A stretch of DNA of 60,191 nt from Clostridia bacterium (GTDB lineage: Bacteria > Bacillota > Clostridia > Oscillospirales > CAG-272). The notes below the pieces were generated by a model that saw only the letters and a list, made by a program, of their open reading frames with translations, searched no databases and was not told the origin of the DNA. Both the position numbers and the translations under genes were made by a program. Below are positions 1-60,191 of the stretch, in pieces. The number at the start of each line of letters is the position of its first letter. The stretch's first letter is position 1. The DNA is taken from NCBI GenBank assembly GCA_017547755.1, contig JAFYOX010000108.1:1-60191 (forward strand), in the 5' to 3' direction.

Positions 1-147
1 GGTTAGACTTGAGCCACCTGAGCAGCGGTTATGCAGGATTGCCGTGTGGGGTGGCTGTTATGGTGTTTGCTTCACTCAGTCGGGAGGAACCGCCAGGTTC
101 CTCCTGCGGTGATCGTTCGTTCGAGTCGGGCTAGGGGAGTTAATCCT
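1..147 (+). ncRNA. 3' part of an unassigned structured RNA
   Basis: No convincing reading frame covers this stretch, but it folds well on paper. Bases 12-18 (AGCCACC) pair with 50-56 (GGTGGCT). A strong 9-bp hairpin lies at 83-104 (GGAGGAACC, loop GCCA). The first bases (GGTTA, ACT) can pair with 138-146 (AGT, TAATCC), which would close the whole molecule. An intrinsic terminator follows at once, so this is the end of a plus-strand transcript whose 5' end may lie before the window. I could not match it to RNase P RNA, tmRNA, SRP RNA or 6S RNA. It could also be a 3' untranslated region. Confidence 0.4.
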
Positions 148-176
148 GTATCGTAAGATATGGGATTTTTTGTTTT
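144..176 (+). terminator. Intrinsic terminator of the left-edge RNA
   Basis: A 9-bp stem at 144-152 and 157-165, with two G-U pairs and loop GTAA, is followed by six T. Its 5' arm overlaps the bases that could close the upstream RNA. Confidence 0.65.
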
Positions 177-247
177 CATCGTAAGCTAAAAGCTGTGAAC
201 CTTATCGAAGATTAGTTATGTGAGCATATTCCAATGGAAAAATATAA

Positions 248-278
248 CGGCGATATCCTTAGAATATCGCCGTTTTTT
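248..278. terminator. Terminator of the CE15-like esterase gene
   Basis: A perfect 9-bp stem CGGCGATAT (248-256) / ATATCGCCG (264-272) is followed by TTTTTT on the plus strand. On the minus strand a T-rich stretch follows it. It lies about 30 bases beyond the stop of the minus-strand esterase gene. Confidence 0.75.
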
Positions 279-308
279 CATTGGAAAAAGATAAAGGAGA
301 AAATTAAT

Positions 309-1427
309 TTATTTTACAGGAAACTGATAATCATACAGAGGTTCCATATCAGTATAAGGCATACGAGTGATTGCTTCTGGAAGGGGAGTTCCGTTGATAT
401 CCGCTTCCATAAAATCAAAGAGTGCATTGAAATCAAGCCATCCGTGACCGTGACCGCCTTCACGATACCATACGGCTGTTTTATTTTCCGTACCGTAAAG
501 TTTCCATACTTCACGTGCTGCCTGCCAAGAAAGATAGGAACCACGCGGATTTGCCCAAATGTCATCGTAACCGTTCGTTTCGAGATAGCATCGGGGGGCT
601 ATAAGTGCTTTGATGAAGTGTGAATCGTGCGGAAGCGATTCTTCATGACCGATGTACTTGCGAAGTCCCTGTCCCATCCAGTAAGAGATGTGCTGGAACA
701 TGAATTCCAGCGTTTCGCTGTGGCTGTCGCCGTAAACACCTTCCTCTTCCTGCTGGAAGAAGCGATAGGCACCGCAGCCGTGGGTTCCGCTGCCGTTGGG
801 ATTGGTATAACGGACACGCTCATCGGTCGCACCGGCAAGAAGAACCGTTTTTCCGCCGCGTGAGTGACCGGTGATCGCAATATGATCCGGATCGACATAA
901 TCCAGGGTCATCAGGGCGTCAATTACGCGGTGGTATCCCCATGCCCATGCGGAAATTGCGGAGAATTTCAGTTCCGGCCACAGCGAATTGATACCGCAGG
1001 TACGATCCGGATCGGCAAAATCGGGAGCCAGTTCGGTACGGTTGAACTTTACGACAACGAAGCCACGGCGGTTTGCTTCTTCAATGACGCGGTCATTGCA
1101 GTTTTTGGGATATACCGCGTCTCCGGTGAGAACGACCGGCATTCGTCCTTCCTTTTTCGGAATGTATGCCATGAAGCACAGGGTGAACGGATTGTCTTTT
1201 CTGCCGCAGTGGATGCGGTAACTGCACGTGGAACCGCGGCCGTGAAGGTCAAGCGGCTCGACCCGGAAGACTTCCGGTGCGGGCGGCATTCCGTCAAATT
1301 CCAGCCCGATGGTATCTTCCAAAATTTCCTGACGGCGTATCCGCCAGTCTTCCGTATTTCTGACGCGTTCTCCGTTCCGGAAAATGAACGGGTCGGGGAG
1401 CATTCCCAGGCGAATGTCTTTGCGCAT
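309..1427 (-). CDS. CE15-like glucuronoyl esterase / acetylxylan esterase-type alpha/beta hydrolase
   Basis: This 372-residue serine hydrolase resembles the CE15 group, which cleaves esters joining glucuronic acid in xylan to lignin alcohols. The nucleophile elbow is GHSRGGK (Ser189), close to the GxSRxGK signature of CE15. A following NPNGSGTHGCGA segment matches the oxyanion-side loop region, and the catalytic His lies in GGHGHG (about 326-328). No signal peptide is seen, so it should act in the cytoplasm. I placed the start at ATG 1427 because TCCGGAGG stands 8 bases upstream and the conserved fold begins there; the frame stays open further upstream without support. An acetyl or methyl esterase activity is the main alternative. 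The gene is monocistronic and followed by a terminator. Confidence 0.75.
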   Translation of the reverse strand: MRKDIRLGMLPDPFIFRNGERVRNTEDWRIRRQEILEDTIGLEFDGMPPAPEVFRVEPLDLHGRGSTCSYRIHCGRKDNPFTLCFMAYIPKKEGRMPVVLTGDAVYPKNCNDRVIEEANRRGFVVVKFNRTELAPDFADPDRTCGINSLWPELKFSAISAWAWGYHRVIDALMTLDYVDPDHIAITGHSRGGKTVLLAGATDERVRYTNPNGSGTHGCGAYRFFQQEEEGVYGDSHSETLEFMFQHISYWMGQGLRKYIGHEESLPHDSHFIKALIAPRCYLETNGYDDIWANPRGSYLSWQAAREVWKLYGTENKTAVWYREGGHGHGWLDFNALFDFMEADINGTPLPEAITRMPYTDMEPLYDYQFPVK

Positions 1428-1548
1428 GCTATAACCTCCGGATAATATTTTCTGAATGAAAGTGGTCACCTCTATTATATATCCGCCGGATAGTTTTGCG
1501 AAGAGGAAAATGAAGATTTGTGAAAAAATCCGCCGCATTTCCAAAATA

Positions 1549-1589
1549 AAAATCCGTCTCTTGAAACAGACGGATTTTTCTGTTATAAT
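1549..1589 (+). promoter_or_regulatory. Promoter with a perfect inverted repeat over the -35 box
   Basis: TTGAAA (1561-1566), a 17-base spacer and TATAAT (1584-1589) form a strong promoter for the nitrilase-GDPD gene. A perfect 12-bp inverted repeat, AAAAATCCGTCT (1549-1560) and AGACGGATTTTT (1568-1579), has the -35 box in its 7-base loop. It can be an operator or a bidirectional terminator; no gene ends close by, which favours an operator. Confidence 0.6.
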
Positions 1590-1624
1590 GGGATCATCCA
1601 ATTCAAGAGAAAGAAGGATCTCCC

Positions 1625-3235
1625 ATGAAAGCCTGTGTTATTCAGCCGCCCTATTCGATGGATCTTTCCCTGTCCGATGCGTATTTCGCCCGTAAGCTGG
1701 AATACCTCGCGCAGTGTGACGATTCCATGGATATCATCGTTCTCCCGGAATACAGCGATGTCCCCTGTGCCGCGGCGACACGTGAGGACAACCTCATGTA
1801 CCATAAAAAATATGCTCCCGTTCTTCTGGATGCCTGTGCGGAGACTGCGCGCCGGTGCAATGCGGTCGTTTTCGTCAACGCCCTGTACGAAACCGAGACC
1901 GGCTACCGCAACACGACGTACGCATTCAACCGGAACGGCGAGGTCGCCGGACATTATTACAAGAAACATCTCCCGCCGTCCGAACTGTATACCGTAAAAC
2001 TCGACAGCGCGTATACCCGTGAATTTTCCGAACCGTATGTTCTGGAGATCGACGGGATCCGTTACGGTTTTCTGACCTGCTACGATTTCTATTTCTATGA
2101 AGCGTTTGCGAATATCGCGCGGCAGAATGTGGACATCATCATCGGATGCTCCCTGCAGAGAAGCGATACGCACGAGGCGCTTGAAATTATGGGGCGCTTC
2201 TGCGCTTATAACTGCAACGCTCATCTTCTTCGTGCTTCCGTCAGCCTCGACGGCAGTCCCGGGATCTGCGGCGCGAGCATGATCGTGACCCCGAAGGGCG
2301 ATGTTCTCGTGAATATGAAGAGTGAAACCGGGCTCGGCATTGCGGAATTTGATCCGGCGGACAAGTATTACAAGCCTGCAGGATTCGGCAATCCGCCGGC
2401 ACCGCATTACGAATACATCGAATTCGGGCGCAATCCGTGGCAGTATCGTCCCGGCGGCAGCGCGATCGTGCAGACCGATGCGATCATGCCGTATCCGCGC
2501 GTATGTGCGCACCGCGGGTTCTCTACCATCGCACCCGAAAACAGCATGCCCGCCTTCGGTGCGGCGGTGGCAATGGGAGCGGAAGAAATCGAATTCGACC
2601 TCTGGTATACCAGGGACGGCGAACTGATTTCCCTGCATGACCCGACCCTTGACCGCGTATCCGACGGACACGGGAAGATTTATGAGCACACCTTCGAAGA
2701 ACTGAGAGGTCTGGATTTCGGCGGAAAATTCAGCGAGGCTTACCGCGGACTGCGCGTCCTGACGTTCGAAGAGGTTCTGAAGAAGTTCGCGTGCCACATG
2801 ATCATGAATATCCACATCAAGAATATTACCGCCGATGCGCCGTACGATCCCGCGCTGATGCGGAAGATCATCGCTCTGATCGACAAATACGACTGCCGGA
2901 AGCACGTTTATTTCATGAGTGAAAACGACAATATCCTTCGTCTTGCGCAGGAAATGGCTCCGGATATCGTCCGCGTCGTCGGTTTTGACGGGGATCCCGG
3001 AAATATGGTGGACCGTGCGCTTCGTTATGATTGTAAGAAGATTCAGCTCTTCAAGCCGTATTTCGATCAGGCACTGGTCGACCGTGCGCATGAAAACGGC
3101 ATTCTCTGCAATGTTTTCTGGTCGGATGATCCGGAAGAAGCAAAGAAATTCCTCGATATGGGCATTGACGTGATCCTGTCAAACGATTACAACCGCGTCG
3201 CACAGGCGGTGGAAGAGTGGAAAAAAGCACACTGA
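1625..3235 (+). CDS. Fusion of a carbon-nitrogen hydrolase and a glycerophosphodiester phosphodiesterase
   Basis: The 536-residue protein joins two enzymes. Residues 1-260 form a nitrilase-superfamily amidohydrolase with the Glu-Lys-Cys triad visible as LPEYSD (Glu42), YYKKHL (Lys113/114) and TCYDFYF (Cys152). Residues about 290-536 form a GDPD TIM barrel with CAHRG (His296), PEN (Glu305), EFD (325) and HDP (His338), the residues that bind Ca and do acid-base catalysis in UgpQ-type enzymes. No signal peptide is present, so it is cytoplasmic. The combination suggests successive cleavage of an N-acyl or amide bond and a glycerophosphodiester in one lipid-derived substrate, for example an N-acyl glycerophosphoethanolamine; that substrate is only an inference. 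AAGGA precedes the ATG and the promoter is at 1561-1589. Confidence 0.85.
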   Translation: MKACVIQPPYSMDLSLSDAYFARKLEYLAQCDDSMDIIVLPEYSDVPCAAATREDNLMYHKKYAPVLLDACAETARRCNAVVFVNALYETETGYRNTTYAFNRNGEVAGHYYKKHLPPSELYTVKLDSAYTREFSEPYVLEIDGIRYGFLTCYDFYFYEAFANIARQNVDIIIGCSLQRSDTHEALEIMGRFCAYNCNAHLLRASVSLDGSPGICGASMIVTPKGDVLVNMKSETGLGIAEFDPADKYYKPAGFGNPPAPHYEYIEFGRNPWQYRPGGSAIVQTDAIMPYPRVCAHRGFSTIAPENSMPAFGAAVAMGAEEIEFDLWYTRDGELISLHDPTLDRVSDGHGKIYEHTFEELRGLDFGGKFSEAYRGLRVLTFEEVLKKFACHMIMNIHIKNITADAPYDPALMRKIIALIDKYDCRKHVYFMSENDNILRLAQEMAPDIVRVVGFDGDPGNMVDRALRYDCKKIQLFKPYFDQALVDRAHENGILCNVFWSDDPEEAKKFLDMGIDVILSNDYNRVAQAVEEWKKAH

Positions 3236-3249
3236 TCGCCGGATAAAAC

Positions 3250-3297
3250 TTTTTGGGGGAAGGAAACCTTTTTGGTTTTCCTTCCCCCCGTTTTTTA
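3250..3297. terminator. Shared terminator of convergent genes
   Basis: Stem GGGGGAAGGAAACC (3255-3268) / 3274-3288 with a T-rich loop is followed by TTTTTT at 3291. It separates the plus-strand nitrilase-GDPD gene from the minus-strand phosphatase gene. Confidence 0.75.
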
Positions 3298-3308
3298 TAC
3301 GATTTTTC

Positions 3309-4769
3309 TCAGTCCACCACGATGATCCGGCCTTCGATCCCGCTTTCCAGGATCGGATGCGACGAAAGGTATTCGTCGATGATATCGAGGCAGGACGTGG
3401 AAACGACCCGCGGTTTCTGGTATTTTTCCAGCTCGGCGTAAGTGATGTCGAGAAATTTGCCGATGTTGGCGTAATGGTAGCTCTGGATCCCCACGGTGAA
3501 TATCTGTCCGTCCGATACCGGACGGCCGAAATAGCTGAATTCCGTGAAATTCTGTGTACGTTTCGAATACACCGCGCGGATCCCTTCGGAGACCTGATAG
3601 AATTCGGTATGTCCGCGGAACGCTTCGTCCCGCAGCATATAGCGGAGCATATGCCGCAGCTGGGCGCCGTCCGCTTTGAACATATAAACGCTGTCGTCAA
3701 AGGGGAAGGTCTCCCGCAGTCCGCCGTATTCCACGCGCGGCCCGAGCTCGTTGGAACGGATGCTTCCGGAACCGAGCAGCATCACATCCACGCCGAGACT
3801 TTCACGGAAGATATCGGCGAAGAGGTTTCCGAGTTCCGTTTCGCGGTTGCGTTCGGGATGCGTCAGCGCATGATGGAACCGTGTGACCAGCCGCTGATAT
3901 TTTGCGTCGGTGACGGAACGGTATTTGTCCACGATCTTCTCGATTTCCGGATCGCGTTCGCAGGTTTCCGCCGTGATCGGAACAAACTGCCATGTGTACG
4001 AATCGATGCAGTTCCGGTCGGTGTCAATGGCGAGGTCGAAACGTCCGACGCTGTCCGTACCCGTTCCTGCCTGCGCGATGAGGATGCCGTTTTCGAGGAC
4101 CGGCTGTTCCATCACCGTGTGCGAATGTCCGCCGAGGATGATGTCGATCCCCCATGCGGGATCGAGCATATGGGCGAGACGGCGGTCCTCTTCGAAGCCC
4201 ATGTGGGTCAGAAGGACGGTGCAGTCGATATCGAGCGTACGGTAGGCGTTGCAGATCCTGCCGATTTCCCGCACCGCGTCCCTCGTTTCGATGAACGAGC
4301 CGATCACGTCCTGCTTTGCCTGCGCCATGACGTCTTCCGTGATCAGTCCGAGGAAGAGAACGCGCATCCCGCCGGTTTCGGCGATGCGGCAGGGGGTGAA
4401 CAGACGTTTTCCGTTCATTTTGATATAGAGATTGGCGTTGATGATGGGGAAATCCGCGCATTTTTCGATGAACAGCAGATGTGCGATGCCGTAGTCGATT
4501 TCGTGATTTCCGATGGTCACCGCATCGGGGGAAAGAAGGTTCAGCATTTCGATGGTCGAGACGCCGAGGTATTCCGTATCGATGACGGATCCGCGGAAAA
4601 TATCGCCCGAGATGGAATACAGGACGTTTTCCTCCGTACTGCGGACATGGCGGATGTAGCCGGAGAGCATCGAGATCCCGCCGACGAAGGTGTCGCCCGC
4701 CGGTTCCGCGAGAAAATCGCCGTGGAGGTCATTCGAATGGAGAAGCGTGAGATGTCGGATGTTTTTCAT
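3309..4769 (-). CDS. 5'-nucleotidase/UshA-family metallophosphatase, cytoplasmic
   Basis: This 486-residue protein has the two-domain layout of UshA/YfkN enzymes, which hydrolyse nucleotides, UDP-sugars or cyclic nucleotides. The N-terminal dimetal domain shows SNDLHG, SGDI, GNHEID, LLTHMG and GGHSHT. The C-terminal substrate domain contains GSGSIRS and the FPFDDSVY segment. Classical members are secreted, but this one begins directly with the catalytic strand and has no signal peptide. It is the last gene of an operon with the (alpha/alpha)6 glycosidase and the FAD oxidoreductase. It starts 10 bases after the preceding stop with no clear ribosome site, so translational coupling is likely. 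The substrate is unknown; a sugar-nucleotide or sugar-phosphate would fit the neighbours. Confidence 0.8.
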   Translation of the reverse strand: MKNIRHLTLLHSNDLHGDFLAEPAGDTFVGGISMLSGYIRHVRSTEENVLYSISGDIFRGSVIDTEYLGVSTIEMLNLLSPDAVTIGNHEIDYGIAHLLFIEKCADFPIINANLYIKMNGKRLFTPCRIAETGGMRVLFLGLITEDVMAQAKQDVIGSFIETRDAVREIGRICNAYRTLDIDCTVLLTHMGFEEDRRLAHMLDPAWGIDIILGGHSHTVMEQPVLENGILIAQAGTGTDSVGRFDLAIDTDRNCIDSYTWQFVPITAETCERDPEIEKIVDKYRSVTDAKYQRLVTRFHHALTHPERNRETELGNLFADIFRESLGVDVMLLGSGSIRSNELGPRVEYGGLRETFPFDDSVYMFKADGAQLRHMLRYMLRDEAFRGHTEFYQVSEGIRAVYSKRTQNFTEFSYFGRPVSDGQIFTVGIQSYHYANIGKFLDITYAELEKYQKPRVVSTSCLDIIDEYLSSHPILESGIEGRIIVVD

Positions 4770-4779
4770 GATCGGAAGT

Positions 4780-6696
4780 TCAGGTGCGGTGACACAGCCC
4801 CCTGTAGAGTTCGCGGACCGTGTTGTCGTATGCCGAGAGGATCACGTTCCGCTTTTCGTCGGTCATGGGACGCAGTTCGTGACGGTCGAACGGAAGTCTG
4901 CGGCGTTCGGCGGCGGCTTCCGCGGAAAGTGCGATCTCCGTAAGCATTGCCGTCCGCATCGGATCGGTTTCCGTCTTCAGCTGACGCAGGACGTCCGCAT
5001 AGATGTCCGCGAGATCGTCCGGAAGTCCGGTGATATCCCCGGGAACGGGCCATACGTTCTGCGCCGTATGCAGATCTTTTCCGCCGCCGGAGCAGTCGAT
5101 GGTCAGACAGAGTTCTTCGCCGCGTACGAAAAGTTCTGCGGGCAGGAAGATGCTGCCGTCCGGCTGGATTGTACCGATCTCCTCACGATCCGCCGTCATG
5201 ACAACGGGGGCTTCGGAACCGCCGCGGAAAGCGAGTGAGAGCGCGCATCCGCCGAACCAGACCGGTTCGAGCTGGGTGTATTCCGTGATGCCGTCCGGGA
5301 TCTGCGGTCTGATCGTCAGACCGCGGGCATCCGCGGTATAATCGAACAGACCGCGCAGGAGACAGGTGACGGAAGCGAAATTGTCGATCATCACCGCCGC
5401 AGGACGATTGCACACGGTATGGTCGTCATTTTCCGCCGACCACGGATTGTTTGTGTTCCATCCCCACTGCGAAAGCGGTGCGTCCTGACGGTATTCTTCC
5501 GCCCATTTCATATACAGACCGGCGGCACGGAAGGTGTCGTCGTATTTGCCGAGCTTCTGGTAGGCGAGGATGGCGCGTCCTTCCACGGTCGCCCAGCATC
5601 CGCCGTCGACCCAGTTGCCCGAACCGAATCCGCAGACATTCGGACCGTAGTTGCGCTGTACGTAATTTTCGTAGGTATCGTCCAGGTGCGGATAGTTGTT
5701 GCAGATCGCGCCTGCCGGACGGATCCCGTCGACTGCGGCGATCTTTGCGTAAATGGATTCCGCCGTTTTGCGGTCGGCGATATCACACGCGATCGCGTCC
5801 ACGTTGCAGACCGCTTCGAGATACCCGTGTTTTCCGGCGCCGTAAACGCCGTGCTTCGTTCCGTCGGGATCCATCGACTTGACGAAATAGCCTTCGTCGG
5901 TCAGCAGAAGCGGGAGTGCGGCAAGCGTGCGGTCGAGACGGCTCTGATATTCCGCCTGTACCGCCGTATCGCCGGTCATTTTCAGAAGTTCGATGAATTT
6001 TTTCAGCGCGGATGCGTACGTGACCGCCACACCGGTGAGATATCCCTTGCCGATCTTTCCGGTTTTTTCGTCAAAACTTCCGCCGTAGCTGGGCGCGAGA
6101 AGATTTGCCGACGGACCTGTAAGGAAAAGTCCGTTTTCCGCGCGGGTACTTTCGATGTGATCGAGCGAACGCCGGAGCAGGGGAATGTATTTTTCAAGCA
6201 TTTCCGGACGGCGGTCGAACAGAAGCATGTCCGCCTGCATATTCACGCCGGCGGCGGTGCCTTCGTAGAACCAGTCGTACGCCATGAAATTGCCGTCGCC
6301 CTGCCGGTAGACGATGCCGGCATCGAGGACGCAGTCGCCGAGCGCACCGTCCGGTGCGCAGAGAGCAAACAGCGGATCGTCCGTGGAGCCGTCGTCTGCA
6401 CCCACGCGTTTTCCGTCGCCCATGCGCGCCCAGAAGGCGTCATAGGAATTCTGCAGGATCTTTGCCCAGAACGGATCGAGCAGCGGAACGGCGCCGAGCG
6501 TAAAGCCGTAACTGTTCTGGATCCACCAGCCGTTGCCCCAGATGAAGCCTTCGCTGAAGTGGTCGGTCGCGGATTTGTAAAGCATTTTCAGATTGGGCAG
6601 GGTCGGGGATGAATGGAGCATGGAAAAACTCTTGTCGATCAGTTCCAGCCACGCCGCATCCCCTTTTCCCCGGATATGTTTTCCTTCGTATGTCAT
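4780..6696 (-). CDS. (alpha/alpha)6-barrel glycoside hydrolase, family unassigned
   Basis: The 638-residue protein has features of six-hairpin glycosidases. It is rich in aromatic residues near the N terminus (FIWGNGWWIQNSYG). It carries regularly spaced acidic and aromatic motifs such as YDWFYEG, LDDTYENY and GCWATVEGRA. Near residue 480 is LTIRPQIPDGI, the type of segment that begins the C-terminal beta domain in GH65/GH94/GH78-like enzymes. I cannot assign a CAZy family or the catalytic acids. No signal peptide is visible. GGAGG precedes the start. It is the middle gene of a three-gene operon, 14 bases after the oxidoreductase and 10 before the phosphatase, which suggests cytoplasmic breakdown of an oxidised or modified glycoside. 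Confidence 0.6.
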   Translation of the reverse strand: MTYEGKHIRGKGDAAWLELIDKSFSMLHSSPTLPNLKMLYKSATDHFSEGFIWGNGWWIQNSYGFTLGAVPLLDPFWAKILQNSYDAFWARMGDGKRVGADDGSTDDPLFALCAPDGALGDCVLDAGIVYRQGDGNFMAYDWFYEGTAAGVNMQADMLLFDRRPEMLEKYIPLLRRSLDHIESTRAENGLFLTGPSANLLAPSYGGSFDEKTGKIGKGYLTGVAVTYASALKKFIELLKMTGDTAVQAEYQSRLDRTLAALPLLLTDEGYFVKSMDPDGTKHGVYGAGKHGYLEAVCNVDAIACDIADRKTAESIYAKIAAVDGIRPAGAICNNYPHLDDTYENYVQRNYGPNVCGFGSGNWVDGGCWATVEGRAILAYQKLGKYDDTFRAAGLYMKWAEEYRQDAPLSQWGWNTNNPWSAENDDHTVCNRPAAVMIDNFASVTCLLRGLFDYTADARGLTIRPQIPDGITEYTQLEPVWFGGCALSLAFRGGSEAPVVMTADREEIGTIQPDGSIFLPAELFVRGEELCLTIDCSGGGKDLHTAQNVWPVPGDITGLPDDLADIYADVLRQLKTETDPMRTAMLTEIALSAEAAAERRRLPFDRHELRPMTDEKRNVILSAYDNTVRELYRGLCHRT

Positions 6697-6710
6697 AAGG
6701 TGCCTCCGTA

Positions 6711-8060
6711 TTATCCTAAGTTCGCCGAGCCGCCGCGCGAGAGGGTCTTTGCCACATCCACGCCGTCGAGCTGCTGAACGGTTTTGTTCTGATCAAGCGC
6801 GACATATGCCGCAACGCCTGCCGCTTCCCCGATCTGATTCAGATTGACCATAACGCGGAGCGCGCCGAACGCGCCGACGTCCGCGTGGATCATACGTCCG
6901 GCGGCAATGAAGTTTTCCCACTTTTCCGGAACGATGCACCGGAAGGGAAGCTGATAATAGGTCGGGATTTCGTCGGTCTGGATGCCCATTTCCTCGCGCC
7001 AGTTGCCGCGGACATGGGAGCCGTCTGCGTTTTCCGTATCGTACGAGCCGTCGAACTGCCGGAACGTGATGCCGGCGCCTGCCAGATGCACGTCCACGTT
7101 GTAGGTGCCGTTCATGATGGCGTCGGGATAACGTTCACCGAGGAGAAGGGACTGCTCGGTTGCCTGCCAGAGGGTCTTGTAGTGGACGGTTTCACGCACG
7201 CCGATGACGGAGCAGGCGGAAACGATATTGTAGAATTCGCCCGGCTTGCCGTATTTGTTCAGCATTTCCACGAGTGCACGCATCTTGCGCCGTCCTTCGA
7301 CTTCCGCCTTGGTCAGATCGTCCGCACGGTCACAGCGCAGACCGAAAATGTGAGTTTCCGCACGCATGGAGATGTCCTTGCAGCGCGGTACCGGACCGCC
7401 CCAGCCCCAGTCGGGCTCGAGCCCGAATTCTTCCCCGTGACGGCGGATGAGCCCCTGATAGTCGATGTCGCGGAATGCGCCCTGCATCAGGAAGCACGCC
7501 GACGGCGGCTGGATGTTCGGATGAACGTACGATTCCATGCCGAGATCGCGTGCAAGATCGCCGTCCCCGGTCGCGTCGATGAAGAAATTCGCCTTGATCG
7601 CGCCGCGTCCGTCCTTGTTTTCGATGAAGACGGCGGTGATCTTCGATCCGTCGGTCATCAGTCCGGCGTAGAAGGTGTGGAGATAATATTTGACGCCGTT
7701 TTCGTTCAGCAGGCGGTCAAGTTCGATCTTGAGTTCGTGCGGATTGAAGCAGTGGGAACCGGCATGATCGCGGTAGCCGTCGTTCAGCGGTTCGATCCGG
7801 TCGGTGATCTCTTCGCTCAGTCCGGCGATGACCTGCTTTGTCCCGGACGTATCGAGATACGTGTGCCAGATGTTGACCAGCCCCGAGGTCGCAACGCCGC
7901 CGAAGCAGTTCTGCCGTTCCACAAGAACGACGCGTGCACCGAGACGTGCGGCACGGACAGCGGCAAATACGCCGGTCGCGGATCCCCCGATGACGCAGAC
8001 GTCCGCTTCGTATACGACGGGGATCTGCTTTGCGGGTTCGGTAATGTAGAAATTGCTCAT
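6711..8060 (-). CDS. FAD-dependent oxidoreductase
   Basis: The 449-residue flavoprotein belongs to the FAD_oxidored family. The N-terminal dinucleotide-binding fold reads VCVIGGSATGVFAA followed by the acidic strand end VVLVER. GGVATSG follows, as in the family. DATGDGDLA is the second FAD contact, and the C terminus has GRMIHADVGAFGALRV and GEAAGVAAY, which cover the isoalloxazine side. The likely role is oxidation or reduction of a sugar-derived substrate, since the two downstream genes are a glycosidase and a phosphatase. I chose ATG 8060 because AAAGGAGGAAAATC stands before it; the open frame upstream overlaps the promoter. It is transcribed from a clear promoter at 8107-8135 and heads the operon. 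Confidence 0.75.
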   Translation of the reverse strand: MSNFYITEPAKQIPVVYEADVCVIGGSATGVFAAVRAARLGARVVLVERQNCFGGVATSGLVNIWHTYLDTSGTKQVIAGLSEEITDRIEPLNDGYRDHAGSHCFNPHELKIELDRLLNENGVKYYLHTFYAGLMTDGSKITAVFIENKDGRGAIKANFFIDATGDGDLARDLGMESYVHPNIQPPSACFLMQGAFRDIDYQGLIRRHGEEFGLEPDWGWGGPVPRCKDISMRAETHIFGLRCDRADDLTKAEVEGRRKMRALVEMLNKYGKPGEFYNIVSACSVIGVRETVHYKTLWQATEQSLLLGERYPDAIMNGTYNVDVHLAGAGITFRQFDGSYDTENADGSHVRGNWREEMGIQTDEIPTYYQLPFRCIVPEKWENFIAAGRMIHADVGAFGALRVMVNLNQIGEAAGVAAYVALDQNKTVQQLDGVDVAKTLSRGGSANLG

Positions 8061-8106
8061 GATTTTCCTCCTTTTGGGATGGATTCGGACAGGATGTTGT
8101 GATTTC

Positions 8107-8135
8107 AGTATAGCATAAGCCATGGACAATTGCAA
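8107..8135 (-). promoter_or_regulatory. Promoter of the oxidoreductase-glycosidase-phosphatase operon
   Basis: Read on the minus strand, TTGCAA (8135-8130), a 17-base spacer and TATACT (8112-8107) lie 47 bases before the start codon. Between this promoter and the divergent one at 8338, bases 8136-8337 hold no gene or clear structure; a lone TATAAT at 8309-8314 has no -35 partner at normal distance. Confidence 0.7.
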
Positions 8136-8337
8136 GAAAAGATTGCGGAAAATGCGGCCTCAGGCAGGGAATTCCGGATTTTCCGTACGGCTTCCTGTAA
8201 ATTGCTGACGGATTTTTCATTCCTTTTCCAGTTTATATTGACATTAAAAGGGCTTTTGTTATTTTTTGACAAAACAAAAATCCGGAGAAGACGGAAATTT
8301 CGTGCATGTATAATAATGCGGAAATAACAATTTTTTC

Positions 8338-8366
8338 TTGAATTTTCACTGCATATCGACTATAAT
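8338..8366 (+). promoter_or_regulatory. Promoter of the FliB-like gene
   Basis: TTGAAT (8338-8343), 17 bases and TATAAT (8361-8366). The short leader that follows has a perfect hairpin GTCGGG/CCCGAC at 8390-8404, then CAAGGAG before the start codon. Confidence 0.7.
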
Positions 8367-8439
8367 AATACGCGCAAAATCAGTTTAGAGTCGGGATTCC
8401 CGACCGCCGCCAAATGCGGCAAGGAGAAAACGAACCTGT

Positions 8440-9612
8440 ATGAATGAACCGAGGGATTTTCTGGTACCGGATTATTTCAAGCACTTTTCCTGCAAAATGG
8501 GGGACTGCCGCAGCGCCTGCTGTCAGGGATGGCCGATCACCATTACGATGAAAAATTACTTCACGCTTCTCGGCATGGAGTGCGGTCAGGAACTGCGTGA
8601 CCGTCTCGACCGCAGCATGTATCTGGTCGATCGTCCGAACGAAGATGAATACGCGCGTTTTTCGATGCGCTGGGACGGCGAATGCGCGCTCCGTCTGCCG
8701 GACGGACGCTGCAGTCTTCATGCGGAGCTGGGACCGGAGATCCTGTCCGATGTATGTGACCTGTATCCGCGCGGGATCCGGACGATCCCGACGACGGAAT
8801 GCTCCTGTGCGGGAAGCTGTGAAGCGGTTCTCGAACTGCTGATCCGTCAGAAGGAACCGATCACCTTTGCCAGAGAAACGTATGCGCTCCGTATGCCGCG
8901 TGCGGAAAAGCGTCTGGCAAAATTCGAAACGCTCGGCCGGGAAACGGAGATCCGTCTGTGGTTCATCCGGATCATGCAGGACCGTACCCTGCCTCTCCCG
9001 CTCCGTTTCGGAAAACTGGGCGACAGCATTTACCGGATGGACGCCGCTCTGCAGAAAAAGGACGCGGAAGAAGCGGAACGTCTTCTCGCAAACGGCATCG
9101 TCTGGGAAAATCCGGCGAATGCGGGAGAAACGGATGCCGGACATCTCCGGTACGGTCTCCGGATCATGGAAGAAATGGTGGATCAGCTCGACGGACGGAG
9201 CGACAGTATCCGCGATCTCGGCGAAGAAGCGCTGGCGTATTTCGGAAACGGCGAAGATGCTCCGGAAAAATACCGCGCTGCCTGCGAACATTTTGAATCC
9301 GTCTTCCCGGACTGGGAGATCTTCTTCGAACATATGCTCGTCAATCATATGTTTTTCTCGCAGTTCCCGTACCAGGACCGTCCGGAAAAACTCATGGAAG
9401 AATTCACCGCGCTCTGCGCCGTCTATGCTCTTCTGCGCTTCCTGACTGTCGGCTGTATGGCGGAAAAAACGGACGAAGCGGCCCTGATCGATATCTGCGC
9501 CGCGCTGTTCCGTCTGGTGGAACATACGGAATTCGACCGGCTTGCCTCCCGTCTTCTCCGGAACCTTGGTTGTTCCTCTCCGGAAGATGTACGGAAGATC
9601 ATCGAACTGTAA
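8440..9612 (+). CDS. FliB-family (flagellin lysine-N-methylase-like) cysteine-rich protein
   Basis: The 390-residue protein carries the Cys pattern of FliB. The N terminus has CKMGDCRSACCQGW (Cys18, 23, 27, 28), then GECALRLPDGRCSLH and LSDVCDLYPRG, then CSCAGSC. FliB methylates flagellin lysines in Salmonella, and its Cys motifs are thought to bind an iron-sulfur cluster, as in related radical or cluster-binding proteins. No flagellar gene is present in this window, so the target here may be another surface protein. It has its own promoter and a shared terminator, and it is not in an operon. The start is supported by AAGGAG 13 bases upstream. Family call firm, substrate unknown. Confidence 0.8.
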   Translation: MNEPRDFLVPDYFKHFSCKMGDCRSACCQGWPITITMKNYFTLLGMECGQELRDRLDRSMYLVDRPNEDEYARFSMRWDGECALRLPDGRCSLHAELGPEILSDVCDLYPRGIRTIPTTECSCAGSCEAVLELLIRQKEPITFARETYALRMPRAEKRLAKFETLGRETEIRLWFIRIMQDRTLPLPLRFGKLGDSIYRMDAALQKKDAEEAERLLANGIVWENPANAGETDAGHLRYGLRIMEEMVDQLDGRSDSIRDLGEEALAYFGNGEDAPEKYRAACEHFESVFPDWEIFFEHMLVNHMFFSQFPYQDRPEKLMEEFTALCAVYALLRFLTVGCMAEKTDEAALIDICAALFRLVEHTEFDRLASRLLRNLGCSSPEDVRKIIEL

Positions 9613-9616
9613 TACG

Positions 9617-9647
9617 AAAAAAACTGCCCTCCGGGGGCAGTTTTTTT
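9617..9647. terminator. Bidirectional terminator
   Basis: Stem CTGCCC (9624-9629) / GGGCAG (9635-9640) is flanked by seven A and seven T. It is used by the converging FliB-like and Gfo/Idh genes. Confidence 0.85.
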
Positions 9648-9660
9648 ATAGGAATATGGA

Positions 9661-10776
9661 TTACAGAGCCAGATTCGGGATTTCGAGTGCCTTGGATTCG
9701 GAGAGGGCTTCGATCTCGTCGGCGGTGACTTCGCGGCCGAGACGTTCGGAGAAGTAAATGCCTTCCTGAACTCGCTGGGTCTCGAGCGCGATCTTTGCGG
9801 TCGGCAGGAGATCACACTTGCCGAGCAGGGCGTGTACCCAGTGCTGCTGGGAATTGTCATAATGCGCGCCGTCGGCGTAGACGGTGTGATCGAGATAGTC
9901 CATTTCGGAGAGGTCGACGGTCGTGTCGGTTTCGACGTTGTACTTTCTCGAATGGATGGTCAGCGGACTGAGGGACATACCGGCTTCGGAGCCGCAGATG
10001 ACCGAGGACGGGAACGGCTTGCCGTGGATCGCCCAGGATTCGAGGATGTCCATCGAGAGTCCGCCCTTGTAGGTCGCAAGACCCACGCCGAGTTCTTCGA
10101 CGTTGTATCCGCTGATCGCACGTCTTCCTTCGTCCATGGCAACTTCCGCGTAGGTGTGGCCGCAGACGCGTTCGAGTTCCGGAATGCTGGTCAGATAGAG
10201 CAGCTGCGAGATGTGGTAAACGCCCATGTCAAACAGCGCACCGCCGCCGGAGGTCTTTGTGTTGACGAATTCCTTGGCCGCGTAGCCGTCGACATACGGT
10301 CTGCCGCGGCGGCGGAAGCCGTAGGAACGCATATGGTAGATGTGACCGAGATCCCCCGCGTCGATGAATCTCTTCGCGCACTTGGTTTCGAGGGTATACA
10401 GGAATGTAAGCTGGATGTGGAGCTTCTGTCCGGTTTCCTGCATTACCTGATACATCCGGCGTGCGTCATAGAACGAACCTGCCATCGGCTTTTCGCAGTA
10501 GCAGTGACGTCCGGACTGCATGACGGCGATGGAAACGGGCGCGTGCATATTGTTGTGCAGGCAGACGTCGACCGCATCGATGTCCGGCTCCTGAAGGAGC
10601 TTTCCGATATGGGTGAAGCGGCGTTTGATCCCGTACTTGTCGCCGATGTAGTTCAGGCGTTCTTCGTTGATGTCGCAGATAGCGACGACTTCGGCTTCGG
10701 GAATGCTCTGATAGGTCGCAAGGTGCGCTTCCCCGATGATACCGTTTCCGATCACGGCGATTCTTACTTTATCCAT
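9661..10776 (-). CDS. Gfo/Idh/MocA-family NAD(P)-dependent sugar dehydrogenase
   Basis: The 371-residue protein starts with the Rossmann motif VRIAVIGNGIIGEAH, followed by AICDINEE at the ribose-binding strand. It has the catalytic-site motif CEKPMAGS, where the Lys of EKP is conserved. The C-terminal domain has GGGALFDMGVYHI with the usual Asp and His. Such enzymes oxidise inositols, glucose derivatives or glycosides at a ring carbon. It is the last of four genes (acetyltransferase, MBL hydrolase, sugar isomerase, dehydrogenase) spaced 31-42 bases apart, a layout fitting inositol or keto-sugar catabolism. GAAAGGAG precedes the start. The substrate cannot be read from sequence. Confidence 0.85.
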   Translation of the reverse strand: MDKVRIAVIGNGIIGEAHLATYQSIPEAEVVAICDINEERLNYIGDKYGIKRRFTHIGKLLQEPDIDAVDVCLHNNMHAPVSIAVMQSGRHCYCEKPMAGSFYDARRMYQVMQETGQKLHIQLTFLYTLETKCAKRFIDAGDLGHIYHMRSYGFRRRGRPYVDGYAAKEFVNTKTSGGGALFDMGVYHISQLLYLTSIPELERVCGHTYAEVAMDEGRRAISGYNVEELGVGLATYKGGLSMDILESWAIHGKPFPSSVICGSEAGMSLSPLTIHSRKYNVETDTTVDLSEMDYLDHTVYADGAHYDNSQQHWVHALLGKCDLLPTAKIALETQRVQEGIYFSERLGREVTADEIEALSESKALEIPNLAL

Positions 10777-10812
10777 GGATGCTCTCCTTTCTGTCTGTTC
10801 GTATGGCGTTGA

Positions 10813-11637
10813 TTATTCGTAAATTCCGTTGAAATAGGACGGCTTTGCGGGCGTATCCCAGCCTTCCGCGTTCAGTTCGGCGATCAGACCGCGGACGGTC
10901 GCGATCTGCCATTCCACACGTTCGCATTCAAGCGCACCGGAATGATGTTCCGCGCTGTAGACGCCCTCGTAATTTGCGTTCGCGAGGCGGCGGATGACGT
11001 CCTTTGCATACGGCATGGAATTTGCGTGGATGTGCGTGTGCATCGCGTAGGAAATCGCGAGTTCTTCACCGGCTTCCACGTCGTCGTAGAAGTTACGGAA
11101 GTGGTACAGATGACCGTATGCGGGACTGTCCACGGCATCCTTGACTTTCTTCAGGTATTCCGGCACACGGTCCCAGCCCCAGTGGTTTTCCGGACCGATC
11201 TTCATGCCGAGGTCATAGCAGATCGTGCAGTATTCGCGGTAGGTGTTTACGATGTATTCGAACGCTTCGTCGGGCATCGTGTGTCCTTCGGTGCCGCCGA
11301 AGTCGATGCGGATGGTCTTCGCGCCGAGCTTGGAAGCGGCTTTGATGTACTCGAGCATCTGCTTCCTGTGGGCGTCGCGTGCTTCTGCGGTGTCCATCCA
11401 GACGTGCGGGCCGTCCACGCAGAGGTTGGCGAGGGTCAGGTTCTTGCGGTCGAGTTCGGCGCGGACTTTGGTGATGAATTCATCGTCGAGGGTCGGAAGG
11501 AATCCGGTCCAGATGTCGGCGTAATCGACGCCGTAGCGGTAGCGGAGCATATTCAGATAATTGAATACGTCGCATTTTCCTTCGCCGAGAAGTCCGTGGA
11601 ACGAGTAGGAGGCAATGGCGGTTTTCAGGTTCGGCAT
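10813..11637 (-). CDS. Sugar phosphate isomerase/epimerase-like TIM barrel
   Basis: The 274-residue protein fits the xylose-isomerase-like/AP endonuclease 2 superfamily that includes IolE, IolI and keto-sugar epimerases. Metal-ligand regions are visible as IRIDFGGTEGH, GPENHWGWD and HTHIHAN, with YSAEHHSG near the end. The active site normally binds Mn or Zn through Glu, Asp, His and Glu. The pairing with a Gfo/Idh dehydrogenase directly downstream is the classic arrangement in which a keto intermediate made by the dehydrogenase is isomerised. AAAGGAAAAAACT before the ATG serves as ribosome site. The exact substrate is unknown. Confidence 0.8.
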   Translation of the reverse strand: MPNLKTAIASYSFHGLLGEGKCDVFNYLNMLRYRYGVDYADIWTGFLPTLDDEFITKVRAELDRKNLTLANLCVDGPHVWMDTAEARDAHRKQMLEYIKAASKLGAKTIRIDFGGTEGHTMPDEAFEYIVNTYREYCTICYDLGMKIGPENHWGWDRVPEYLKKVKDAVDSPAYGHLYHFRNFYDDVEAGEELAISYAMHTHIHANSMPYAKDVIRRLANANYEGVYSAEHHSGALECERVEWQIATVRGLIAELNAEGWDTPAKPSYFNGIYE

Positions 11638-11679
11638 AGTTTTTTCCTTTCTTTGATGTGATTTTTATTTCAGAATTGC

Positions 11680-12390
11680 TTATTTCAGAACAACTTCGGA
11701 GTTTTCCACAAGAACCTCATACTGGCAGTCAAATTCCGGCAGGAAAACTTCGTTTTCCGCAAATTCACAGGTGAATTTCGCGGGATCTTCCATATTGGAT
11801 GCGAACATATCGAAGTGGTCGGGGATGTTCAGACGTGCGCCGATCTTTTTCGCGGTGATGACGGCTTCGCCGACGTTCATGTTGCCCATCCGTCCGTTGA
11901 TGCAGATGCAGGTGATGTCGGGTTTGTACTGCGCGATGTCAAACAGCTTTTCGTCGTACAGGGTGTCGCCGCTGATGTAAAGACGGATGCCGTCGGCCTC
12001 AAGGATCACGCCGAACGCCTCGCAGGTATGCAGCGCATATACGATCGTGACGCGGACTGCGCCGACGTCAAACGTGTCACCCGGACGTACGGCACGGTGA
12101 TTGGGGCGTGCGAGTTTGTCAAGGGTCTCACAGCCTTCGTACGTGGTCACGAAAAAGGTGTCGGCGGGCATATCGGGAACCGCGCCGGTGTCGAGGTGGT
12201 CGAGATGATCGTGCGTGCAGATGACCGCGTCGCTCTTCACGTCAGCGGGTTCGATCGTCACGGGACGCTGACGCGGACAAGTGCCGTCCCGGTTCACCGC
12301 GTCGGAAAGGTAGGGGTCAACGAGGATTTCGGTCGTTTCCGCATTGTCGCGGACGAGAAATCCGCCCTGACCGAGCCATCGGATCTTCAT
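11680..12390 (-). CDS. UlaG-like metallo-beta-lactamase-fold hydrolase
   Basis: The 236-residue protein has the metal-binding motif THDHLDHLD, a downstream HTCEAFG, the Asp-bearing SGDTLYDE and a final IPDHFDMFA His. This is the order seen in the L-ascorbate-6-phosphate lactonase (UlaG) subgroup of the superfamily. A lactonase acting on a sugar lactone would follow naturally after the Gfo/Idh dehydrogenase in the same operon, which would produce such a lactone; this link is inferred. It begins after GGAGGTATCCCC and lies 31 bases after the acetyltransferase gene. The protein is cytoplasmic. Other roles of the fold cannot be excluded. Confidence 0.75.
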   Translation of the reverse strand: MKIRWLGQGGFLVRDNAETTEILVDPYLSDAVNRDGTCPRQRPVTIEPADVKSDAVICTHDHLDHLDTGAVPDMPADTFFVTTYEGCETLDKLARPNHRAVRPGDTFDVGAVRVTIVYALHTCEAFGVILEADGIRLYISGDTLYDEKLFDIAQYKPDITCICINGRMGNMNVGEAVITAKKIGARLNIPDHFDMFASNMEDPAKFTCEFAENEVFLPEFDCQYEVLVENSEVVLK

Positions 12391-12421
12391 GGGGATACCT
12401 CCGTTGATATTTTTTTCGGAT

Positions 12422-12895
12422 TTACGGATGATCGCCGGAATCGTTCCGCCGTTTCATGCGGATGAGATATTCCGTCGTGTCGTCTTCAAAGATTTTTTCA
12501 CCGGTCGCACGGAAGCCGTGACGCTCGTAAAACCGGATGCCGCGCACATTTTTTTCAAGCGCCCACAAAACGTCCGCGTGATGCACTTCCACGGCAAATT
12601 TCAGCAGAGCGGCACCGATGCCGCGGTTCTGGAAACAGGGATCGACGAAAAGTTTGGAGATCTCCGTCCCGTCGAGAACGATCAGTCCGCGCACCACGTC
12701 GTCGTCGTAAACGAAGGTACGTGCGAGAAGCGCGGGATCGGAACGGAACTCTTCCGCCATCGGGACGACCTGAAGCTCCCCGAAGGAATAGTCGTCGTTT
12801 TGGAAAATAGGGTAGAAATTCAGCCGGTTGTTGAACACGAGAATTTCCGCGATGCGGGAAACGTCGCGTTCTTCCGCCGTGCGGATGGGATTCAC
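12422..12895 (-). CDS. GNAT-family N-acetyltransferase, GTG start
   Basis: The 157-residue GNAT protein begins VNPIRTAEERDVSRIAEIL and has the acetyl-CoA binding region LFVDPCFQNRGIGAALLKF, with the Q/RxxGxG/A motif. A FYERHGFRATGE segment follows, typical of the last GNAT motif. I chose GTG at 12895 because GGAAGGAGGTC stands 7 bases upstream and the domain starts right there; the ATG at 12931 lies at or before the ribosome site. It is the first gene of the four-gene sugar operon, with a promoter at 12955-12983 that crosses the promoter of the divergent phosphatase gene. The acetyl acceptor is unknown. Confidence 0.75.
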   Translation of the reverse strand: MNPIRTAEERDVSRIAEILVFNNRLNFYPIFQNDDYSFGELQVVPMAEEFRSDPALLARTFVYDDDVVRGLIVLDGTEISKLFVDPCFQNRGIGAALLKFAVEVHHADVLWALEKNVRGIRFYERHGFRATGEKIFEDDTTEYLIRMKRRNDSGDHP

Positions 12896-12919
12896 GGAGA
12901 GAGACCTCCTTCCACAGAC

Positions 12920-12948
12920 TTGACTTTGCACCGGAAATGCGGTATGAT
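12920..12948 (+). promoter_or_regulatory. Promoter of the LMW phosphatase gene
   Basis: TTGACT (12920-12925), a 17-base spacer and TATGAT (12943-12948). Its -35 box lies downstream of the start point of the divergent minus-strand promoter, so the two overlap. Confidence 0.7.
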
Positions 12949-12954
12949 ACCTCT

Positions 12955-12983
12955 ATTATATTTCATTTTTTCACGAATTGCAA
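12955..12983 (-). promoter_or_regulatory. Promoter of the acetyltransferase-MBL-isomerase-dehydrogenase operon
   Basis: Minus strand: TTGCAA (12983-12978), a 17-base spacer and TATAAT (12960-12955). The -10 boxes of this and the plus-strand promoter are only 6 bases apart, so polymerase binding at one should block the other. Confidence 0.7.
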
Positions 12984-12996
12984 GGGGAAAAATCGT

Positions 12997-13470
12997 ATGA
13001 TCCATATCCTGTTTGTCTGCCACGGCAACATCTGCCGCAGTCCGATGGCGGAATTTATCTTCAAAAATATGCTGGAAGCGCGCGGACTTTCGCATGCCTT
13101 CACGGTCGCGTCCGCCGCAACGAGTACGGAAGAAATTTACAACGGCCGCGGGAATCCCGTCTATCCTCCGGCGGTGCGCGAACTGGCGAAGCACGGCATT
13201 TCCGCCGCCGGAAAGACCGCCGTTCAGCTGCAGAAGAGCGATTACGCGAAGTACGACCTCCTCATCGGCATGGACAGCGCGAATATCCGCAATATGCACC
13301 GGATGCTGGGCGGAGATCCGGAGGGGAAGATCCATAAGCTCATGGATTACACAAACCGTCCGGGAGACGTTGCCGATCCGTGGTACAGCGACCGCTTCGA
13401 CATTGCCTACCGCGACATCGAAGAGGGATGCGCGGCACTTCTCAATCGGGTGACAGCAAAAATGATATAA
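12997..13470 (+). CDS. Low-molecular-weight protein-tyrosine phosphatase
   Basis: The 157-residue protein has the full LMW-PTP signature at its N terminus, FVCHGNICRSPMAE. Cys8 is the nucleophile and Arg14 binds phosphate (CX5R). The general-acid loop DVADPWY is near the C terminus. In Firmicutes such phosphatases often act on tyrosine-phosphorylated proteins or arginine-phosphorylated proteins (YwlE type); the residue after the first Gly-Asn is Ile rather than the Thr usual in YwlE, so a tyrosine phosphatase is favoured, weakly. I chose ATG 12997, which follows AAGGGGAAAAATCGT, because the signature must be at the extreme N terminus. It is divergent from the sugar operon. Confidence 0.88.
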   Translation: MIHILFVCHGNICRSPMAEFIFKNMLEARGLSHAFTVASAATSTEEIYNGRGNPVYPPAVRELAKHGISAAGKTAVQLQKSDYAKYDLLIGMDSANIRNMHRMLGGDPEGKIHKLMDYTNRPGDVADPWYSDRFDIAYRDIEEGCAALLNRVTAKMI

Positions 13471-13490
13471 CCGGTTATCGGGAAAATTGC

Positions 13491-13519
13491 TTGACATTTT
13501 TTGCGGGATACGGTAAAAT
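13491..13519 (+). promoter_or_regulatory. Promoter of the GH172-GH38 operon
   Basis: A perfect TTGACA (13491-13496), a 17-base spacer and TAAAAT (13514-13519), about 54 bases before the start codon of the GH172 gene. Confidence 0.75.
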
Positions 13520-13572
13520 AATAAATAAAAGTGTTCCGTTTTATTTTAAAAATTACGGAAAGGAAGAAAACT

Positions 13573-14598
13573 ATGGCTCTGTATCGTTTACCCGAACGGG
13601 AAACTTTCGGTTTTTCCGCCGAAAACCCCACCGGTACCCGTAACGGTGGTACCCGCGGCGGTGACTGCGAAAAGCTCAGCGCCTTTCTGCGGATCCCGTC
13701 CGGCGAGACCGTGACGCTTGCCGATACCGACGGTCCCGGCATGATCACGCACATCTGGTTCACCGGCTACATCGGACATTCCTTCATCCTGCGGATGTAC
13801 TGGGACAACGAGGAATTTCCGTCGGTCGAAGCGCCGGTTTCCGCGTTTTTCGGCTGTGCGTACGATGAAAACTTCAAGGATATCGAAGGAAAATACGCCG
13901 TGCTCAATTCCGCGATGATGCTTGTCGCACCGGGCCGCGGCTACAACTGCTATTTTGAAATGCCCTTCCGGAAGCACTGCCGCATCACCATGGAAAACCG
14001 CGGCGCGAATACGGAAACGCTGTACTATATGATCTCCGGCTGGCACGGAGAAACCGAACCCGACGCGGGGTATTTCCATGCCGTCTACCGGCAGGAACAT
14101 CCGGTCGTAAAGGGACGTTCGTACACCGTTGTTAACGGGATCCGCGGACGCGGTGCGTTCGTCGGGATGACGCTTGCTTCCGGCATGAACGGACACAATA
14201 CCTGCTGGGTCGAAGGGGAAGCGAAAATGTACATCGACGGCGACACGTACCCGACGATGAACTACACCGGCACCGAAGACTATTTCTGCGGCTCGTATGC
14301 CTTCGGAAACGACATTCTTCTGAACAAATACCAGATGTTTTCCGGGCTGTACGCCGGACTTTACGCGATTTACGGCGACACCTCCGAGATGTACAACCAT
14401 CAGAAACGCTTCCTTCTCTACCGCTGGCACGTGAAGGATCCGGTATACTTTAAGGAAAGCTTCACCATGAAGCTCGACAACCTCGGCTGGACCGGACCGC
14501 GTTACGATGACTACACCACCGTGGCGTACTACTACCTCGACCGGCCGTCCCCGCTTCCGCATGAACTGCCGGAAGACCGGGAACTGATCATGAAATAA
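13573..14598 (+). CDS. DUF2961/GH172-family glycoside hydrolase
   Basis: The 341-residue protein matches DUF2961, which is now GH172 and includes difructose-anhydride and arabinan/fructofuranoside enzymes. Landmarks are DGPGMITHIWFTG, LRMYWDN, FGCAYDENF, GRGYNCYFEMPF, a glycan-facing YTGTEDYFCGSYAFG and HVKDPVYFKESF; these are the conserved blocks of the family. The two acidic residues of TGTEDYF are likely catalytic. No signal peptide is seen. GAAAGGAAG precedes ATG 13573, and a strong promoter lies upstream. It is followed after 26 bases by the GH38 mannosidase gene, so the pair probably removes side chains from one glycan. Family firm, linkage specificity unknown. Confidence 0.82.
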   Translation: MALYRLPERETFGFSAENPTGTRNGGTRGGDCEKLSAFLRIPSGETVTLADTDGPGMITHIWFTGYIGHSFILRMYWDNEEFPSVEAPVSAFFGCAYDENFKDIEGKYAVLNSAMMLVAPGRGYNCYFEMPFRKHCRITMENRGANTETLYYMISGWHGETEPDAGYFHAVYRQEHPVVKGRSYTVVNGIRGRGAFVGMTLASGMNGHNTCWVEGEAKMYIDGDTYPTMNYTGTEDYFCGSYAFGNDILLNKYQMFSGLYAGLYAIYGDTSEMYNHQKRFLLYRWHVKDPVYFKESFTMKLDNLGWTGPRYDDYTTVAYYYLDRPSPLPHELPEDRELIMK

Positions 14599-14624
14599 AA
14601 AAATTTATATACAGGAGACACATT

Positions 14625-17600
14625 ATGACGACACCCGAAAAGAAGAAAAAGCTTTATACCGTCGCCAATGCCCATCTGGATACCCAGTGGAACTGGACCA
14701 TCCAGGATACCATCCGCGACTGTGTGAAGAGCACTCTCGAAAAGAACTTTGCGCTGTTTGAAAAGTATCCGCACTACCGCATGAACTTTGAAGGCGCATT
14801 CCGCTACAAGCTTGCGAAGGAATACTATCCCGATCTTTACGAACGCCTCAAGGGCTACATCGCCGAAGGCCGCTGGAACGTTGCCGGCTCCACCTGGGAC
14901 GCGATGGATGCAAACGTACCGTCTTCCGAAGCCCTGATGCGTCAGGTCCTCTACGGAAACGGCTTCTTCGAAAAGGAATTCGGCAAGAAGAGCACCGACA
15001 TCTTCCTTGCAGACTGCTTCGGCTTCAACTATGCGCTTCCGTCCGTTGAAGCGCACATGGGACTGAACGGCTTCCATACCCAGAAGCTCGTCTGGGGTGT
15101 CGGCAGCCCGATCTATGAAGAAGACGGCACCGTTTCCAAGCCGATGCCGGTCCGCGGCAAGCCGCGCATGGACCTCGGCCGCTGGGTCGGTCCCGACGGC
15201 AACGGTGTTGCGGCATCCTTCCTTGAAGGCGACTACACCTACAACTTTGACCGTGACAACGACGAACGTCCGGTCGGTCAGAGAGAAGAATACCTCAAGG
15301 CGATCGACCGCAACGAACAGTTCACCGGTCACGCCGTCCGCTCCATGTACTACGGTACCGGCGACTACGGCGGATCCTGCAAGGAAATCTCCGCGAAGAT
15401 GGTCAACGATGCGGTTCTCGCAAACGGTAATCCCGATGCGCTCTACGAAGTTATCTCCGCTTCCACCGACCAGATCTTCAACGAACTCACCGAAGAAGAA
15501 CGTGCGGCACTTCCGACCTACGACGGCGAACTTCTCATCCCGCACGGCTCCGGCGCACTGACTTCCCACACCATCAACAAGAGATGGAACCGCAAGAACG
15601 AGCTCCTCGGCGACTCCGCGGAACGTGCGGCGATCATCGCAGGCTGGCTCGGCGCATCCGAATATCCGGCAGAACGCCTCCTCACCGCATGGCAGACCTT
15701 CCTGTGGCATCAGTTCCACGATGACCTCCCGGGTACTTCCATCGCGGCGGCTTACGTATTCTCCTACAACGACTATGTCATCGCGCTCAATATGTTCGCG
15801 GCAGAACTCGAAAATGCGGTCGGCGGTATCGTTCGTACCCTCGACACCAATGTCGAAGGCACTCCCGTTGTGGTCTACAACCCCGTTTCCTGCGAACGCA
15901 ATGACATCGTTTCCGCGGAACTTGACATCAAGGCTCCGTTCGTACGTGTATTCGACGGTCTCGGCAACGAAGTTCCCGCACAGATCTCCGTTGTAAACGG
16001 CAAGAAGCTCGTGAAGTTCCTTGCAAAGGTGGCTCCCGTCAGCTGCACCGTATATGATGTCCGCGAAAGCGACGTTCCCTGCGCACTGGCTTCCAATATT
16101 TCCGTAAACGGCAAGGTCCTCGAAAACCAGCGCTACATCGTTACCATCGATGACAACGGCGACATCGCCAGCGTGATCGACAAGGCAAACGACAATATGG
16201 AACTCTTCAAGGCTCCCGCACAGCTCGAAATCGGTCCCGACACCAGCGCAAACTGGCCGTCCTGGGAACTTGTATGGACCGACTCTCTCGAAACTCCCGC
16301 GATCGTCGGCGGTACTCCCGAAATCGAGATCGTTGAAAACGGTCCCGCAGTCGTTTCCCTCAAGGTTAAGCGTACCTTCGAAGGCTCCACCTTCGAACAG
16401 ATCATCTCCCTCTGGGACGGCGGTCAGCGCGTGGATGTTGCGAACACCGTGGAATGGTACCAGAGAAAGTCCAACCTCCGTGCGGCGTTCCATATGAACG
16501 TATCCAACCCGAAGGCGACCTTCGACCTCGGTCTCGGCGCGATCGAATCCGGCAACACCGACAGCTTCCCCTACTACCAGCACGTAGCTCATCAGTGGGC
16601 GGACCTCACCGCGGAAGACGGTTCCTACGGTATCTCCATCCTCAACGACTGCAAGTACGGTATGGACAAGCCGAACAACGATACCCTCCGTCTCACCCTC
16701 ATCCATACGCCTGCGTTCCCGTTCTCTCAGGAATCCGGTCAGGACTGGCAGGATATGGGTCTCAATATCTTCACTTACTCCATCGTCGGCCACAAGGGCT
16801 TCCGCGACGACACCGCCAAGGAAGCGGCAGAACTCAACCAGCCCATGGTTCCGTTCACCGCACCGAAGCACGACGGTACCGGCAAGGCGATCTCCTTCGT
16901 TTCCGTCAATGACGAACACGTTATCATCCGCTGCGTGAAGAAGGAAGAAAAGGGCGGCCGCATCATCGTCCGTGTACAGGAAACCTCCGGCAAGGGTGCC
17001 GAAAACGTCAGGATCAAGTTTGTTTCCGACATCGTTTCCGCAGTGGAAACCAACGGTTACGAAGACGAGATCGGCGCGGCATGCTTCTCCGGCGACGAAA
17101 TCACCTGCACGCTCACTCCCTATGCGGTCAAGACCTTCGCTCTTACCCTTGCGTGCGGCAAGAAGGCAGACCTCGCGGCACAGGCTCCCGTTGTTCTTCC
17201 GTACAACAAGCGCGTGACCACCTGTAACTGCGACCGCACCGCCGGTGAATTCGCGGAAGGCATTTCCATTCCGTCCGAACTCTATAACGAAGTTGTGGTT
17301 TCCGGCGGCGTGAAGTTCCAGCTTGCTCCCGCAAACGAAGAAAATGCGGTTGTCTGCGCAGGTCAGACCCTGACCGTTCCTTCCGGATGCGACCGTCTCT
17401 ATCTCCTTGCGGCTTCCGCAAACGGCGACAAGACCGTGACGGTTCGCATCGCTGGAAGCGATGATGTTGACGGCAAGCCGGTCGAACTCGGCGTACAGGA
17501 CTACAAGGCAAACGTCGGTTCCTGGACGATGATGGTTAACGGCGCACCGTGCCTCATCAAGCGCGACGAAATCGCCGTCAACTATACGCATACCCACAAC

Positions 17601-18428
17601 GCGGAAGGCGACAGACTTTACCTCTTTGCATACCTCTTCAAGTATACCCTCGACGTGACCGGTGCGAAGACCGTAACTCTTCCGGAAGACAGCGACATCC
17701 TTGTGATGGCGGCAACCGCAGGCACGGCGGCAAACGATCTCACCGTACCGGCAGCTCCGCTGTACGACAAGGTGGAAACTCCCGATGCGGAAAAGCGCAC
17801 GATCACCGTTTACGACCAGAACGGCGAAGTGGTTGAAACCCTCAGCGAATACGAAGGCAAGGTCGCGCTCGTACGTACGTCCAGCTACAAGGACGGCTAC
17901 ATCTTCAAGGGCTGGGAATCCGACGACATCGCGGCGACCTATGACAATGCGGCGATCGTCCGTGTTCCGGATCACGATGTGATCGTCAAGATCAACGCGG
18001 AAAAGCTCGGCGACGACGTTCTCATGAACAAGCCGTGCAAGGTCAGCGCGGAATTCAACGCACGCGAAACCGGTGCGAACGCCATCAACGGCGACGACAC
18101 CTCCAAGTGGTGCGCACATTCCGAAGACGGCACCAACTGGCTTGAAGTTGACGCCGGCGAAATCGTCAAGGCAGGCAAGTGGATGACCATCCACGCGGGC
18201 GAACAGGAATCCGTGGACTGGAACACCCGTGACTTCCGTCTGGAATACAAGGTGAACGAAGCCGACGAATGGACGGTTGCGGACGAAGTTACGGACAACA
18301 AGGACACCATCGTCGTCCGTGAGATCGCTCCCATCGAAGCGCGTTACTTCCGCTTCTTCGTTACCAAGGCAACGCAGGACGACGACTCCACCGTACGTCT
18401 GTACGCATTCCAGGTATACAGAGCATAA
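14625..18428 (+). CDS. GH38 alpha-mannosidase with C-terminal discoidin/CBM32-like domain
   Basis: The 1267-residue protein has GH38 landmarks: AHLDTQW (zinc ligands His17, Asp19), GSTWDAMD, LADCFGFNYALPS (Asp130, the expected nucleophile) and HQFHDDLPGTS (about 362). The central and C-terminal GH38 beta domains run to about residue 880. Beyond them are extra beta-rich segments and a final F5/8-type (CBM32-like) domain that starts near ALNSEF-type sequence (KVSAEFNARETGANAINGDD) and ends RYFRFF...AFQVYRA. It removes alpha-linked mannose; CBM32 usually binds galactose-type sugars. No signal peptide or anchor is seen, odd for an enzyme with a carbohydrate-binding module. Codon choice is strongly biased to C-ending and AAG codons, which suggests high expression and also creates a long antisense frame. 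Confidence 0.9.
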   Translation: MTTPEKKKKLYTVANAHLDTQWNWTIQDTIRDCVKSTLEKNFALFEKYPHYRMNFEGAFRYKLAKEYYPDLYERLKGYIAEGRWNVAGSTWDAMDANVPSSEALMRQVLYGNGFFEKEFGKKSTDIFLADCFGFNYALPSVEAHMGLNGFHTQKLVWGVGSPIYEEDGTVSKPMPVRGKPRMDLGRWVGPDGNGVAASFLEGDYTYNFDRDNDERPVGQREEYLKAIDRNEQFTGHAVRSMYYGTGDYGGSCKEISAKMVNDAVLANGNPDALYEVISASTDQIFNELTEEERAALPTYDGELLIPHGSGALTSHTINKRWNRKNELLGDSAERAAIIAGWLGASEYPAERLLTAWQTFLWHQFHDDLPGTSIAAAYVFSYNDYVIALNMFAAELENAVGGIVRTLDTNVEGTPVVVYNPVSCERNDIVSAELDIKAPFVRVFDGLGNEVPAQISVVNGKKLVKFLAKVAPVSCTVYDVRESDVPCALASNISVNGKVLENQRYIVTIDDNGDIASVIDKANDNMELFKAPAQLEIGPDTSANWPSWELVWTDSLETPAIVGGTPEIEIVENGPAVVSLKVKRTFEGSTFEQIISLWDGGQRVDVANTVEWYQRKSNLRAAFHMNVSNPKATFDLGLGAIESGNTDSFPYYQHVAHQWADLTAEDGSYGISILNDCKYGMDKPNNDTLRLTLIHTPAFPFSQESGQDWQDMGLNIFTYSIVGHKGFRDDTAKEAAELNQPMVPFTAPKHDGTGKAISFVSVNDEHVIIRCVKKEEKGGRIIVRVQETSGKGAENVRIKFVSDIVSAVETNGYEDEIGAACFSGDEITCTLTPYAVKTFALTLACGKKADLAAQAPVVLPYNKRVTTCNCDRTAGEFAEGISIPSELYNEVVVSGGVKFQLAPANEENAVVCAGQTLTVPSGCDRLYLLAASANGDKTVTVRIAGSDDVDGKPVELGVQDYKANVGSWTMMVNGAPCLIKRDEIAVNYTHTHNAEGDRLYLFAYLFKYTLDVTGAKTVTLPEDSDILVMAATAGTAANDLTVPAAPLYDKVETPDAEKRTITVYDQNGEVVETLSEYEGKVALVRTSSYKDGYIFKGWESDDIAATYDNAAIVRVPDHDVIVKINAEKLGDDVLMNKPCKVSAEFNARETGANAINGDDTSKWCAHSEDGTNWLEVDAGEIVKAGKWMTIHAGEQESVDWNTRDFRLEYKVNEADEWTVADEVTDNKDTIVVREIAPIEARYFRFFVTKATQDDDSTVRLYAFQVYRA

Positions 18429-18429
18429 A

Positions 18430-18462
18430 TAGCTAAGAACTAAGAGTGAATAGTGAATAGCT
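18430..18462. repeat. Heptamer repeat element A (partial, one arm)
   Basis: Tandem heptamer-like units CTAAGAA, CTAAGAG, TGAATAG, TGAATAG follow the stop codon of the mannosidase gene. They match one arm of the complete elements at 32150, 45029, 49519, 54336 and 56344; the centre and second arm are missing. Confidence 0.55.
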
Positions 18463-18475
18463 GTTCATAGAAAAA

Positions 18476-18516
18476 CGGACTGTCTGTAGAAATACAGGCA
18501 GTCCGGATTTTTTTTA
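18476..18516. terminator. Bidirectional terminator
   Basis: A 13-bp stem CGGACTGTCTGTA (18476-18488) / TACAGGCAGTCCG (18493-18505) with one G-U pair and loop GAAA is followed by a run of T. It serves the mannosidase gene and the converging HAD gene, whose stop is at 18514. Confidence 0.9.
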
Positions 18517-19314
18517 TTCTGCGTCGATCTCCGCTTCGAGATCGGCGATGATTTTGGCAAGTGCACTGTCGTTGTTTGAGACCGTAATCCGCTTTGCGGC
18601 GGCTTTGACCGCCGGGATCGCGTTGGCAACGGCGTAGCCGATGTCGACCGCTTCCATCATGGAGAGGTCGTTTTCGTAGTCGCCGGCGCAGACGGTCGTG
18701 TGGATCGGATGTCCGTTTTCCGCAAGGATCGGCAGCATTTCGCGGAGAAGATCGCCCTTGCCGCTTCCTTTCGGATGGACTTCCAGACCTTCGACCCAGC
18801 TGAAGTCGAAATTGTAGCGGTCGCCGTAGCGCGGAACGAGGGCTTCGCGTGTCTTTTCGCCGTCATTCGGGTGCTGGCAGAGAATGATCCGGCACCACGG
18901 CTTTTCAAGATCGGCGAGGATCTCATCGAGACGCGGGAAATCCTCACGGTGTACGACGAATTCCTCCCTGTGGCCGCTCACGAGAATGTAGGTGACCTGC
19001 GGACACAGGTCGAGGAATTCGTGCAGGACGGAGAGAAAATCGTCTTCGAAAACCTTCGTGATGACGGGGGTCTTCGCGGGAGCATCGTACAGCATCGTCC
19101 CGTTGATGCCGACGACGTAGGTGTTGGGCTTGAAAGTGTCGGCGTATTTTTCGATGTACCACGGATAACGCCCGGACGCAACGGTCATCAGACCGCCGTT
19201 TTCCTGGAAATAGCGGATCGCGGCGGCGTTTTCCGGAGAAATTTCTCCGCGGTCGTTGGTGAGCGTTCCGTCAATGTCGGATAAGATGAGGTAACCTTTG
19301 AATTTGTTGTTCAT
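18514..19314 (-). CDS. Cof-type HAD-superfamily phosphatase
   Basis: The 266-residue protein has HAD motif I LSDIDGTLT (nucleophile Asp), motif II SGRYPW-type region (TVASGRYP), a conserved Lys around HPKGSGKGD and motif IV AGDYENDLSMM. This set and the large cap domain between motifs II and III define the Cof/IIB subfamily, which dephosphorylates sugar phosphates and cofactors such as FMN or PLP. It is the last gene of an operon with the GH10 xylanase and a serine hydrolase. ATG 19314 follows GGAGAA at a slightly long distance; an alternative ATG at 19344 overlaps the stop of the preceding gene, so coupling may also occur. Confidence 0.82.
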   Translation of the reverse strand: MNNKFKGYLILSDIDGTLTNDRGEISPENAAAIRYFQENGGLMTVASGRYPWYIEKYADTFKPNTYVVGINGTMLYDAPAKTPVITKVFEDDFLSVLHEFLDLCPQVTYILVSGHREEFVVHREDFPRLDEILADLEKPWCRIILCQHPNDGEKTREALVPRYGDRYNFDFSWVEGLEVHPKGSGKGDLLREMLPILAENGHPIHTTVCAGDYENDLSMMEAVDIGYAVANAIPAVKAAAKRITVSNNDSALAKIIADLEAEIDAE

Positions 19315-19337
19315 GATCGGTGTGTTCTCCGGAGAAT

Positions 19338-20750
19338 TCAGCATTTGTGACCGACGAGATCGACGGCTTCCCGGTCGAGCAGACCGCGGTTTTCGAAGTG
19401 AAGATTCAGCGTGTCTCCGTCGGCGGTGATGGTGTAGAGCATACGGTGCGGGCAGTTGAGGAAGCGGACCTTGAAGGTCAGTTTTCCGTCTTCCGCGCTG
19501 TAGGATGCGGCGGTGCGGCAGCGTTCCTTATCCGGGGTGGACATCAGATCGACGAGCTTCGGCTTGACCTTTTGTGCGACGATCATGCTTTCCGTATGGT
19601 GACCGTTTCCGGCACGGAGGACGTACTGATCCACGCCGTCGGAGAAGACCGCCTGCATTTCGTCGGCTGCGGTGTCGTATACGAAGTACACGCCCGTCCA
19701 TCCCATCGGATTTTCGTCGAGACGCCAGAAGGTATGTTCGAAACCTGCGGTTTTCTGTGCCGAGCCGATCGGAGCATAAACCGGAAGAACCAGCGCCGGG
19801 GAATCGTCTTCATCAAAGAGATGTTCCGCGAGTTCCATGACTGCGTCCATTTCGCGCTGCATATCGCCGAGCTCGGTCTGGATCGCAAAGACCATGTTGT
19901 GCTCCGGAAGGACCACGCAGAGCTGACCGAACGCACCGTCGCCGCGGAAGCCTTCGCGGTAGTTGCACCAGAACTGGAAGCCGTAGCCCGCGCACCAGTC
20001 GGGGGTACCGTTCATGGAGTTGTCGGAAACGGGGGAGGTCGCCGCGTTCACCCATGCTTCGGAGAGGAGGCGTCTGCCGTTCCATACGCCCTTGTGGAGG
20101 TAGAGAAGACCGAGCTTTGCGATATCGTCGGAGCAGACGTGGATGCCGCATCCGCCTTCGTTGGTACCGTCGGGAACGCGGTTCCAGCGGACATCGGTGA
20201 TGCCGAGCGGCAGGAAGAGCTTCCACGTCAGGAAATCGACGAGCTTCATGCCGGTGATGCGTTCGACGATGCAGGAGAGCAGGCAGGTCGCGCCGGTATT
20301 GTACGCGAAGTGCGTGCCGGGTTCGTAGACGACTTCCTGTGCGAGGAACGCACGTGCGGCGTCATCGGAGCGTACCATCGGATACATGACGCAGGAACGG
20401 TGACCGGTATTCATGGAAAGCACGTGCTTCACGCGCATTTTTGCGAGATTTTCGGAGACGGTTTCCGGAAGCTTGTCCGGAAAGAGGTCGACGATGCGGT
20501 CATCGAGCGAAACTTTTCCTTCGTCAACGAGGAAGCCGATCGCCGTGGAGCAGAAGCTTTTCGAGAGGGAATAGATTTCCCGCTTGTCGGTCGGCGAATA
20601 CGGTGCCGGCGCGATGCGGACGACCATGGCGTCGTTATGGAAGATCTGGAGAGTGTGGATCTCGTCGCGTTCCGGCTGGAATTTCGCGAAGAATTCGTTC
20701 AGTGCGCGCTTCGATACGCGCGGATCGGTGTAAACGGTGGATCTTGTCAT
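19338..20750 (-). CDS. Class C beta-lactamase-like serine hydrolase (CubicO/EstB type)
   Basis: The 470-residue protein has the penicillin-binding fold nucleophile motif SLSK (Ser61, Lys64), followed by VDEGKVSLDDRIVDLFP as in CubicO proteins. The second motif is YNTG (the Tyr-x-Asn position), in FAYNTGATCLLS. The C-terminal 150 residues form an added beta domain. Members are esterases, D-aminopeptidases or amide hydrolases; true beta-lactamase activity is unlikely. No signal peptide is present. Being between a GH10 xylanase and a sugar-phosphatase-like gene, an esterase that removes acyl groups from xylo-oligosaccharides is plausible but unproven. A weak ribosome site (TGAGGC) precedes the ATG. 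Confidence 0.8.
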   Translation of the reverse strand: MTRSTVYTDPRVSKRALNEFFAKFQPERDEIHTLQIFHNDAMVVRIAPAPYSPTDKREIYSLSKSFCSTAIGFLVDEGKVSLDDRIVDLFPDKLPETVSENLAKMRVKHVLSMNTGHRSCVMYPMVRSDDAARAFLAQEVVYEPGTHFAYNTGATCLLSCIVERITGMKLVDFLTWKLFLPLGITDVRWNRVPDGTNEGGCGIHVCSDDIAKLGLLYLHKGVWNGRRLLSEAWVNAATSPVSDNSMNGTPDWCAGYGFQFWCNYREGFRGDGAFGQLCVVLPEHNMVFAIQTELGDMQREMDAVMELAEHLFDEDDSPALVLPVYAPIGSAQKTAGFEHTFWRLDENPMGWTGVYFVYDTAADEMQAVFSDGVDQYVLRAGNGHHTESMIVAQKVKPKLVDLMSTPDKERCRTAASYSAEDGKLTFKVRFLNCPHRMLYTITADGDTLNLHFENRGLLDREAVDLVGHKC

Positions 20751-20780
20751 GATAAAGCCTCACTTTATATGTCTTGTATG

Positions 20781-22112
20781 TCAGAGAATGAATTTCTGTT
20801 CCATCGGGCCGGCGGTGACGTGGTAATAGCCCGTGTTTTCCTTATGGAAGCGGCGTTCTTCGGAGATTTCGCCGACGCGGACGTCGTAATCGCCGTAGTA
20901 GCCGTGGAAGTATGCATGTCCGGTGTCGTCCGTGATGAGAGAAACGTCGGTCGTCCATTCGTGACGGATGAGATCGTCGAGAACGTCGAACGCCGGTTTG
21001 TGGGTCATGTCGCTGCGGAGCAGTCCGGCGTGGAAGACGTTTTCGCCGCCGTATGCCATGCCGTCGACCATGTTCCACCAGACGATCGATTCCACGAATT
21101 CCCGACTGAACCACAGACGGTACATCCGGCGGACGAGTTCTGCCTGTACATCTTCGTCTTCTGCTTCGTTGGAATAGGACGGAACGGAGACTTCGGAAAG
21201 GTGGATCGGCAGACGGAATTCCGAATACAGACGGAAAATATCCATCGCGCGGTACGGATCGTAAACGGCGCGTTCCTGTGCTTCGCTGGAGGTGAAGGCA
21301 TGGAACTGCATCCCGATCCCCTCAATGGGGGTGCCTGCGGCGAGCCATCGCTTGAGCATGAGGTAATAGACGCTCTTGTCGCCGGTGTACTGTGATGCAC
21401 CGAAGGTTTCGAAGCAGCCCTCGTTCCAGAACAGGCGAGAATACGGGAAGTATTTTTTTGCGATATCAAAGCACCATTTTTCGTGACCCGGTTCGTCGCA
21501 GACGGGCAGATCGCGGCAGCCGAATTCGCCGTGGGCGTTGCGGTAAACGGTGTACATTTCGTTGATGACATCGAGGTCGAGGAGATCATCGCCGTAGCGT
21601 TCGGCGATTTCACGGCTCCGCTTTTCGATCGCCATTTTGAGCGAACGCCAGTCGCGCGGCATCCACTTCGGATTGAAGGAATTGTACATCAGGCAATGTC
21701 CCTTCATGCCGATGCGGTTTTCGGTGCAGTAATCCCGGATGAGGTCGAGCGCGGGACGGCGGTAGATGTTTTCGGAATCCTTCGCAAAGCGCGGATGTCC
21801 TTCTTCCGGTTCGAGCGTGTCCCAGTACAGCGGAAGCACGCCGTAGTTGAAGATGTCCGCGAATTTTTCACGGTAGAGCGTATTCCGGCGCTCGTCGCCG
21901 AACTGGTCGAGCAGGAACAGGGCACAGCCGAACTTGAATTCGTGCCGCGCGAGTTTCGCGCGTACCGGAACTCCGGCGAGCGGTTTGCCCTCACGGTCGA
22001 GGACTTTGACGGCGAACAGACCCTTGCGGTGGGTCTCGATGCCGCGTTCGATCATGGGATCGGTGAATTCGGAAAGCCGGTCGAAATGGGCGATGAGGTC
22101 TCTTCGGTTCAT
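20781..22112 (-). CDS. GH10 endo-beta-1,4-xylanase, intracellular
   Basis: The 443-residue protein has the GH10 catalytic pair: the acid/base in DVINEMY (Glu185) and the nucleophile in HLSEVSV (Glu307). WDTLEPEEG and MKGHCLMYN precede them as in other GH10 barrels. An N-terminal beta domain of about 60 residues with VLDREGKPLAGVPV comes first, a type seen in Ig-like-fused GH10 enzymes. There is no signal peptide, which fits an intracellular enzyme that trims imported xylo-oligosaccharides. AAAAGGAGG precedes ATG 22112. It heads the operon with the serine hydrolase and HAD phosphatase, and its promoter sits back to back with that of the next gene. Confidence 0.88.
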   Translation of the reverse strand: MNRRDLIAHFDRLSEFTDPMIERGIETHRKGLFAVKVLDREGKPLAGVPVRAKLARHEFKFGCALFLLDQFGDERRNTLYREKFADIFNYGVLPLYWDTLEPEEGHPRFAKDSENIYRRPALDLIRDYCTENRIGMKGHCLMYNSFNPKWMPRDWRSLKMAIEKRSREIAERYGDDLLDLDVINEMYTVYRNAHGEFGCRDLPVCDEPGHEKWCFDIAKKYFPYSRLFWNEGCFETFGASQYTGDKSVYYLMLKRWLAAGTPIEGIGMQFHAFTSSEAQERAVYDPYRAMDIFRLYSEFRLPIHLSEVSVPSYSNEAEDEDVQAELVRRMYRLWFSREFVESIVWWNMVDGMAYGGENVFHAGLLRSDMTHKPAFDVLDDLIRHEWTTDVSLITDDTGHAYFHGYYGDYDVRVGEISEERRFHKENTGYYHVTAGPMEQKFIL

Positions 22113-22158
22113 GGTATTTCCTCCTTTTCGGATGATAACGGTCATCGGTATTGCACCC

Positions 22159-22187
22159 ATTATAGCAAATCCGCCGCCGTTTTTCAA
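22159..22187 (-). promoter_or_regulatory. Promoter of the GH10 operon
   Basis: Minus strand: TTGAAA (22187-22182), a 17-base spacer and TATAAT (22164-22159). Its -35 box is only 10 bases from the -35 box of the divergent promoter at 22198, so one regulator could control both. Confidence 0.75.
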
Positions 22188-22197
22188 TACGATTCTG

Positions 22198-22226
22198 TTG
22201 ACGTGCCGGAAAATCCGCGGTATAAT
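22198..22226 (+). promoter_or_regulatory. Promoter of the 638-residue glycosidase-like gene
   Basis: TTGACG (22198-22203), a 17-base spacer and TATAAT (22221-22226), followed after 31 bases by the start codon with CGGAGGAG as ribosome site. Confidence 0.75.
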
Positions 22227-22257
22227 GAAAACAAAACTGCACTCCGGAGGAGATATC

Positions 22258-24174
22258 ATGAAACAGATTCCGACATGGGAAGCGCCGAAGACCTCGCGGG
22301 TCTATCTGCATCCCGTTTATTCCGAGCGGCTGATCTCGATCTATCCCGACTTCAAAATCACCGACCTCGATCTCGGGTATATCCCGATGCACTACAATCA
22401 GAAGGGCTTCGGCGTGCATCTGATTTTCGGGACGGAACCCGGGGACATCGATATGGAACAGACGGTGTGGAAAAAGCCGGAGAACGGTCTGCCGGTCTAC
22501 ACGCTGTACAACCGTGATCCCGAAAACGGCGCCGCTGTCACGATGACCGCGTTCTGCGATACCGCGCGCCGTCCGGTGACCTACTGCGAAGTCACCGTCA
22601 CGAACACGAACAATTACCGCGTTTCCGGTACGCTCGGCCTGCTGCCGCGCTATAATAAGGAAGACCACTACCTCACCGGCCTGCACGACACCGGCTACGA
22701 ACCGTATAATCCGAATGTCGGGCAGTGGTACCTGAGCTGGCAGAACAAATTTGCGCCGGCGGAGGCCGATTCCATGACCGCCGTATGCGAAGACGGCTAC
22801 GGACGGATGCGGATCCTTGAAACGGAAAACCTCGCCGTCCGGTGGATTTCCAGAGACGAACAGCTCCACCGCTTTAAGGCGCACGATTATTACCGCCTCG
22901 ACTACACGCTGTCCGCGGGCGAAACGGCGGTCGTCCGGTTTGCGATGCGGCGCGGCGAATTTGATGCGGTGAAGCCGTATGCCGAAGCGCTCTCCGGAAC
23001 GACGGCATTCTGGACGGACATCCAGTCGAAGATCACCCGTTTCCCGGCGGATCCCGGGAAGATCACTGAAGATATGTTCCGGCAGAACATCACCGTCATG
23101 CTCCAGATGCTCCAGCATTACGAAGGAACGAAGAACCCCGACTGGGTTTTCGCAAGACAGGGCGACGTCGGACGGTTCATCTGGGTCTGGGAAGCGGCGC
23201 ATTTCCTGACCGTTCTCGACGACGCGGGTCTCTCGGACTACGTGACCGACGCATACCGGATGTTCTTTGAACAGTGGCAGCTCACGGACGGTACCGAAAA
23301 GGGAAAGCTTGCGAATCCGTGGGTCGTCTGGGACAACACAAACGGCTCGGCGATCTGGGGAACGTGTCATCATCTGCTGACGAAGGACGATCCCGCCCTG
23401 TTTGAAGAATTCCGTCCGAAGCTGAACCTTGCGCTCGAATATATCCAGTACCGCCGCAGTCTGGCGCGCGAAGACGAGGTGAAGGGACTGTTTTCCTCCG
23501 GACGTGCCAGCGACTGGGGCGAAGTTGGTCAGCACTGGACGTACACGGACGCGGTGAATGTGTACGGGCTCTCGTACATGGTGAAGTGCTACGAACATTT
23601 TGCGGCGGACGAAGCGGCATATGTCCGGGAAGTTTACGAAGATTATCACAAAATCATCGCGGACGTCCTGCGGAAATTTGCCGAAGAACACGCCGGCGAG
23701 CGGTCGTACAATATGCCGCACATCCTCGGCGTACCGTTTGAGGAAAGCTACAGCCACTGCTTCTACACGGACGGCTGTCCGTACCTCATCAAACTCGGCT
23801 TCATGGATCCGCAGTCGGAACTGTTCGAACAGATGGAAACCTTCTATCGTGAGATCGGCTTCCTCGACGACGAACACGGGCTTGCCGGACGCATGACCAA
23901 CGACGCCTGCGGCTCGGACGGTCTCTACGGCAACGTCTACTACACGGGCGTTGCGGAGATCCTGTGGATCGAGGCATGGCAGAAGCGCGGCGAGCAGGCG
24001 AAAGCGGACGCTTACGCACGCGGCATGCTGCGGTACAACGTGACGCCGGAATTCATGGTGTCCGAGCGGTATTCGTCGGTGGATCCGTGGTTCACGCCGT
24101 GGCAGCCGAACGCATCGGGTGCGGGACGCCTGTGCCGGTTCCTGTGGGACTATTACGGAGAGAAGAATCAATAA
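22258..24174 (+). CDS. Glycosidase-like protein: beta-sandwich plus (alpha/alpha)6 barrel
   Basis: The 638-residue protein has an N-terminal beta-sandwich (about 1-230, with TYCEVTVTNTNNYRVSG) and a helical C-terminal part. That part carries motifs typical of six-hairpin glycosidases: WVFARQGDVGRFIWVWEAAHF, WVVWDNTNGSAIWG, ASDWGEVGQHWTYTDAVNVYG and ERYSSVDPWFTPWQPN. This architecture recalls glycogen-debranching or GH78/GH63-like enzymes, but I cannot name the family. The start ATG 22258 follows GGAGGAG, and the frame upstream lies in the GH10 promoter, so it is not coding. It is divergent from the GH10 operon and ends in a perfect terminator. No signal peptide is visible. Its length equals that of the protein at 4780-6696, but the two are not obviously alike. 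Confidence 0.6.
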   Translation: MKQIPTWEAPKTSRVYLHPVYSERLISIYPDFKITDLDLGYIPMHYNQKGFGVHLIFGTEPGDIDMEQTVWKKPENGLPVYTLYNRDPENGAAVTMTAFCDTARRPVTYCEVTVTNTNNYRVSGTLGLLPRYNKEDHYLTGLHDTGYEPYNPNVGQWYLSWQNKFAPAEADSMTAVCEDGYGRMRILETENLAVRWISRDEQLHRFKAHDYYRLDYTLSAGETAVVRFAMRRGEFDAVKPYAEALSGTTAFWTDIQSKITRFPADPGKITEDMFRQNITVMLQMLQHYEGTKNPDWVFARQGDVGRFIWVWEAAHFLTVLDDAGLSDYVTDAYRMFFEQWQLTDGTEKGKLANPWVVWDNTNGSAIWGTCHHLLTKDDPALFEEFRPKLNLALEYIQYRRSLAREDEVKGLFSSGRASDWGEVGQHWTYTDAVNVYGLSYMVKCYEHFAADEAAYVREVYEDYHKIIADVLRKFAEEHAGERSYNMPHILGVPFEESYSHCFYTDGCPYLIKLGFMDPQSELFEQMETFYREIGFLDDEHGLAGRMTNDACGSDGLYGNVYYTGVAEILWIEAWQKRGEQAKADAYARGMLRYNVTPEFMVSERYSSVDPWFTPWQPNASGAGRLCRFLWDYYGEKNQ

Positions 24175-24199
24175 AAAAACGGGCATATGCCCGTTTTTT
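24174..24199. terminator. Bidirectional terminator
   Basis: Palindrome CGGGCATATGCCCG (24180-24193) is flanked by six A and six T, between the converging glycosidase-like and lipoprotein genes. Confidence 0.9.
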
Positions 24200-24209
24200 G
24201 CGCGGTATT

Positions 24210-25706
24210 TTATTCGATGCCGTAGGAAACCAGCATTTTGTCGAGAAGTTTTCCTGCGGGTTTTTCGATGGCGGCAAACTTGGAGACGAGGTCGTTGGAG
24301 TTTGCGCGGATGAGGCCGACGAAGATGTGACCGATGCTGCTGAGGGAGCTGGAGCAGAGATAACCGATGTCGAAGGTCAGGTTGTCGCGGATGATGTCGA
24401 TCATTTCCGCGCTTTCTTCGTCACGGGAGGTCTTGGACTTCAGCACGACGTCGTAATACTTCGGAATGACGCTGCGGTAGCTTTCGGCGCACAGCGCTTC
24501 GGTGATGATGCCGGTGAATTCCGGATCCTTCACGTCGATCGGAACGACGAAGAGGTCGAAGTTGTCACGGGATGTGCTGGAGTAGTTTTCCTGCGCCGTA
24601 TCGTATTTCGGGTAGGGAAGGATACCGAAGTCGGATTCCATGTCGCGGAGCGCGGTGATCTTTTCAAAGTAGGTACCGTACATGAGCGCGCGGTCGGCGC
24701 GGTAGATCGTGTCGATGTTGGTCGCTACCGAATCCATGTAGGCGCCGTGCGTTGTGTGGTAGAGATTGTTGACCTTTTCGACGATGGAGACCGCCTTTTC
24801 GGAACTGAGCGCGAGTTCGAGACCGCCGTCCGCGGTATGGGATACGACCGGCATATCAAAGGCGATCTGATAGGTGTCGATGGCGGTCGCCCAGTCGGTC
24901 ACGAGACCGTAGATATCGTCGACCGTCCACTGCCCGTTTCCGTCCACATCGATGGAGACTGACGATGCGATCTCGGACATCTTGTCGAGCGTCCAGTCGC
25001 CGCTGCGCACGAGATCATACATATTTTCCAGACCGAAATCGGATGCCAGCTTCTTGTTGAAGATGAAGGCGAACATATTGTCCCACAGAGACAGCGCATA
25101 GTCGCCGGTGATGAGGTAGCTGCGTCCGTTGACCGTGAGTGCGTCGATCGCTCTCTGGCTCCACCACGGCTGGGTCAGGTCGACGTTCGGAATGTCGCGC
25201 CAGTTCAGGAAGATGTTCTTGGAGATGTTTTCGGAAACGGTCGCCGCATACGCCGCGATCAGGTCATACGCACCGTCGCCCGCCATGATGGAGTTGGTCA
25301 TTTCGTTGTTCCACTGTGCGTTGCCCCACTGGCTGTTTTTGGAGACGTACGCGAAATCTACCGCAAAGCGTTCTTCGATGGCGGTGTTGCGTTCGTACAG
25401 GGCATCGTTGACCCCTTCACCGTTCAGTTCCTCGGGCATGAACTTGTCGCCGTAGTAAATGCCGTCGGTTTCACGGGTGAGAAGGGTGAACGTCCGTCCG
25501 TCGTAATTCTTTTCGGGGAGATTGTCCGGAATGTTTTCGCGGGTGATCTCGGTTTCTTCGGTTTCTTCCGCGATCTCGGATGCGGTGGTACCGGAATCGG
25601 CCGGTACGGTGCTGTCGGTGCCGGCTTCATCCGTGTTTTCGGCACACGAAACGAAGACCTGCGTCAGCAGAAGGGACGCGAGGAGCAGGGAAAGCAGTTT
25701 TTTCAT
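24210..25706 (-). CDS. Extracellular solute-binding lipoprotein (sugar ABC transporter type)
   Basis: The 498-residue protein starts with a lipoprotein signal, MKKLLSLLLASLLL then FVSC (lipid-anchored Cys21), followed by a Thr/Glu-rich linker. The mature part resembles cluster-B sugar-binding proteins with LLTRETDGIYYG, ERFAVDF, WWSQRAIDALTVNG, an EF-hand-like DVDGNGQWTVDD (about 250) and YGILPYPKYD-type region. It should deliver oligosaccharides to an ABC permease, but no permease or ATPase gene is in the window. GAAGGAGG-type ribosome site (AAGGAGG) precedes the ATG. The neighbouring glycosidases fit a role in oligosaccharide uptake. The transported sugar is unknown. Confidence 0.8.
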   Translation of the reverse strand: MKKLLSLLLASLLLTQVFVSCAENTDEAGTDSTVPADSGTTASEIAEETEETEITRENIPDNLPEKNYDGRTFTLLTRETDGIYYGDKFMPEELNGEGVNDALYERNTAIEERFAVDFAYVSKNSQWGNAQWNNEMTNSIMAGDGAYDLIAAYAATVSENISKNIFLNWRDIPNVDLTQPWWSQRAIDALTVNGRSYLITGDYALSLWDNMFAFIFNKKLASDFGLENMYDLVRSGDWTLDKMSEIASSVSIDVDGNGQWTVDDIYGLVTDWATAIDTYQIAFDMPVVSHTADGGLELALSSEKAVSIVEKVNNLYHTTHGAYMDSVATNIDTIYRADRALMYGTYFEKITALRDMESDFGILPYPKYDTAQENYSSTSRDNFDLFVVPIDVKDPEFTGIITEALCAESYRSVIPKYYDVVLKSKTSRDEESAEMIDIIRDNLTFDIGYLCSSSLSSIGHIFVGLIRANSNDLVSKFAAIEKPAGKLLDKMLVSYGIE

Positions 25707-25944
25707 TGCAGGAACCTCCTTGTTTTTGGTTAAATATGGGTTGCTTCCAGTATAGCATATGTATATGAATAAAACATGAACATCGCTTTTTCCGTGACGG
25801 GAAAATTTTTGAAAATTACTTCAATTATTCAATCAATCTTTTTTCTTTTTTCAAATAACCATCACATTTGTACGGTATAATAGGCACGTAAAGAAAAGCG
25901 GGGACACAGACAATGAAAAATCCCCGGGAAAGGTGATTATTATA

Positions 25945-27705
25945 ATGAATGAATTCAACCGTAATGAAAATGAAATGAACGAAAACAAGATGAACGAAGA
26001 AGAAATGAACAAAGCGGAAGAAATCCCCGCAGAAGAACCGAAAAACGATCCCGCCGACATCGCCGGCAATGACAATACAGCTCCCGAAACCGCAGAACCT
26101 GCCGAAAATACCGAACCTGCGGAAGCACCTTCCGGAACCGCGGAAGGCGCGTACTCCTATACCCGTGAAAATATCCCCAACAATACGTACAATCCGAACG
26201 CATACGCGCGTCCGGTGAACGCACAGAACGCACAGCCGCAGACGCCTCCGCAGCAGAATCCCGGCGGCGCATACGGTTACGGCGGCAATCCGGGAACCCC
26301 CTATGCCAATTACCGCTACAATCCCGCGCAGGGGCAGCAGCCGCAGCAGAATCCCTATAACAACGGACAGTTCACCAACGGCTATGCACCCCAGAACGGC
26401 AGTCCGTATTACGGCGGCATGGCACGCGGCGACGGCAGCATTGCCTATGCTCCCGCGGAAGGCAGAAAAAAGAAGGAAAAGAAGAAGTCTTCCGGTTCCG
26501 TATCCCGCGGCGCACTCGCTCTCGTGTGCTGCCTGACCATTGTTTTCTCCGGCGCATTCGGCTTCGCGGGCTCCTATCTTGCAAACCGCATGAACACCAC
26601 CGAAACCGTGGATGTGAACGGCAATTCCGTCCTCAACTCCGGCAATACCGCGGTGGTTTACCGTACCGTGGAAGATATCGTCACCTCCACGGGAGATACC
26701 GGCAGTGAAACGCTGACTTACAGCCAGGTAGCGGAAGTCGTCAAGGATTCCGTTGTGGAAATCATGACCGAATACACCGTCCAGAGCATGTGGTATCAGT
26801 ATGTCACCGGCGGCGCAGGCTCCGGCGTCATCATCTCCGACGACGGCTATATCATCACCAACAACCATGTCATCTGTGATGACAGCGGCACGAACGTTGC
26901 CGACAATATCACCGTCCGTCTGACGAACGGCGAAGAATACAAGGCAACCGCCGTCGGTGCGGATGCGGATTCCGACATCGCCGTCCTCAAGATCGAAGCA
27001 CAGGGTCTTACCTTTGCGGTCGCGGGCAACAGCGATAACCTCGCGGTCGGTGAAGAAGTCGTCGTTGTCGGCAACCCGCTCGGCGAACTCGGCGGCACCG
27101 TCACCAACGGCATCGTCAGCGCGACCGAACGTGAAATGGACGTCAACGGCGTGACCATGCACCTCATCCAGTCCAACGCAGCCGTCAACCCCGGCAACTC
27201 CGGCGGCGGTATGTTCAACATGAAGGGTGAACTGATCGGCATCGTCAACGCGAAGTCCAGCGGCACCGGCATCGAAGGTCTCGGCTTTGCAATCCCGATC
27301 AACGAAGCGCTCGACATCAACGCACAGCTCCTGCAGTACGGCTACGTACGCGGCAAGGTCATGATCGGCGTCGGCTTCGATCAGGTGGAAAATTCCTCCT
27401 CGATGTTCATGTATTACTACAATGTCAAGCCCGGTCTGTACGTTACCTCCCTTGCGGAAGGCTACAATGACAACGTTCTTCAGGTCGGTGACCGCGTGAT
27501 CGCCGTCAACGGCGAAGAAGTCACCACCGTTGCCGATGTCAAGGCGATCGTATCCGCCGCATCGGTCGGTGATGTCCTCAAGTTCCAGCTCTACCGCGAC
27601 GGCAAGCTCATCGGCGTGGAAGTCGCCTGCTACGAAAAGGTTCCGGACGGCATGACCGGTGCGGACATCCGGTTCGACGGCGAAGCACAGCCGCAGCAGC
27701 CGTAA
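25945..27705 (+). CDS. HtrA/DegP-like membrane-anchored serine protease with PDZ domain
   Basis: The 586-residue protein has a long cytoplasmic N terminus. It is first Asn/Glu/Met-rich, then Pro/Gln/Asn/Gly/Tyr-rich and disordered to about 165, and ends in the basic stretch GRKKKEKKKS. One membrane segment follows (GALALVCCLTIVFSGAFGF, about 188-207). The S1C protease domain shows TNNHVI (His308), DSDIAVLK (Asp) and NPGNSGGG (Ser419), then a PDZ domain (about 475-570, LQVGDRVIAVNGEEV). It degrades or refolds damaged envelope proteins outside the membrane. ATG 25945 follows GGGAAAGGTG; a GTG at 25933 is less likely. A TATAAT at 25876 marks the promoter, without a clear -35 box. Confidence 0.9.
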   Translation: MNEFNRNENEMNENKMNEEEMNKAEEIPAEEPKNDPADIAGNDNTAPETAEPAENTEPAEAPSGTAEGAYSYTRENIPNNTYNPNAYARPVNAQNAQPQTPPQQNPGGAYGYGGNPGTPYANYRYNPAQGQQPQQNPYNNGQFTNGYAPQNGSPYYGGMARGDGSIAYAPAEGRKKKEKKKSSGSVSRGALALVCCLTIVFSGAFGFAGSYLANRMNTTETVDVNGNSVLNSGNTAVVYRTVEDIVTSTGDTGSETLTYSQVAEVVKDSVVEIMTEYTVQSMWYQYVTGGAGSGVIISDDGYIITNNHVICDDSGTNVADNITVRLTNGEEYKATAVGADADSDIAVLKIEAQGLTFAVAGNSDNLAVGEEVVVVGNPLGELGGTVTNGIVSATEREMDVNGVTMHLIQSNAAVNPGNSGGGMFNMKGELIGIVNAKSSGTGIEGLGFAIPINEALDINAQLLQYGYVRGKVMIGVGFDQVENSSSMFMYYYNVKPGLYVTSLAEGYNDNVLQVGDRVIAVNGEEVTTVADVKAIVSAASVGDVLKFQLYRDGKLIGVEVACYEKVPDGMTGADIRFDGEAQPQQP

Positions 27706-27757
27706 GGATTCCGGACAAATATCGGATAAACTGTATTTCAACATCAATACCCATTTT

Positions 27758-27862
27758 AAAAGTTTTTGAAAGGGGCTTGGGGAAAACGGGAAGGTTACGC
27801 AGTAACCTTCCGGAGGAACGGAGAAACTCCGTTCCTCCATTTTTCCAAAAAGTTTTCCCCAA
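27758..27862 (+). promoter_or_regulatory. Structured leader (three-way junction) of the response regulator gene
   Basis: AAAAGTTTTTGAAAGGGG (27758-27775) is followed by an 11-bp closing stem, 27777-27787 with 27852-27862. That stem encloses two perfect hairpins at 27789-27811 and 27812-27838. The start codon at 27871 comes 8 bases after the stem and has no Shine-Dalgarno sequence next to it. The same 5' motif plus hairpin precedes rsmD and ileS. In a linear reading the gap of about 165 bases between the protease and regulator genes holds nothing else. Confidence 0.6.
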
Positions 27863-27870
27863 TTATTTAT

Positions 27871-28569
27871 ATGTATCATATCTTAGTAGTCGACGACGAA
27901 GAATATATCCGGCGGCTGATCGCGAAGTTTGCGGTGTATGAAGGACATACCGTGACGGAAGCGGCGGACGGTATGGAGGCGGTGCGCCTCTGCCGGGAAA
28001 ATCAGTACGACATCATGATCATCGACATCATGATGCCCGAACTCGACGGATTTTCCGCCTGCCGGGAGATCCGCAAATTTTCACAGATCCCGATCATTAT
28101 GCTCTCCGCACGCGGCGAAGAGTACGACAAGATCAACGGCTTTGAAGTCGGTGTGGACGACTATGTCGTCAAGCCGTTTTCGCGCAAGGAGCTGATGCTC
28201 CGTGTGGAAGCCATCATGAAGCGTGCGGGCGCACGTCCGGCGCCGGTGATCGAACCGCCGAGAAACGAGATCGTCACCCTTGCGGACGGCGGACTCCGCG
28301 CCGACCTCACGGCGCGCATCGTCTATGTGGACGGAAAACGTGCCGACATGACGCCGAAGGAATACGATCTGTTCTTCTATATGCTGAAGAACCGGAACAT
28401 TGCTCTGACCAGAGAAAAGCTCATCTGCGATGTCTGGGGCTACGACTATTTCGGCGACGACCGGACGCTCGACACGCACATCAAGCTGCTCCGGAAGAGT
28501 CTCGGAAAGTACTCCGATTATATCGTTACGCTGAGAGGGGTTGGCTATCGTTTTGAAGCGGAAGAATAA
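27871..28569 (+). CDS. OmpR/PhoB-family response regulator
   Basis: The 232-residue regulator has a receiver domain with the acidic pair DDEE (residues 8-11), the phospho-acceptor in MIIDIMMPELDG (Asp52), SAR at the Thr/Ser position and VVKPFS (Lys). The winged-helix DNA-binding domain follows, with MTPKEYDLFFYML, DVWGYDYFGDDRTLDTHI and LRGVGYRFE. Its gene overlaps the downstream histidine kinase gene by 17 bases, so the two form one two-component system. ATG 27871 is the natural start of the receiver domain. It lacks a nearby ribosome site and directly follows the structured leader. The signal and target genes cannot be read; the HtrA neighbour suggests envelope stress, a weak inference. Confidence 0.9.
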   Translation: MYHILVVDDEEYIRRLIAKFAVYEGHTVTEAADGMEAVRLCRENQYDIMIIDIMMPELDGFSACREIRKFSQIPIIMLSARGEEYDKINGFEVGVDDYVVKPFSRKELMLRVEAIMKRAGARPAPVIEPPRNEIVTLADGGLRADLTARIVYVDGKRADMTPKEYDLFFYMLKNRNIALTREKLICDVWGYDYFGDDRTLDTHIKLLRKSLGKYSDYIVTLRGVGYRFEAEE

Positions 28570-30085
28570 GAGATACCGCGCGGACAGCGAGCATCTGTTC
28601 AGCCTGCGCGGCCGGATGATCGCCGCCTTTGCGCTGTTTACCGTCCTGGTCCTCGCAGTCCTGTGGGTATTCCAGACGGTCCTGCTGGACGATATCTACC
28701 GCGGTCTCAAGCTGAACGAACTGCAGAAGTCCGCGGATGTGATCGAGCGGGAGACCGTCGGTCCGGAAAGCGTGGAAGCCGTCACCGACGAAATTGCAAA
28801 AAAGCATACGGTCTGCATATCCGCGTATGAGATCACCGGAAGCGGTGCCTACAAGAGCGGACGTCTGCTCAGCGAAAATCACGTGAATTCCTTCTGCTTT
28901 ATCCACAATGTCACGTCGAACGATCTGCTGAATCAGCTCTACCGTGACGCCGCGCAGAACGGCGGGGAATATCTGCACCGGATGTCGCTGGCGTCGATGT
29001 TCCGCGGCGGTCAGGACGATCGTCCGGAGAAGCCGGAGCGTCCGGATGCCGGAGAAAATGTCATCTATGCCAAACTGATCCCGGCAGGGGATTCCGAAGT
29101 GCTGATCCTTCTGAATACGGAGATCGTTCCGCTGGATTCGACGGTGGACACCCTGCGTGCCCAGCTTCTGATCATCAGCGTGATCCTGTTCGGCATGGGC
29201 ATCCTGCTCGCGCTCCTGTTTTCCGCGCGGCTGTCAAAGCCGATCCGGGAAATGAGTGCGGAAGCGGCAAAGCTTGCGCTCGGCAATTACTGCGTGAATT
29301 TCGACGGAGGCAACTGTACGGAGACCGTCATGCTCTCGTCCACGCTGAACCGCGCGGCGTATGAGCTGTCGAAACTCGATAAAATGCAGAAGGACCTCAT
29401 CGCCAACGTATCGCACGACCTGCGTACGCCGCTGACCATGATCGCGGGCTATACGGAAGCGATGCGCGATATCCCCGGCGAAGCCACGCCGGAAAATATG
29501 CAGATCGTCATCGACGAAACGAACCGTCTGACCTCGCTGGTGAGCGATATGCTGGAGGTCTCCCGCTATCAGGGCGGCACGCAGAGGCTGAATCTGTCGC
29601 GGTTCAACTTCACAGAGGTGATCCGCACGACGCTCGGACGCTACGGAAAACTGCGCGAAAAGGACGGCTACACGATCCGGTTTGAAGCCGACCGCGACGT
29701 TTTTGTCGAAGCGGACGAGGGACGGATCCTGCAGGTGGTGTACAACCTCATCAACAATGCCGTGAACTATACCGGGGAAGACAAAACGGTCGTGATCCGC
29801 CAGACGGTACTGCGGGAAAACGGGACAGAAACCGTCCTTGCCGAAGTGATCGACACGGGCATCGGCATTTCCTCCGAAGACCTGCCTTTGGTGTGGGAAC
29901 GGTATTACAAGGTCAACGACTTCCATAAACGTGCGAACATGGGCACGGGACTGGGGCTGTCGATCGTGAAGAACATCCTGCTCCTGCACGGTGCGGAATT
30001 CGGCGTGAACAGCCGGCCCGGTCAGGGAAGCAATTTCTGGTTCAAACTGAAAACAACGGAAGAAACACCGGACGGGAATCTGTAA
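28553..30085 (+). CDS. Membrane sensor histidine kinase
   Basis: This roughly 510-residue kinase partners the preceding regulator. Two membrane segments (IAAFALFTVLVLAVLWVF and LLIISVILFGMGILLALLF) flank an extracellular domain of about 150 residues. A HAMP linker follows, then the HisKA motif ANVSHDLRTPLTM with the phosphorylated His. The ATPase domain follows, with NLINNAVNY (N box), DTGIGIS (G1) and GTGLGLSIV (G2). I placed the start at TTG 28553 because AGAGGGG lies 12 bases upstream; TTG 28541 touches that site and is less likely. The start overlaps the end of the regulator gene. The ligand is unknown. A terminator follows at once. Confidence 0.88.
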   Translation: MKRKNKRYRADSEHLFSLRGRMIAAFALFTVLVLAVLWVFQTVLLDDIYRGLKLNELQKSADVIERETVGPESVEAVTDEIAKKHTVCISAYEITGSGAYKSGRLLSENHVNSFCFIHNVTSNDLLNQLYRDAAQNGGEYLHRMSLASMFRGGQDDRPEKPERPDAGENVIYAKLIPAGDSEVLILLNTEIVPLDSTVDTLRAQLLIISVILFGMGILLALLFSARLSKPIREMSAEAAKLALGNYCVNFDGGNCTETVMLSSTLNRAAYELSKLDKMQKDLIANVSHDLRTPLTMIAGYTEAMRDIPGEATPENMQIVIDETNRLTSLVSDMLEVSRYQGGTQRLNLSRFNFTEVIRTTLGRYGKLREKDGYTIRFEADRDVFVEADEGRILQVVYNLINNAVNYTGEDKTVVIRQTVLRENGTETVLAEVIDTGIGISSEDLPLVWERYYKVNDFHKRANMGTGLGLSIVKNILLLHGAEFGVNSRPGQGSNFWFKLKTTEETPDGNL

Positions 30086-30112
30086 AAAACGGATCCCCGT
30101 CCGTATTTTTTT
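30085..30112 (+). terminator. Terminator of the two-component operon
   Basis: Stem ACGGA (30089-30093) / TCCGT (30100-30104), preceded by a run of A and followed by seven T after one A. The stem is short but the U-run is strong. Confidence 0.7.
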
Positions 30113-30147
30113 GCGGAAAACAATGCCGGACATCCCCGAAAAGAACA

Positions 30148-30176
30148 TTGACATTCCGGAAACGGTGTGTTATAGT
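30148..30176 (+). promoter_or_regulatory. Promoter of the 30212 acetyltransferase gene
   Basis: TTGACA (30148-30153), a 17-base spacer and TATAGT (30171-30176). Confidence 0.75.
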
Positions 30177-30211
30177 AGAAAAAACATATCGGATACGGAA
30201 AGGGAAGGCTC

Positions 30212-31042
30212 ATGAAAAAAATCACCCGCGACGAATTCATGCAGGCTCTGCGGGAGCATTGTCCCACGCTCCACTGCGAATCGTACACGAATTACCGGGA
30301 CTGGTACTTCGGCGAAGAGGTTCTTGACGCGGAGTTTTACTCCGCGGACGGCTGTGCGGCCGTGTACAGCGCGTACGAATATGAAGGAAAATACCACATC
30401 ACCTGCAACATCCATGAGGTCTCCGACGGATGCGATTTCGCCGAAGCCTGCCGGAAATGCATGGCAATGGCTGACGCCGACCGCGCCGCGCACGAAAATC
30501 ATGTCTGCGTCTGCACGCTTTATCTCATCCATTCCGGGGAGCTCTCGGACAAGCTGAACGAATTCAACGGTTTCCGCAAATTTGAACGGATGGGCGAAGC
30601 GTTCGCACCCGATCCGCACGTCTGCGAACTGACCCGGGACAATGCGGACGAGATCAAGGCAGTCTGCGATCCCGCCGTTCTGGAAGCGGACACATGGTTC
30701 GGACAAACAGAAGCGCATTCCTTCTATCACTGGAATTTCGAATGGGGCGACTCGCAGGGGATCCGTTTCCTCGGCTACCGGGACGATAACGGAAAACTCC
30801 TCGGCATCGCCACTTGGTCGGCGGAAGCGGAGCTGAACATCGGCTGGCTGCACGACATTTTCGTCTCCCCTGCCGGACGCGGCAGAGGTATCGGCAAAGC
30901 TCTCGTCCGTACGGCCGTCGGCAAACTCCCCGACCGGCGCTGGAATTATCAGGCGGCACGGGACAATGCGCCGTCCATCGCACTGGCGAAATCCTGCGGA
31001 TTCACCTTCCATGGTGCAAATCTCTGTATTTTCTGCAAGTAA
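30212..31042 (+). CDS. GNAT-family N-acetyltransferase with extra N-terminal domain
   Basis: The 276-residue protein has a C-terminal GNAT domain: LGIATWSAEAELNIGWLHDIFVSP ends in the beta-strand 4 region, and GRGRGIGKALVRTAV is the acetyl-CoA binding motif. ARDNAPSIALAKSCGF is the closing GNAT block. The first 130 residues are a separate Cys- and acid-rich region (CNIHEVSDGCDFAEACRKC) that I cannot identify; it may be a degenerate second GNAT domain. AAAGGGAAGG precedes the ATG. The gene stands alone with its own promoter. The acceptor is unknown. Confidence 0.75.
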   Translation: MKKITRDEFMQALREHCPTLHCESYTNYRDWYFGEEVLDAEFYSADGCAAVYSAYEYEGKYHITCNIHEVSDGCDFAEACRKCMAMADADRAAHENHVCVCTLYLIHSGELSDKLNEFNGFRKFERMGEAFAPDPHVCELTRDNADEIKAVCDPAVLEADTWFGQTEAHSFYHWNFEWGDSQGIRFLGYRDDNGKLLGIATWSAEAELNIGWLHDIFVSPAGRGRGIGKALVRTAVGKLPDRRWNYQAARDNAPSIALAKSCGFTFHGANLCIFCK

Positions 31043-31058
31043 AAACACCAATCTCCTG

Positions 31059-31087
31059 TTGACATATACCTACCAAAACGATATAAT
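31059..31087 (+). promoter_or_regulatory. Promoter of the UroD-like methyltransferase gene
   Basis: Consensus promoter: TTGACA (31059-31064), 17 bases, TATAAT (31082-31087). It starts 17 bases after the preceding stop codon. Confidence 0.8.
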
Positions 31088-31121
31088 AAAGAAAAAATCT
31101 CCTGCGGAGGTAGTATTACAT

Positions 31122-32153
31122 ATGAACAAACGTGAATGGTTCGCGCTTCAGGCGGATCCGGCAACGAAAAAGGGGATGCCGATCCTCTCGTTCCCGTGCG
31201 TGCAGCTCATGGGCATCAACGTCGGACAGCTCGTGGTAAATTCCGACTATCAGGGCGGCGGCATGGCAAAGATCGCGGAAAAATTCCCGTCGGCGGCGTC
31301 CGTTTCGATGATGGACCTGTCCGTGGAAGCGGAAGTGTTCGGCGCGGAAGTCGTTTTCGGCGATGACGAAGTTCCGAGCGTTACCGGCGCGCTTCTTGTG
31401 GACGAAGACGATGTGGACGCGCTCGAAGTGCCCGATCTTCCGGAATCCCTGGACGAAGCGGACGGAAGTATCGGCGGCAGATGCGTGACTTACGCCCGTG
31501 CGATCGCGCTTGCGAAGGAAAAGATCACCGACCGTCCCGTTTTCGCGGGCGTTATCGGCCCGTTCTCCCTTGCCGGACGTCTGATGGATATGACGGAGAT
31601 CATGGTCAACTGCTATGCGGAACCGGAAATGGTCGAAGCGGCGGTCGAAAAATGCGCGGCATTCATCACGAAATACATCAGGCTCATGCGTTCCGCAGGT
31701 GCGGACGGCATCGTCATGGCGGAACCGGCGGCAGGACTCATCTCTCCGGCGTTCAATCTGCAGTTCTCGATCCCGTTCATCCGCCGCATCATTGAAGAAG
31801 TCAAAACGGACGATTTCGCGTTCATCTACCACAACTGCGGCAACGTCGTGGAAGCGCAGATCGAGGATATCCTGACCCTCGGCGCGGATGCATACCACTT
31901 CGGCAACGCGATCGACCTGCCGAAAATGTCCGAAAAGATTCCGGAAGACGTGGTCTTCATGGGCAACATCGATCCCGTCGGCATCTTCTGCGGCAATGCG
32001 GACGCGGCGTACGAAGCGACGATGGATCTTCTCAAGAAGATCGGACACCGGAAGAACTTCATTCCATCCTCCGGCTGCGACGTTCCGGCGCACGCGAGCC
32101 TCGAAGCAACGGAAGCGTTCTACAAGGCAGTCGAAGACTACTATAGGGGCTAA
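31122..32153 (+). CDS. UroD-superfamily protein, likely corrinoid/methyl transferase (MtaA/CmuA type)
   Basis: The 343-residue TIM-barrel protein belongs to the uroporphyrinogen decarboxylase superfamily. It shows the zinc ligands of the methyltransferase branch: HNC (His237, Cys239) and SSGCD (Cys319), the HxCx(n)C pattern of MtaA/MtbA. HemE itself lacks this pattern, and its N-terminal substrate Arg motif is also missing here (the protein begins MNKREWFAL). MtaA-type enzymes move a methyl group between a corrinoid protein and a thiol such as CoM or tetrahydrofolate. No corrinoid protein or other pathway gene is adjacent. GCGGAGG precedes ATG 31122. The stop codon lies inside repeat element B. 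Confidence 0.78.
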   Translation: MNKREWFALQADPATKKGMPILSFPCVQLMGINVGQLVVNSDYQGGGMAKIAEKFPSAASVSMMDLSVEAEVFGAEVVFGDDEVPSVTGALLVDEDDVDALEVPDLPESLDEADGSIGGRCVTYARAIALAKEKITDRPVFAGVIGPFSLAGRLMDMTEIMVNCYAEPEMVEAAVEKCAAFITKYIRLMRSAGADGIVMAEPAAGLISPAFNLQFSIPFIRRIIEEVKTDDFAFIYHNCGNVVEAQIEDILTLGADAYHFGNAIDLPKMSEKIPEDVVFMGNIDPVGIFCGNADAAYEATMDLLKKIGHRKNFIPSSGCDVPAHASLEATEAFYKAVEDYYRG

Positions 32154-32283
32154 TGGCTAAGGACTAATGGTGAATGACTAATAACTAAACCGGACTTAAC
32201 GTCAGAAGGCAGACGGAAAGTCCGGTTTTAGTCATTCACAATTCACCATTCACCATTCACCATTCACCATTAGTCCTTAGTCC
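32150..32283. repeat. Heptamer palindromic element B
   Basis: The left arm (to 32186) has units such as GGCTAAG, GACTAAT, GGTGAAT. The centre is an 11-bp stem AAACCGGACTT (32187-32197) / AAGTCCGGTTT (32218-32228). The right arm is the inverse, with ATTCACC repeated four times and ending TTAGTCCTTAG. The element contains the stop codons of both flanking genes. The central stem followed by TTTT can also terminate transcription. Confidence 0.8.
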
Positions 32284-33703
32284 ATTTTGTGTCCGGCATG
32301 AGTTCCGGCTTCTGGCAGAGCCTGATTTCTCTTGCGGTATGGATGTTTCTGATCTTCGCGGATTTCGGCGGGATCGGCATGTACCTGCGTTCCTCGTCGG
32401 GGATATTTCCGGCGTAATCGTTGAAGATGTACAGCGGACGGTCGTCGGTCTCGTCTTCTGCGATGGTCAGACCGTCGATGTCCACGTTTTCCGTGAAGTA
32501 ACAGTCGAAGCCGAAATTGTGATGGCCGTCATTGAAGCCGGAGAAGACCGCGCGTGCGCTGCCGAGCGGATGCCACGTGCAGTTGCGGACGATCATGTCG
32601 CCGCGCCAGTTGCTGCCGTAGTCGCTGCGGAGGTTGACGAACGCGTAGCCGTAGGCGTGGGTATCTTCGATGACAAAGGTACCGTTGCCGATGGCGTTCA
32701 GGCACTGCCAGCCGAGCGTACAGCGGCGGAGCGTGCAGTTCGATACGCCCATGTGCGCGTCAAAGCGGGAGAAGTGGCAGTCCTCGAATACAAGGTCGCG
32801 GCAGAAGTTCGAGCCGATCAGCCCCCAGTACCGCTTGTCCATGATATCGGTGGTCTGCGTGCAGTCACGGAAAGTCACGTTCGACGAATTGCCGCAGTTG
32901 ATGTCGTAGGAACCCATCATGACCGGCTTTCCGGCACTGCCGATGGTTTCGTAGATATAATGTCCGGTGAACACACAGTCGTGGACAAGGACGTTTGCGC
33001 ATCCGGAGATGCTGATAAAGCCGGAATACGGTGCGCCGTGGTCGATTTCGCCTGTGACGAGGTGGGTGATATCCGAAACTTCCACGTTCGAGCGGGAAAT
33101 GCTGATGTTGCGGCTGTGGTAGTTGTACTTCGATTCCGCCTGGTTGGCGATAGTCGTGAATTCGCCGCCGGTGAGGGTCAGTTTTTCCTTGTCCATCGGG
33201 ACGGCGGTGATGTCGGTCACTTCGTCGAAGTCAAAGGAAACGCCGGAGGACAGCGTACCGTCCGCGTACACGATGAAATTGTCGGTGCGTGCCGTCCCGT
33301 TGTTCTGGTTCAGACCGAAGCGGATGTAGTCGAGGTGATTGCGGTTCTTCACGATGACGTAGAGGTCACGTCCGGTCGGGTTATCGATCTTCGTCTGTCC
33401 GCGCTTCAGCGACGGAATTTCCAGAGCGGCGGGAGCTTCCGATGCGGTCACGCGGAACACGGGAGCGTGGATGTTTTCGCAGTCCCGGTCGTCGAAGATG
33501 AACTTTGCACCCGTCCAGTCCACGGCTGTCTGCACGGTCGCGGGACATTCCTTCGGGGAGATGTAGTAGACCGCGCCTTCCTTCGCCTTCACCGGAAGAC
33601 CGAGACGGTTCGCTTCGGCATGCGCCTTCGCAATGGCGGGCATATCGTCGGTCACGCCGTCGCCGATCGCGCCGAACGCTTCGTAGGTGATGAATTCGTT
33701 CAT
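32270..33703 (-). CDS. Right-handed beta-helix protein (pectate lyase/pectin-degrading fold)
   Basis: The 477-residue protein begins with the Pectate_lyase_3 entry motif FGAIGDGVTDDMPAI, found in tail-spike, epimerase and pectin-active beta-helix proteins. The rest shows coil-type repeats with regularly spaced Asn, Cys and Val/Ile (NISISRSNVEVSDI, NVLVHDCVFTG, NVTFRDCTQTT, CTLRRCTLGW). It should bind or cleave an acidic polysaccharide. No signal peptide is seen. CAAAGGAGA precedes the ATG and a perfect promoter lies at 33744-33772. The last codons (T-K-D-stop) are supplied by repeat element B, so the original C terminus may have been changed. Confidence 0.75.
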   Translation of the reverse strand: MNEFITYEAFGAIGDGVTDDMPAIAKAHAEANRLGLPVKAKEGAVYYISPKECPATVQTAVDWTGAKFIFDDRDCENIHAPVFRVTASEAPAALEIPSLKRGQTKIDNPTGRDLYVIVKNRNHLDYIRFGLNQNNGTARTDNFIVYADGTLSSGVSFDFDEVTDITAVPMDKEKLTLTGGEFTTIANQAESKYNYHSRNISISRSNVEVSDITHLVTGEIDHGAPYSGFISISGCANVLVHDCVFTGHYIYETIGSAGKPVMMGSYDINCGNSSNVTFRDCTQTTDIMDKRYWGLIGSNFCRDLVFEDCHFSRFDAHMGVSNCTLRRCTLGWQCLNAIGNGTFVIEDTHAYGYAFVNLRSDYGSNWRGDMIVRNCTWHPLGSARAVFSGFNDGHHNFGFDCYFTENVDIDGLTIAEDETDDRPLYIFNDYAGNIPDEERRYMPIPPKSAKIRNIHTAREIRLCQKPELMPDTKWTKD

Positions 33704-33743
33704 GTGGGATCTCCTTTGGATGTATTTTCAGAGGATTTTTTTC

Positions 33744-33772
33744 ATTATACCCCACCGTTTCCGCAATGTCAA
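33744..33772 (-). promoter_or_regulatory. Promoter of the beta-helix gene
   Basis: Minus strand: TTGACA (33772-33767), a 17-base spacer and TATAAT (33749-33744). It stands back to back with the promoter at 33781. Confidence 0.8.
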
Positions 33773-33780
33773 CAAAAACA

Positions 33781-33809
33781 TTGACTTCCTGCCCGATTTA
33801 TGGTATCAT
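33781..33809 (+). promoter_or_regulatory. Promoter of the acyltransferase-glycyl radical enzyme operon
   Basis: TTGACT (33781-33786), a 17-base spacer and TATCAT (33804-33809). The -35 boxes of this and the divergent promoter are 8 bases apart. Confidence 0.7.
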
Positions 33810-33848
33810 GAATTCAAATATCTGTACAATCTGCACAGGAGGTATCCT

Positions 33849-34976
33849 ATGTCTCCCAAACCGCAGAGCCGCGTTCCCGGCGCCGATCTTCTCCGTATCG
33901 TGACAATGCTGATGATCCTCACCAGCCATTTCTTCGTTCACGGCGGCGTTCTCGGACGGCTCAGGCCGAGCTCTCCCTATCTCTATTTCTACATCTGCTG
34001 GATCATCGAAGCCGCCTGCTATGTCATGGTCAACTGCTATGCCCTCATCACCGGCTATTTCCAGAGCAGAACGGAATTCAAACTGAAAAAACTTCTGCTC
34101 CTCTGGGGACAGATCGTCTGTATTTCCGGAGGACTCTACCTCATCCTGTGCCTCACCGGACAGGTCGAATTCGGCTGGGGAGCATTTCTGAACGCCTCGT
34201 TCCCCATCACGCAGAAACGCTACTGGTTTGCGACCGCGTACGTTATCCTCTATGCCATTTCACCGCTTTTCAATTTTGCGATCCGCCGCATGAACCGGCG
34301 CCAGCACGCGCTCTGTCTCGCCGTTCTCTGCGGAGTCTTCGTTGTCTTCCGCAACTTCTCCTACTGGATCGACTTTGCGGCACTCGGCGGCGGCTATTCG
34401 TGGGCGTCGCTGTCCGTCCTCTACATGGTCGGCGCGTATCTGCGGCTCTATCCGCCGAAGTTCCGTCTGTCGCTCCTGTGGTATTTCGGACTTTCCCTCA
34501 TCACCGCCGCGTCGCGCATCATCCTGACCATCCTGTACTACAAATACGGCTTTGACAGCTCGTTCCTCAAGATGTTCATGCAGTACAATTCGGTTCCCGT
34601 GGTCGCCGCGTCGGTCTGCCTGTTCGTCTTCTTTGTGAATCTCGACATTAAAAACCGCGTGATGCTGTGGATCATCCGCTTCTTCTCACCCGCCGCGTTC
34701 GGCGTGTACCTCATCCACGAGCAGATCGAAGTGAAAGAGCTGATCTGGCCGGTCATCAATCCGTCGCAGTATGTGAAATCGCCGATGCTTCTGCCGTATC
34801 TGCTTCTTGTGATCTTCACGCTGTTCCTTATCTGCGCGCTTCTTGACAAGATCCGGCATCTGCTGTCCGTTCTTCTGCACGTTCCGCAGGGAATCGGCTT
34901 TATATCCGATAAAATTTCCGCATTTTTCCTGAAAACATTCAACAAACTTGTTCCTGAGGAAGGAGAAAACTCATGA
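33849..34976 (+). CDS. Acyltransferase 3-family (OafA/YrhL-like) membrane protein
   Basis: The 375-residue integral membrane protein has about ten hydrophobic helices and the family hallmark near the N terminus, RIVTMLMILTSHFFVHGG. Its His is the presumed catalytic base. FSPAAFGVYLIHEQ near the C terminus is the second conserved block. Such proteins transfer acyl groups from acyl-CoA to surface polysaccharides or other exported molecules. ATG 33849 follows CAGGAGG. The last four bases overlap the start of the glycyl radical enzyme (ATGA), so the two are translationally coupled. That link between a membrane acyltransferase and a radical enzyme is unusual. Confidence 0.82.
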   Translation: MSPKPQSRVPGADLLRIVTMLMILTSHFFVHGGVLGRLRPSSPYLYFYICWIIEAACYVMVNCYALITGYFQSRTEFKLKKLLLLWGQIVCISGGLYLILCLTGQVEFGWGAFLNASFPITQKRYWFATAYVILYAISPLFNFAIRRMNRRQHALCLAVLCGVFVVFRNFSYWIDFAALGGGYSWASLSVLYMVGAYLRLYPPKFRLSLLWYFGLSLITAASRIILTILYYKYGFDSSFLKMFMQYNSVPVVAASVCLFVFFVNLDIKNRVMLWIIRFFSPAAFGVYLIHEQIEVKELIWPVINPSQYVKSPMLLPYLLLVIFTLFLICALLDKIRHLLSVLLHVPQGIGFISDKISAFFLKTFNKLVPEEGENS

Positions 34977-37114
34977 ATACCTACGATATCGACCGCATCG
35001 AAAAACTGCGTTCCTTCGCCGTCAAGCCGGAGGTCAATTACAGCGAATTCTACGATTATTTCAACCTCGCCTATGTAAACGATTACTGGAACCGCAGTTT
35101 TGCCTGCCGTGTCGCACACGCGGTGGAATCCGCGTTTCTGAGATGGACGATTTCCATTGCTCCCGGCGAACTGATCGTCGGACGTCCCGGACCCTATCCC
35201 GCAGGTTATTACGCCGACCATCCCGACGAGAAAGCGGAAATCGACCGCGCCAATGCCGCCGCACGCTACGGTCACTGCGGCGTCGGTCAGGATTCCCACA
35301 TGGCGATCGACTATTACCGCGTTCTCGAACTCGGCACGACCGGCATCCGTGCGATGATCGACGAAAAAGCCGCTGCACTCGACCCGATGGATCCGGAATC
35401 CGTCAAAAAGGCGGATTTCTACGAGTCCTGCCGGATCGTGCTCGGCGCCGTCGAAACCCTGTCCGAACGGTATGCCGATTTTGCAGAAAATCTGGCGGAC
35501 ATGGAATCCGACGAAAAACAGGCGGCGGAATACCGTCAGATTGCGGAAAACTGCCGCCGTGTGCCGAAATATCCGGCGCGTACCTTCTACGAAGCGGTGC
35601 AGTGCGTGTGCTTTATCTCCTACGCGCTGTCCGTGAAGCCGCTGAGACCCTCGATGCTCCAGTTCCAGCTCGGACATCCCGACCGCTACCTCTATCCTTA
35701 TTATAAAAAAGACCGCGACGCGGGCATCCTCACCGACGAATTCGCGCAGACCCTCGTCAACTGCATGGCGATCCAGATCAACCGCCGCGTTCCGAACGGG
35801 CTGTCCTGCGGCTACATGGTCGGCGGACGGTACGCAGACGGCACGGTCGTCTCGAACGAGCTGACGAAGATGTGTATGCGTGCCGTCGAACAGGTACGGC
35901 TCGTCTATCCGTCCGTCGGTCTGTGCCATACCTCCGACACCCCGAAGGAAGACCTCGAACTTGCTCTGCGCATCCTCGCAAAGGGACATTCCCATCCCGC
36001 GATCTTCAACGACGACGTTATTCAGGCGGGGCTCCGTCACTACGGACTTCCCGCGGACGAATCATGCGAATATATCCACTCGACCTGTGTCGAAATCACT
36101 CCTGCATCCTCGTCGAACGTCTGGGTTGCCAGCCCGTACATGAATCTGCCGGGCGAAATGCTGGCGATCCTTCCGGACGAATGCGGCAGCATGGAAGATC
36201 TTGTGGAAAAGTACCTTGCGCATATTAAAAAGCGGATCGGCGAAAACTGCCGGAACGAAGTCCTCGGACGCTGGGAACGCGCGAAATACTGCGTCGATCC
36301 CCTGCTTTCCTGCTTCGTCCGCGACTGTATCGAGACCGGCGTGGATATCGAAGAAGGCGGCGCACGCTACAACTGGATCATGCCGTCGTTTGTCGGCGTG
36401 GCGAATGCGGCGGACGCGCTGTACACGATCGATCAGCTCATTTTCAAGCGGAAGGAACTCACCTTTGCCGAACTCAAGGCGGCGATGGCGGACAATTACC
36501 AGAGCGCACCGGAGCTTCTCGCAAAGATCCGCGCACTTCCGAAGTACGGCAACGACTGTCAGGATGCGGACGCGCCGGACGTTTACGTGAAGCGCATCTC
36601 CGAATTTATCGCGGATACGTGTGAAGAATTCCGCGTACCCTTCACGGGCGGCCGCCTGATCCCGAGCCTGTTCTGCTGGATCATGCACGACCATTTCGGT
36701 CAGCAGACCGGCGCGACCCCGGACGGACGTCTTGCGGGATTCCCGCTCGGCGACGGTTCCGGCCCCGCACAGGGACGCGAACACGAAGGCCCGACCGCGT
36801 CGATCCTTTCTTCGACCTGCTGGGATCACCACCGCTTCATCGGCGGCATTGCGGTCAACATGAAGTTCACGAAATCCGTCTTTGACGAAACCAGGCTCGA
36901 CGTGATGGCAAATCTCGTCCGGACGTACCTCATGCGCGGCGGCTTTGAAATGCAGATCAACGTGACGAGCCGCGAGATCCTCGAAAAGGCGCAGAAGAAC
37001 CCCGAACAGTACGAAGACCTTGTCGTCCGCATCGGCGGCTACAGCGATTATTTTGTACGCCTTTCGAAGACCATGCAGGCGGAAGTCCTCGAACGGACGG
37101 AGCATACGCTCTGA
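34973..37114 (+). CDS. Glycyl radical enzyme (pyruvate formate-lyase-like), function unknown
   Basis: The 713-residue protein has both hallmarks of the superfamily. The thiyl site is HSTCVEITP (Cys372), and the glycyl radical motif is VRIGGYSDYF (Gly689) near the C terminus. The Cys-x-Glu arrangement is that of eliminating or dehydrating enzymes (glycerol, propanediol, hydroxyproline or choline lyases). Pyruvate formate-lyase itself has a Cys-Cys pair, which is absent. The usual CVEP is CVEI here, and the protein is shorter than most members. It needs a radical SAM activase to form the radical; none is in the window. It is coupled to the acyltransferase gene by an ATGA overlap and followed after 18 bases by an alpha/beta hydrolase gene. 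Substrate unknown; it should work only without oxygen. Confidence 0.88.
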   Translation: MNTYDIDRIEKLRSFAVKPEVNYSEFYDYFNLAYVNDYWNRSFACRVAHAVESAFLRWTISIAPGELIVGRPGPYPAGYYADHPDEKAEIDRANAAARYGHCGVGQDSHMAIDYYRVLELGTTGIRAMIDEKAAALDPMDPESVKKADFYESCRIVLGAVETLSERYADFAENLADMESDEKQAAEYRQIAENCRRVPKYPARTFYEAVQCVCFISYALSVKPLRPSMLQFQLGHPDRYLYPYYKKDRDAGILTDEFAQTLVNCMAIQINRRVPNGLSCGYMVGGRYADGTVVSNELTKMCMRAVEQVRLVYPSVGLCHTSDTPKEDLELALRILAKGHSHPAIFNDDVIQAGLRHYGLPADESCEYIHSTCVEITPASSSNVWVASPYMNLPGEMLAILPDECGSMEDLVEKYLAHIKKRIGENCRNEVLGRWERAKYCVDPLLSCFVRDCIETGVDIEEGGARYNWIMPSFVGVANAADALYTIDQLIFKRKELTFAELKAAMADNYQSAPELLAKIRALPKYGNDCQDADAPDVYVKRISEFIADTCEEFRVPFTGGRLIPSLFCWIMHDHFGQQTGATPDGRLAGFPLGDGSGPAQGREHEGPTASILSSTCWDHHRFIGGIAVNMKFTKSVFDETRLDVMANLVRTYLMRGGFEMQINVTSREILEKAQKNPEQYEDLVVRIGGYSDYFVRLSKTMQAEVLERTEHTL

Positions 37115-37132
37115 GAACGTACGGAGTCGGTC

Positions 37133-38170
37133 ATGCCAGTCAGTCATTATTATGTCACGCCGGATGACGGCGTCACCCGTCTGCACGTCTGCTGTGTGCG
37201 TCCGGAAGGAATGGAGGCGCCGCGCTTCGTTCTGCAGATCGTTCACGGCATCGCGGAACGTGCCGAACGATATCTTCCTCTGCTGTCCTATGTTGCTTCC
37301 TGCGGCGGCATCGCGGTCATTCACGATCTGCGCGGACACGGACATTCCGCTCCGAATGCCCGTCTGCTCGGGCACTGCGGCGAATTGTACGGGACGTACC
37401 GTGCCGACATTGACCTCGTTTACGCTTCCGTGTACGAATATCCGGCGGAAGGCGCGGTGATCTCGCCCCGTCTGCCGGAATCCTATGAAATTCCCGCTCT
37501 GCCGCGCTATCTGTTCGGATTCAGCATGGGGGCGCTGATCGCCGGACTGTATGCCGCGGAATCGTCCGCGGAGCTTGCCGGACTGATCCTTGCCGGACTG
37601 CCGCGGCGTCAGCCGCTGGCTTCTCTCGGAATCGCCGGAATGGAAATCCTGACCTTTTTCTGCGGTGAACGCGCCAGACCGCTGTGGTTCCACAACCGGG
37701 CATTCCGCAATTACAACCGGAATTTCACACCCGAACCGGAATCGGACGGACAGTTTCTGTGGCTTTCGAACGACATCGGCAACCGGGAATCTTTCCGGGA
37801 CGATCCGCTCTGCAATCGTCCGAATTCTCTCGGAATGTACCGGACGATGATGAAATTTGTGCGCGATCTGTACCGTCCGGCGTCGTGGAATATGGATCGC
37901 CGTGACCTGCCGCTGCTGCTTGCCGCCGGGGAATACGATCCCGTCACGGGCGGTGCGAAATGGCGGAAGGACAGTGCGAAATTCCTTGCCGATATGGGTT
38001 ATACGGATATCCGTACCAAGGTGTATCCCGGTTTGCGGCACGAAATCTATCACGATACCGGACGGGAAGTCCCGTTTGCGGACGTGATCGGGTTCGTGGA
38101 AGACACCCTCGCGGCGGAAAACGCACGCCGTCAGCGGAAAATGGACGAATATCAGAGCATGTTCACATAA
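37133..38170 (+). CDS. Alpha/beta hydrolase of the monoacylglycerol lipase type
   Basis: The 345-residue protein has VHGIAERAERY (oxyanion strand), DLRGHGHS, the nucleophile elbow FGFSMGAL, the acid loop AAGEYDPVTGG and the catalytic His in LRHEI. This is the pattern of Hydrolase_4/lysophospholipase L2 and monoacylglycerol lipases. An insertion of about 60 residues forms a lid (SESFDD-type region between 220 and 260). GGAG precedes the ATG. As third gene of the acyltransferase-radical enzyme operon it probably releases or consumes an ester in the same pathway; this is inferred from position. A strong terminator follows. Confidence 0.78.
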   Translation: MPVSHYYVTPDDGVTRLHVCCVRPEGMEAPRFVLQIVHGIAERAERYLPLLSYVASCGGIAVIHDLRGHGHSAPNARLLGHCGELYGTYRADIDLVYASVYEYPAEGAVISPRLPESYEIPALPRYLFGFSMGALIAGLYAAESSAELAGLILAGLPRRQPLASLGIAGMEILTFFCGERARPLWFHNRAFRNYNRNFTPEPESDGQFLWLSNDIGNRESFRDDPLCNRPNSLGMYRTMMKFVRDLYRPASWNMDRRDLPLLLAAGEYDPVTGGAKWRKDSAKFLADMGYTDIRTKVYPGLRHEIYHDTGREVPFADVIGFVEDTLAAENARRQRKMDEYQSMFT

Positions 38171-38178
38171 AAAAAGAA

Positions 38179-38217
38179 CCGGCGGAAACTTTTCCACAAA
38201 GTTTCCGCCGGATTTTT
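38179..38217. terminator. Bidirectional terminator
   Basis: Perfect 14-bp stem CCGGCGGAAACTTT (38179-38192) / 38198-38211 followed by TTTTT. Shared by the radical enzyme operon and the converging flavoprotein gene. Confidence 0.92.
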
Positions 38218-38221
38218 ATTG

Positions 38222-40171
38222 TCAGTCGAACATTTCCGGGGAGCCGAAGCGGTTGTAGACCTCTTCGAACCAGTTGTCGGTCACGGGGATCGGACGGACG
38301 TCCTCAAACCTGCAGTCCGCCGTGATCCGGTCGTTTTCCAGCGAGACTGCGGTACGCAGGACTTTGGAGCGGTGCGCCGTGTCGGGTTCCGGACGGTCTT
38401 CGATGAGGTACGAGCCGCGCGAACTGCCGCCGTCGGCGACATAAGCAAGCATCGCTGACAGAACGGCGTACCGGGTCACGAGCGTGTCGTAATTGATGGA
38501 CAGTTCCACGAGCGCGGCATGGTCGGCGGCACCGTGGGAGGTGAAAAATTCCGCAATTTCCGCCGCCGTCCGGTCACGGAGCGCGGTGATCCCCGACGGA
38601 GAACGGAGGAATGCGGCATAACGGTCGTGGAGACGCGCATCTTCGGCACGTTCGGCGAGGATGGCGGCACGGTCGAATTTTTGACGGGATGCGGTCAGGA
38701 GATCGGCGTATTTCCGGCATCCGGCGATCTGTCCGGTCAGGGCGTCGGAAAGGGAAGTGCCGGAAGGCTTTGTCTTCGAAAGGGCGCACGCACGTTCTGC
38801 GGCGCGGTAAGAGCCGACCTGCGTGGAATTGAGCGCGGAGCCGCCCGGTCGCTTGATGCCGAAGACGCCGCCGCATTCGCCGACCGGATAAAAGTCGTGC
38901 AGTGCGGGATTTTCGTACCAGATCGTGTTTTCCAGACCGCCGTTCATGTGCTGCGCGGCGACGTGGATCTCAAGCATTTCCGTTTCAAGATCCACACCGT
39001 GGTCGATGCAGACACCGTACGCACGTTCGTTGATCGCGCGCAGACGTTCGATCGGCGTGCCGCAGAGGGCATTCGAATTGGCGAGATAATCATACACTTC
39101 GTCACCGAGATTTTCGCGGGTCAGCGCAGTGCCGTCGAGTGCGGCGGGATTCCGGCGGAAATCGAGGTATACGCGCCGTCCTGCCATCGTTTCGTTGTAG
39201 ACGGCGATGTCGACGAGGGACGAACCGATGCCGGGCGTGAGCTTGTCCGGGTCGAACGGCCACTGGTAGCCCTTGCGGAAGACGGCGGGGATGCTGTTTT
39301 CGGGCGTGAACGTATCGTACAGGAATTCCCGTTCGGCGCCGTTTTCGTCCACGGAGACGTAGCGCGGGATCGCCTGCTGGAACGATCCGGACAGATTCCA
39401 GCGGAACGGGACCGACGCGATGCCGTACTGCGATTCGGTCAGATTGACGGCGGAAGCACCGGCGAGAAGCGGTGCGCCGAGGGAACAGTTCTGGCTTTCG
39501 GGATAGACGGAGCTGTAATACAGCGCGGACGGACCGCCCGTTGCCCAGATGACCGCATCTGCGAGGAAGACGGTCAGTCCGGCGGGGTTCTCTTCCGTGA
39601 TTTCCGCGGCGGACAGGCAGACCACGCCGCGTGCGTGCCCGTTTTCCGTGAGAACACGGACGGCGCGGTATCCGTCATACAGCGGGATCTCTGCGGAAAG
39701 GCATTCTTTTTCCAGCGCCTCCGTCATATATCTGGAGGTATACGGACCGCAGGAGGTGGCGCGTCCGCGTTCGTCGTGGTCGGTTTTGTAGCCGGGATAT
39801 TCGCCGTACGCGTCGTGCGGGAAGGGGACACCGAGCGCGGTCAGCGCGAAAAACGCACGAAGGGAGCCTGCCGCTTCGGTCAGGGCAAGGTCGCCGTGCA
39901 TGGATCCGGCGGAGAAATAATCCTTCGCCATTTCGGCGGCACAGTCGCTTTTGTACGCGGACGTGGACTGCTTGTAGTAGGTCTGCTTGTCCGAGCCGGT
40001 GTTGCGGGAGGTGCCCATGAGCCGTCCTTCGGTGAGGATGATGGGGCAGCCGCCCAGACGGTGCGCGGTCAGAGCCGCGTTGTATGCGGCGGCACCGCTT
40101 CCGATGACGGCGATTTTTGCGGTATATACGGGAAGACGGAGGTCGTTCAGAGTCAGAAGATCAGGTTTCAT
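38222..40171 (-). CDS. FAD-binding protein of the fumarate reductase/succinate dehydrogenase flavoprotein family
   Basis: The 649-residue flavoprotein starts with the FAD motif IAVIGSGAAAYNAAL. It has ATGGPSALYYSS in the mid region, the capping-domain HVAAQHMNGGLE and the substrate-site segment YPVGECGGVFG followed by RPGGSALNSTQVGSY, as in FrdA, SdhA and AprA. The usual iron-sulfur partner subunit is not encoded nearby. The first 14 residues are not a signal peptide, so it is cytoplasmic. It overlaps by 11 bases the end of a small two-TM protein gene, which may be its membrane anchor. GAGGA before the ATG supports the start. It may reduce an alkene-like acid such as a cinnamate or urocanate relative. 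Confidence 0.8.
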   Translation of the reverse strand: MKPDLLTLNDLRLPVYTAKIAVIGSGAAAYNAALTAHRLGGCPIILTEGRLMGTSRNTGSDKQTYYKQSTSAYKSDCAAEMAKDYFSAGSMHGDLALTEAAGSLRAFFALTALGVPFPHDAYGEYPGYKTDHDERGRATSCGPYTSRYMTEALEKECLSAEIPLYDGYRAVRVLTENGHARGVVCLSAAEITEENPAGLTVFLADAVIWATGGPSALYYSSVYPESQNCSLGAPLLAGASAVNLTESQYGIASVPFRWNLSGSFQQAIPRYVSVDENGAEREFLYDTFTPENSIPAVFRKGYQWPFDPDKLTPGIGSSLVDIAVYNETMAGRRVYLDFRRNPAALDGTALTRENLGDEVYDYLANSNALCGTPIERLRAINERAYGVCIDHGVDLETEMLEIHVAAQHMNGGLENTIWYENPALHDFYPVGECGGVFGIKRPGGSALNSTQVGSYRAAERACALSKTKPSGTSLSDALTGQIAGCRKYADLLTASRQKFDRAAILAERAEDARLHDRYAAFLRSPSGITALRDRTAAEIAEFFTSHGAADHAALVELSINYDTLVTRYAVLSAMLAYVADGGSSRGSYLIEDRPEPDTAHRSKVLRTAVSLENDRITADCRFEDVRPIPVTDNWFEEVYNRFGSPEMFD

Positions 40172-40406
40172 CGTTGTTATCCTCGATGGAATTATTTTTC
40201 AGATGGTCGAGAATTTCCTCCGTGTTCCGGAGGATCTTTGCCGCGGCGTACAGAAGGTAGGAAAAGATGGAAGAAGGGATCAGCGTGAGAATTCCGACGA
40301 GGAATCCCGCGCCGCCGACGAACAGGATCAGAGCGGCGATGATCCCGAGGATGAAGAGGATATCGGCGATCATTTCGAGACGGTACGGTGTGACTTTGAA
40401 GGGCAT
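40161..40406 (-). CDS. Small two-helix membrane protein coupled to the flavoprotein
   Basis: This 81-residue protein has two predicted membrane helices (ADILFILGIIAALILFVGG and GILTLIPSSIFSYLLYAAA) and a charged, Asn/Glu-rich C-terminal tail. I do not recognise the family. ATG 40406 follows AAAGGAGGAAC, a better choice than an upstream start in the promoter. Its stop overlaps the flavoprotein start by 11 bases, so the two are made together. It could anchor the flavoprotein to the membrane, taking the place of the usual cytochrome or iron-sulfur subunits; this is inference only. Confidence 0.7.
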   Translation of the reverse strand: MPFKVTPYRLEMIADILFILGIIAALILFVGGAGFLVGILTLIPSSIFSYLLYAAAKILRNTEEILDHLKNNSIEDNNDET

Positions 40407-40443
40407 GATGTTCCTCCTTTTTCGCACATATACGGTTTTCTTC

Positions 40444-40472
40444 ATTATAACATACCGTCTCCGAAAGTGCAA
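40444..40472 (-). promoter_or_regulatory. Promoter of the small membrane protein-flavoprotein operon
   Basis: Minus strand: TTGCAC (40472-40467), a 17-base spacer and TATAAT (40449-40444). Confidence 0.7.
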
Positions 40473-40520
40473 GCGGGATTTATGGTTGTAAAATTAAAGG
40501 AAATTTAAAAAAGAAAGATA

Positions 40521-40549
40521 TTGACAGAAAAGCACGCCTGTTGTATAAT
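40521..40549 (+). promoter_or_regulatory. Promoter of the secreted protein gene
   Basis: Consensus TTGACA (40521-40526), a 17-base spacer, TATAAT (40544-40549). Confidence 0.8.
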
Positions 40550-40597
40550 TATCGTGTATACCATAATTTGTATCTCAATGAAAATGGGAGGAAAACC

Positions 40598-41848
40598 ATG
40601 AATAAAAACGTAAAGAGACTGTCCGTATTCCTTGCGGCTCTCATGATGAGTTCCGCGTTTGCGGCATCTGTTTCCGCGATTGATACTTCTTTCATCAAGG
40701 TAAAGAACACCGGCGCGGCTGTTATTGACGAAACCCCCGCAGCAGCGGCAGAAACTGTTGTTGAAACGCCTGTAAATAATACCGCAGCTCTCAAGACCAG
40801 CGGTTGGGTAAAGACCGACGCGGGCATTCTGGAAGATACCAAGAGCGGTTATGTTTTCAAGGCAGTGAACGACGGCTATGTAGTGAAGGCAGCGGATGTT
40901 GTCAAGAAGACTGAAAAGAATGCGAATGTTCTGTGCGTTCCCGGCGGCAAGTACTACTCCAAGAAGGATGCTGAAAAGGAACTGAAGAAGTTCTACGAAG
41001 AACACACCTACGATTTCTACATGTACCGCGGTGACGAACGTACCTTCTGTGAAGGCGCGTACTATGTAAGCTCCGATCCCGACGTTGTATATTACGACTA
41101 TAAGACGGAAACTCTCGTTGCGAAGGGTTCCGGCAATGCGGAAGTTTACGTTTACACCAAGGGCGGCGTACCGTTCTTCTGCATGAAGGTAAACGTTATC
41201 AACAAGCCCGGCAGCACCTACTCCACTCTCGGCCTCATTCCCGATGAATGGCATCTTGACGGCGCAGGCGACACCACCGGCTTCACTGTTGTGACCGACA
41301 AGGACTGGGATGCGGATGATTTCGGTTTCAAGATCGTACACGGTCAGGACATCGCTTCCATCACCAAGTCTGGCAAGCTCAAGGTAACCGGCAAGGGCCC
41401 GATCGTTGTTCGCGTATACCTCAAGGATAACCCGAACATCTGCGGCGAAGCTCTTCTGTATTCCGGTGAATATTCCACCTACTTCTACGACGGCTACTAC
41501 AAGTACGACGGTAAAAAGTATTACACCAACCACTGGGGTCATGACTATGACATCGGCGATCTCCGCGGCTGCTACATCAACGGCTGGATCAAGTCTGCGG
41601 AAGGCATCTTCATTCCTGTTCTGAAGAAGAGTGAAGCGACCGTGGAAGGCAAGGACACCACCATCGTTTACTATGACAACGTAAGCATCGCAGAACTGAT
41701 CCGTGACGCATACGGCGATAAGGAAGACCTTTACAATGTCATCACCAAGTACAACCTCTTCAAGGACAAGGACATTAAGAAGGACGTTGTGACCTGGGAA
41801 GACTTTGACAACATCAAGTACATCCTTTCCCAGATGCTCGGCGACTGA
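40598..41848 (+). CDS. Secreted protein with bacterial Ig-like (BIG2-type) segments
   Basis: The 416-residue protein has a clear signal peptide (MNKNVKRLSVFLAALMMSS, then AFAASVSA as cleavage region). A Thr/Ala-rich linker follows, then a region with Tyr/Lys repeats. Two BIG2-like segments are visible: SSDPDVVYYDYKTETLVAKG with GNAEVYVYTKGG, and DIASITKSGKLKVTGKG with IVVRVYLKDN. Such domains occur on cell-surface adhesins and stalks. The C terminus (ITKYNLFKDKDIKKDVVTW) recalls a degenerate dockerin-like helix pair, but I would not call it one. No sorting signal is present. A perfect promoter lies upstream and GGGAGG precedes the start. Function unknown. Confidence 0.75.
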   Translation: MNKNVKRLSVFLAALMMSSAFAASVSAIDTSFIKVKNTGAAVIDETPAAAAETVVETPVNNTAALKTSGWVKTDAGILEDTKSGYVFKAVNDGYVVKAADVVKKTEKNANVLCVPGGKYYSKKDAEKELKKFYEEHTYDFYMYRGDERTFCEGAYYVSSDPDVVYYDYKTETLVAKGSGNAEVYVYTKGGVPFFCMKVNVINKPGSTYSTLGLIPDEWHLDGAGDTTGFTVVTDKDWDADDFGFKIVHGQDIASITKSGKLKVTGKGPIVVRVYLKDNPNICGEALLYSGEYSTYFYDGYYKYDGKKYYTNHWGHDYDIGDLRGCYINGWIKSAEGIFIPVLKKSEATVEGKDTTIVYYDNVSIAELIRDAYGDKEDLYNVITKYNLFKDKDIKKDVVTWEDFDNIKYILSQMLGD

Positions 41849-41872
41849 GACTGAAAAAACAACAAAGCATGA

Positions 41873-41904
41873 AAAAAGCTGTGAACCGCGGTTCACAGCT
41901 TTTT
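41873..41904. terminator. Bidirectional terminator
   Basis: A 32-base perfect palindrome centred at 41888/41889 (GTGAACCG/CGGTTCAC core with flanking AAAAAGCT/AGCTTTTT). It covers the stop codon of coaD and ends the secreted protein gene. Confidence 0.85.
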
Positions 41905-42387
41905 CTGTTCCATAAAGGCGAGCATCTGCTCCCGGCATCCGTCCGGGACGGCGTCGCCGAGGTCACAGCCGTACTTCAGCAGGTCACGGACGTACGTGGA
42001 GCTGATGGCGGCGTATTCGGGGGAGGTCGGGAGAATGATCGTTTCGATGTGCGGCGCGAACCGCTTCATGATGAGGGAAAGGGTGTATTCGTAGTCGTAA
42101 TCCGTGGCATTTCTGGCGCCGCGGACGATGACCGATGCGCCGATCTGCCTGGCGGCGTCGCTGGTCAGACCGCCGTAGACCATTGCACGGACGTTCGGGA
42201 TTTCCGAAACGGCGGCTTCCATGAGCGCAAGCCGTTCCTCCGGAGTGAAGAGACCGCTTTTTTTCTCGGTGTTCGCGACGATGACGACCCATACTTCGTC
42301 GAACATTTTCGCGGAACGTGCGATGAGATCGAGATGCCCTGACGTAACGGGGTCAAAGCTGCCCGTGATCATTGCGGTGCGCTTCAT
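41893..42387 (-). CDS. coaD: Phosphopantetheine adenylyltransferase
   Basis: The 164-residue enzyme carries out the fourth step of coenzyme A synthesis, transferring AMP from ATP to 4'-phosphopantetheine. It has the nucleotidyltransferase motif GSFDPVTSGHLD (T/HxGH), RGARNATDYDYE for phosphopantetheine binding and the C-terminal ISSTYVR motif. Length and order are standard. The start follows the rsmD stop by one base, so translation is coupled. The rsmD-coaD pair is a common arrangement in Firmicutes. Confidence 0.97.
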   Translation of the reverse strand: MKRTAMITGSFDPVTSGHLDLIARSAKMFDEVWVVIVANTEKKSGLFTPEERLALMEAAVSEIPNVRAMVYGGLTSDAARQIGASVIVRGARNATDYDYEYTLSLIMKRFAPHIETIILPTSPEYAAISSTYVRDLLKYGCDLGDAVPDGCREQMLAFMEQKKL

Positions 42388-42388
42388 C

Positions 42389-43012
42389 TTACTTCGCGGG
42401 GGTTAAGAGGGTGATGCGGGTATGACCGTAGAGAACGGTTTTCAGCATTTCGTACTTTGCGGCGAGTTCTTCACGGCCGCCGAAGACGTCACGGAGAACG
42501 AGTTCCGCAGAGATGTCTTCATCCTTGCGCTGACGGGAGTTCTTGACGGGGATGTCGCATTCGGTCTCGCAGATGATGTAGGAACCGTCCGCATAGAGGT
42601 CTGCCTTGTGCAGGGCTTCGAGCGCTGCCGGAAGAAGATCGGAGGCATACGGCGGGTCAAGGAAAACGATGTCGTACTTTTCGCGTCCGGCTGCACCGCG
42701 GATGAAGGAGGAATAGTCGGCTGCGGAGATACGGCACTTGTCGAACAGGTGGGTCTTCTTCGCGTTTTCCATGATGATGTTCACGGCGTCGCGGGACTGG
42801 TCGATGATGGTCGCGCGTGCGGCACCGCGGGAGAGTGCTTCAATGGCAAGCTGACCGCTGCCGCCGAACAGGTCGAGGACGGCACGTCCTTCGATGTCGA
42901 ACTGGATCATGGAGAAGAGGGCTTCTTTGACGCGGTCGGTGGTGGGTCTGGTGGTTTCGCCTTCGAGGGTCGCCAGCTTTGTACCGCGCGCGGTTCCGGT
43001 GATAACTCTCAT
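42389..43012 (-). CDS. rsmD: 16S rRNA (guanine(966)-N(2))-methyltransferase
   Basis: The 207-residue enzyme methylates G966 of 16S rRNA. Visible motifs are MRVITGTARG at the N terminus, RPTTDRVKEALF, the SAM site LDLFGGSGQLAIEA and the catalytic FLDPPYA. ATG 43012 begins the conserved MRVITG motif; the ATG at 43045 adds 11 residues derived from the hairpin and is rejected. No Shine-Dalgarno sequence is next to the start. Instead a hairpin (43026-43059) preceded by GAAAGGGG lies there. It follows uvrC in the same direction with 113 bases between. Confidence 0.95.
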   Translation of the reverse strand: MRVITGTARGTKLATLEGETTRPTTDRVKEALFSMIQFDIEGRAVLDLFGGSGQLAIEALSRGAARATIIDQSRDAVNIIMENAKKTHLFDKCRISAADYSSFIRGAAGREKYDIVFLDPPYASDLLPAALEALHKADLYADGSYIICETECDIPVKNSRQRKDEDISAELVLRDVFGGREELAAKYEMLKTVLYGHTRITLLTPAK

Positions 43013-43025
43013 GGTTTTGTGTTTC

Positions 43026-43078
43026 TCGGGGGAAACTTTTTGCAAAAAGTTTCCCCCGAACCCCTTTCAAAAAACTTT
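43026..43078 (-). promoter_or_regulatory. GAAAGGGG-hairpin leader of rsmD
   Basis: Minus strand: AAAGTTTTTTGAAAGGGG (43078-43061), one base, a 16-bp perfect stem (43059-43044 with 43041-43026, loop of two), 13 bases, then the start codon. The 18-base motif is identical to that before ileS. On the minus strand a U-run does not follow the stem, so it is not a normal terminator. Confidence 0.55.
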
Positions 43079-43125
43079 ATACTATATAATTGGATTGAGT
43101 TTGTGCAGATTTGGAGTGAGGGAAT

Positions 43126-45018
43126 TCAGTCGTTTTTCTTTGTGTTGAAATATTCGTACACCGCTTCCGCATCCTTCTGCGAGATGCCGCTGACTTCGGA
43201 AAGTTCCGCAACGGAGGCTTTTTTCAGATCGCTGAAGGATTTGAAATGCTCCGTCAGGGCTTTCGCTTTGGCGGGACCGATGCCTTTGATTTTTTCGAGT
43301 GAGGACGTTTTCAGCGTTTTCCGCTTGGCGCCCGTCATATGACCGACCGTGTAGCGGTGGACTTCCTCCTGGATGCCGTAGATCAGACGGAAGACGTCCG
43401 CGTGCCGGGCGATGTTCACTTCGCCGTCTGCGTCGGTGAGCGTGCGGGTTTTATGGTGTTCGTCCTTGACCATGCCGAAGACGGGGATCTCAAATCCCGT
43501 TTCCGCCATGAGTTCGCGGATGACCGAGACGTGTCCGCGGCCGCCGTCGAGAAGGATCAGGTCGGGGCAGGCTTCCATGGAGTCTCCTTCCACGCCGATG
43601 TGCGTCAGCCGGCGGGAGATGGCTTCGCGCATGGCGGCGTAGTCGTCCTGCGTGTCCTTCGATCGGATGCCGAAGGTGCGGTATTCGCTCTTTTTCAGCC
43701 GTCCGTCGATGGCCGTGACCATGCCGGCGGTGATGTGCTCGTCGCCGAGGTTCGAGATGTCGTACGCCTCGATGCGTTCCGGGACGACCTCCAGCTGCAG
43801 CAGGGACGCGAGACTGACCAGCGTGCGCTCGTCGTTCCGGTCGCGTTTTGCCGCATTTTCGGAGTGTTTTCCGGCGTCCTGCACCGCCATGTCGCAGAGA
43901 TACTTCGACGCGCCCTTTTTCGGCGTGCGGACAGTGACCTTGTGCTCCGCTTTTCCCGAGAGATACTCGGACAGCAGGAGACGGTCGTGCTCCGGAAGCT
44001 CGAACGACAGAAGGATTTCCGACGGAATGTATTCTCTGGACTGGTACAGTGCCATGATGAACGCGGACAGCGGCGAGTCTTCGTCGTCCGTCTGCGCGTC
44101 TGCGGAAATCCCGTCGATTTCGTCGCTGCCGAACAGGAAATGCTCCGTATCCGAAATATATCCGCTCCGGATGTAGAATACCGTCGCGCAGTCGCGGAAT
44201 TTCACGTTTTCGCCCTCGAACGAGGTCAGATGCAGACCGATCACGTCGCATTCCACGTCCGGGGAACCGACGGCTTTCTGTTTTTCGCCGAGCCTGCGCA
44301 TGGCTTCGATGGTGTCGCGGCAGCGTGCGGCTTCCTCAAATTCGAGTTCCTCCGCGGCGCGGTTCATTTTTTCCGTCAGTTCACGGATCACGTTCCGCGT
44401 ACCGCCGCGCAGGATGTCCGCGGCACGTTCGATCGCTTCACGGTACACGGCGTTGTCCACGCGTCCGGTGCAGACGCCCATGCAGCGCCCGATCTGGTAA
44501 TAAACGCACGGTCTGGAGGCACCGATGTCCTCGGGGAAGCGTTTTTTGCACATCGGGATGCCGAGCGAACGCTCGAGATGCGCGATCACGCTGAAGACGG
44601 TCTGCGTCGACGAATACGGACCGAAGTAGAGCGAGCCGTCCGGCACGCGCTTGCGTGCCATGGAAATGCGCGGCCACTCGGATTTCATGTCGATCCGGAT
44701 GTACGGATAGGCTTTCGCATCCTTCAGGCGGATGTTGTATTTCGGCGTGTACTGCTTGATGAGGCTGTTTTCGAGCGCAAGGGCTTCCATCTCCGTATTG
44801 CAGGTGATGAAGCGGAAATCATGGACGGACGACGCCATTTTGGTGGTCTTCGTGTCGTGTGCACCGTGGAAATACTGGGATACACGGTCGCGCAGGGATC
44901 GGGATTTCCCGACGTAGATGACCTGCCCGGCTTCGTTTTCCATGATGTATACCCCCGGAACCCGCGGCAGAGCGGCGGATTTGGAGCGGAGATGATCGAT
45001 ATTTTTTGATAATTCCAT
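43126..45018 (-). CDS. uvrC: UvrABC system protein C
   Basis: The 630-residue protein makes the two incisions in nucleotide excision repair. Domains in order are the GIY-YIG nuclease (GVYIMENEAGQVIYVGKS, about 24-41), a UVR helix pair (FEEAARCRDTI), the RNase H-like nuclease (EAYDISNLGDEHITAG) and the tandem helix-hairpin-helix (IKGIGPAKAKAL, VSGISQKDAEAVYEY). The length is normal. The ATG has no good ribosome site; repeat element C ends 10 bases upstream. Downstream on the same strand are rsmD and coaD. Confidence 0.97.
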   Translation of the reverse strand: MELSKNIDHLRSKSAALPRVPGVYIMENEAGQVIYVGKSRSLRDRVSQYFHGAHDTKTTKMASSVHDFRFITCNTEMEALALENSLIKQYTPKYNIRLKDAKAYPYIRIDMKSEWPRISMARKRVPDGSLYFGPYSSTQTVFSVIAHLERSLGIPMCKKRFPEDIGASRPCVYYQIGRCMGVCTGRVDNAVYREAIERAADILRGGTRNVIRELTEKMNRAAEELEFEEAARCRDTIEAMRRLGEKQKAVGSPDVECDVIGLHLTSFEGENVKFRDCATVFYIRSGYISDTEHFLFGSDEIDGISADAQTDDEDSPLSAFIMALYQSREYIPSEILLSFELPEHDRLLLSEYLSGKAEHKVTVRTPKKGASKYLCDMAVQDAGKHSENAAKRDRNDERTLVSLASLLQLEVVPERIEAYDISNLGDEHITAGMVTAIDGRLKKSEYRTFGIRSKDTQDDYAAMREAISRRLTHIGVEGDSMEACPDLILLDGGRGHVSVIRELMAETGFEIPVFGMVKDEHHKTRTLTDADGEVNIARHADVFRLIYGIQEEVHRYTVGHMTGAKRKTLKTSSLEKIKGIGPAKAKALTEHFKSFSDLKKASVAELSEVSGISQKDAEAVYEYFNTKKND

Positions 45019-45028
45019 AATAAAAGGC

Positions 45029-45132
45029 GAATGACTAATGGTGAATGGTGAATGACTGGGATGGAATTTTATGTCAGCGGACGAACATACCGTCTATTAT
45101 AGTCCTTAACTATTCACCATTAGTCATTAGTC
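45029..45132. repeat. Heptamer palindromic element C
   Basis: Left arm GAATGACTAATGG with TGGTGAA units, centre containing TTTATGTCAGCGGAC, right arm TATTCACCATTAGTCATTAG. It lies between uvrC and the HPr gene, 10 bases before the uvrC start. On the minus strand the arm junction contains TATAAT, which might serve as a -10 box. Confidence 0.75.
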
Positions 45133-45184
45133 AAAACAAATTGAGCGAAGGTGGATCACCCTCGCTCAGGTTTGTTCAGTTCAA

Positions 45185-45448
45185 TTATTCGGTAAAACCG
45201 GTGTCGATGAGGGTTGCGAGACCTTCGAGCGCATCTGCTTCGTCGTTGCCGTCAGCGATGAGGGTGATGGTCATGCCCTTAACGATGCCGAGGGAGAGAA
45301 CGCCGAGAAGGCTCTTTGCGTTTACTCTGCGGTCATCCTTTTCAACCCAGATGGAGCTCTTGAAGGAGTTTGCCTTCTGAATGAAGAAAGTAGCCGGTCT
45401 TGCGTGCAGACCTACGTTGTTCTTAATGGTTACGTCGCGTGAAATCAT
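45185..45448 (-). CDS. ptsH: Phosphocarrier protein HPr
   Basis: The 87-residue protein is HPr of the phosphotransferase system. NNVGLHARPATFF carries the active His that takes phosphate from enzyme I. NAKSLLGVLSLG carries the regulatory Ser phosphorylated by HPr kinase in Firmicutes for catabolite repression. Both sites present argues against Crh, which lacks the His. No enzyme I or PTS permease gene is adjacent. ATG 45448 follows TTAGGAGATAATAGT. It has its own promoter with a leader of about 130 bases. Confidence 0.93.
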   Translation of the reverse strand: MISRDVTIKNNVGLHARPATFFIQKANSFKSSIWVEKDDRRVNAKSLLGVLSLGIVKGMTITLIADGNDEADALEGLATLIDTGFTE

Positions 45449-45585
45449 ACTATTATCTCCTAAAATTTCATTAATTAATGTAGATAATATGAGGCACAAT
45501 CCCACGCCGAAGTTTCGCAGACAAGGATGTCTGTATCGTCATGGAAGCCACTTTTACAAATGGCTACACCTCTGAATCTGTCTAT

Positions 45586-45614
45586 ATTATAACAAATTTC
45601 CGTAGTTAAATCAA
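45586..45614 (-). promoter_or_regulatory. Promoter of the HPr gene
   Basis: Minus strand: TTGATT (45614-45609), a 17-base spacer and TATAAT (45591-45586). The leader down to 45449 contains a small hairpin (CAGACA/TGTCTG) near 45520. Confidence 0.7.
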
Positions 45615-45742
45615 TAGTTTTGCCCTATTTTTTAATCGGCAAAGTCCACAACTTGAAACAGAAAAACGGACGAAATTTAGCGAAAAATTTACGGACGCGT
45701 AAAAAAACAAATAAATTTTCAAGAAAAATCCAAGCAATACAT

Positions 45743-45933
45743 CCCGCTGTGGCGAGTGGAGTCTAAAAGTCTCCGCAAGGTCGCGGGCGGTCTTCTTATA
45801 GTTTAGAGCAATTATATTTGATGCACCGGTGGAGTTACTGCGTAACTCCGCAGAAACTATATTTGTCTCAATCGTTTGAAAAGGTTTTTAGGAGAGGTTC
45901 GGGGAACCCTTTTTCCTTAAAAAAGGGTTCCCC
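45743..45933. other. Gene-free stretch with three hairpins
   Basis: Between the HPr promoter and the end of ileS there is no gene. Hairpins are seen at 45743-45787 (CCCGC/GCGGG with an inner stem), 45831-45849 (GGAGTTAC/GTAACTCC) and 45901-45933 (GGGGAACCCTTTTT and its inverse). The last is preceded by AAAGGTTTTTAGGAGAGG, so it looks like a plus-strand copy of the leader seen before rsmD and ileS, without a start codon after it. It probably also helps end ileS transcription. Bases 45620-45742 are AT-rich with nothing recognisable. Confidence 0.5.
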
Positions 45934-45940
45934 GAGTAAC

Positions 45941-48900
45941 TTAAATCTTCTTGACAGTAACAGTGACCTTTTCGCCGTTGACGTCCCAGTCCTTGGTGAA
46001 GCCGTCGATGGCTTCGAAGACGAGGGAGTCGCAGAGGACGGTCTTGCAGAGTTCGTCGGAGTCGGCGCGGAGGATCGCTTCGATCTTTGCGCTGCCGGTG
46101 ACGGAAACTGCGATGTGGTCGGTAACGACGAAGTCCGCTTCCTTACGCATGGTCTGAACCTTGGAGATCACTTCGCGGACGAAGCCTTCGGTGATGAGTT
46201 CTTCGGTCAGGTTGGTGTCGAGAGCGACGGCGATGCCATTGTCCGCAAGGCTGAAGTAGCCTTCCTTCTGCTTCACGTCGATGAGGAGGTCGTCCTTGGT
46301 CAGTTCAACGGCCGCACCGTCGAAGTCGAGGCGGAGTGCGCCGGTGGAATCAAGTTCCGCCATTGCCTTGTTGCCGTCGAAATTGTCGTCCTGGAGGGTT
46401 CCGCGGATCTTGCCGAGGAGCTTGCCGTACTTCGGACCGACGGTCTTGAGGTTCGGCTTGAAGGAGTAAGAGGAAAGTGCGCTCATGTCGTCGGTGAAGA
46501 CAACTTCCTTGACGTTCAGTTCGTCGCGGATGATGTCGGTGAAGATGCCGTCCACGGTGATTTCGGACTTCACGTACATCGCTGCGAGAGGCTGACGGTT
46601 CTTGGTGTTCGCACCGTTTCTTGCCGCACGGCCGAGTACAACGATGTCAACAACGGTCTTCATGTTCGCTTCGAGTGCCTTGTCGATCATGGTTTCGTCC
46701 GCTTCCGGATAGCTGCAGAGGTGTACGGATACGGGCGCTTCCCTGTCAACGGAGCCGACGAGGTTGCGGTAGATGTCGTCCGCCATGAACGGGATGTGCG
46801 GAGCCGCTGCCTTCACAAGGGTAACAAGGCAGGTGTAGAGGGTCATGTATGCCGCGATCTTGTCGTCGGTCATTTCGGTGCCCCAGTAACGTTCACGGGA
46901 ACGGCGGACGTACCAGTTGGAAAGTTCGTCCACGAATTCGTAGAGAGCCTTTGCGGATTCGGGGATACGGTAGTTTGCAAGGTGATTGTCCACGGTCTTC
47001 ACGGTGGTGTTCATCACGGAGAGGATGTACTTGTCCATGACGGTGAGAGCGCAGTCCTTCAGTGCGTACTTCGTGGGATCGAATTCGTCGATGTCCGCGT
47101 AGAGTACGTAGAACGCGTAGGTGTTCCAGAGGGTGCTGAGGAACTTTCTCTGCGCTTCGGTAACGGCCTTGCCGGAGAAGCGGGACGGGAGCCACGGTGC
47201 GGAGTTGGTGTAGAAGTACCAGCGGATCGCGTCGGCACCGTAGGTGTTCAGTGCGTCGAACGGGTCAACGGCGTTGCCCTTGGACTTACTCATCTTCTGA
47301 CCGTTTTCGTCCTGTACGTGACCGAGAACGATGACGTTCTTGTAGGGAGAGCAGTCGAAGAGAAGCGTGGAGATCGCCATGAGGGAGTAGAACCAGCCTC
47401 TGGTCTGGTCGACCGCTTCGGAGATGAAGTCAGCCGGGAACTGAGCCTTGAAGAGGTCTTCGTTTTCGAAAGGATAGTGATGCTGTGCGAACGGCATGGA
47501 GCCGGAGTCGAACCAGCAGTCGATAACTTCGGGTACACGGTGCATTTCGCCGCCGCATTCCGGACACTTGAGAGTTACTGCGTCAATGTAGGGACGGTGG
47601 AGTTCGATGTCTTCCGGGCAGTTGTCGGACATGGACTTGAGTTCCGCGATGGAGCCGATGGAGTGGCGGTGACCGCAGGAGCATTCCCAGATGTTGAGAG
47701 GAGTACCCCAGTAGCGGTTACGGGAGATCGCCCAGTCCTGAACGTTTTCGAGCCAGTCGCCGAAGCGTCCCTTACCGATGGATTCGGGGATCCAGTTGAC
47801 GGTGTTGTTGTTGCGTACGAGATTTTCGCGCACGTCGGTCATCTTGATGTACCAGGATTCGCGTGCGTAGTAGATCAGGGGAGTATCGCATCTCCAGCAG
47901 TGCGGGTATTCGTGTTCGAACTTCGGCGCGTCGAAGAGCTTGCCTTCCTTGTCGAGGTCGACGAGGACCATCGGGTCAGCCTTCTTGACGAAGGTGCCTG
48001 CGTAGGGAGTTTCGGCGGTCATGTTGCCGGCGCCGTCAACGAACTGAACGAACGGGAGGTCGTACTTGCGGCCGACCTTGGCGTCGTCTTCACCGAATGC
48101 GGGAGCGATGTGAACGATACCGGTACCGTCGCTCATGGTGACGTAGTTGTCGCAGGTCACGAAGTGCGCCTTCTTCTTCTGACGTTCGGCAGCTTCGCCG
48201 GCACAGGAGAAGAGGGGTTCGTATGCCTTGTGTTCAAGGTCGGTACCCTTGTATTCTTCGAGGATGGTGTATGCGGGAGCGTCTTCGGTCTTGAGCTTGC
48301 CGAGAACGTTGTCAAGCAGGGCCTTTGCCATGTAGTAGGTGTAACCGTCAGCGGCAGCGACCTTGCAGTAGGTTTCTTCGGGGTTCACGCAGAGCGCGAG
48401 GTTGGACGGGAGAGTCCACGGAGTCGTGGTCCATGCGAGGAAGTATGCGTCTTCACCGACGACCTTGAAGCGGACAACGGCGGAGCGTTCCTTGACGGTC
48501 TTGTAGCCCTGGGCAACTTCCTGTGCGGAGAGCGGAGTACCGCAGCGCGGGCAGTAGGGAACGATCTTGAAGCCCTTGTAGAGGAGACCCTTGTTCCAGA
48601 TTTCCTTCAGTGCCCACCATTCGGATTCGATGAAGTTGTTGTCGTAGGTAACGTAGGGATTGTCCATGTCCGCCCAGAAGCCGACGGTGCCGGAGAAGTC
48701 TTCCCACATGCCCTTGTACTTCCATACGGATTCCTTGCATTCCTTGATGAACGGTTCGAGACCGTACTGTTCGATCTGTTCCTTGCCGTCGAGACCGAGC
48801 TTCTTTTCGACTTCGATTTCTACGGGGAGACCGTGGGTGTCCCAGCCGGCCTTACGCGGAACGTCCATGCCCTTCATCCAGTGGTAGCGCGGGATCATGT

Positions 48901-49096
48901 CCTTGATAACACGGGTGAGAACGTGACCGATGTGCGGCTTGCCGTTTGCGGTCGGAGGACCGTCGTAGAAGGTGTAGCCCGGGCGGCCTTCGCTCTGGGA
49001 AAGCTGCTGTTCAAAGATCTTGTTTTCGTTCCAGAACTTCAGAACTTCGCGTTCGCGTTCGACAAAGTTCAGGCTGGTATTGACTTTGTTGTACAT
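45941..49096 (-). CDS. ileS: Isoleucyl-tRNA synthetase
   Basis: The 1051-residue class I synthetase charges tRNA-Ile. It shows the HIGH motif (PHIGHV), the KMSKS motif (QKMSKSKGNAVDPF), the CP1 editing domain, the anticodon-binding domain and zinc-type Cys pairs (CPRCG, CSCGH, CPECGG). The length and sequence resemble the longer, eukaryote-like IleS type that tends to resist mupirocin; that resistance is an inference. I chose ATG 49096 because the aligned N terminus (VNTSLNFVEREREVLKFWNE) begins there. The frame continues upstream only through the T-box leader. There is no Shine-Dalgarno sequence at the start. Strong codon bias indicates high expression and causes a long antisense frame. Confidence 0.97.
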   Translation of the reverse strand: MYNKVNTSLNFVEREREVLKFWNENKIFEQQLSQSEGRPGYTFYDGPPTANGKPHIGHVLTRVIKDMIPRYHWMKGMDVPRKAGWDTHGLPVEIEVEKKLGLDGKEQIEQYGLEPFIKECKESVWKYKGMWEDFSGTVGFWADMDNPYVTYDNNFIESEWWALKEIWNKGLLYKGFKIVPYCPRCGTPLSAQEVAQGYKTVKERSAVVRFKVVGEDAYFLAWTTTPWTLPSNLALCVNPEETYCKVAAADGYTYYMAKALLDNVLGKLKTEDAPAYTILEEYKGTDLEHKAYEPLFSCAGEAAERQKKKAHFVTCDNYVTMSDGTGIVHIAPAFGEDDAKVGRKYDLPFVQFVDGAGNMTAETPYAGTFVKKADPMVLVDLDKEGKLFDAPKFEHEYPHCWRCDTPLIYYARESWYIKMTDVRENLVRNNNTVNWIPESIGKGRFGDWLENVQDWAISRNRYWGTPLNIWECSCGHRHSIGSIAELKSMSDNCPEDIELHRPYIDAVTLKCPECGGEMHRVPEVIDCWFDSGSMPFAQHHYPFENEDLFKAQFPADFISEAVDQTRGWFYSLMAISTLLFDCSPYKNVIVLGHVQDENGQKMSKSKGNAVDPFDALNTYGADAIRWYFYTNSAPWLPSRFSGKAVTEAQRKFLSTLWNTYAFYVLYADIDEFDPTKYALKDCALTVMDKYILSVMNTTVKTVDNHLANYRIPESAKALYEFVDELSNWYVRRSRERYWGTEMTDDKIAAYMTLYTCLVTLVKAAAPHIPFMADDIYRNLVGSVDREAPVSVHLCSYPEADETMIDKALEANMKTVVDIVVLGRAARNGANTKNRQPLAAMYVKSEITVDGIFTDIIRDELNVKEVVFTDDMSALSSYSFKPNLKTVGPKYGKLLGKIRGTLQDDNFDGNKAMAELDSTGALRLDFDGAAVELTKDDLLIDVKQKEGYFSLADNGIAVALDTNLTEELITEGFVREVISKVQTMRKEADFVVTDHIAVSVTGSAKIEAILRADSDELCKTVLCDSLVFEAIDGFTKDWDVNGEKVTVTVKKI

Positions 49097-49111
49097 GATG
49101 TGATTTTTTTC

Positions 49112-49164
49112 TTGGGAGAAACCCGGTGATGGAAATTTCTCCCAAACCCCTTTCAAAAAACTTT
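49112..49164 (-). promoter_or_regulatory. GAAAGGGG-hairpin leader of ileS
   Basis: Minus strand: AAAGTTTTTTGAAAGGGG (49164-49147), one base, stem TTGGGAGAAA (49145-49136) / TTTCTCCCAA (49121-49112), then 15 bases to the start codon. It lies downstream of the T-box terminator. Confidence 0.55.
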
Positions 49165-49230
49165 GATAATGATAAGATGATTGGGTTGGGTGCGGATTGT
49201 TTGTATATGAAATTTGCGGAATGTGCGCAA

Positions 49231-49478
49231 AAAAACAAAAAAATCCCGGATATGTCCGGGACAGAAGGATTCTGTTATACCACTCGCACACATGATACGT
49301 CTCCGGGGTAACGGTCGGATTCCGGTACAGGCTACTTTCCGCTGTCCGAAGGGAAGAGGATTTTGCTGTACGGCTCGGGAAGGATTTTCTGCGGTCTTGT
49401 CGTACCGGCTTCCACCAATGCCGGCTCTCTGGAACGACGGGGAACTGCGTACTCTTTTCCGTCAATGCCTTTGGATTT
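49231..49478 (-). promoter_or_regulatory. T-box riboswitch (tRNA-Ile) controlling ileS
   Basis: On the minus strand, after the promoter, stem I begins near 49452 (GTACGC) and closes at 49373-49368 (CCGTAC). It includes AGAGAG and the distal loop GGTGGAA (49416-49410), and an ATC isoleucine codon at 49385-49383 at the expected specifier position on the 3' side. The antiterminator bulge TGGT (49282-49279), in GAGTGGTATAACAGA, can pair with the ACCA end of uncharged tRNA-Ile. A terminator, CCCGGA/TCCGGG (49260-49245) followed by seven T, ends the switch. Uncharged tRNA should allow read-through into ileS. Confidence 0.85.
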
Positions 49479-49507
49479 ATTATATCGTAGATTTTGGGTT
49501 TTGTCAA
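49479..49507 (-). promoter_or_regulatory. Promoter of ileS
   Basis: Minus strand: TTGACA (49507-49502), a 17-base spacer and TATAAT (49484-49479), directly before the T-box leader. Repeat element D starts 12 bases upstream. Confidence 0.85.
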
Positions 49508-49518
49508 GGGCTAAATTT

Positions 49519-49618
49519 GACTAAGGACTAATGGTTAAGGGTGAATGACTATAACAAATCGTCCGTCAGCCGGAGAATGTGAAGTTTAACATAGTCATTC
49601 ACCCTTAGTTCTTAGTTA
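49519..49618. repeat. Heptamer palindromic element D
   Basis: Left arm GACTAAGGACTAATGG with GTGAATG, centre CGTCCGTCAGCCGGAG with GTGAAGTTTAAC, right arm AGTCATTCACCCTTAG. The centre is the reverse complement of that in element E. It occupies the space between the divergent ileS and alpha/beta hydrolase promoters. Confidence 0.8.
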
Positions 49619-49635
49619 TTAACCTCAAATATGTC

Positions 49636-49664
49636 TTGACATATTTGAAAGAAACTGTTATACT
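49636..49664 (+). promoter_or_regulatory. Promoter of the alpha/beta hydrolase-TIR genes
   Basis: TTGACA (49636-49641), a 17-base spacer and TATACT (49659-49664). Confidence 0.8.
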
Positions 49665-49705
49665 ATGCACAGAAAATATTAAATTTCCCGGCGGAGGTTG
49701 TAATA

Positions 49706-50455
49706 ATGTATACCTATTCCGAATTCTGCGGATTCAAGCGTGCGGACTTTAAATTCGAAGACCGCGACGCCCTCATCGTTTTCCCGGAAAAGCCCGAACC
49801 TCAGGGACGGTGGATGATGAAAATGGAATATTTCGGTGCGTTTCCGGCTCTGGAAGCGGAACTTCTGCGGCGCGGATGGCATCTCTGCTGGCTCCGCAAC
49901 GTCAACCGCTGGGGAACCGATATCGATTCCGACGCAAAGGCACGCTTTGCGGACTTCATCGCGGACGAATTCGGGCTGGAACGGAAGTTCACCTGCGTCG
50001 GCATGAGCTGCGGCGGCATCTGCTCGGTCAATTTTGCGGCACGGCACCCGGATTATACCGCGCTTCTGTACCTCGACGCGCCGGTGATGAACCTGCTGTC
50101 CTGCCCGATGGGCTTCGGCGTGGGCAACGCTCTCGGCGAAAACGGCAGTGGCTGGCAGGAGATCGTGGACGCATACGGCTTTGATCTGCCGACCCTTCTG
50201 ACGTGGAGAGAACACCCGATCGACAAGATCCCGATCCTCGCGGAGCATAAGATCCCGGTCGCGCTCGTCTACGGCGACTCCGACCCGGTGGTACCGTACG
50301 TCGAAAACGGAATTGTTCTGGAAAAATATTATAAGGAACACGGTCTGCCGCTCTTCTGCGAAGGCAAGGTCGGATGCGGACACCATCCGCACGGTCTGGA
50401 AGATAATACCAAACTTGCGGATTTTATCGAACAGTGGACGAAGGCGCAGCACTGA
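49706..50455 (+). CDS. Alpha/beta hydrolase, family unassigned
   Basis: The 249-residue protein has the nucleophile elbow VGMSCGGIC (Ser in GxSxG), the acid in VYGDSDPVVPY and the His in GCGHHPHG, so the triad is complete. The fold is minimal, without a lid insertion. There is no signal peptide. CGGCGGAGG precedes the ATG and a consensus promoter lies 41 bases upstream. The next gene, encoding a TIR protein, starts 27 bases after the stop and has no promoter of its own that I can see, so the two may be co-transcribed. Substrate unknown. Confidence 0.72.
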   Translation: MYTYSEFCGFKRADFKFEDRDALIVFPEKPEPQGRWMMKMEYFGAFPALEAELLRRGWHLCWLRNVNRWGTDIDSDAKARFADFIADEFGLERKFTCVGMSCGGICSVNFAARHPDYTALLYLDAPVMNLLSCPMGFGVGNALGENGSGWQEIVDAYGFDLPTLLTWREHPIDKIPILAEHKIPVALVYGDSDPVVPYVENGIVLEKYYKEHGLPLFCEGKVGCGHHPHGLEDNTKLADFIEQWTKAQH

Positions 50456-50482
50456 CGGCGGAAAAAAGGAGTATGGGATTGT

Positions 50483-51481
50483 ATGAAATATGATGCTTTT
50501 ATCAGTTACCGGCGTTCGAACGGTTACGGTTCCGCAATGGTGGTTCTGGAAAGTCTCCGAAAAGTGGGACTGGAATGTTTTGTGGATCTGGAATACAGGA
50601 GACACGGGAATTTTGAAGAACATCTGAAAGATACAATCTTACAGACGAAAAACATGATTCTGATTCTCTCGGAGGGTTCGCTGGACACCTGCTGGGACGA
50701 AAAGGATTATGTTCGTAAGGAAATACTGACCGCGGCAGGGAACGGGGTAAACATTATCCCGGTAACAGAACCGGATTTCCGATGGCCGGAAGGTTTTTCG
50801 GAGAATCCCGCGGTTCCGAAGGAAATTTCCGGTCTGAAAACGGAGCAGTGGATTGTTCTGGATAAAAATTCCAAAGAGTATTCGATCGGCGAGATCATCC
50901 GAAGCATGAAGAATGTTTTTGTGATTGATGAAAATACACGGAAATCCGCACTTTTTGTGGATCGGTGTGCCGAATATCTCGGAGGAGGCGGAGAATCCTG
51001 CCGGATTGATATGGCATTTCACGCAGGTGCGGAATGGATTACGGATTCGGAGAAGCTGGAGATTCTGAACAAGTACGCGGACAGAAAGACACCGATCCGT
51101 ATCCTGCTGAATCCGACGGCGGCGGTGGGAGAAATCTGTTCGCATATGGCTCAGCCGCGCAGAAAATATTCCGGTTTTGAAGAGCGGATCGAAGCGTGGG
51201 GCGAATACGCCGGGGAGTTTCCGGGGAATGTGACCGTGCGTGTGGCGATGCTTCCGATTCTGCACCGTTCGATTCTTGTCCGGAATGCGGAGGAAGGCTA
51301 CGCGAACGTAAGGCACTATGCGTACGGAAAATATGTCACCAAGGAAGACGCACGGTATGTTTTCCGGCCGCATGACTCTGAGTACAGGTTCTACGCGGAT
51401 GAATTTGACTATATGTGGGAAAACATCAGTGCGGACTGGAAAGAAGCTCTCGAAACGATACGGAAAAAAGAAAATTTTTAA
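50483..51481 (+). CDS. TIR-domain protein with C-terminal sensor-like domain
   Basis: The 332-residue protein starts with a TIR domain (about 1-140): box 1 is YDAFISYRR, then ECFVDLEYRR, and LSEGSLDTCW followed by DYVRKEI, where Glu80 is at the position of the catalytic Glu of NAD-cleaving bacterial TIRs. The C-terminal half (about 155-332) has IRILLNPTAAVGE, SHMAQPRRKYSGF and VAMLPILHRSILVR, which resembles phospholipase D-fold domains lacking the HKD motifs and so may sense a ligand. TIR NADases often act in antiphage defence. Adjacent genes are metabolic rather than defence genes, and codon use looks slightly different (more T/A-ending codons) from neighbours. It may be in an operon with the preceding hydrolase. 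Confidence 0.75.
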   Translation: MKYDAFISYRRSNGYGSAMVVLESLRKVGLECFVDLEYRRHGNFEEHLKDTILQTKNMILILSEGSLDTCWDEKDYVRKEILTAAGNGVNIIPVTEPDFRWPEGFSENPAVPKEISGLKTEQWIVLDKNSKEYSIGEIIRSMKNVFVIDENTRKSALFVDRCAEYLGGGGESCRIDMAFHAGAEWITDSEKLEILNKYADRKTPIRILLNPTAAVGEICSHMAQPRRKYSGFEERIEAWGEYAGEFPGNVTVRVAMLPILHRSILVRNAEEGYANVRHYAYGKYVTKEDARYVFRPHDSEYRFYADEFDYMWENISADWKEALETIRKKENF

Positions 51482-51522
51482 AATAAAAAAATATTACATA
51501 AACCAACACGGAGGACTCAACA

Positions 51523-52509
51523 ATGTTAAAAGTAGCAATGCTCTCGAAGTGGCACGTACATGCCGGCGGTTACGCGAATTTCGTAAAGAACTGCGGCAAG
51601 TGTGAAATCGTTGCTGTATGGGATGACGACGCTGAACGCGGCAAGGCATGGGCAGAAGAACTCGGATGCGAATTCGTACCCTGCCTCGACACTCTTCTCG
51701 CACGTGAAGACGTAGAAGCGGTTGTATGCGACGCTCCCACCACCGAACACAAGGACATCCTTGTAAAAGCTGCGAAGGCCGGCAAGCACATCTTCACCGA
51801 AAAGGCGCTCTGCCCGACCGTTGCGGAATGTCTCGAAGTCAAGAAGGCAGTCGAAGAATCCGGCGTTACCTTCGTTATCAGCTATCCTCAGCGCGGCAGA
51901 CCGTGCGTTCAGTTCGCAAAGAAGATGATCGCGGAAGGCGCGTTCGGCAACATCACCCTCGTACGTACCCGTGACGCTCACTCCGGCGTATCCGGCGACT
52001 GGCTCCCGGAATACTGGTTCGACAAGAGCAAGGCAGCCGGCGGCGCAATGATGGACCTCGGATGCCATCCGATGTACCTTCTCGCATACTTCCTCGGCAA
52101 GCCGAAGAGAGTGACCGGTATGTTCACTGCACCTTACGGCAAGCCCGTTGACGAAAATGCAGTAGCGATCGCTGAATTCGAAGGCGGCGCACTGGGTGTA
52201 GCGGAAACCGGTTTCGTTTCCCACAATTCTCCCCAGACCATCGAAATCTACGGTACCAAGGGTTCCATGATCGCGCACGGCGAAGACGTACAGTTCTCCA
52301 GCCAGGCGATCGGCAGCGTAGTCGGCGGCTTCATCAAGCCTGACCTCCCGCGCGGCAAGAAGTCTCCGCTCGAACAGTTCGTTGACGCGGTTATTGCAGG
52401 CACCGGTTCTCCGGAAGGTCTCGGCATTGACGATGCGATCGCGCTTACCGAGCTTCTTGAAAACTCCTACAAGGGCGACGAAAATAACGCGATTATTGAG
52501 ATTCAGTAA
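51523..52509 (+). CDS. Gfo/Idh/MocA-family oxidoreductase
   Basis: The 328-residue protein has a Rossmann start MLKVAMLSKWHVHAGGY, in which the classical GxGxxG is degenerate, then VAVWDDD. The catalytic-site motif is TEKALCP, where Lys is kept and the Pro of EKP is Ala. The second domain has GGAMMDLGCHPMYLL with Asp and His. It probably oxidises or reduces a sugar-like substrate with NAD(P). Strong C/A-ending codon bias indicates high expression. CGGAGG precedes the ATG. It stands alone and ends in a perfect terminator. Confidence 0.8.
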   Translation: MLKVAMLSKWHVHAGGYANFVKNCGKCEIVAVWDDDAERGKAWAEELGCEFVPCLDTLLAREDVEAVVCDAPTTEHKDILVKAAKAGKHIFTEKALCPTVAECLEVKKAVEESGVTFVISYPQRGRPCVQFAKKMIAEGAFGNITLVRTRDAHSGVSGDWLPEYWFDKSKAAGGAMMDLGCHPMYLLAYFLGKPKRVTGMFTAPYGKPVDENAVAIAEFEGGALGVAETGFVSHNSPQTIEIYGTKGSMIAHGEDVQFSSQAIGSVVGGFIKPDLPRGKKSPLEQFVDAVIAGTGSPEGLGIDDAIALTELLENSYKGDENNAIIEIQ

Positions 52510-52521
52510 TTTAAAAGGAAG

Positions 52522-52545
52522 AAAAACGACCTTACGGTCGTTTTT
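52522..52545. terminator. Terminator of the 51523 oxidoreductase gene
   Basis: Palindrome AAAAACGACC (52522-52531) / GGTCGTTTTT (52536-52545), loop TTAC. The same hairpin occurs at 60074-60097, so it is part of, or hitches with, the repeat that follows both. Confidence 0.9.
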
Positions 52546-52553
52546 CAATTAAT

Positions 52554-53063
52554 GTCCTGCGCGGACGGCTGCACAATGGAGTTTCACTTCGTGAACCTCC
52601 GGTCTCCGGCGCGAGACCTCTTATGAATCTCCCGCGCTGGGAGACCCAACGGGTCTCCGGAAGCCCTTCGGGCGGATTGTTTTGGTTCAGCTGTGGGGTG
52701 GAGAATACGAACGAGACGAACGTACCGTCCGTATGGGAAGAAGATTCTGGCTGACCGCCGGGGGTTAAGGGTGGCGTTTGTTGCTTTATCTGAAGGAACA
52801 TCCGCTGTTTAGTGAAGAATAACGTTCACTATTGCTTTATTAAAAGATAACCTCCACCGCTGTTTCTACTGAACGTACGCTTTGGACAAATCTGCACCCA
52901 ACTTCGTAATTTCCGAACGGTCTGCCGCAGGAAAACCGCTGTCTGTCCGAGGCCCAAAGGCCGAGTCCCCCGAACGAAGGAGAATCCAAGGGGGAACCCC
53001 CTTGGTCGGGGTGATTCACAAGAGGGCCACGACTGGTCCTCTTGTGCGCCGTCCGCGCAGGAC
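52554..53063. repeat. 510-bp hairpin-rich element bounded by 16-bp inverted repeats
   Basis: GTCCTGCGCGGACGGC (52554-52569) and its exact inverse (53048-53063) bound a gene-free stretch. Inside are hairpins such as GAGACCC/GGGTCTC (52641-52657), CCAAGGGGG/CCCCCTTGG (near 52990) and ACAAGAGG/CCTCTTGT (near 53020-53046). There are also two copies of a GCTTTATnnnAAAGAnAACnTCC-like segment in the middle (near 52780-52870). Small frames here have no support. The 26 bases at 52636-52661 recur exactly at the right edge of the window. Confidence 0.6.
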
Positions 53064-53130
53064 AAAGAAAAAAATAAGATAAATAAAAAATCTGTAAGAT
53101 AAACTATAAAAGAAGAAAACCAAAATAAAT

Positions 53131-54342
53131 ATGTTTAAAACAGTGATCCTCGCCGTGATGGCGTTCAACCTCGTCTATGACCTCACGATGCGCCTCCTCT
53201 CGGTGCGGCAGAAGAAAAAGCCCCTGCCGGAAAACGTCCGCGATATCTACGAGGAAAAGGAATACGCCCGCTGGCGCGGGTATTCCGCCGAAAAATCCCG
53301 CGCAGGACTCGTCAGTACCCTCGCGGACTTCGTCCTCGGACTCCTTCTCTTCGGTACCAACGTCCTCTCGGCGGTGTATTACGCCCTGCCGGGCGGTGAG
53401 TACGCAAAGTCCGTCCTGCTCATGCTCCTCTACGCCGCCTTCCTTACCCTCTGGTCGATCCCGTATGAGTATTACGTCACTATGAGGATCGAAGGGAAGT
53501 ACGGCTTCAACAAGACCGGCCGGAAAACCTTCGTTACCGATACGATCACCAATTTTCTGGTGAATTCCGTCGTGAATCTCGCGCTGATGTGCTTCGCCAT
53601 GTTCATGTTTGAAAAGATGGGCGCGAAGTTCTTCCTCGTCCTCTATGCCTTTATCGCGGTGTTCATGCTGGCGGTGAATATGCTTTCCATGACCTTCATG
53701 CGCCTCTTCAACAAGTTCACGCCCCTTCCCGACGGCAGTCTGCGCGACCGCCTCGTGAAAATGTTCCGCGATGCCGGGTACGAGCTCTCCGATATCCGCG
53801 TCATGGATGCTTCCAGACGTACGACAAAAGTCAATGCGTTCTGCACGGGGCTCGGGAAATTCAAGAAGATCGCGCTGTATGACAATCTTGTGGATAACTA
53901 CACGGAGGAAGAGATCGCGGCGGTGTTCGCGCATGAGCTGGCGCATTTCAAACACCGGGATACCGCGAAAATGACGGCGTACAACCTCTTCACGATGGCG
54001 GCGCTGACCGCGATGATCGCGGCGTTCGCCCTGATCCCGCAGATTTCGATGGATTACGGCTTCGCGGACGTCAATTTCGCCTTTGCGATCGCCGCGCTGA
54101 CGGGCGTCCTGCTCACGCCGGTGATGACGGTCTTACAGATCCCGGCGGCGTTCTTCGGACGGCGGTACGAATACCGTGCCGACCGCATGGCGGCGGAGCT
54201 CGGCTACGGGGACGCGATGGTGACGGTGCTGAAGAAGCTGACGCGCGACAATTTCGCCGATCTGAACCCGCATCCGGTCATCGTCGCGCTGGAACACAAT
54301 CATCCGACGGTGAGCGCGAGAATAAAGAATATTATGGACTAA
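53131..54342 (+). CDS. M48-family membrane metalloprotease (Ste24-like)
   Basis: The 403-residue protein has an N-terminal M48_N membrane region with about four helices, then the zinc motif FAHELAHFKHRD (HExxH) and the third ligand region RRYEYRADRMAAE. Further helices lie between them. This is the layout of CAAX protease 1/Ste24, wider than the HtpX group. It cleaves membrane or lipid-linked peptides. The ribosome site is weak (AGAAGAAAA). The last codon and the stop come from repeat element E. YqeG follows in the same direction. Confidence 0.88.
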   Translation: MFKTVILAVMAFNLVYDLTMRLLSVRQKKKPLPENVRDIYEEKEYARWRGYSAEKSRAGLVSTLADFVLGLLLFGTNVLSAVYYALPGGEYAKSVLLMLLYAAFLTLWSIPYEYYVTMRIEGKYGFNKTGRKTFVTDTITNFLVNSVVNLALMCFAMFMFEKMGAKFFLVLYAFIAVFMLAVNMLSMTFMRLFNKFTPLPDGSLRDRLVKMFRDAGYELSDIRVMDASRRTTKVNAFCTGLGKFKKIALYDNLVDNYTEEEIAAVFAHELAHFKHRDTAKMTAYNLFTMAALTAMIAAFALIPQISMDYGFADVNFAFAIAALTGVLLTPVMTVLQIPAAFFGRRYEYRADRMAAELGYGDAMVTVLKKLTRDNFADLNPHPVIVALEHNHPTVSARIKNIMD

Positions 54343-54443
54343 GGACGAATGGTTAAGGATGAATGACTATGTTGAACTTCACGTAGTCCGGCTGACGGAC
54401 GTTTTGCTATAGTCATTCACCATTCACCCTTAGTCATTAGTCC
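54336..54443. repeat. Heptamer palindromic element E
   Basis: Left arm GGACTAAGGACGAATGG with GATGAATGACTAT, centre CACGTAGTCCGGCTGACGG, right arm AGTCATTCACCATTCACCC ending TTAGTCATTAGTCC. Its centre is the inverse of that of element D. The stop TAA of the M48 protease is inside it, and it ends 12 bases before the YqeG start. Confidence 0.8.
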
Positions 54444-54455
54444 AGGGAGATACAC

Positions 54456-54959
54456 ATGATTTTAGAAAAATACCTCATCCCCGACGAGATGGTCGACCGG
54501 TTTGAATGCGTCACGCCGGAACATCTGCTGTCGATGGGGAAGAAATACATCATCTGCGACATCGACAATACCCTGGCGACGTACGACGACCCGACGCCGC
54601 CGGAAAACGTGGTGGCGTGGTGTAAGAATATGAACGAAAAGGGCGTAACCGTGGCGTTCGTGTCGAACAATCACGCGGAACGCGTTGCACTTTTCAACAA
54701 AAACTTCGGCTACGTCGCGTACGCGGACTCGCATAAACCCGGCACGAAGAAGCTGAAGATGGCAATGCGCGACCTCGGCGCGACCACGGACAACGCCGTC
54801 CTTCTCGGCGACCAGCTCCTGACCGACGCGGCGGCGGCAAAGACCGCGGGACTGTACTGCATCATCGTTCCGCCGATCAGGGACAAGAAAAACCTGTTCT
54901 TCCGCTTCAAGCGGTGGATCGAAATCCCGTATGTGAAGAAATACCGGAAAATGCATTGA
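54456..54959 (+). CDS. YqeG-family HAD IIIA-type phosphatase
   Basis: The 167-residue protein matches YqeG: ICDIDNTLATYDDPTPP (HAD motif I), FVSNNHAERV (motif II), KPGTKKLKMAM (Lys, motif III) and LLGDQLLTDA (motif IV). Some members dephosphorylate phosphatidylglycerol phosphate (as in GEP4/PgpB-like roles) and others are linked to ribosome assembly in Firmicutes. The C-terminal basic, aromatic tail (FFRFKRWIE) fits membrane association. CAGGGAGA precedes the ATG. A terminator follows. Confidence 0.88.
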   Translation: MILEKYLIPDEMVDRFECVTPEHLLSMGKKYIICDIDNTLATYDDPTPPENVVAWCKNMNEKGVTVAFVSNNHAERVALFNKNFGYVAYADSHKPGTKKLKMAMRDLGATTDNAVLLGDQLLTDAAAAKTAGLYCIIVPPIRDKKNLFFRFKRWIEIPYVKKYRKMH

Positions 54960-54974
54960 CAAATAAAAACAAAC

Positions 54975-55012
54975 CCGGCGTACGTCAAAAAAACGTACGC
55001 CGGTTGTTTTTC
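54975..55012 (+). terminator. Terminator of the YqeG gene
   Basis: Perfect 11-bp stem CCGGCGTACGT (54975-54985) / ACGTACGCCGG (54993-55003) followed by TTGTTTTT. Confidence 0.9.
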
Positions 55013-55062
55013 TGTATCGGATGTGCCCGATGACCTTGTATTGTCTGAATTTTGTCGTACAT

Positions 55063-55198
55063 CTGTAGGGGCGATTCACGAATCGCCCGTCTGAAAAATC
55101 GGACAAAACCATATTTTATCGACCGGAACGAACGATTTGATCACAAAATTCGGTTTGTTGAAATCGATAAACGGGCGATTCGTGAATCGCCCCTACAG
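55063..55198. mobile_element. MITE-like element with 28-bp perfect terminal inverted repeats
   Basis: CTGTAGGGGCGATTCACGAA and eight further bases (55063-55090) are exactly inverted at 55171-55198. Each arm also contains its own palindrome, GGCGATTCACGAATCGCC. The 80-base core is AT-rich and non-coding. Elements with GTAGGGGCGA-type ends are known in many bacterial genomes. No clear target duplication is visible, and no transposase is in the window. Confidence 0.8.
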
Positions 55199-55254
55199 GA
55201 TTCGAATCAAATGCTGTTCGTCCGAAGGTTTTTCGGAAGCGCGTCCCCTTCTCC

Positions 55255-56322
55255 TTAAATCTCGATCAGTTCCTTCGGGCAATTCGTCAGATTGCGCTTG
55301 CCGCCGGGAGTAATCAGCACCATGTCTTCGATGCGGCAGCCGTACTTGCCTTCGATGTAGATGCCGGGTTCGACGGTGATGATCTGACCGGCCTTGAGGG
55401 TGGTGTCGCCCATGCCGCCGGATACGCCGGGCTGTTCGTGGATCTCGAGACCTACACCGTGACCGAGGGAGTGACCGAAGTAACCCTTGTAGCCTGCGTT
55501 GTCGATGAGGTCGCGCGCGATCTTGTCCATGTCCGCGTTCTTTGCGCCTTCGGTGATCGCATCGATCGCCGCGCACTGTGCTGCCAGAACGGTGTTGTAG
55601 AGACGGGTGATCTCTTCGTCCGCCTTGCCGATCACGATCGTACGGGTCATGTCGGAGTGGTAGCCGTTGACCACTGCGCCGTAGTCCATCGTCAGGAAGC
55701 CCTTTTCCAGCTTTACCGGACGCGGTACGCCGTGCGGTCTCGCCGATGCCGTGCCGGAGACGGCGATGGTGTCGAACGACGGCTTTTCACTGCCGTTCTT
55801 CTTCATATAGTATTCCAGTTCCGCCGCAACTTCCGTTTCGGTCATGTTGTAGTTGATGACCTTCAGAATGTGCGCGAATGCACCTTCCGCGATGCGCTGC
55901 GCCGCTTCCACGGACGCCACTTCGTCCGGGGTCTTGATCGAGCGGATCTCGGTGAAAATGCCGCCGATCGGGCAGAATTCCACGCCCATGCCGTCGAGGG
56001 TCTTCTTCAGACCGGCGAGGGAAGAGCAGGTCATGCGGCGGTCTTCGTAGCCGAAGTTCTTGATATTGCAGTCGCGGACGACTTCGTTCAGGGTCGGCTT
56101 GCCGGGCAGGCATACTTCAAAGCCTTCGCGTGCGTCGGCACGTGCCGCTTCGATGTAGCGGAAATCGGCGAAAACGTACGCCTTTTCCTTCGTGATGACG
56201 AGGTGACCGTCGGGATTGTCCACGCCGGACATATAGAGGTGGTTTTCCGCGGAATTCACGTAGATCGCGTCAAGGTTCATCTCCGCCATTTTTGCGCGGA
56301 GAGCGTTCAGTCTTAAGTTCAT
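55255..56322 (-). CDS. Xaa-Pro aminopeptidase (M24 family)
   Basis: The 355-residue enzyme removes N-terminal residues before proline. The N-terminal creatinase-like domain (1-125, MNLRLNALRAKMAEMNLDAI) is followed by the pita-bread domain. That domain has metal ligands in TMDYGAVVNGYHSDMTRT (two Asp), SLGHGVGLEIHE (His), VEPGIYIEG (Glu) and RIEDMV (Glu), so all five are present. It binds two Mn or Zn ions in the cytoplasm. CTGGAGA precedes the ATG. Repeat element F lies directly upstream. Confidence 0.93.
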   Translation of the reverse strand: MNLRLNALRAKMAEMNLDAIYVNSAENHLYMSGVDNPDGHLVITKEKAYVFADFRYIEAARADAREGFEVCLPGKPTLNEVVRDCNIKNFGYEDRRMTCSSLAGLKKTLDGMGVEFCPIGGIFTEIRSIKTPDEVASVEAAQRIAEGAFAHILKVINYNMTETEVAAELEYYMKKNGSEKPSFDTIAVSGTASARPHGVPRPVKLEKGFLTMDYGAVVNGYHSDMTRTIVIGKADEEITRLYNTVLAAQCAAIDAITEGAKNADMDKIARDLIDNAGYKGYFGHSLGHGVGLEIHEQPGVSGGMGDTTLKAGQIITVEPGIYIEGKYGCRIEDMVLITPGGKRNLTNCPKELIEI

Positions 56323-56343
56323 ACAAATCTCCAGTTCAGATTT

Positions 56344-56452
56344 TGACTAATGACTAATGGTGAATGGTGAATGACTATGGCCGGACTTTACGTCTGTCGG
56401 CTGACATAAAGTTTGGATATAGTCCTTAGTCCTTCACCCTTAGTCCTTAGCC
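56344..56452. repeat. Heptamer palindromic element F
   Basis: Left arm TGACTAATGACTAATGG with GGTGAAT units, centre CCGGACTTTACGTCTGTCGG with CTGACATAAAGTTTGG, right arm AGTCCTTAGTCC, CACCCTTAGTCCTTAG. It lies between pepP-like and solute-binding genes on the same strand. Confidence 0.8.
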
Positions 56453-56490
56453 ATAATTATAGCATTTCGGCGGTGGTTTGTCTATAGGTT

Positions 56491-58710
56491 TTATTCATTC
56501 TCCGAGAGATAGATGCTCACCCGCGACTGAACTATGTCCGCACATTCTTCCGCGGTTTTCGTTCCGCCGAAGAAGGATGTGATTTCCTCTGACAGAATGT
56601 CCGCGATCACGTCATCCGAGATGGTCGAAATCGGCTGTCCGGCGATGTTGTCGAGGAAGTCGATAAGTTCCCGTTCGTGCCGCTCGGTGAAGATGTAGCG
56701 GATATCTCCGGGATGGATTTCATAGGCATAGGCGAGAGTGGAACCGCCGACCCCGCCGTTGGGACTGACATCCCAGTAAAGTTCATACGCATCCGTGCAG
56801 ATTTGTTCCACCTGAGAACGCAGAACAGGAAGGCATGCACCGAATGTCTGGAAATTATCCGGCAGGAGAATACTTTCGATAAAATCCCATGCCAGATCGG
56901 GAATTTCGCAGAAACTTGTAATAACGTATGGTATCATATCCACAGTCGAACCGTTCTGTCCTTCCGCTGTCGGATAGCCGATACGGACGAGATTGCTGTC
57001 GAAGAAGGTATGTTCCCGTGTGACCCACGAACTGACCAACCAAATTTGATCGGGAGCGAGCGCAACGTGTCCCGTTTGATGCGGTGCCCAGCGCACGCCG
57101 GTTTCCCTGTAATCCGCAAGGAGTTTGGCTGCATCTTCCCATGTGTTCGGCAGGGTACCGAGATATTCGAGCAGTCCGATGAATTCCTCCGAATCGAACC
57201 GGCAGGTGTTCGTTTCTTCATCAATGAACAGCCGGTGCCAGTTCTGTCCGAGCCACGATGACAGACTTTGCTGCTTGTTCAGGCTTTCGTACAATACCAT
57301 ATCCTCCGGCAGACTTTTTGCAAGTTCAATCATCTCCGTCACCGTCCATCCGGTACGATTGCCGAGAATTTTCCTCGGTCCGACGAGAGTGTCGATCATT
57401 AAGTCCGTCCCGATTGCCCAGAGTTCGCCCGTGTCCGTCTCAAACGTGCGCGTGACACAGCCGAGAAGGTCGTTTTTGAGTTCCTCTCCCATCAGCGGAT
57501 ACAGATCGGTGTACAGGTCGCTGCGGTAAAGCTGTACGATCAGTTCGTTCACCGTTTCCGCGGTCACGATGTCGGGCTTGTACAGACCGTTGAGAATGTC
57601 GTTTGTGAGATTCCGCACGGCAGTTTCAGCATCGGTGCCGTCGGCGGAATAATTCTTTTCGACGATGCGGACGTCGGTATGCGCCTTGTTGAACGCGACG
57701 ATGTTTTTCCGCAGATTGTTATTGCAGTCCGCGTACGCGATTTCCAGCGTGGGAATTGCCGACAGGTCAACATCGGGTACACGTTCGTACAGCATCAGCG
57801 TATAATTGAAATTATCATCCCGTTCCGCCGCGAGGATGCGGTCGGAATCGTAGATATACAGCAGATCGAGGTTATTCGAAAGAAGACTGGAACTGTTGAA
57901 ATCGAGAAGAAGTGTGCTTTTGTTTTCCGATTTGTTCCATCCGTATACGCCGTTGGTTCCCGTCCAGAACAGGTCATAGCCGTCCGTGCCGCCGAAACAG
58001 AGACTGTCCGCCGTTTTCGGAAGATTCAGTTTCTGTCCGTAAGACATTACCGCGGGATTGATCGGAACAAAGCCCTGACTGCCGCTGAAATAACCGCAGG
58101 CATAGACCTGACCGTCGGGAGATGCGTTCAGCGAACGGATATAATCGCTGCTGGCAACGACAAATTCTTTCCCGAACATGGAATTCAGTGCGACCATTTC
58201 CATTTCGGAGGAAAGACAGATAAGCCCGTCCGCTGTGACCGCCATTCCGCTGATCCGCAGGGAATCGCCGGGCATAAAATGTTCCGAAAGTTCATCGGAA
58301 ACGGTTTCCGTACCGTCTGTGATATGGAATTTATGCAGAAAATAGGATCGTTCGAACGTTTCGCTGTCGAAGGCGAGTTCGAGATAATACAGTGCTTCCC
58401 CGGTTATGACGGCGCGTGAAACGGTCTGCGGGTCAATGTCCAGCGTTTTCGCCTCTCCGACAGAACCGTTCGGATACACTGTGACGAGAGCAAGGTGATC
58501 CTGTGCCTGACAGAGGACGGTTACTTCGTCGGAGTCGGTATCCCGAAACGGGAGCGTACCGGAAGTCAGCGTATATTCATCCGGCAGTTCCAGCGCGGTT
58601 CCGCGGAAAATATTGGTCAGAATTTCGGGTTCCGGAACTGTTTCGGTCTCTTTGCCGCAGGAGAAAAGGGAAAGGATGCAGAATAGAATCAGCAGAAATT
58701 TCACACACAT
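56491..58710 (-). CDS. Lipoprotein fusing a beta-propeller-like sensor to a solute-binding domain
   Basis: The 739-residue protein has a lipoprotein signal (MCVKFLLILFCILSLFSC, anchor Cys18). Residues about 40-340 look like beta-propeller blades: GEALYYLELAFDS, GLICLSSEMEMVALNS, GQVYACGYFSGSQG and GYDLFWTGTNGVYGWN. Residues about 350-739 resemble an extracellular sugar-binding protein, with LEIAYADCNNNLRKNIVAFNKAH, WAIGTDLMIDTLVG and LAPDQIWLVSSW. No permease is adjacent, so it may act as a receptor or as an anchored binding protein. ATG 58710 follows GAGGAGG. It is divergent from the sortase gene and has a perfect promoter. Confidence 0.75.
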   Translation of the reverse strand: MCVKFLLILFCILSLFSCGKETETVPEPEILTNIFRGTALELPDEYTLTSGTLPFRDTDSDEVTVLCQAQDHLALVTVYPNGSVGEAKTLDIDPQTVSRAVITGEALYYLELAFDSETFERSYFLHKFHITDGTETVSDELSEHFMPGDSLRISGMAVTADGLICLSSEMEMVALNSMFGKEFVVASSDYIRSLNASPDGQVYACGYFSGSQGFVPINPAVMSYGQKLNLPKTADSLCFGGTDGYDLFWTGTNGVYGWNKSENKSTLLLDFNSSSLLSNNLDLLYIYDSDRILAAERDDNFNYTLMLYERVPDVDLSAIPTLEIAYADCNNNLRKNIVAFNKAHTDVRIVEKNYSADGTDAETAVRNLTNDILNGLYKPDIVTAETVNELIVQLYRSDLYTDLYPLMGEELKNDLLGCVTRTFETDTGELWAIGTDLMIDTLVGPRKILGNRTGWTVTEMIELAKSLPEDMVLYESLNKQQSLSSWLGQNWHRLFIDEETNTCRFDSEEFIGLLEYLGTLPNTWEDAAKLLADYRETGVRWAPHQTGHVALAPDQIWLVSSWVTREHTFFDSNLVRIGYPTAEGQNGSTVDMIPYVITSFCEIPDLAWDFIESILLPDNFQTFGACLPVLRSQVEQICTDAYELYWDVSPNGGVGGSTLAYAYEIHPGDIRYIFTERHERELIDFLDNIAGQPISTISDDVIADILSEEITSFFGGTKTAEECADIVQSRVSIYLSENE

Positions 58711-58743
58711 ATACAGAGTATCCTCCTCTTTCGGTATGGGAAT

Positions 58744-58772
58744 ATTATACACTACATTTTACAAAATGTCAA
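58744..58772 (-). promoter_or_regulatory. Promoter of the propeller-binding lipoprotein gene
   Basis: Minus strand: TTGACA (58772-58767), a 17-base spacer and TATAAT (58749-58744). Confidence 0.85.
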
Positions 58773-58821
58773 TAGTAGAATAATCGGCTTCCACCCGAAT
58801 TGTAAAAAGTCAATGAAAAAA

Positions 58822-58872
58822 CGGAGAATTCTCCGCGTAAACCCTTGTTTTCAAAAAAGTTCGATGTATAAT
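58822..58872 (+). promoter_or_regulatory. Promoter and palindrome before the sortase gene
   Basis: A weak TTGTTT (58845-58850), a 16-base spacer and TATAAT (58867-58872). The palindrome CGGAGAATTCTCCG (58822-58835) lies 10 bases before the -35 box and may be an operator. Confidence 0.6.
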
Positions 58873-58906
58873 ATAAAGGTAAGCAATTTTTTGTACCGAG
58901 GTACTC

Positions 58907-60004
58907 ATGAATTTATTCGATAAAATAATATCCGCTGTACGCCGTACGCCGGAGGATACCGAGCCGTTCGAGAACGAGCTGACCATCGGCGGGGATTCCG
59001 CCGCGGGCTTCGAAAACGGGACGTTTCTCAACTCCCTCGACGAGCTGTCGGAAGCCGACATCGAGCTGAACACCGCCGCGAAGGAAGCGGCAAAGCTTTC
59101 CGTCACGGAGCTTCTGCGCCGGGTCATCTACTACGGCTGCTTCGCGGTGTTCCTCGTGAGCTGTCTCCTGCTGGTGCAGAACCTCATCGCCAAGCAGCGC
59201 GGCGCGGAGATCTACGACCGCCTCGAAGCGGAATTCTTCTCCACCGGATTTACGATGAACCTGTCCGACGCGTTCCGGCCGGACGAAGGCGTGGTGAAAT
59301 ATCTGGCGTCCGACACGGAGTCGACCACGCTGAACGACATGACGTCGATCAAAAGCGGCATGGCGGCGGAAAACGCCGGGGAAGCCAAGCCTGTCACCGA
59401 AGAGGAAGAAAAGAAGCACAACGAGGAGCTTGAAAAGATGCGTGCGGGGCTGATGTCTCTCGCGCGGATCAACCCGGACGTCTACGGCTGGATCACCGTG
59501 GAAGGGACGAACATCAACTATCCGCTCGTACAGGGAGAGGACAACGACCACTATCTGAATCACGCCTACACGGGCGACTATCTCCCGATCGGCTCGATCT
59601 TTGTCGACTTCCGCTGTGAAGAATCGATCACCAGAAACTTCAACACGGTCATTTACGGGCACAACATCACGACGGGGGCGATGTTCCACGACGTGACGAA
59701 ATTCTTCAAGGACGAATACTTCAACGGGACATACATTTACGTCTACACGCTGGACGGCATTTACGTATACGAGCCGTTCTCGATCTACAAGACGCGCGAG
59801 GACTACAATTATTTCCGGACTGCGTTCAGCTCGGTAGAGAAATTCGTGGAATTTGCGGAAGAGCTGCGCGACAACTCCGACAAGAAGAAAGACGTGACGT
59901 TCGGCAAGAACGACCGTATACTGACGCTGTCGACGTGCACGAACATTGTCCAGAGTGAGAGATATGCGCTGCATGCGCGGCTGGTGAAGACGATACTGGA
60001 CTGA
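58907..60004 (+). CDS. Class B sortase
   Basis: The 365-residue transpeptidase anchors proteins to the cell wall. It has a cytoplasmic N terminus of about 70 residues with many acidic residues, one membrane segment (CFAVFLVSCLLLVQNLI, about 83-99), a charged linker, and the sortase domain. The catalytic residues are His in VIYGHNITTG (about 250), Cys in LSTCTN (about 343) and Arg in ERYALHARL. IYVYTLDGIYVYEPFSIY is the class B beta6/beta7 insertion. No protein in this window carries a class B sorting signal such as NPQTN. The long acidic N terminus is unusual. GAGGTAC precedes the ATG, and a terminator follows. Confidence 0.92.
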   Translation: MNLFDKIISAVRRTPEDTEPFENELTIGGDSAAGFENGTFLNSLDELSEADIELNTAAKEAAKLSVTELLRRVIYYGCFAVFLVSCLLLVQNLIAKQRGAEIYDRLEAEFFSTGFTMNLSDAFRPDEGVVKYLASDTESTTLNDMTSIKSGMAAENAGEAKPVTEEEEKKHNEELEKMRAGLMSLARINPDVYGWITVEGTNINYPLVQGEDNDHYLNHAYTGDYLPIGSIFVDFRCEESITRNFNTVIYGHNITTGAMFHDVTKFFKDEYFNGTYIYVYTLDGIYVYEPFSIYKTREDYNYFRTAFSSVEKFVEFAEELRDNSDKKKDVTFGKNDRILTLSTCTNIVQSERYALHARLVKTILD

Positions 60005-60073
60005 GTGGGATGGCTTACAGCCGGTGGGAATACCAAAGCGTTTGGGGAGACGCGACTGCGTCGCGGAAGGTGG

Positions 60074-60097
60074 AAAAACGACCTTACGGTCGTTTTT
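60074..60097. terminator. Terminator of the sortase gene
   Basis: AAAAACGACC (60074-60083) / GGTCGTTTTT (60088-60097), loop TTAC; identical to the hairpin at 52522-52545. Confidence 0.9.
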
Positions 60098-60191
60098 CTG
60101 GATTAATGCCACTGCGCGTGGCGGGCGCATAAAGGGGCTCAGGCGCCGCCCCTTTATGAATACCGGCTGGGAGACCCAACGGGTCTCCGGA
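60098..60191. repeat. Second copy (partial) of the hairpin-rich repeat at the window edge
   Basis: Hairpin CATAAAGGGG/CCCCTTTATG near 60128-60159 is followed by the 26-base sequence also found at 52636-52661, ending in the hairpin GAGACCC/GGGTCTC and cut by the window end. ATTAATG shortly after the terminator is shared with the first copy. Confidence 0.65.

Follow-up and report, generated by a model that had tools for sequence, protein, structure and literature searches.

The 60,191-nucleotide stretch analysed here (the window) carries copies of a dispersed family, belonging to a few gut bacteria, of palindromic intergenic DNA elements of typically ~108 bp, which end in two inverted arms of about four degenerate heptamers plus an inner TGACTAT and are probably small, non-autonomous mobile elements of the MITE type. 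Support for a mobile element comes from the existence of a family, its grammar, its intergenic placing, the stop codons supplied by the arms, an empty site, a young pair of copies and a turnover that keeps the grammar. They have the look of small parasitic elements whose insertion at the ends of genes does no harm.

Plan of the element and its copies in the window

An earlier note on this DNA had described a dispersed family of heptamer-built palindromes, with five complete copies and one half copy lying between genes. By sequence reading and MAFFT alignment we found all six where it had placed them, on one common plan and with both arms and core common to the copies. The boundaries of the complete copies were set by a parser for paired arms, and the features are:

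32147..32283, no strand assigned: complete copy A, 137 bp, between convergent genes
45025..45133, plus strand: complete copy B, 109 bp, upstream of uvrC (start 45018, minus strand)
49518..49625, plus strand: complete copy C, 108 bp, in a divergent gap
54336..54443, minus strand: complete copy D, 108 bp, between an M48 peptidase gene and a HAD-like gene
56344..56453, minus strand: complete copy E, 110 bp, between co-directional minus-strand genes
18430..18464, plus strand: solo arm (half copy), 1 bp past the stop of a GH38 gene
18476..18515, plus strand: intrinsic-terminator-like hairpin with T run, following the solo arm

Each arm is a tandem array of four NRRYKAA units, in two dialects that differ in having G or A as the second base, followed by the inner TGACTAT, and the inverted terminal arms enclose a core of ~38 bp; the element is short, has no coding capacity and occurs in many dispersed copies. 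In the window the octamer AATGACTA is present 11 times against 0.79 expected, a count reached in none of 100 shuffles, and the five complete copies fold as single-stranded DNA with z-scores of -5.9 to -11.5. The parser for paired NRRYKAA arms recovered only these five complete copies from the window, and none from 313 kb of element-bearing stretches read backwards.

Copy A contains both flanking stop codons in its arms; judged by eye and by folding, the core forms a terminator-like hairpin, AAAACCGGACTT..AAGTCCGGTTTT, and the expanded right arm holds eight units. The four ATTCACC that the earlier note had counted in its second copy, the half copy being taken as its first, are indeed there, in the 32240s. 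In copy B the core has GTCAGC on the plus strand. Copy C lies between a minus-strand class I tRNA-synthetase-domain gene (45941-49507 in the ORF list, start 49096 in the gene calls) and an alpha/beta-hydrolase-like gene at 49706 on the plus strand. The core of copy D is oriented opposite to that of copy C, and the reading that these two centres (49518 and 54336) are inverse, so that the element occurs in both orientations, was right. The M48 peptidase gene beside copy D (53131 or 53143 to 54342) has its stop codon in the first unit of the element, GGACTAA, and the HAD-like gene follows at 54456-54959; copy E is flanked by an M24 peptidase gene (55255-56322) and a gene at 56491-58752. The solo arm is in the A-dialect, with the units TAGCTAA, GAACTAA, GAGTGAA, TAGTGAA and TAGCTGT, and the hairpin and T run stand in place of its core and right arm.

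Among 72 non-redundant copies from the window's genome (G000) and its sister species G004, 52 measure 108, 109 or 110 bp; the copy at 32147, with its 137 bp, is an exception. Variation of unit number by slippage, which the earlier note had expected, fits single copies such as 32147-32283; generally, however, the number of units does not vary, arm length is fixed and substitution keeps the grammar, so slippage is not the rule. That the arms are simple sequence which grows and shrinks by polymerase slippage around a hairpin, an origin proposed for heptamer repeats in general by Mrazek et al. according to the introduction of MacGregor (PMC4679880), is highly improbable as the source of the family: the four consecutive TGGTGAA of copy A and the shifted registers of two shared sites (see below) would suit it, but the near-constant length, the preferred places of unit types within the arm and the core common to dispersed copies would not.

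Placement at gene ends

To locate the copies relative to genes we used gene predictions from our own script. None of the 72 copies lies mostly inside a predicted gene, compared with 87% of random placements, which bears out the intergenic bias that the earlier note had suspected. The stop-side edges fall at -21 to +6 bp of the stop codon in 60 of 70 cases, and 40 of these 60 near stops are inside the element; of 74 start-side edges, 45 lie at 12-35 bp, 4 nearer and 25 farther. Co-directional gaps hold 60 of the 72 copies, while they make up 278 of the 389 gaps of 20 bp or more. Of these 60, 52 lie no farther than +6 from the stop, where uniform landing in the room available would put 41.2 +- 2.8, and 50 are 6-45 bp from the next start codon. 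A stop codon is held by 534 of 552 arm units, and all three frames are stopped in 121 of 138 arms (twice-held copies left in for both counts): with a unit of 7 bp and TAA or TGA in nearly every unit, most arms stop all three frames within 28 bp. The first three flanking bases are 81-88% A/T.

This placing bears on whether the elements are transcription terminators, possibly bidirectional ones. The cores of copy A and of the long versions in the relative G003 do look terminator-like, but most of the cores inspected by eye have no GC hairpin followed by a T run, and most copies lie between co-directional genes, usually close to the next start; we regard this explanation as extremely unlikely.

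Filled sites, empty sites and turnover

Filled and empty sites, a comparison that the earlier note had proposed for close strains, were compared in sister species too divergent for exact junctions. Site D is empty in both G013 and G004, where the neighbouring gene has 92% and 87% amino acid identity, respectively: in both species stop and start overlap there as ATGA, and in G000 the element is present and the C-terminus is new. Visual inspection of 17 other species showed these two genes abutting with no element in 11, and a different upstream neighbour in the remaining 6. Copy D and the copy at G000:C88:12979 are a young, similar pair, 90% identical, which is the highest value in the 325 pairs of the 26 parsed G000 copies (median 67%), and the site of the latter holds 137 bp without arms in G004.

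Copies A (at an orthologous site), B and C are filled in G004 but not in G013, and hence some absences of the element may be losses. Several element-less sites hold other sequence and are thus not clean empty sites: G013 has a different 115-bp hairpin at site A, another 39-bp sequence at site B, 698 bp of other sequence at site C and 46 bp of other sequence at site E, and no arm was seen in it at the place corresponding to the solo arm. In G004, site E is occupied by 237 bp that include a tRNA-Val gene and, as a possible remnant of the element, a short inverted stretch resembling the heptamers.

At sites shared between species the arms keep their grammar while substituting, with changes at position 1 mostly between T and G, and the cores are 45-85% identical, no better than their flanks. 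In the best register one shared site differs by a one-unit shift and one by a two-unit shift, and 6 of 12 shared sites look overwritten. The flanks show a weak excess of 2-4 bp duplications spread over offsets and no clean target-site duplication.

Arms are not kept complementary within copies

Next to the strong folding of single copies we considered whether a hairpin is maintained. Identity between the left and right arm of a copy is 0.721, not above the 0.726 of shuffles, and positions 1, 4 and 5 agree less than in shuffles; neither arms nor core halves show excess complementarity within a copy, and no compensatory stem changes were found across copies. In RNA, the sense strand has no folding advantage over the antisense strand (mean difference +1.24, sd 8.2, 60 copies). 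As complementarity of arms and cores is not preserved in individual copies, a maintained hairpin is unsupported, in RNA as well. The arms differ with respect to transcription: position 1 of the third unit is G30/T10/A4 in the 5' arm and T28/G13/A2/C1 in the 3' arm (44 copies, familywise p 0.004), and the whole-arm statistic gives p 0.0002. This asymmetry could reflect a role in RNA or translation.

Such a role is the core of a functional intercistronic explanation, in which arms and core act in mRNA or translation within an operon, as a stop-codon array or as a hairpin protecting or processing the transcript, and copies are kept for it. The abundance in co-directional gaps, the asymmetry by transcription side and the grammar kept at shared sites all speak for it. 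We nevertheless judge it rather unlikely, given the missing complementarity and sense-strand folding, cores that diverge as much as their flanks, sister species that have no element between the same genes, and ten scanned window proteins that share no common Pfam family and fall into unrelated families or none.

Spread among genomes

A model-based scan of 40 genomes (G000 and 39 relatives), the kind of survey that the earlier note had proposed, yielded 54 matches in G000 (75% complete), corresponding to 27 places with one match per strand, 14 of which had been used to build the model. The same model gave at least 109 matches (~55 or more places) in G004, 11 in G013 and 3 in G029, and no match in 36 of the 40 genomes. 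Further copies therefore exist and their core is common, the two points on which the earlier note had let the family stand or fall. G003 also carries heptamer elements, including its long versions, and a more distant species of the genus has a like architecture with another unit dialect and another core.

Carriage by phages or plasmids was rejected: IMG/VR held no exact match of the inner pattern, copy E was unmatched in plasmids and copy C in phages. A single match in Candidatus Desulfobulbus rimicarensis was set aside, as it had no heptamer arms and was near the estimated chance level.

Candidate enzymes

We found it very unlikely that the family consists of REP-type elements moved as single-stranded hairpin DNA by a RAYT-like protein of G000. 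This 166-aa protein does match NCBIfam REP_Tyr_transpos (68.9 bits, below the cut-off of 80) and PDB 4er8 TnpArep (E 0.0022). Yet in the two cases whose flanks were inspected, that of G000 and, of the two in G004 (C93 and C113), the one at G004:C93, the gene adjoins GTAGGG palindrome pairs and not heptamer elements; the element flanks have no GTAG or CGTC tag; and presence of the gene, found in 12 of 40 genomes including G000, does not track the element, G013 and G003 (both incomplete genomes) carrying heptamer elements with no protein match.

A Y1 transposase as mover was rejected as well, with matches in 15 of 40 genomes, none in G013 or G003 and only a weak one in G000, which is the RAYT-like gene tied to other palindromes. 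Also rejected was the idea that a reverse transcriptase writes the heptamers: the element-bearing G000, G013, G003 and G029 lack RVT_1, which is present in G004, G037 and 17 of 40 genomes overall. We also looked for longer elements carrying a gene between distant arms; most of the G004 regions fetched for this purpose held half, interrupted or composite elements, and frames between distant arms were listed for two of the regions. In the genome stretches read there was no transposase or autonomous partner with such ends.

Relation to known repeats

Heptamer composition is also a property of the STRR heptamers of cyanobacteria, small dispersed Nostoc repeats and the heptanucleotide repeats of tRNA-Leu introns, some of them in stem arms. 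As the earlier note had supposed, no named family was recognised: Rfam 15 gave no match in the window at gathering score, and the literature searched, chiefly freely accessible, held no description that we recognised as a heptamer-armed palindrome family. The design, however, is not without precedent, since the accessible text of Rehm et al. 2015 (PMC4692102) describes GGGAATC heptamer arrays of Xanthomonas in close inverted pairs, 70 and 75 cases in two genomes. Those units are G-rich, quadruplex-capable and variable in number, with no common core or fixed length reported in that text, whereas here the units are A-rich and degenerate rather than near-identical, about four per arm, around a family core. 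The TAACTGA repeats of Beggiatoaceae, Cyanobacteria and Bacteroidetes (MacGregor 2015, PMC4679880, as far as accessible) resemble the present units in being A-rich heptamers with stops in three frames, as the author remarks, mostly intergenic and in part overlapping the upstream stop; they differ in forming direct repeats of one exact unit (1 of 170 inverted), mostly just upstream of starts, and the accessible text reports no core.

The GTAG and CGTC REPs associated with RAYTs, as described in the available parts of Di Nocera et al. 2013 (PMC3733652), are likewise dispersed palindromes, and their heterodimers, favoured over homodimers in most families, recall the unlike arms seen here; they measure 20-40 bp with the tag outside the stem, and GTAG units adjoin the RAYT gene, in contrast to ~108 bp, no tag and no RAYT flanked by the element. 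Similar in general form are bacterial MITEs and other small mobile repeats, such as RU elements of 103-168 bp (PMC2759123): ~100 bp, inverted terminal arms, no gene, and presence or absence between relatives. Unlike MITEs, the present elements have heptamer-array arms, and no parent transposon or target duplication was found.

A probable mobile element with stop-codon arms

From these features we infer that the element spreads by transposition, that a protein recognises its arms, and that the stop codons are explained by tolerance of the insertions. In the MITE-type reading, an enzyme encoded elsewhere would recognise the arms as double-stranded DNA and copy the element into A/T-rich sites. 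A copy landing within the final codons of a gene, or immediately past its stop, would end the reading frame at once and spare the next ribosome-binding site, and for both reasons such insertions would survive. On this view the stop-codon arms would make it understandable why units of 7 bases, and not of 6 or 9, suit an element between tightly packed genes. Heptamer repeats are on record from several phyla, but their origin has gone unexplained. In the present family heptamers make up both ends of a well-defined element that is dispersed, follows a strict grammar, has an empty site and turns over measurably, so that the spread of such arrays and the reason for seven bases become testable.

More tentatively, and as a possibility that we think probably does not hold, what is inherited in a broader class of mobile palindromes of this order may be the arms and not the core, the arms being rewritten block by block. 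If so, a dedicated enzyme that recognises or writes heptamer arrays, together with a stop-codon landing gear, would make a new kind of bacterial mobile element. The like architecture in the other species consists of inverted arms of about four NRRYKAA units around an unrelated palindromic core, and such cores can hold terminators.

Heptamer-built palindromes in the window

Reading of the sequences confirmed the five complete copies and the half copy of a palindromic element that an earlier note had described in the window:

32147-32283, copy A
45025-45133, copy B
49518-49625, copy C
54336-54443, copy D
56344-56453, copy E
18430-18464, solo arm

The aligned copies also show the common plan claimed for them: seven-base units make up the arms, and most copies have GTCAGC, or the inverse of it, in the core. 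The window contains AATGACTA 11 times (0.79 expected), and every window copy folds well when taken singly. A parser seeking two inverted arms of NRRYKAA units called only these five copies in the window and 77 over all loci supplied, while 313 kb read backward as a control (window plus 29 fetched stretches) gave no call. At 18430-18516 the solo arm is followed by an ordinary terminator, 3' of the GH38 gene; the same place in G013, a relative's genome, holds a longer hairpin-like sequence without the arm.

Distribution in the genome and among relatives

The genome-wide profile scan that the earlier note had proposed revealed many further copies. With a covariance model built from 14 copies, of which RNAalifold retained just 8 pairs, we obtained 54 matches at 27 places on both strands of the source assembly (G000; 3.05 Mb, judged 75% complete, the window being contig C105), and 13 of the 27 places lay outside the training set. 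At E 0.001 or better, four of 40 genomes had matches, G000 included: the sister species G004 with at least 109, the number of candidates scored, at about 55 places; G013 with 11; and G029 with three that belong to another family. The remaining 36 had none at this threshold. The exact inner pattern was found in 14 stretches of the GTDB species genomes, a scan that may omit the window's own records, and 13 of these were in the MAG Oscillospiraceae bacterium SIG618 (G004). Among 391 genomes sampled from the class, from which G004 and G013 are absent, the grammar pattern gave 25 and 22 hits in G000 and 1-3 in each of five others, and its backward control gave none in any row.

Filled and empty sites

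Comparison of filled and empty sites, also suggested in the earlier note, was run across species, using the synteny of the window with G013 contig C176 and, over part of its length, with G004 contig C99 (mostly 76-90% identity). The parser found no element in 68 kb of G013 C176, where site A holds another hairpin of 115 bp and sites B, C, D and E hold 39, 698, 36 and 46 bp of other sequence. In G004, elements are present at A, B and C, site D is empty (30 bp), and site E is occupied by 237 bp that include a tRNA-Val gene beside a short, heptamer-like inverted stretch (L159:1190-1303 on C99). Copies A, B and C, common to G000 and G004, may have been lost from G013. Site D is the clear empty case: in both G013 and G004 the stop and start codons overlap there, and by eye the two genes directly adjoin each other, with no element between them, in 11 of 17 other species shown, the other six having a different upstream gene. 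The reverse was also seen, as three G004 copies, two of them on C47 and the third on C99, lie opposite 34-38 bp in G000. Copy D is 90% identical to the copy at G000:C88:12979, the top of 325 G000 pairs (median 67%), a likeness such as recent copying would produce; G004 has 137 bp without arms at the site of the latter.

Because the elements are dispersed and gene-free, have inverted arms, and offer an empty site and a young pair, we read the family as MITE-like. Of the features that define such elements, neither a clear target duplication at the flanks nor a parent transposase was found. RAYT-like genes are unlikely partners: in G000 (L196:3286-3977, contig C89), and likewise in G004 (L108:13412-14116, contig C93), the gene adjoins pairs of GTAGGG palindromes, to which it belongs by position. 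These palindromes resemble GTAG-type REPs, here in a member of the Oscillospiraceae; the accessible part of a 2013 survey lists GTAG repeats for other phyla (PMC3733652).

Placement relative to genes

The intergenic bias anticipated from the window was borne out. No copy out of 72 (26 in G000, 46 in G004) had more than half its length within a gene predicted by a self-trained caller, versus 87% of random placements drawn within the same stretches. Co-directional, divergent and convergent gaps held 60, 7 and 5 copies, respectively, the corresponding numbers for all gaps of at least 20 bp being 278, 59 and 52. In 60 of 70 cases the stop-side edge fell between -21 and +6 bp relative to the stop codon. 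The element itself contained 40 of the stop codons, and 33 of these sat at exactly -7, -14 or -21, the end of unit 1, 2 or 3. Among co-directional copies, 52 of 60 lay no farther than +6 from the stop, against 41.2 ± 2.8 expected from uniform landing in the same room, a simple null of our own devising. Start-side edges (n=74) were at 12-35 bp in 45 cases, closer in 4 and farther in 25. A stop codon is present in 534 of 552 arm units, 121 of 138 arms carry stops in all three frames, and the three nearest flanking bases are A or T in 81-88%.

Arm grammar and orientation

Non-redundant copies of G000 and G004 measure 108-110 bp in 52 of 72 cases and otherwise 95 to 137 bp. From the outside in, units 1 and 2 are mostly of CTAA type, unit 3 is CTAA or GTGAA, and unit 4 is mostly GTGAA, followed by TGACTAT. 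The two arms of one copy tend to be unlike: of 54 copies whose core measures 50-55 bp, 51 were orientable, and in these unit 3 position 5 is G/T in 35, G/G in 10, T/T in 5 and A/T in 1. Left-right arm identity within copies (1090/1512) does not exceed that of shuffles (1098 ± 16); position 2, whose G or A marks two dialects, agrees more often (170/216 vs 128), and positions 1, 4 and 5 less often (81 vs 99, 154 vs 166 and 145 vs 157 of 216). Core halves are no more complementary than shuffled halves (565 vs 572 ± 16), and sense RNA folds no better than antisense. The palindrome thus consists in inverted motifs, and no compensating changes maintaining a stem were seen.

Relative to transcription, the 5' arm has G30/T10/A4 at unit 3 position 1, and the 3' arm has T28/G13/A2/C1 (44 copies). 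The whole-arm asymmetry (p 0.0002, arm-swapping test) and two single arm positions (familywise p 0.004 and 0.029) suggest that insertion has a polarity or that the arms have some role in the transcript.

Some elements depart from this plan. Three in G004 enclose a small CCGACCTTCCCTTCGGGAAGTCG-like hairpin, as if a second mini element (L095:19450-19480, L235:8710-8748 and C47 near 40330). A larger palindrome with GTAGGGAGCGGCGCC ends interrupts the core of the G004 element at L240:780-1101, a nested insertion. Mini forms with two adjoining arms and no core (L238:884-930, L241:895-935) are probably deletion products.

Turnover at shared sites

At 12 shared filled sites (11 G000/G004, one G000/G013), mean flank identity was 82-90% and core identity 45-85%. 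With the arm-pair register picked for fewest differences, arm substitutions mostly kept the grammar.

Table. Arm changes at shared sites (120 sites per position)
Position 1: G/T in 36 of 47
Position 2: A/G in 35 of 37
Position 3: A/G in 22 of 23
Position 4: C/T in 8 of 10
Position 5: G/T in 9 of 12
Position 6: 10 changes
Position 7: 7 changes

A T/G change at 36 of 120 position-1 sites seems far beyond drift at these flanks. Arms differed at 0 to 14 of 35 bases (mean 6.1, variance 13.8); between L084 2988 and L099 9844 the right arm is the same over 35 bases and the left arm has 11 differences and another dialect. Identity was 80-89% at six of the sites, beyond the 95th percentile for G000-G004 element pairs as a whole (78%); the other six, at 67-74%, fell within the bulk. 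This pattern would follow from copies exchanging sequence or from a new insertion at an old site.

Known kin and a possible wider class

The nearest kin are known heptamer repeats: in the accessible parts of the respective papers, Xanthomonas has GGGAATC heptamers in inverted pairs (PMC4692102), and three-frame stop codons were already pointed out for TAACTGA arrays (PMC4679880). Fixed length, a family core, unlike arms and stop-codon landing were not found together in the literature searched.

Generic NRRYKAA arrays are prominent in G003, G029 and G037 alongside G000, G004 and G013, the backward control not being clean for A/T-only dialects and G029 giving four control hits. Elements with heptamer arms in other relatives' genomes were:

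L287:1176, G003 element, 99 bp
L290:926, G003 element, 99 bp
L114:1013-1141, G001, heptamer arms of another dialect, another core, terminator-like hairpin
L118:519-666, G012, heptamer arms of another dialect, another core, terminator-like hairpin
L122:1036-1188, G015, heptamer arms of another dialect, another core

In G003, 12 of 20 chosen stretches had inverted arms within 260 bp, with AACGAA/AGTGAA or GAATTAA/GAATGAA units around a different core. Lengths there range from 56 to 242 bp with no fixed length seen, the longer elements have a terminator-like hairpin inside, and 18 of 23 stop-side edges (two of the 18 being one place counted twice) fall at -20 to +14.
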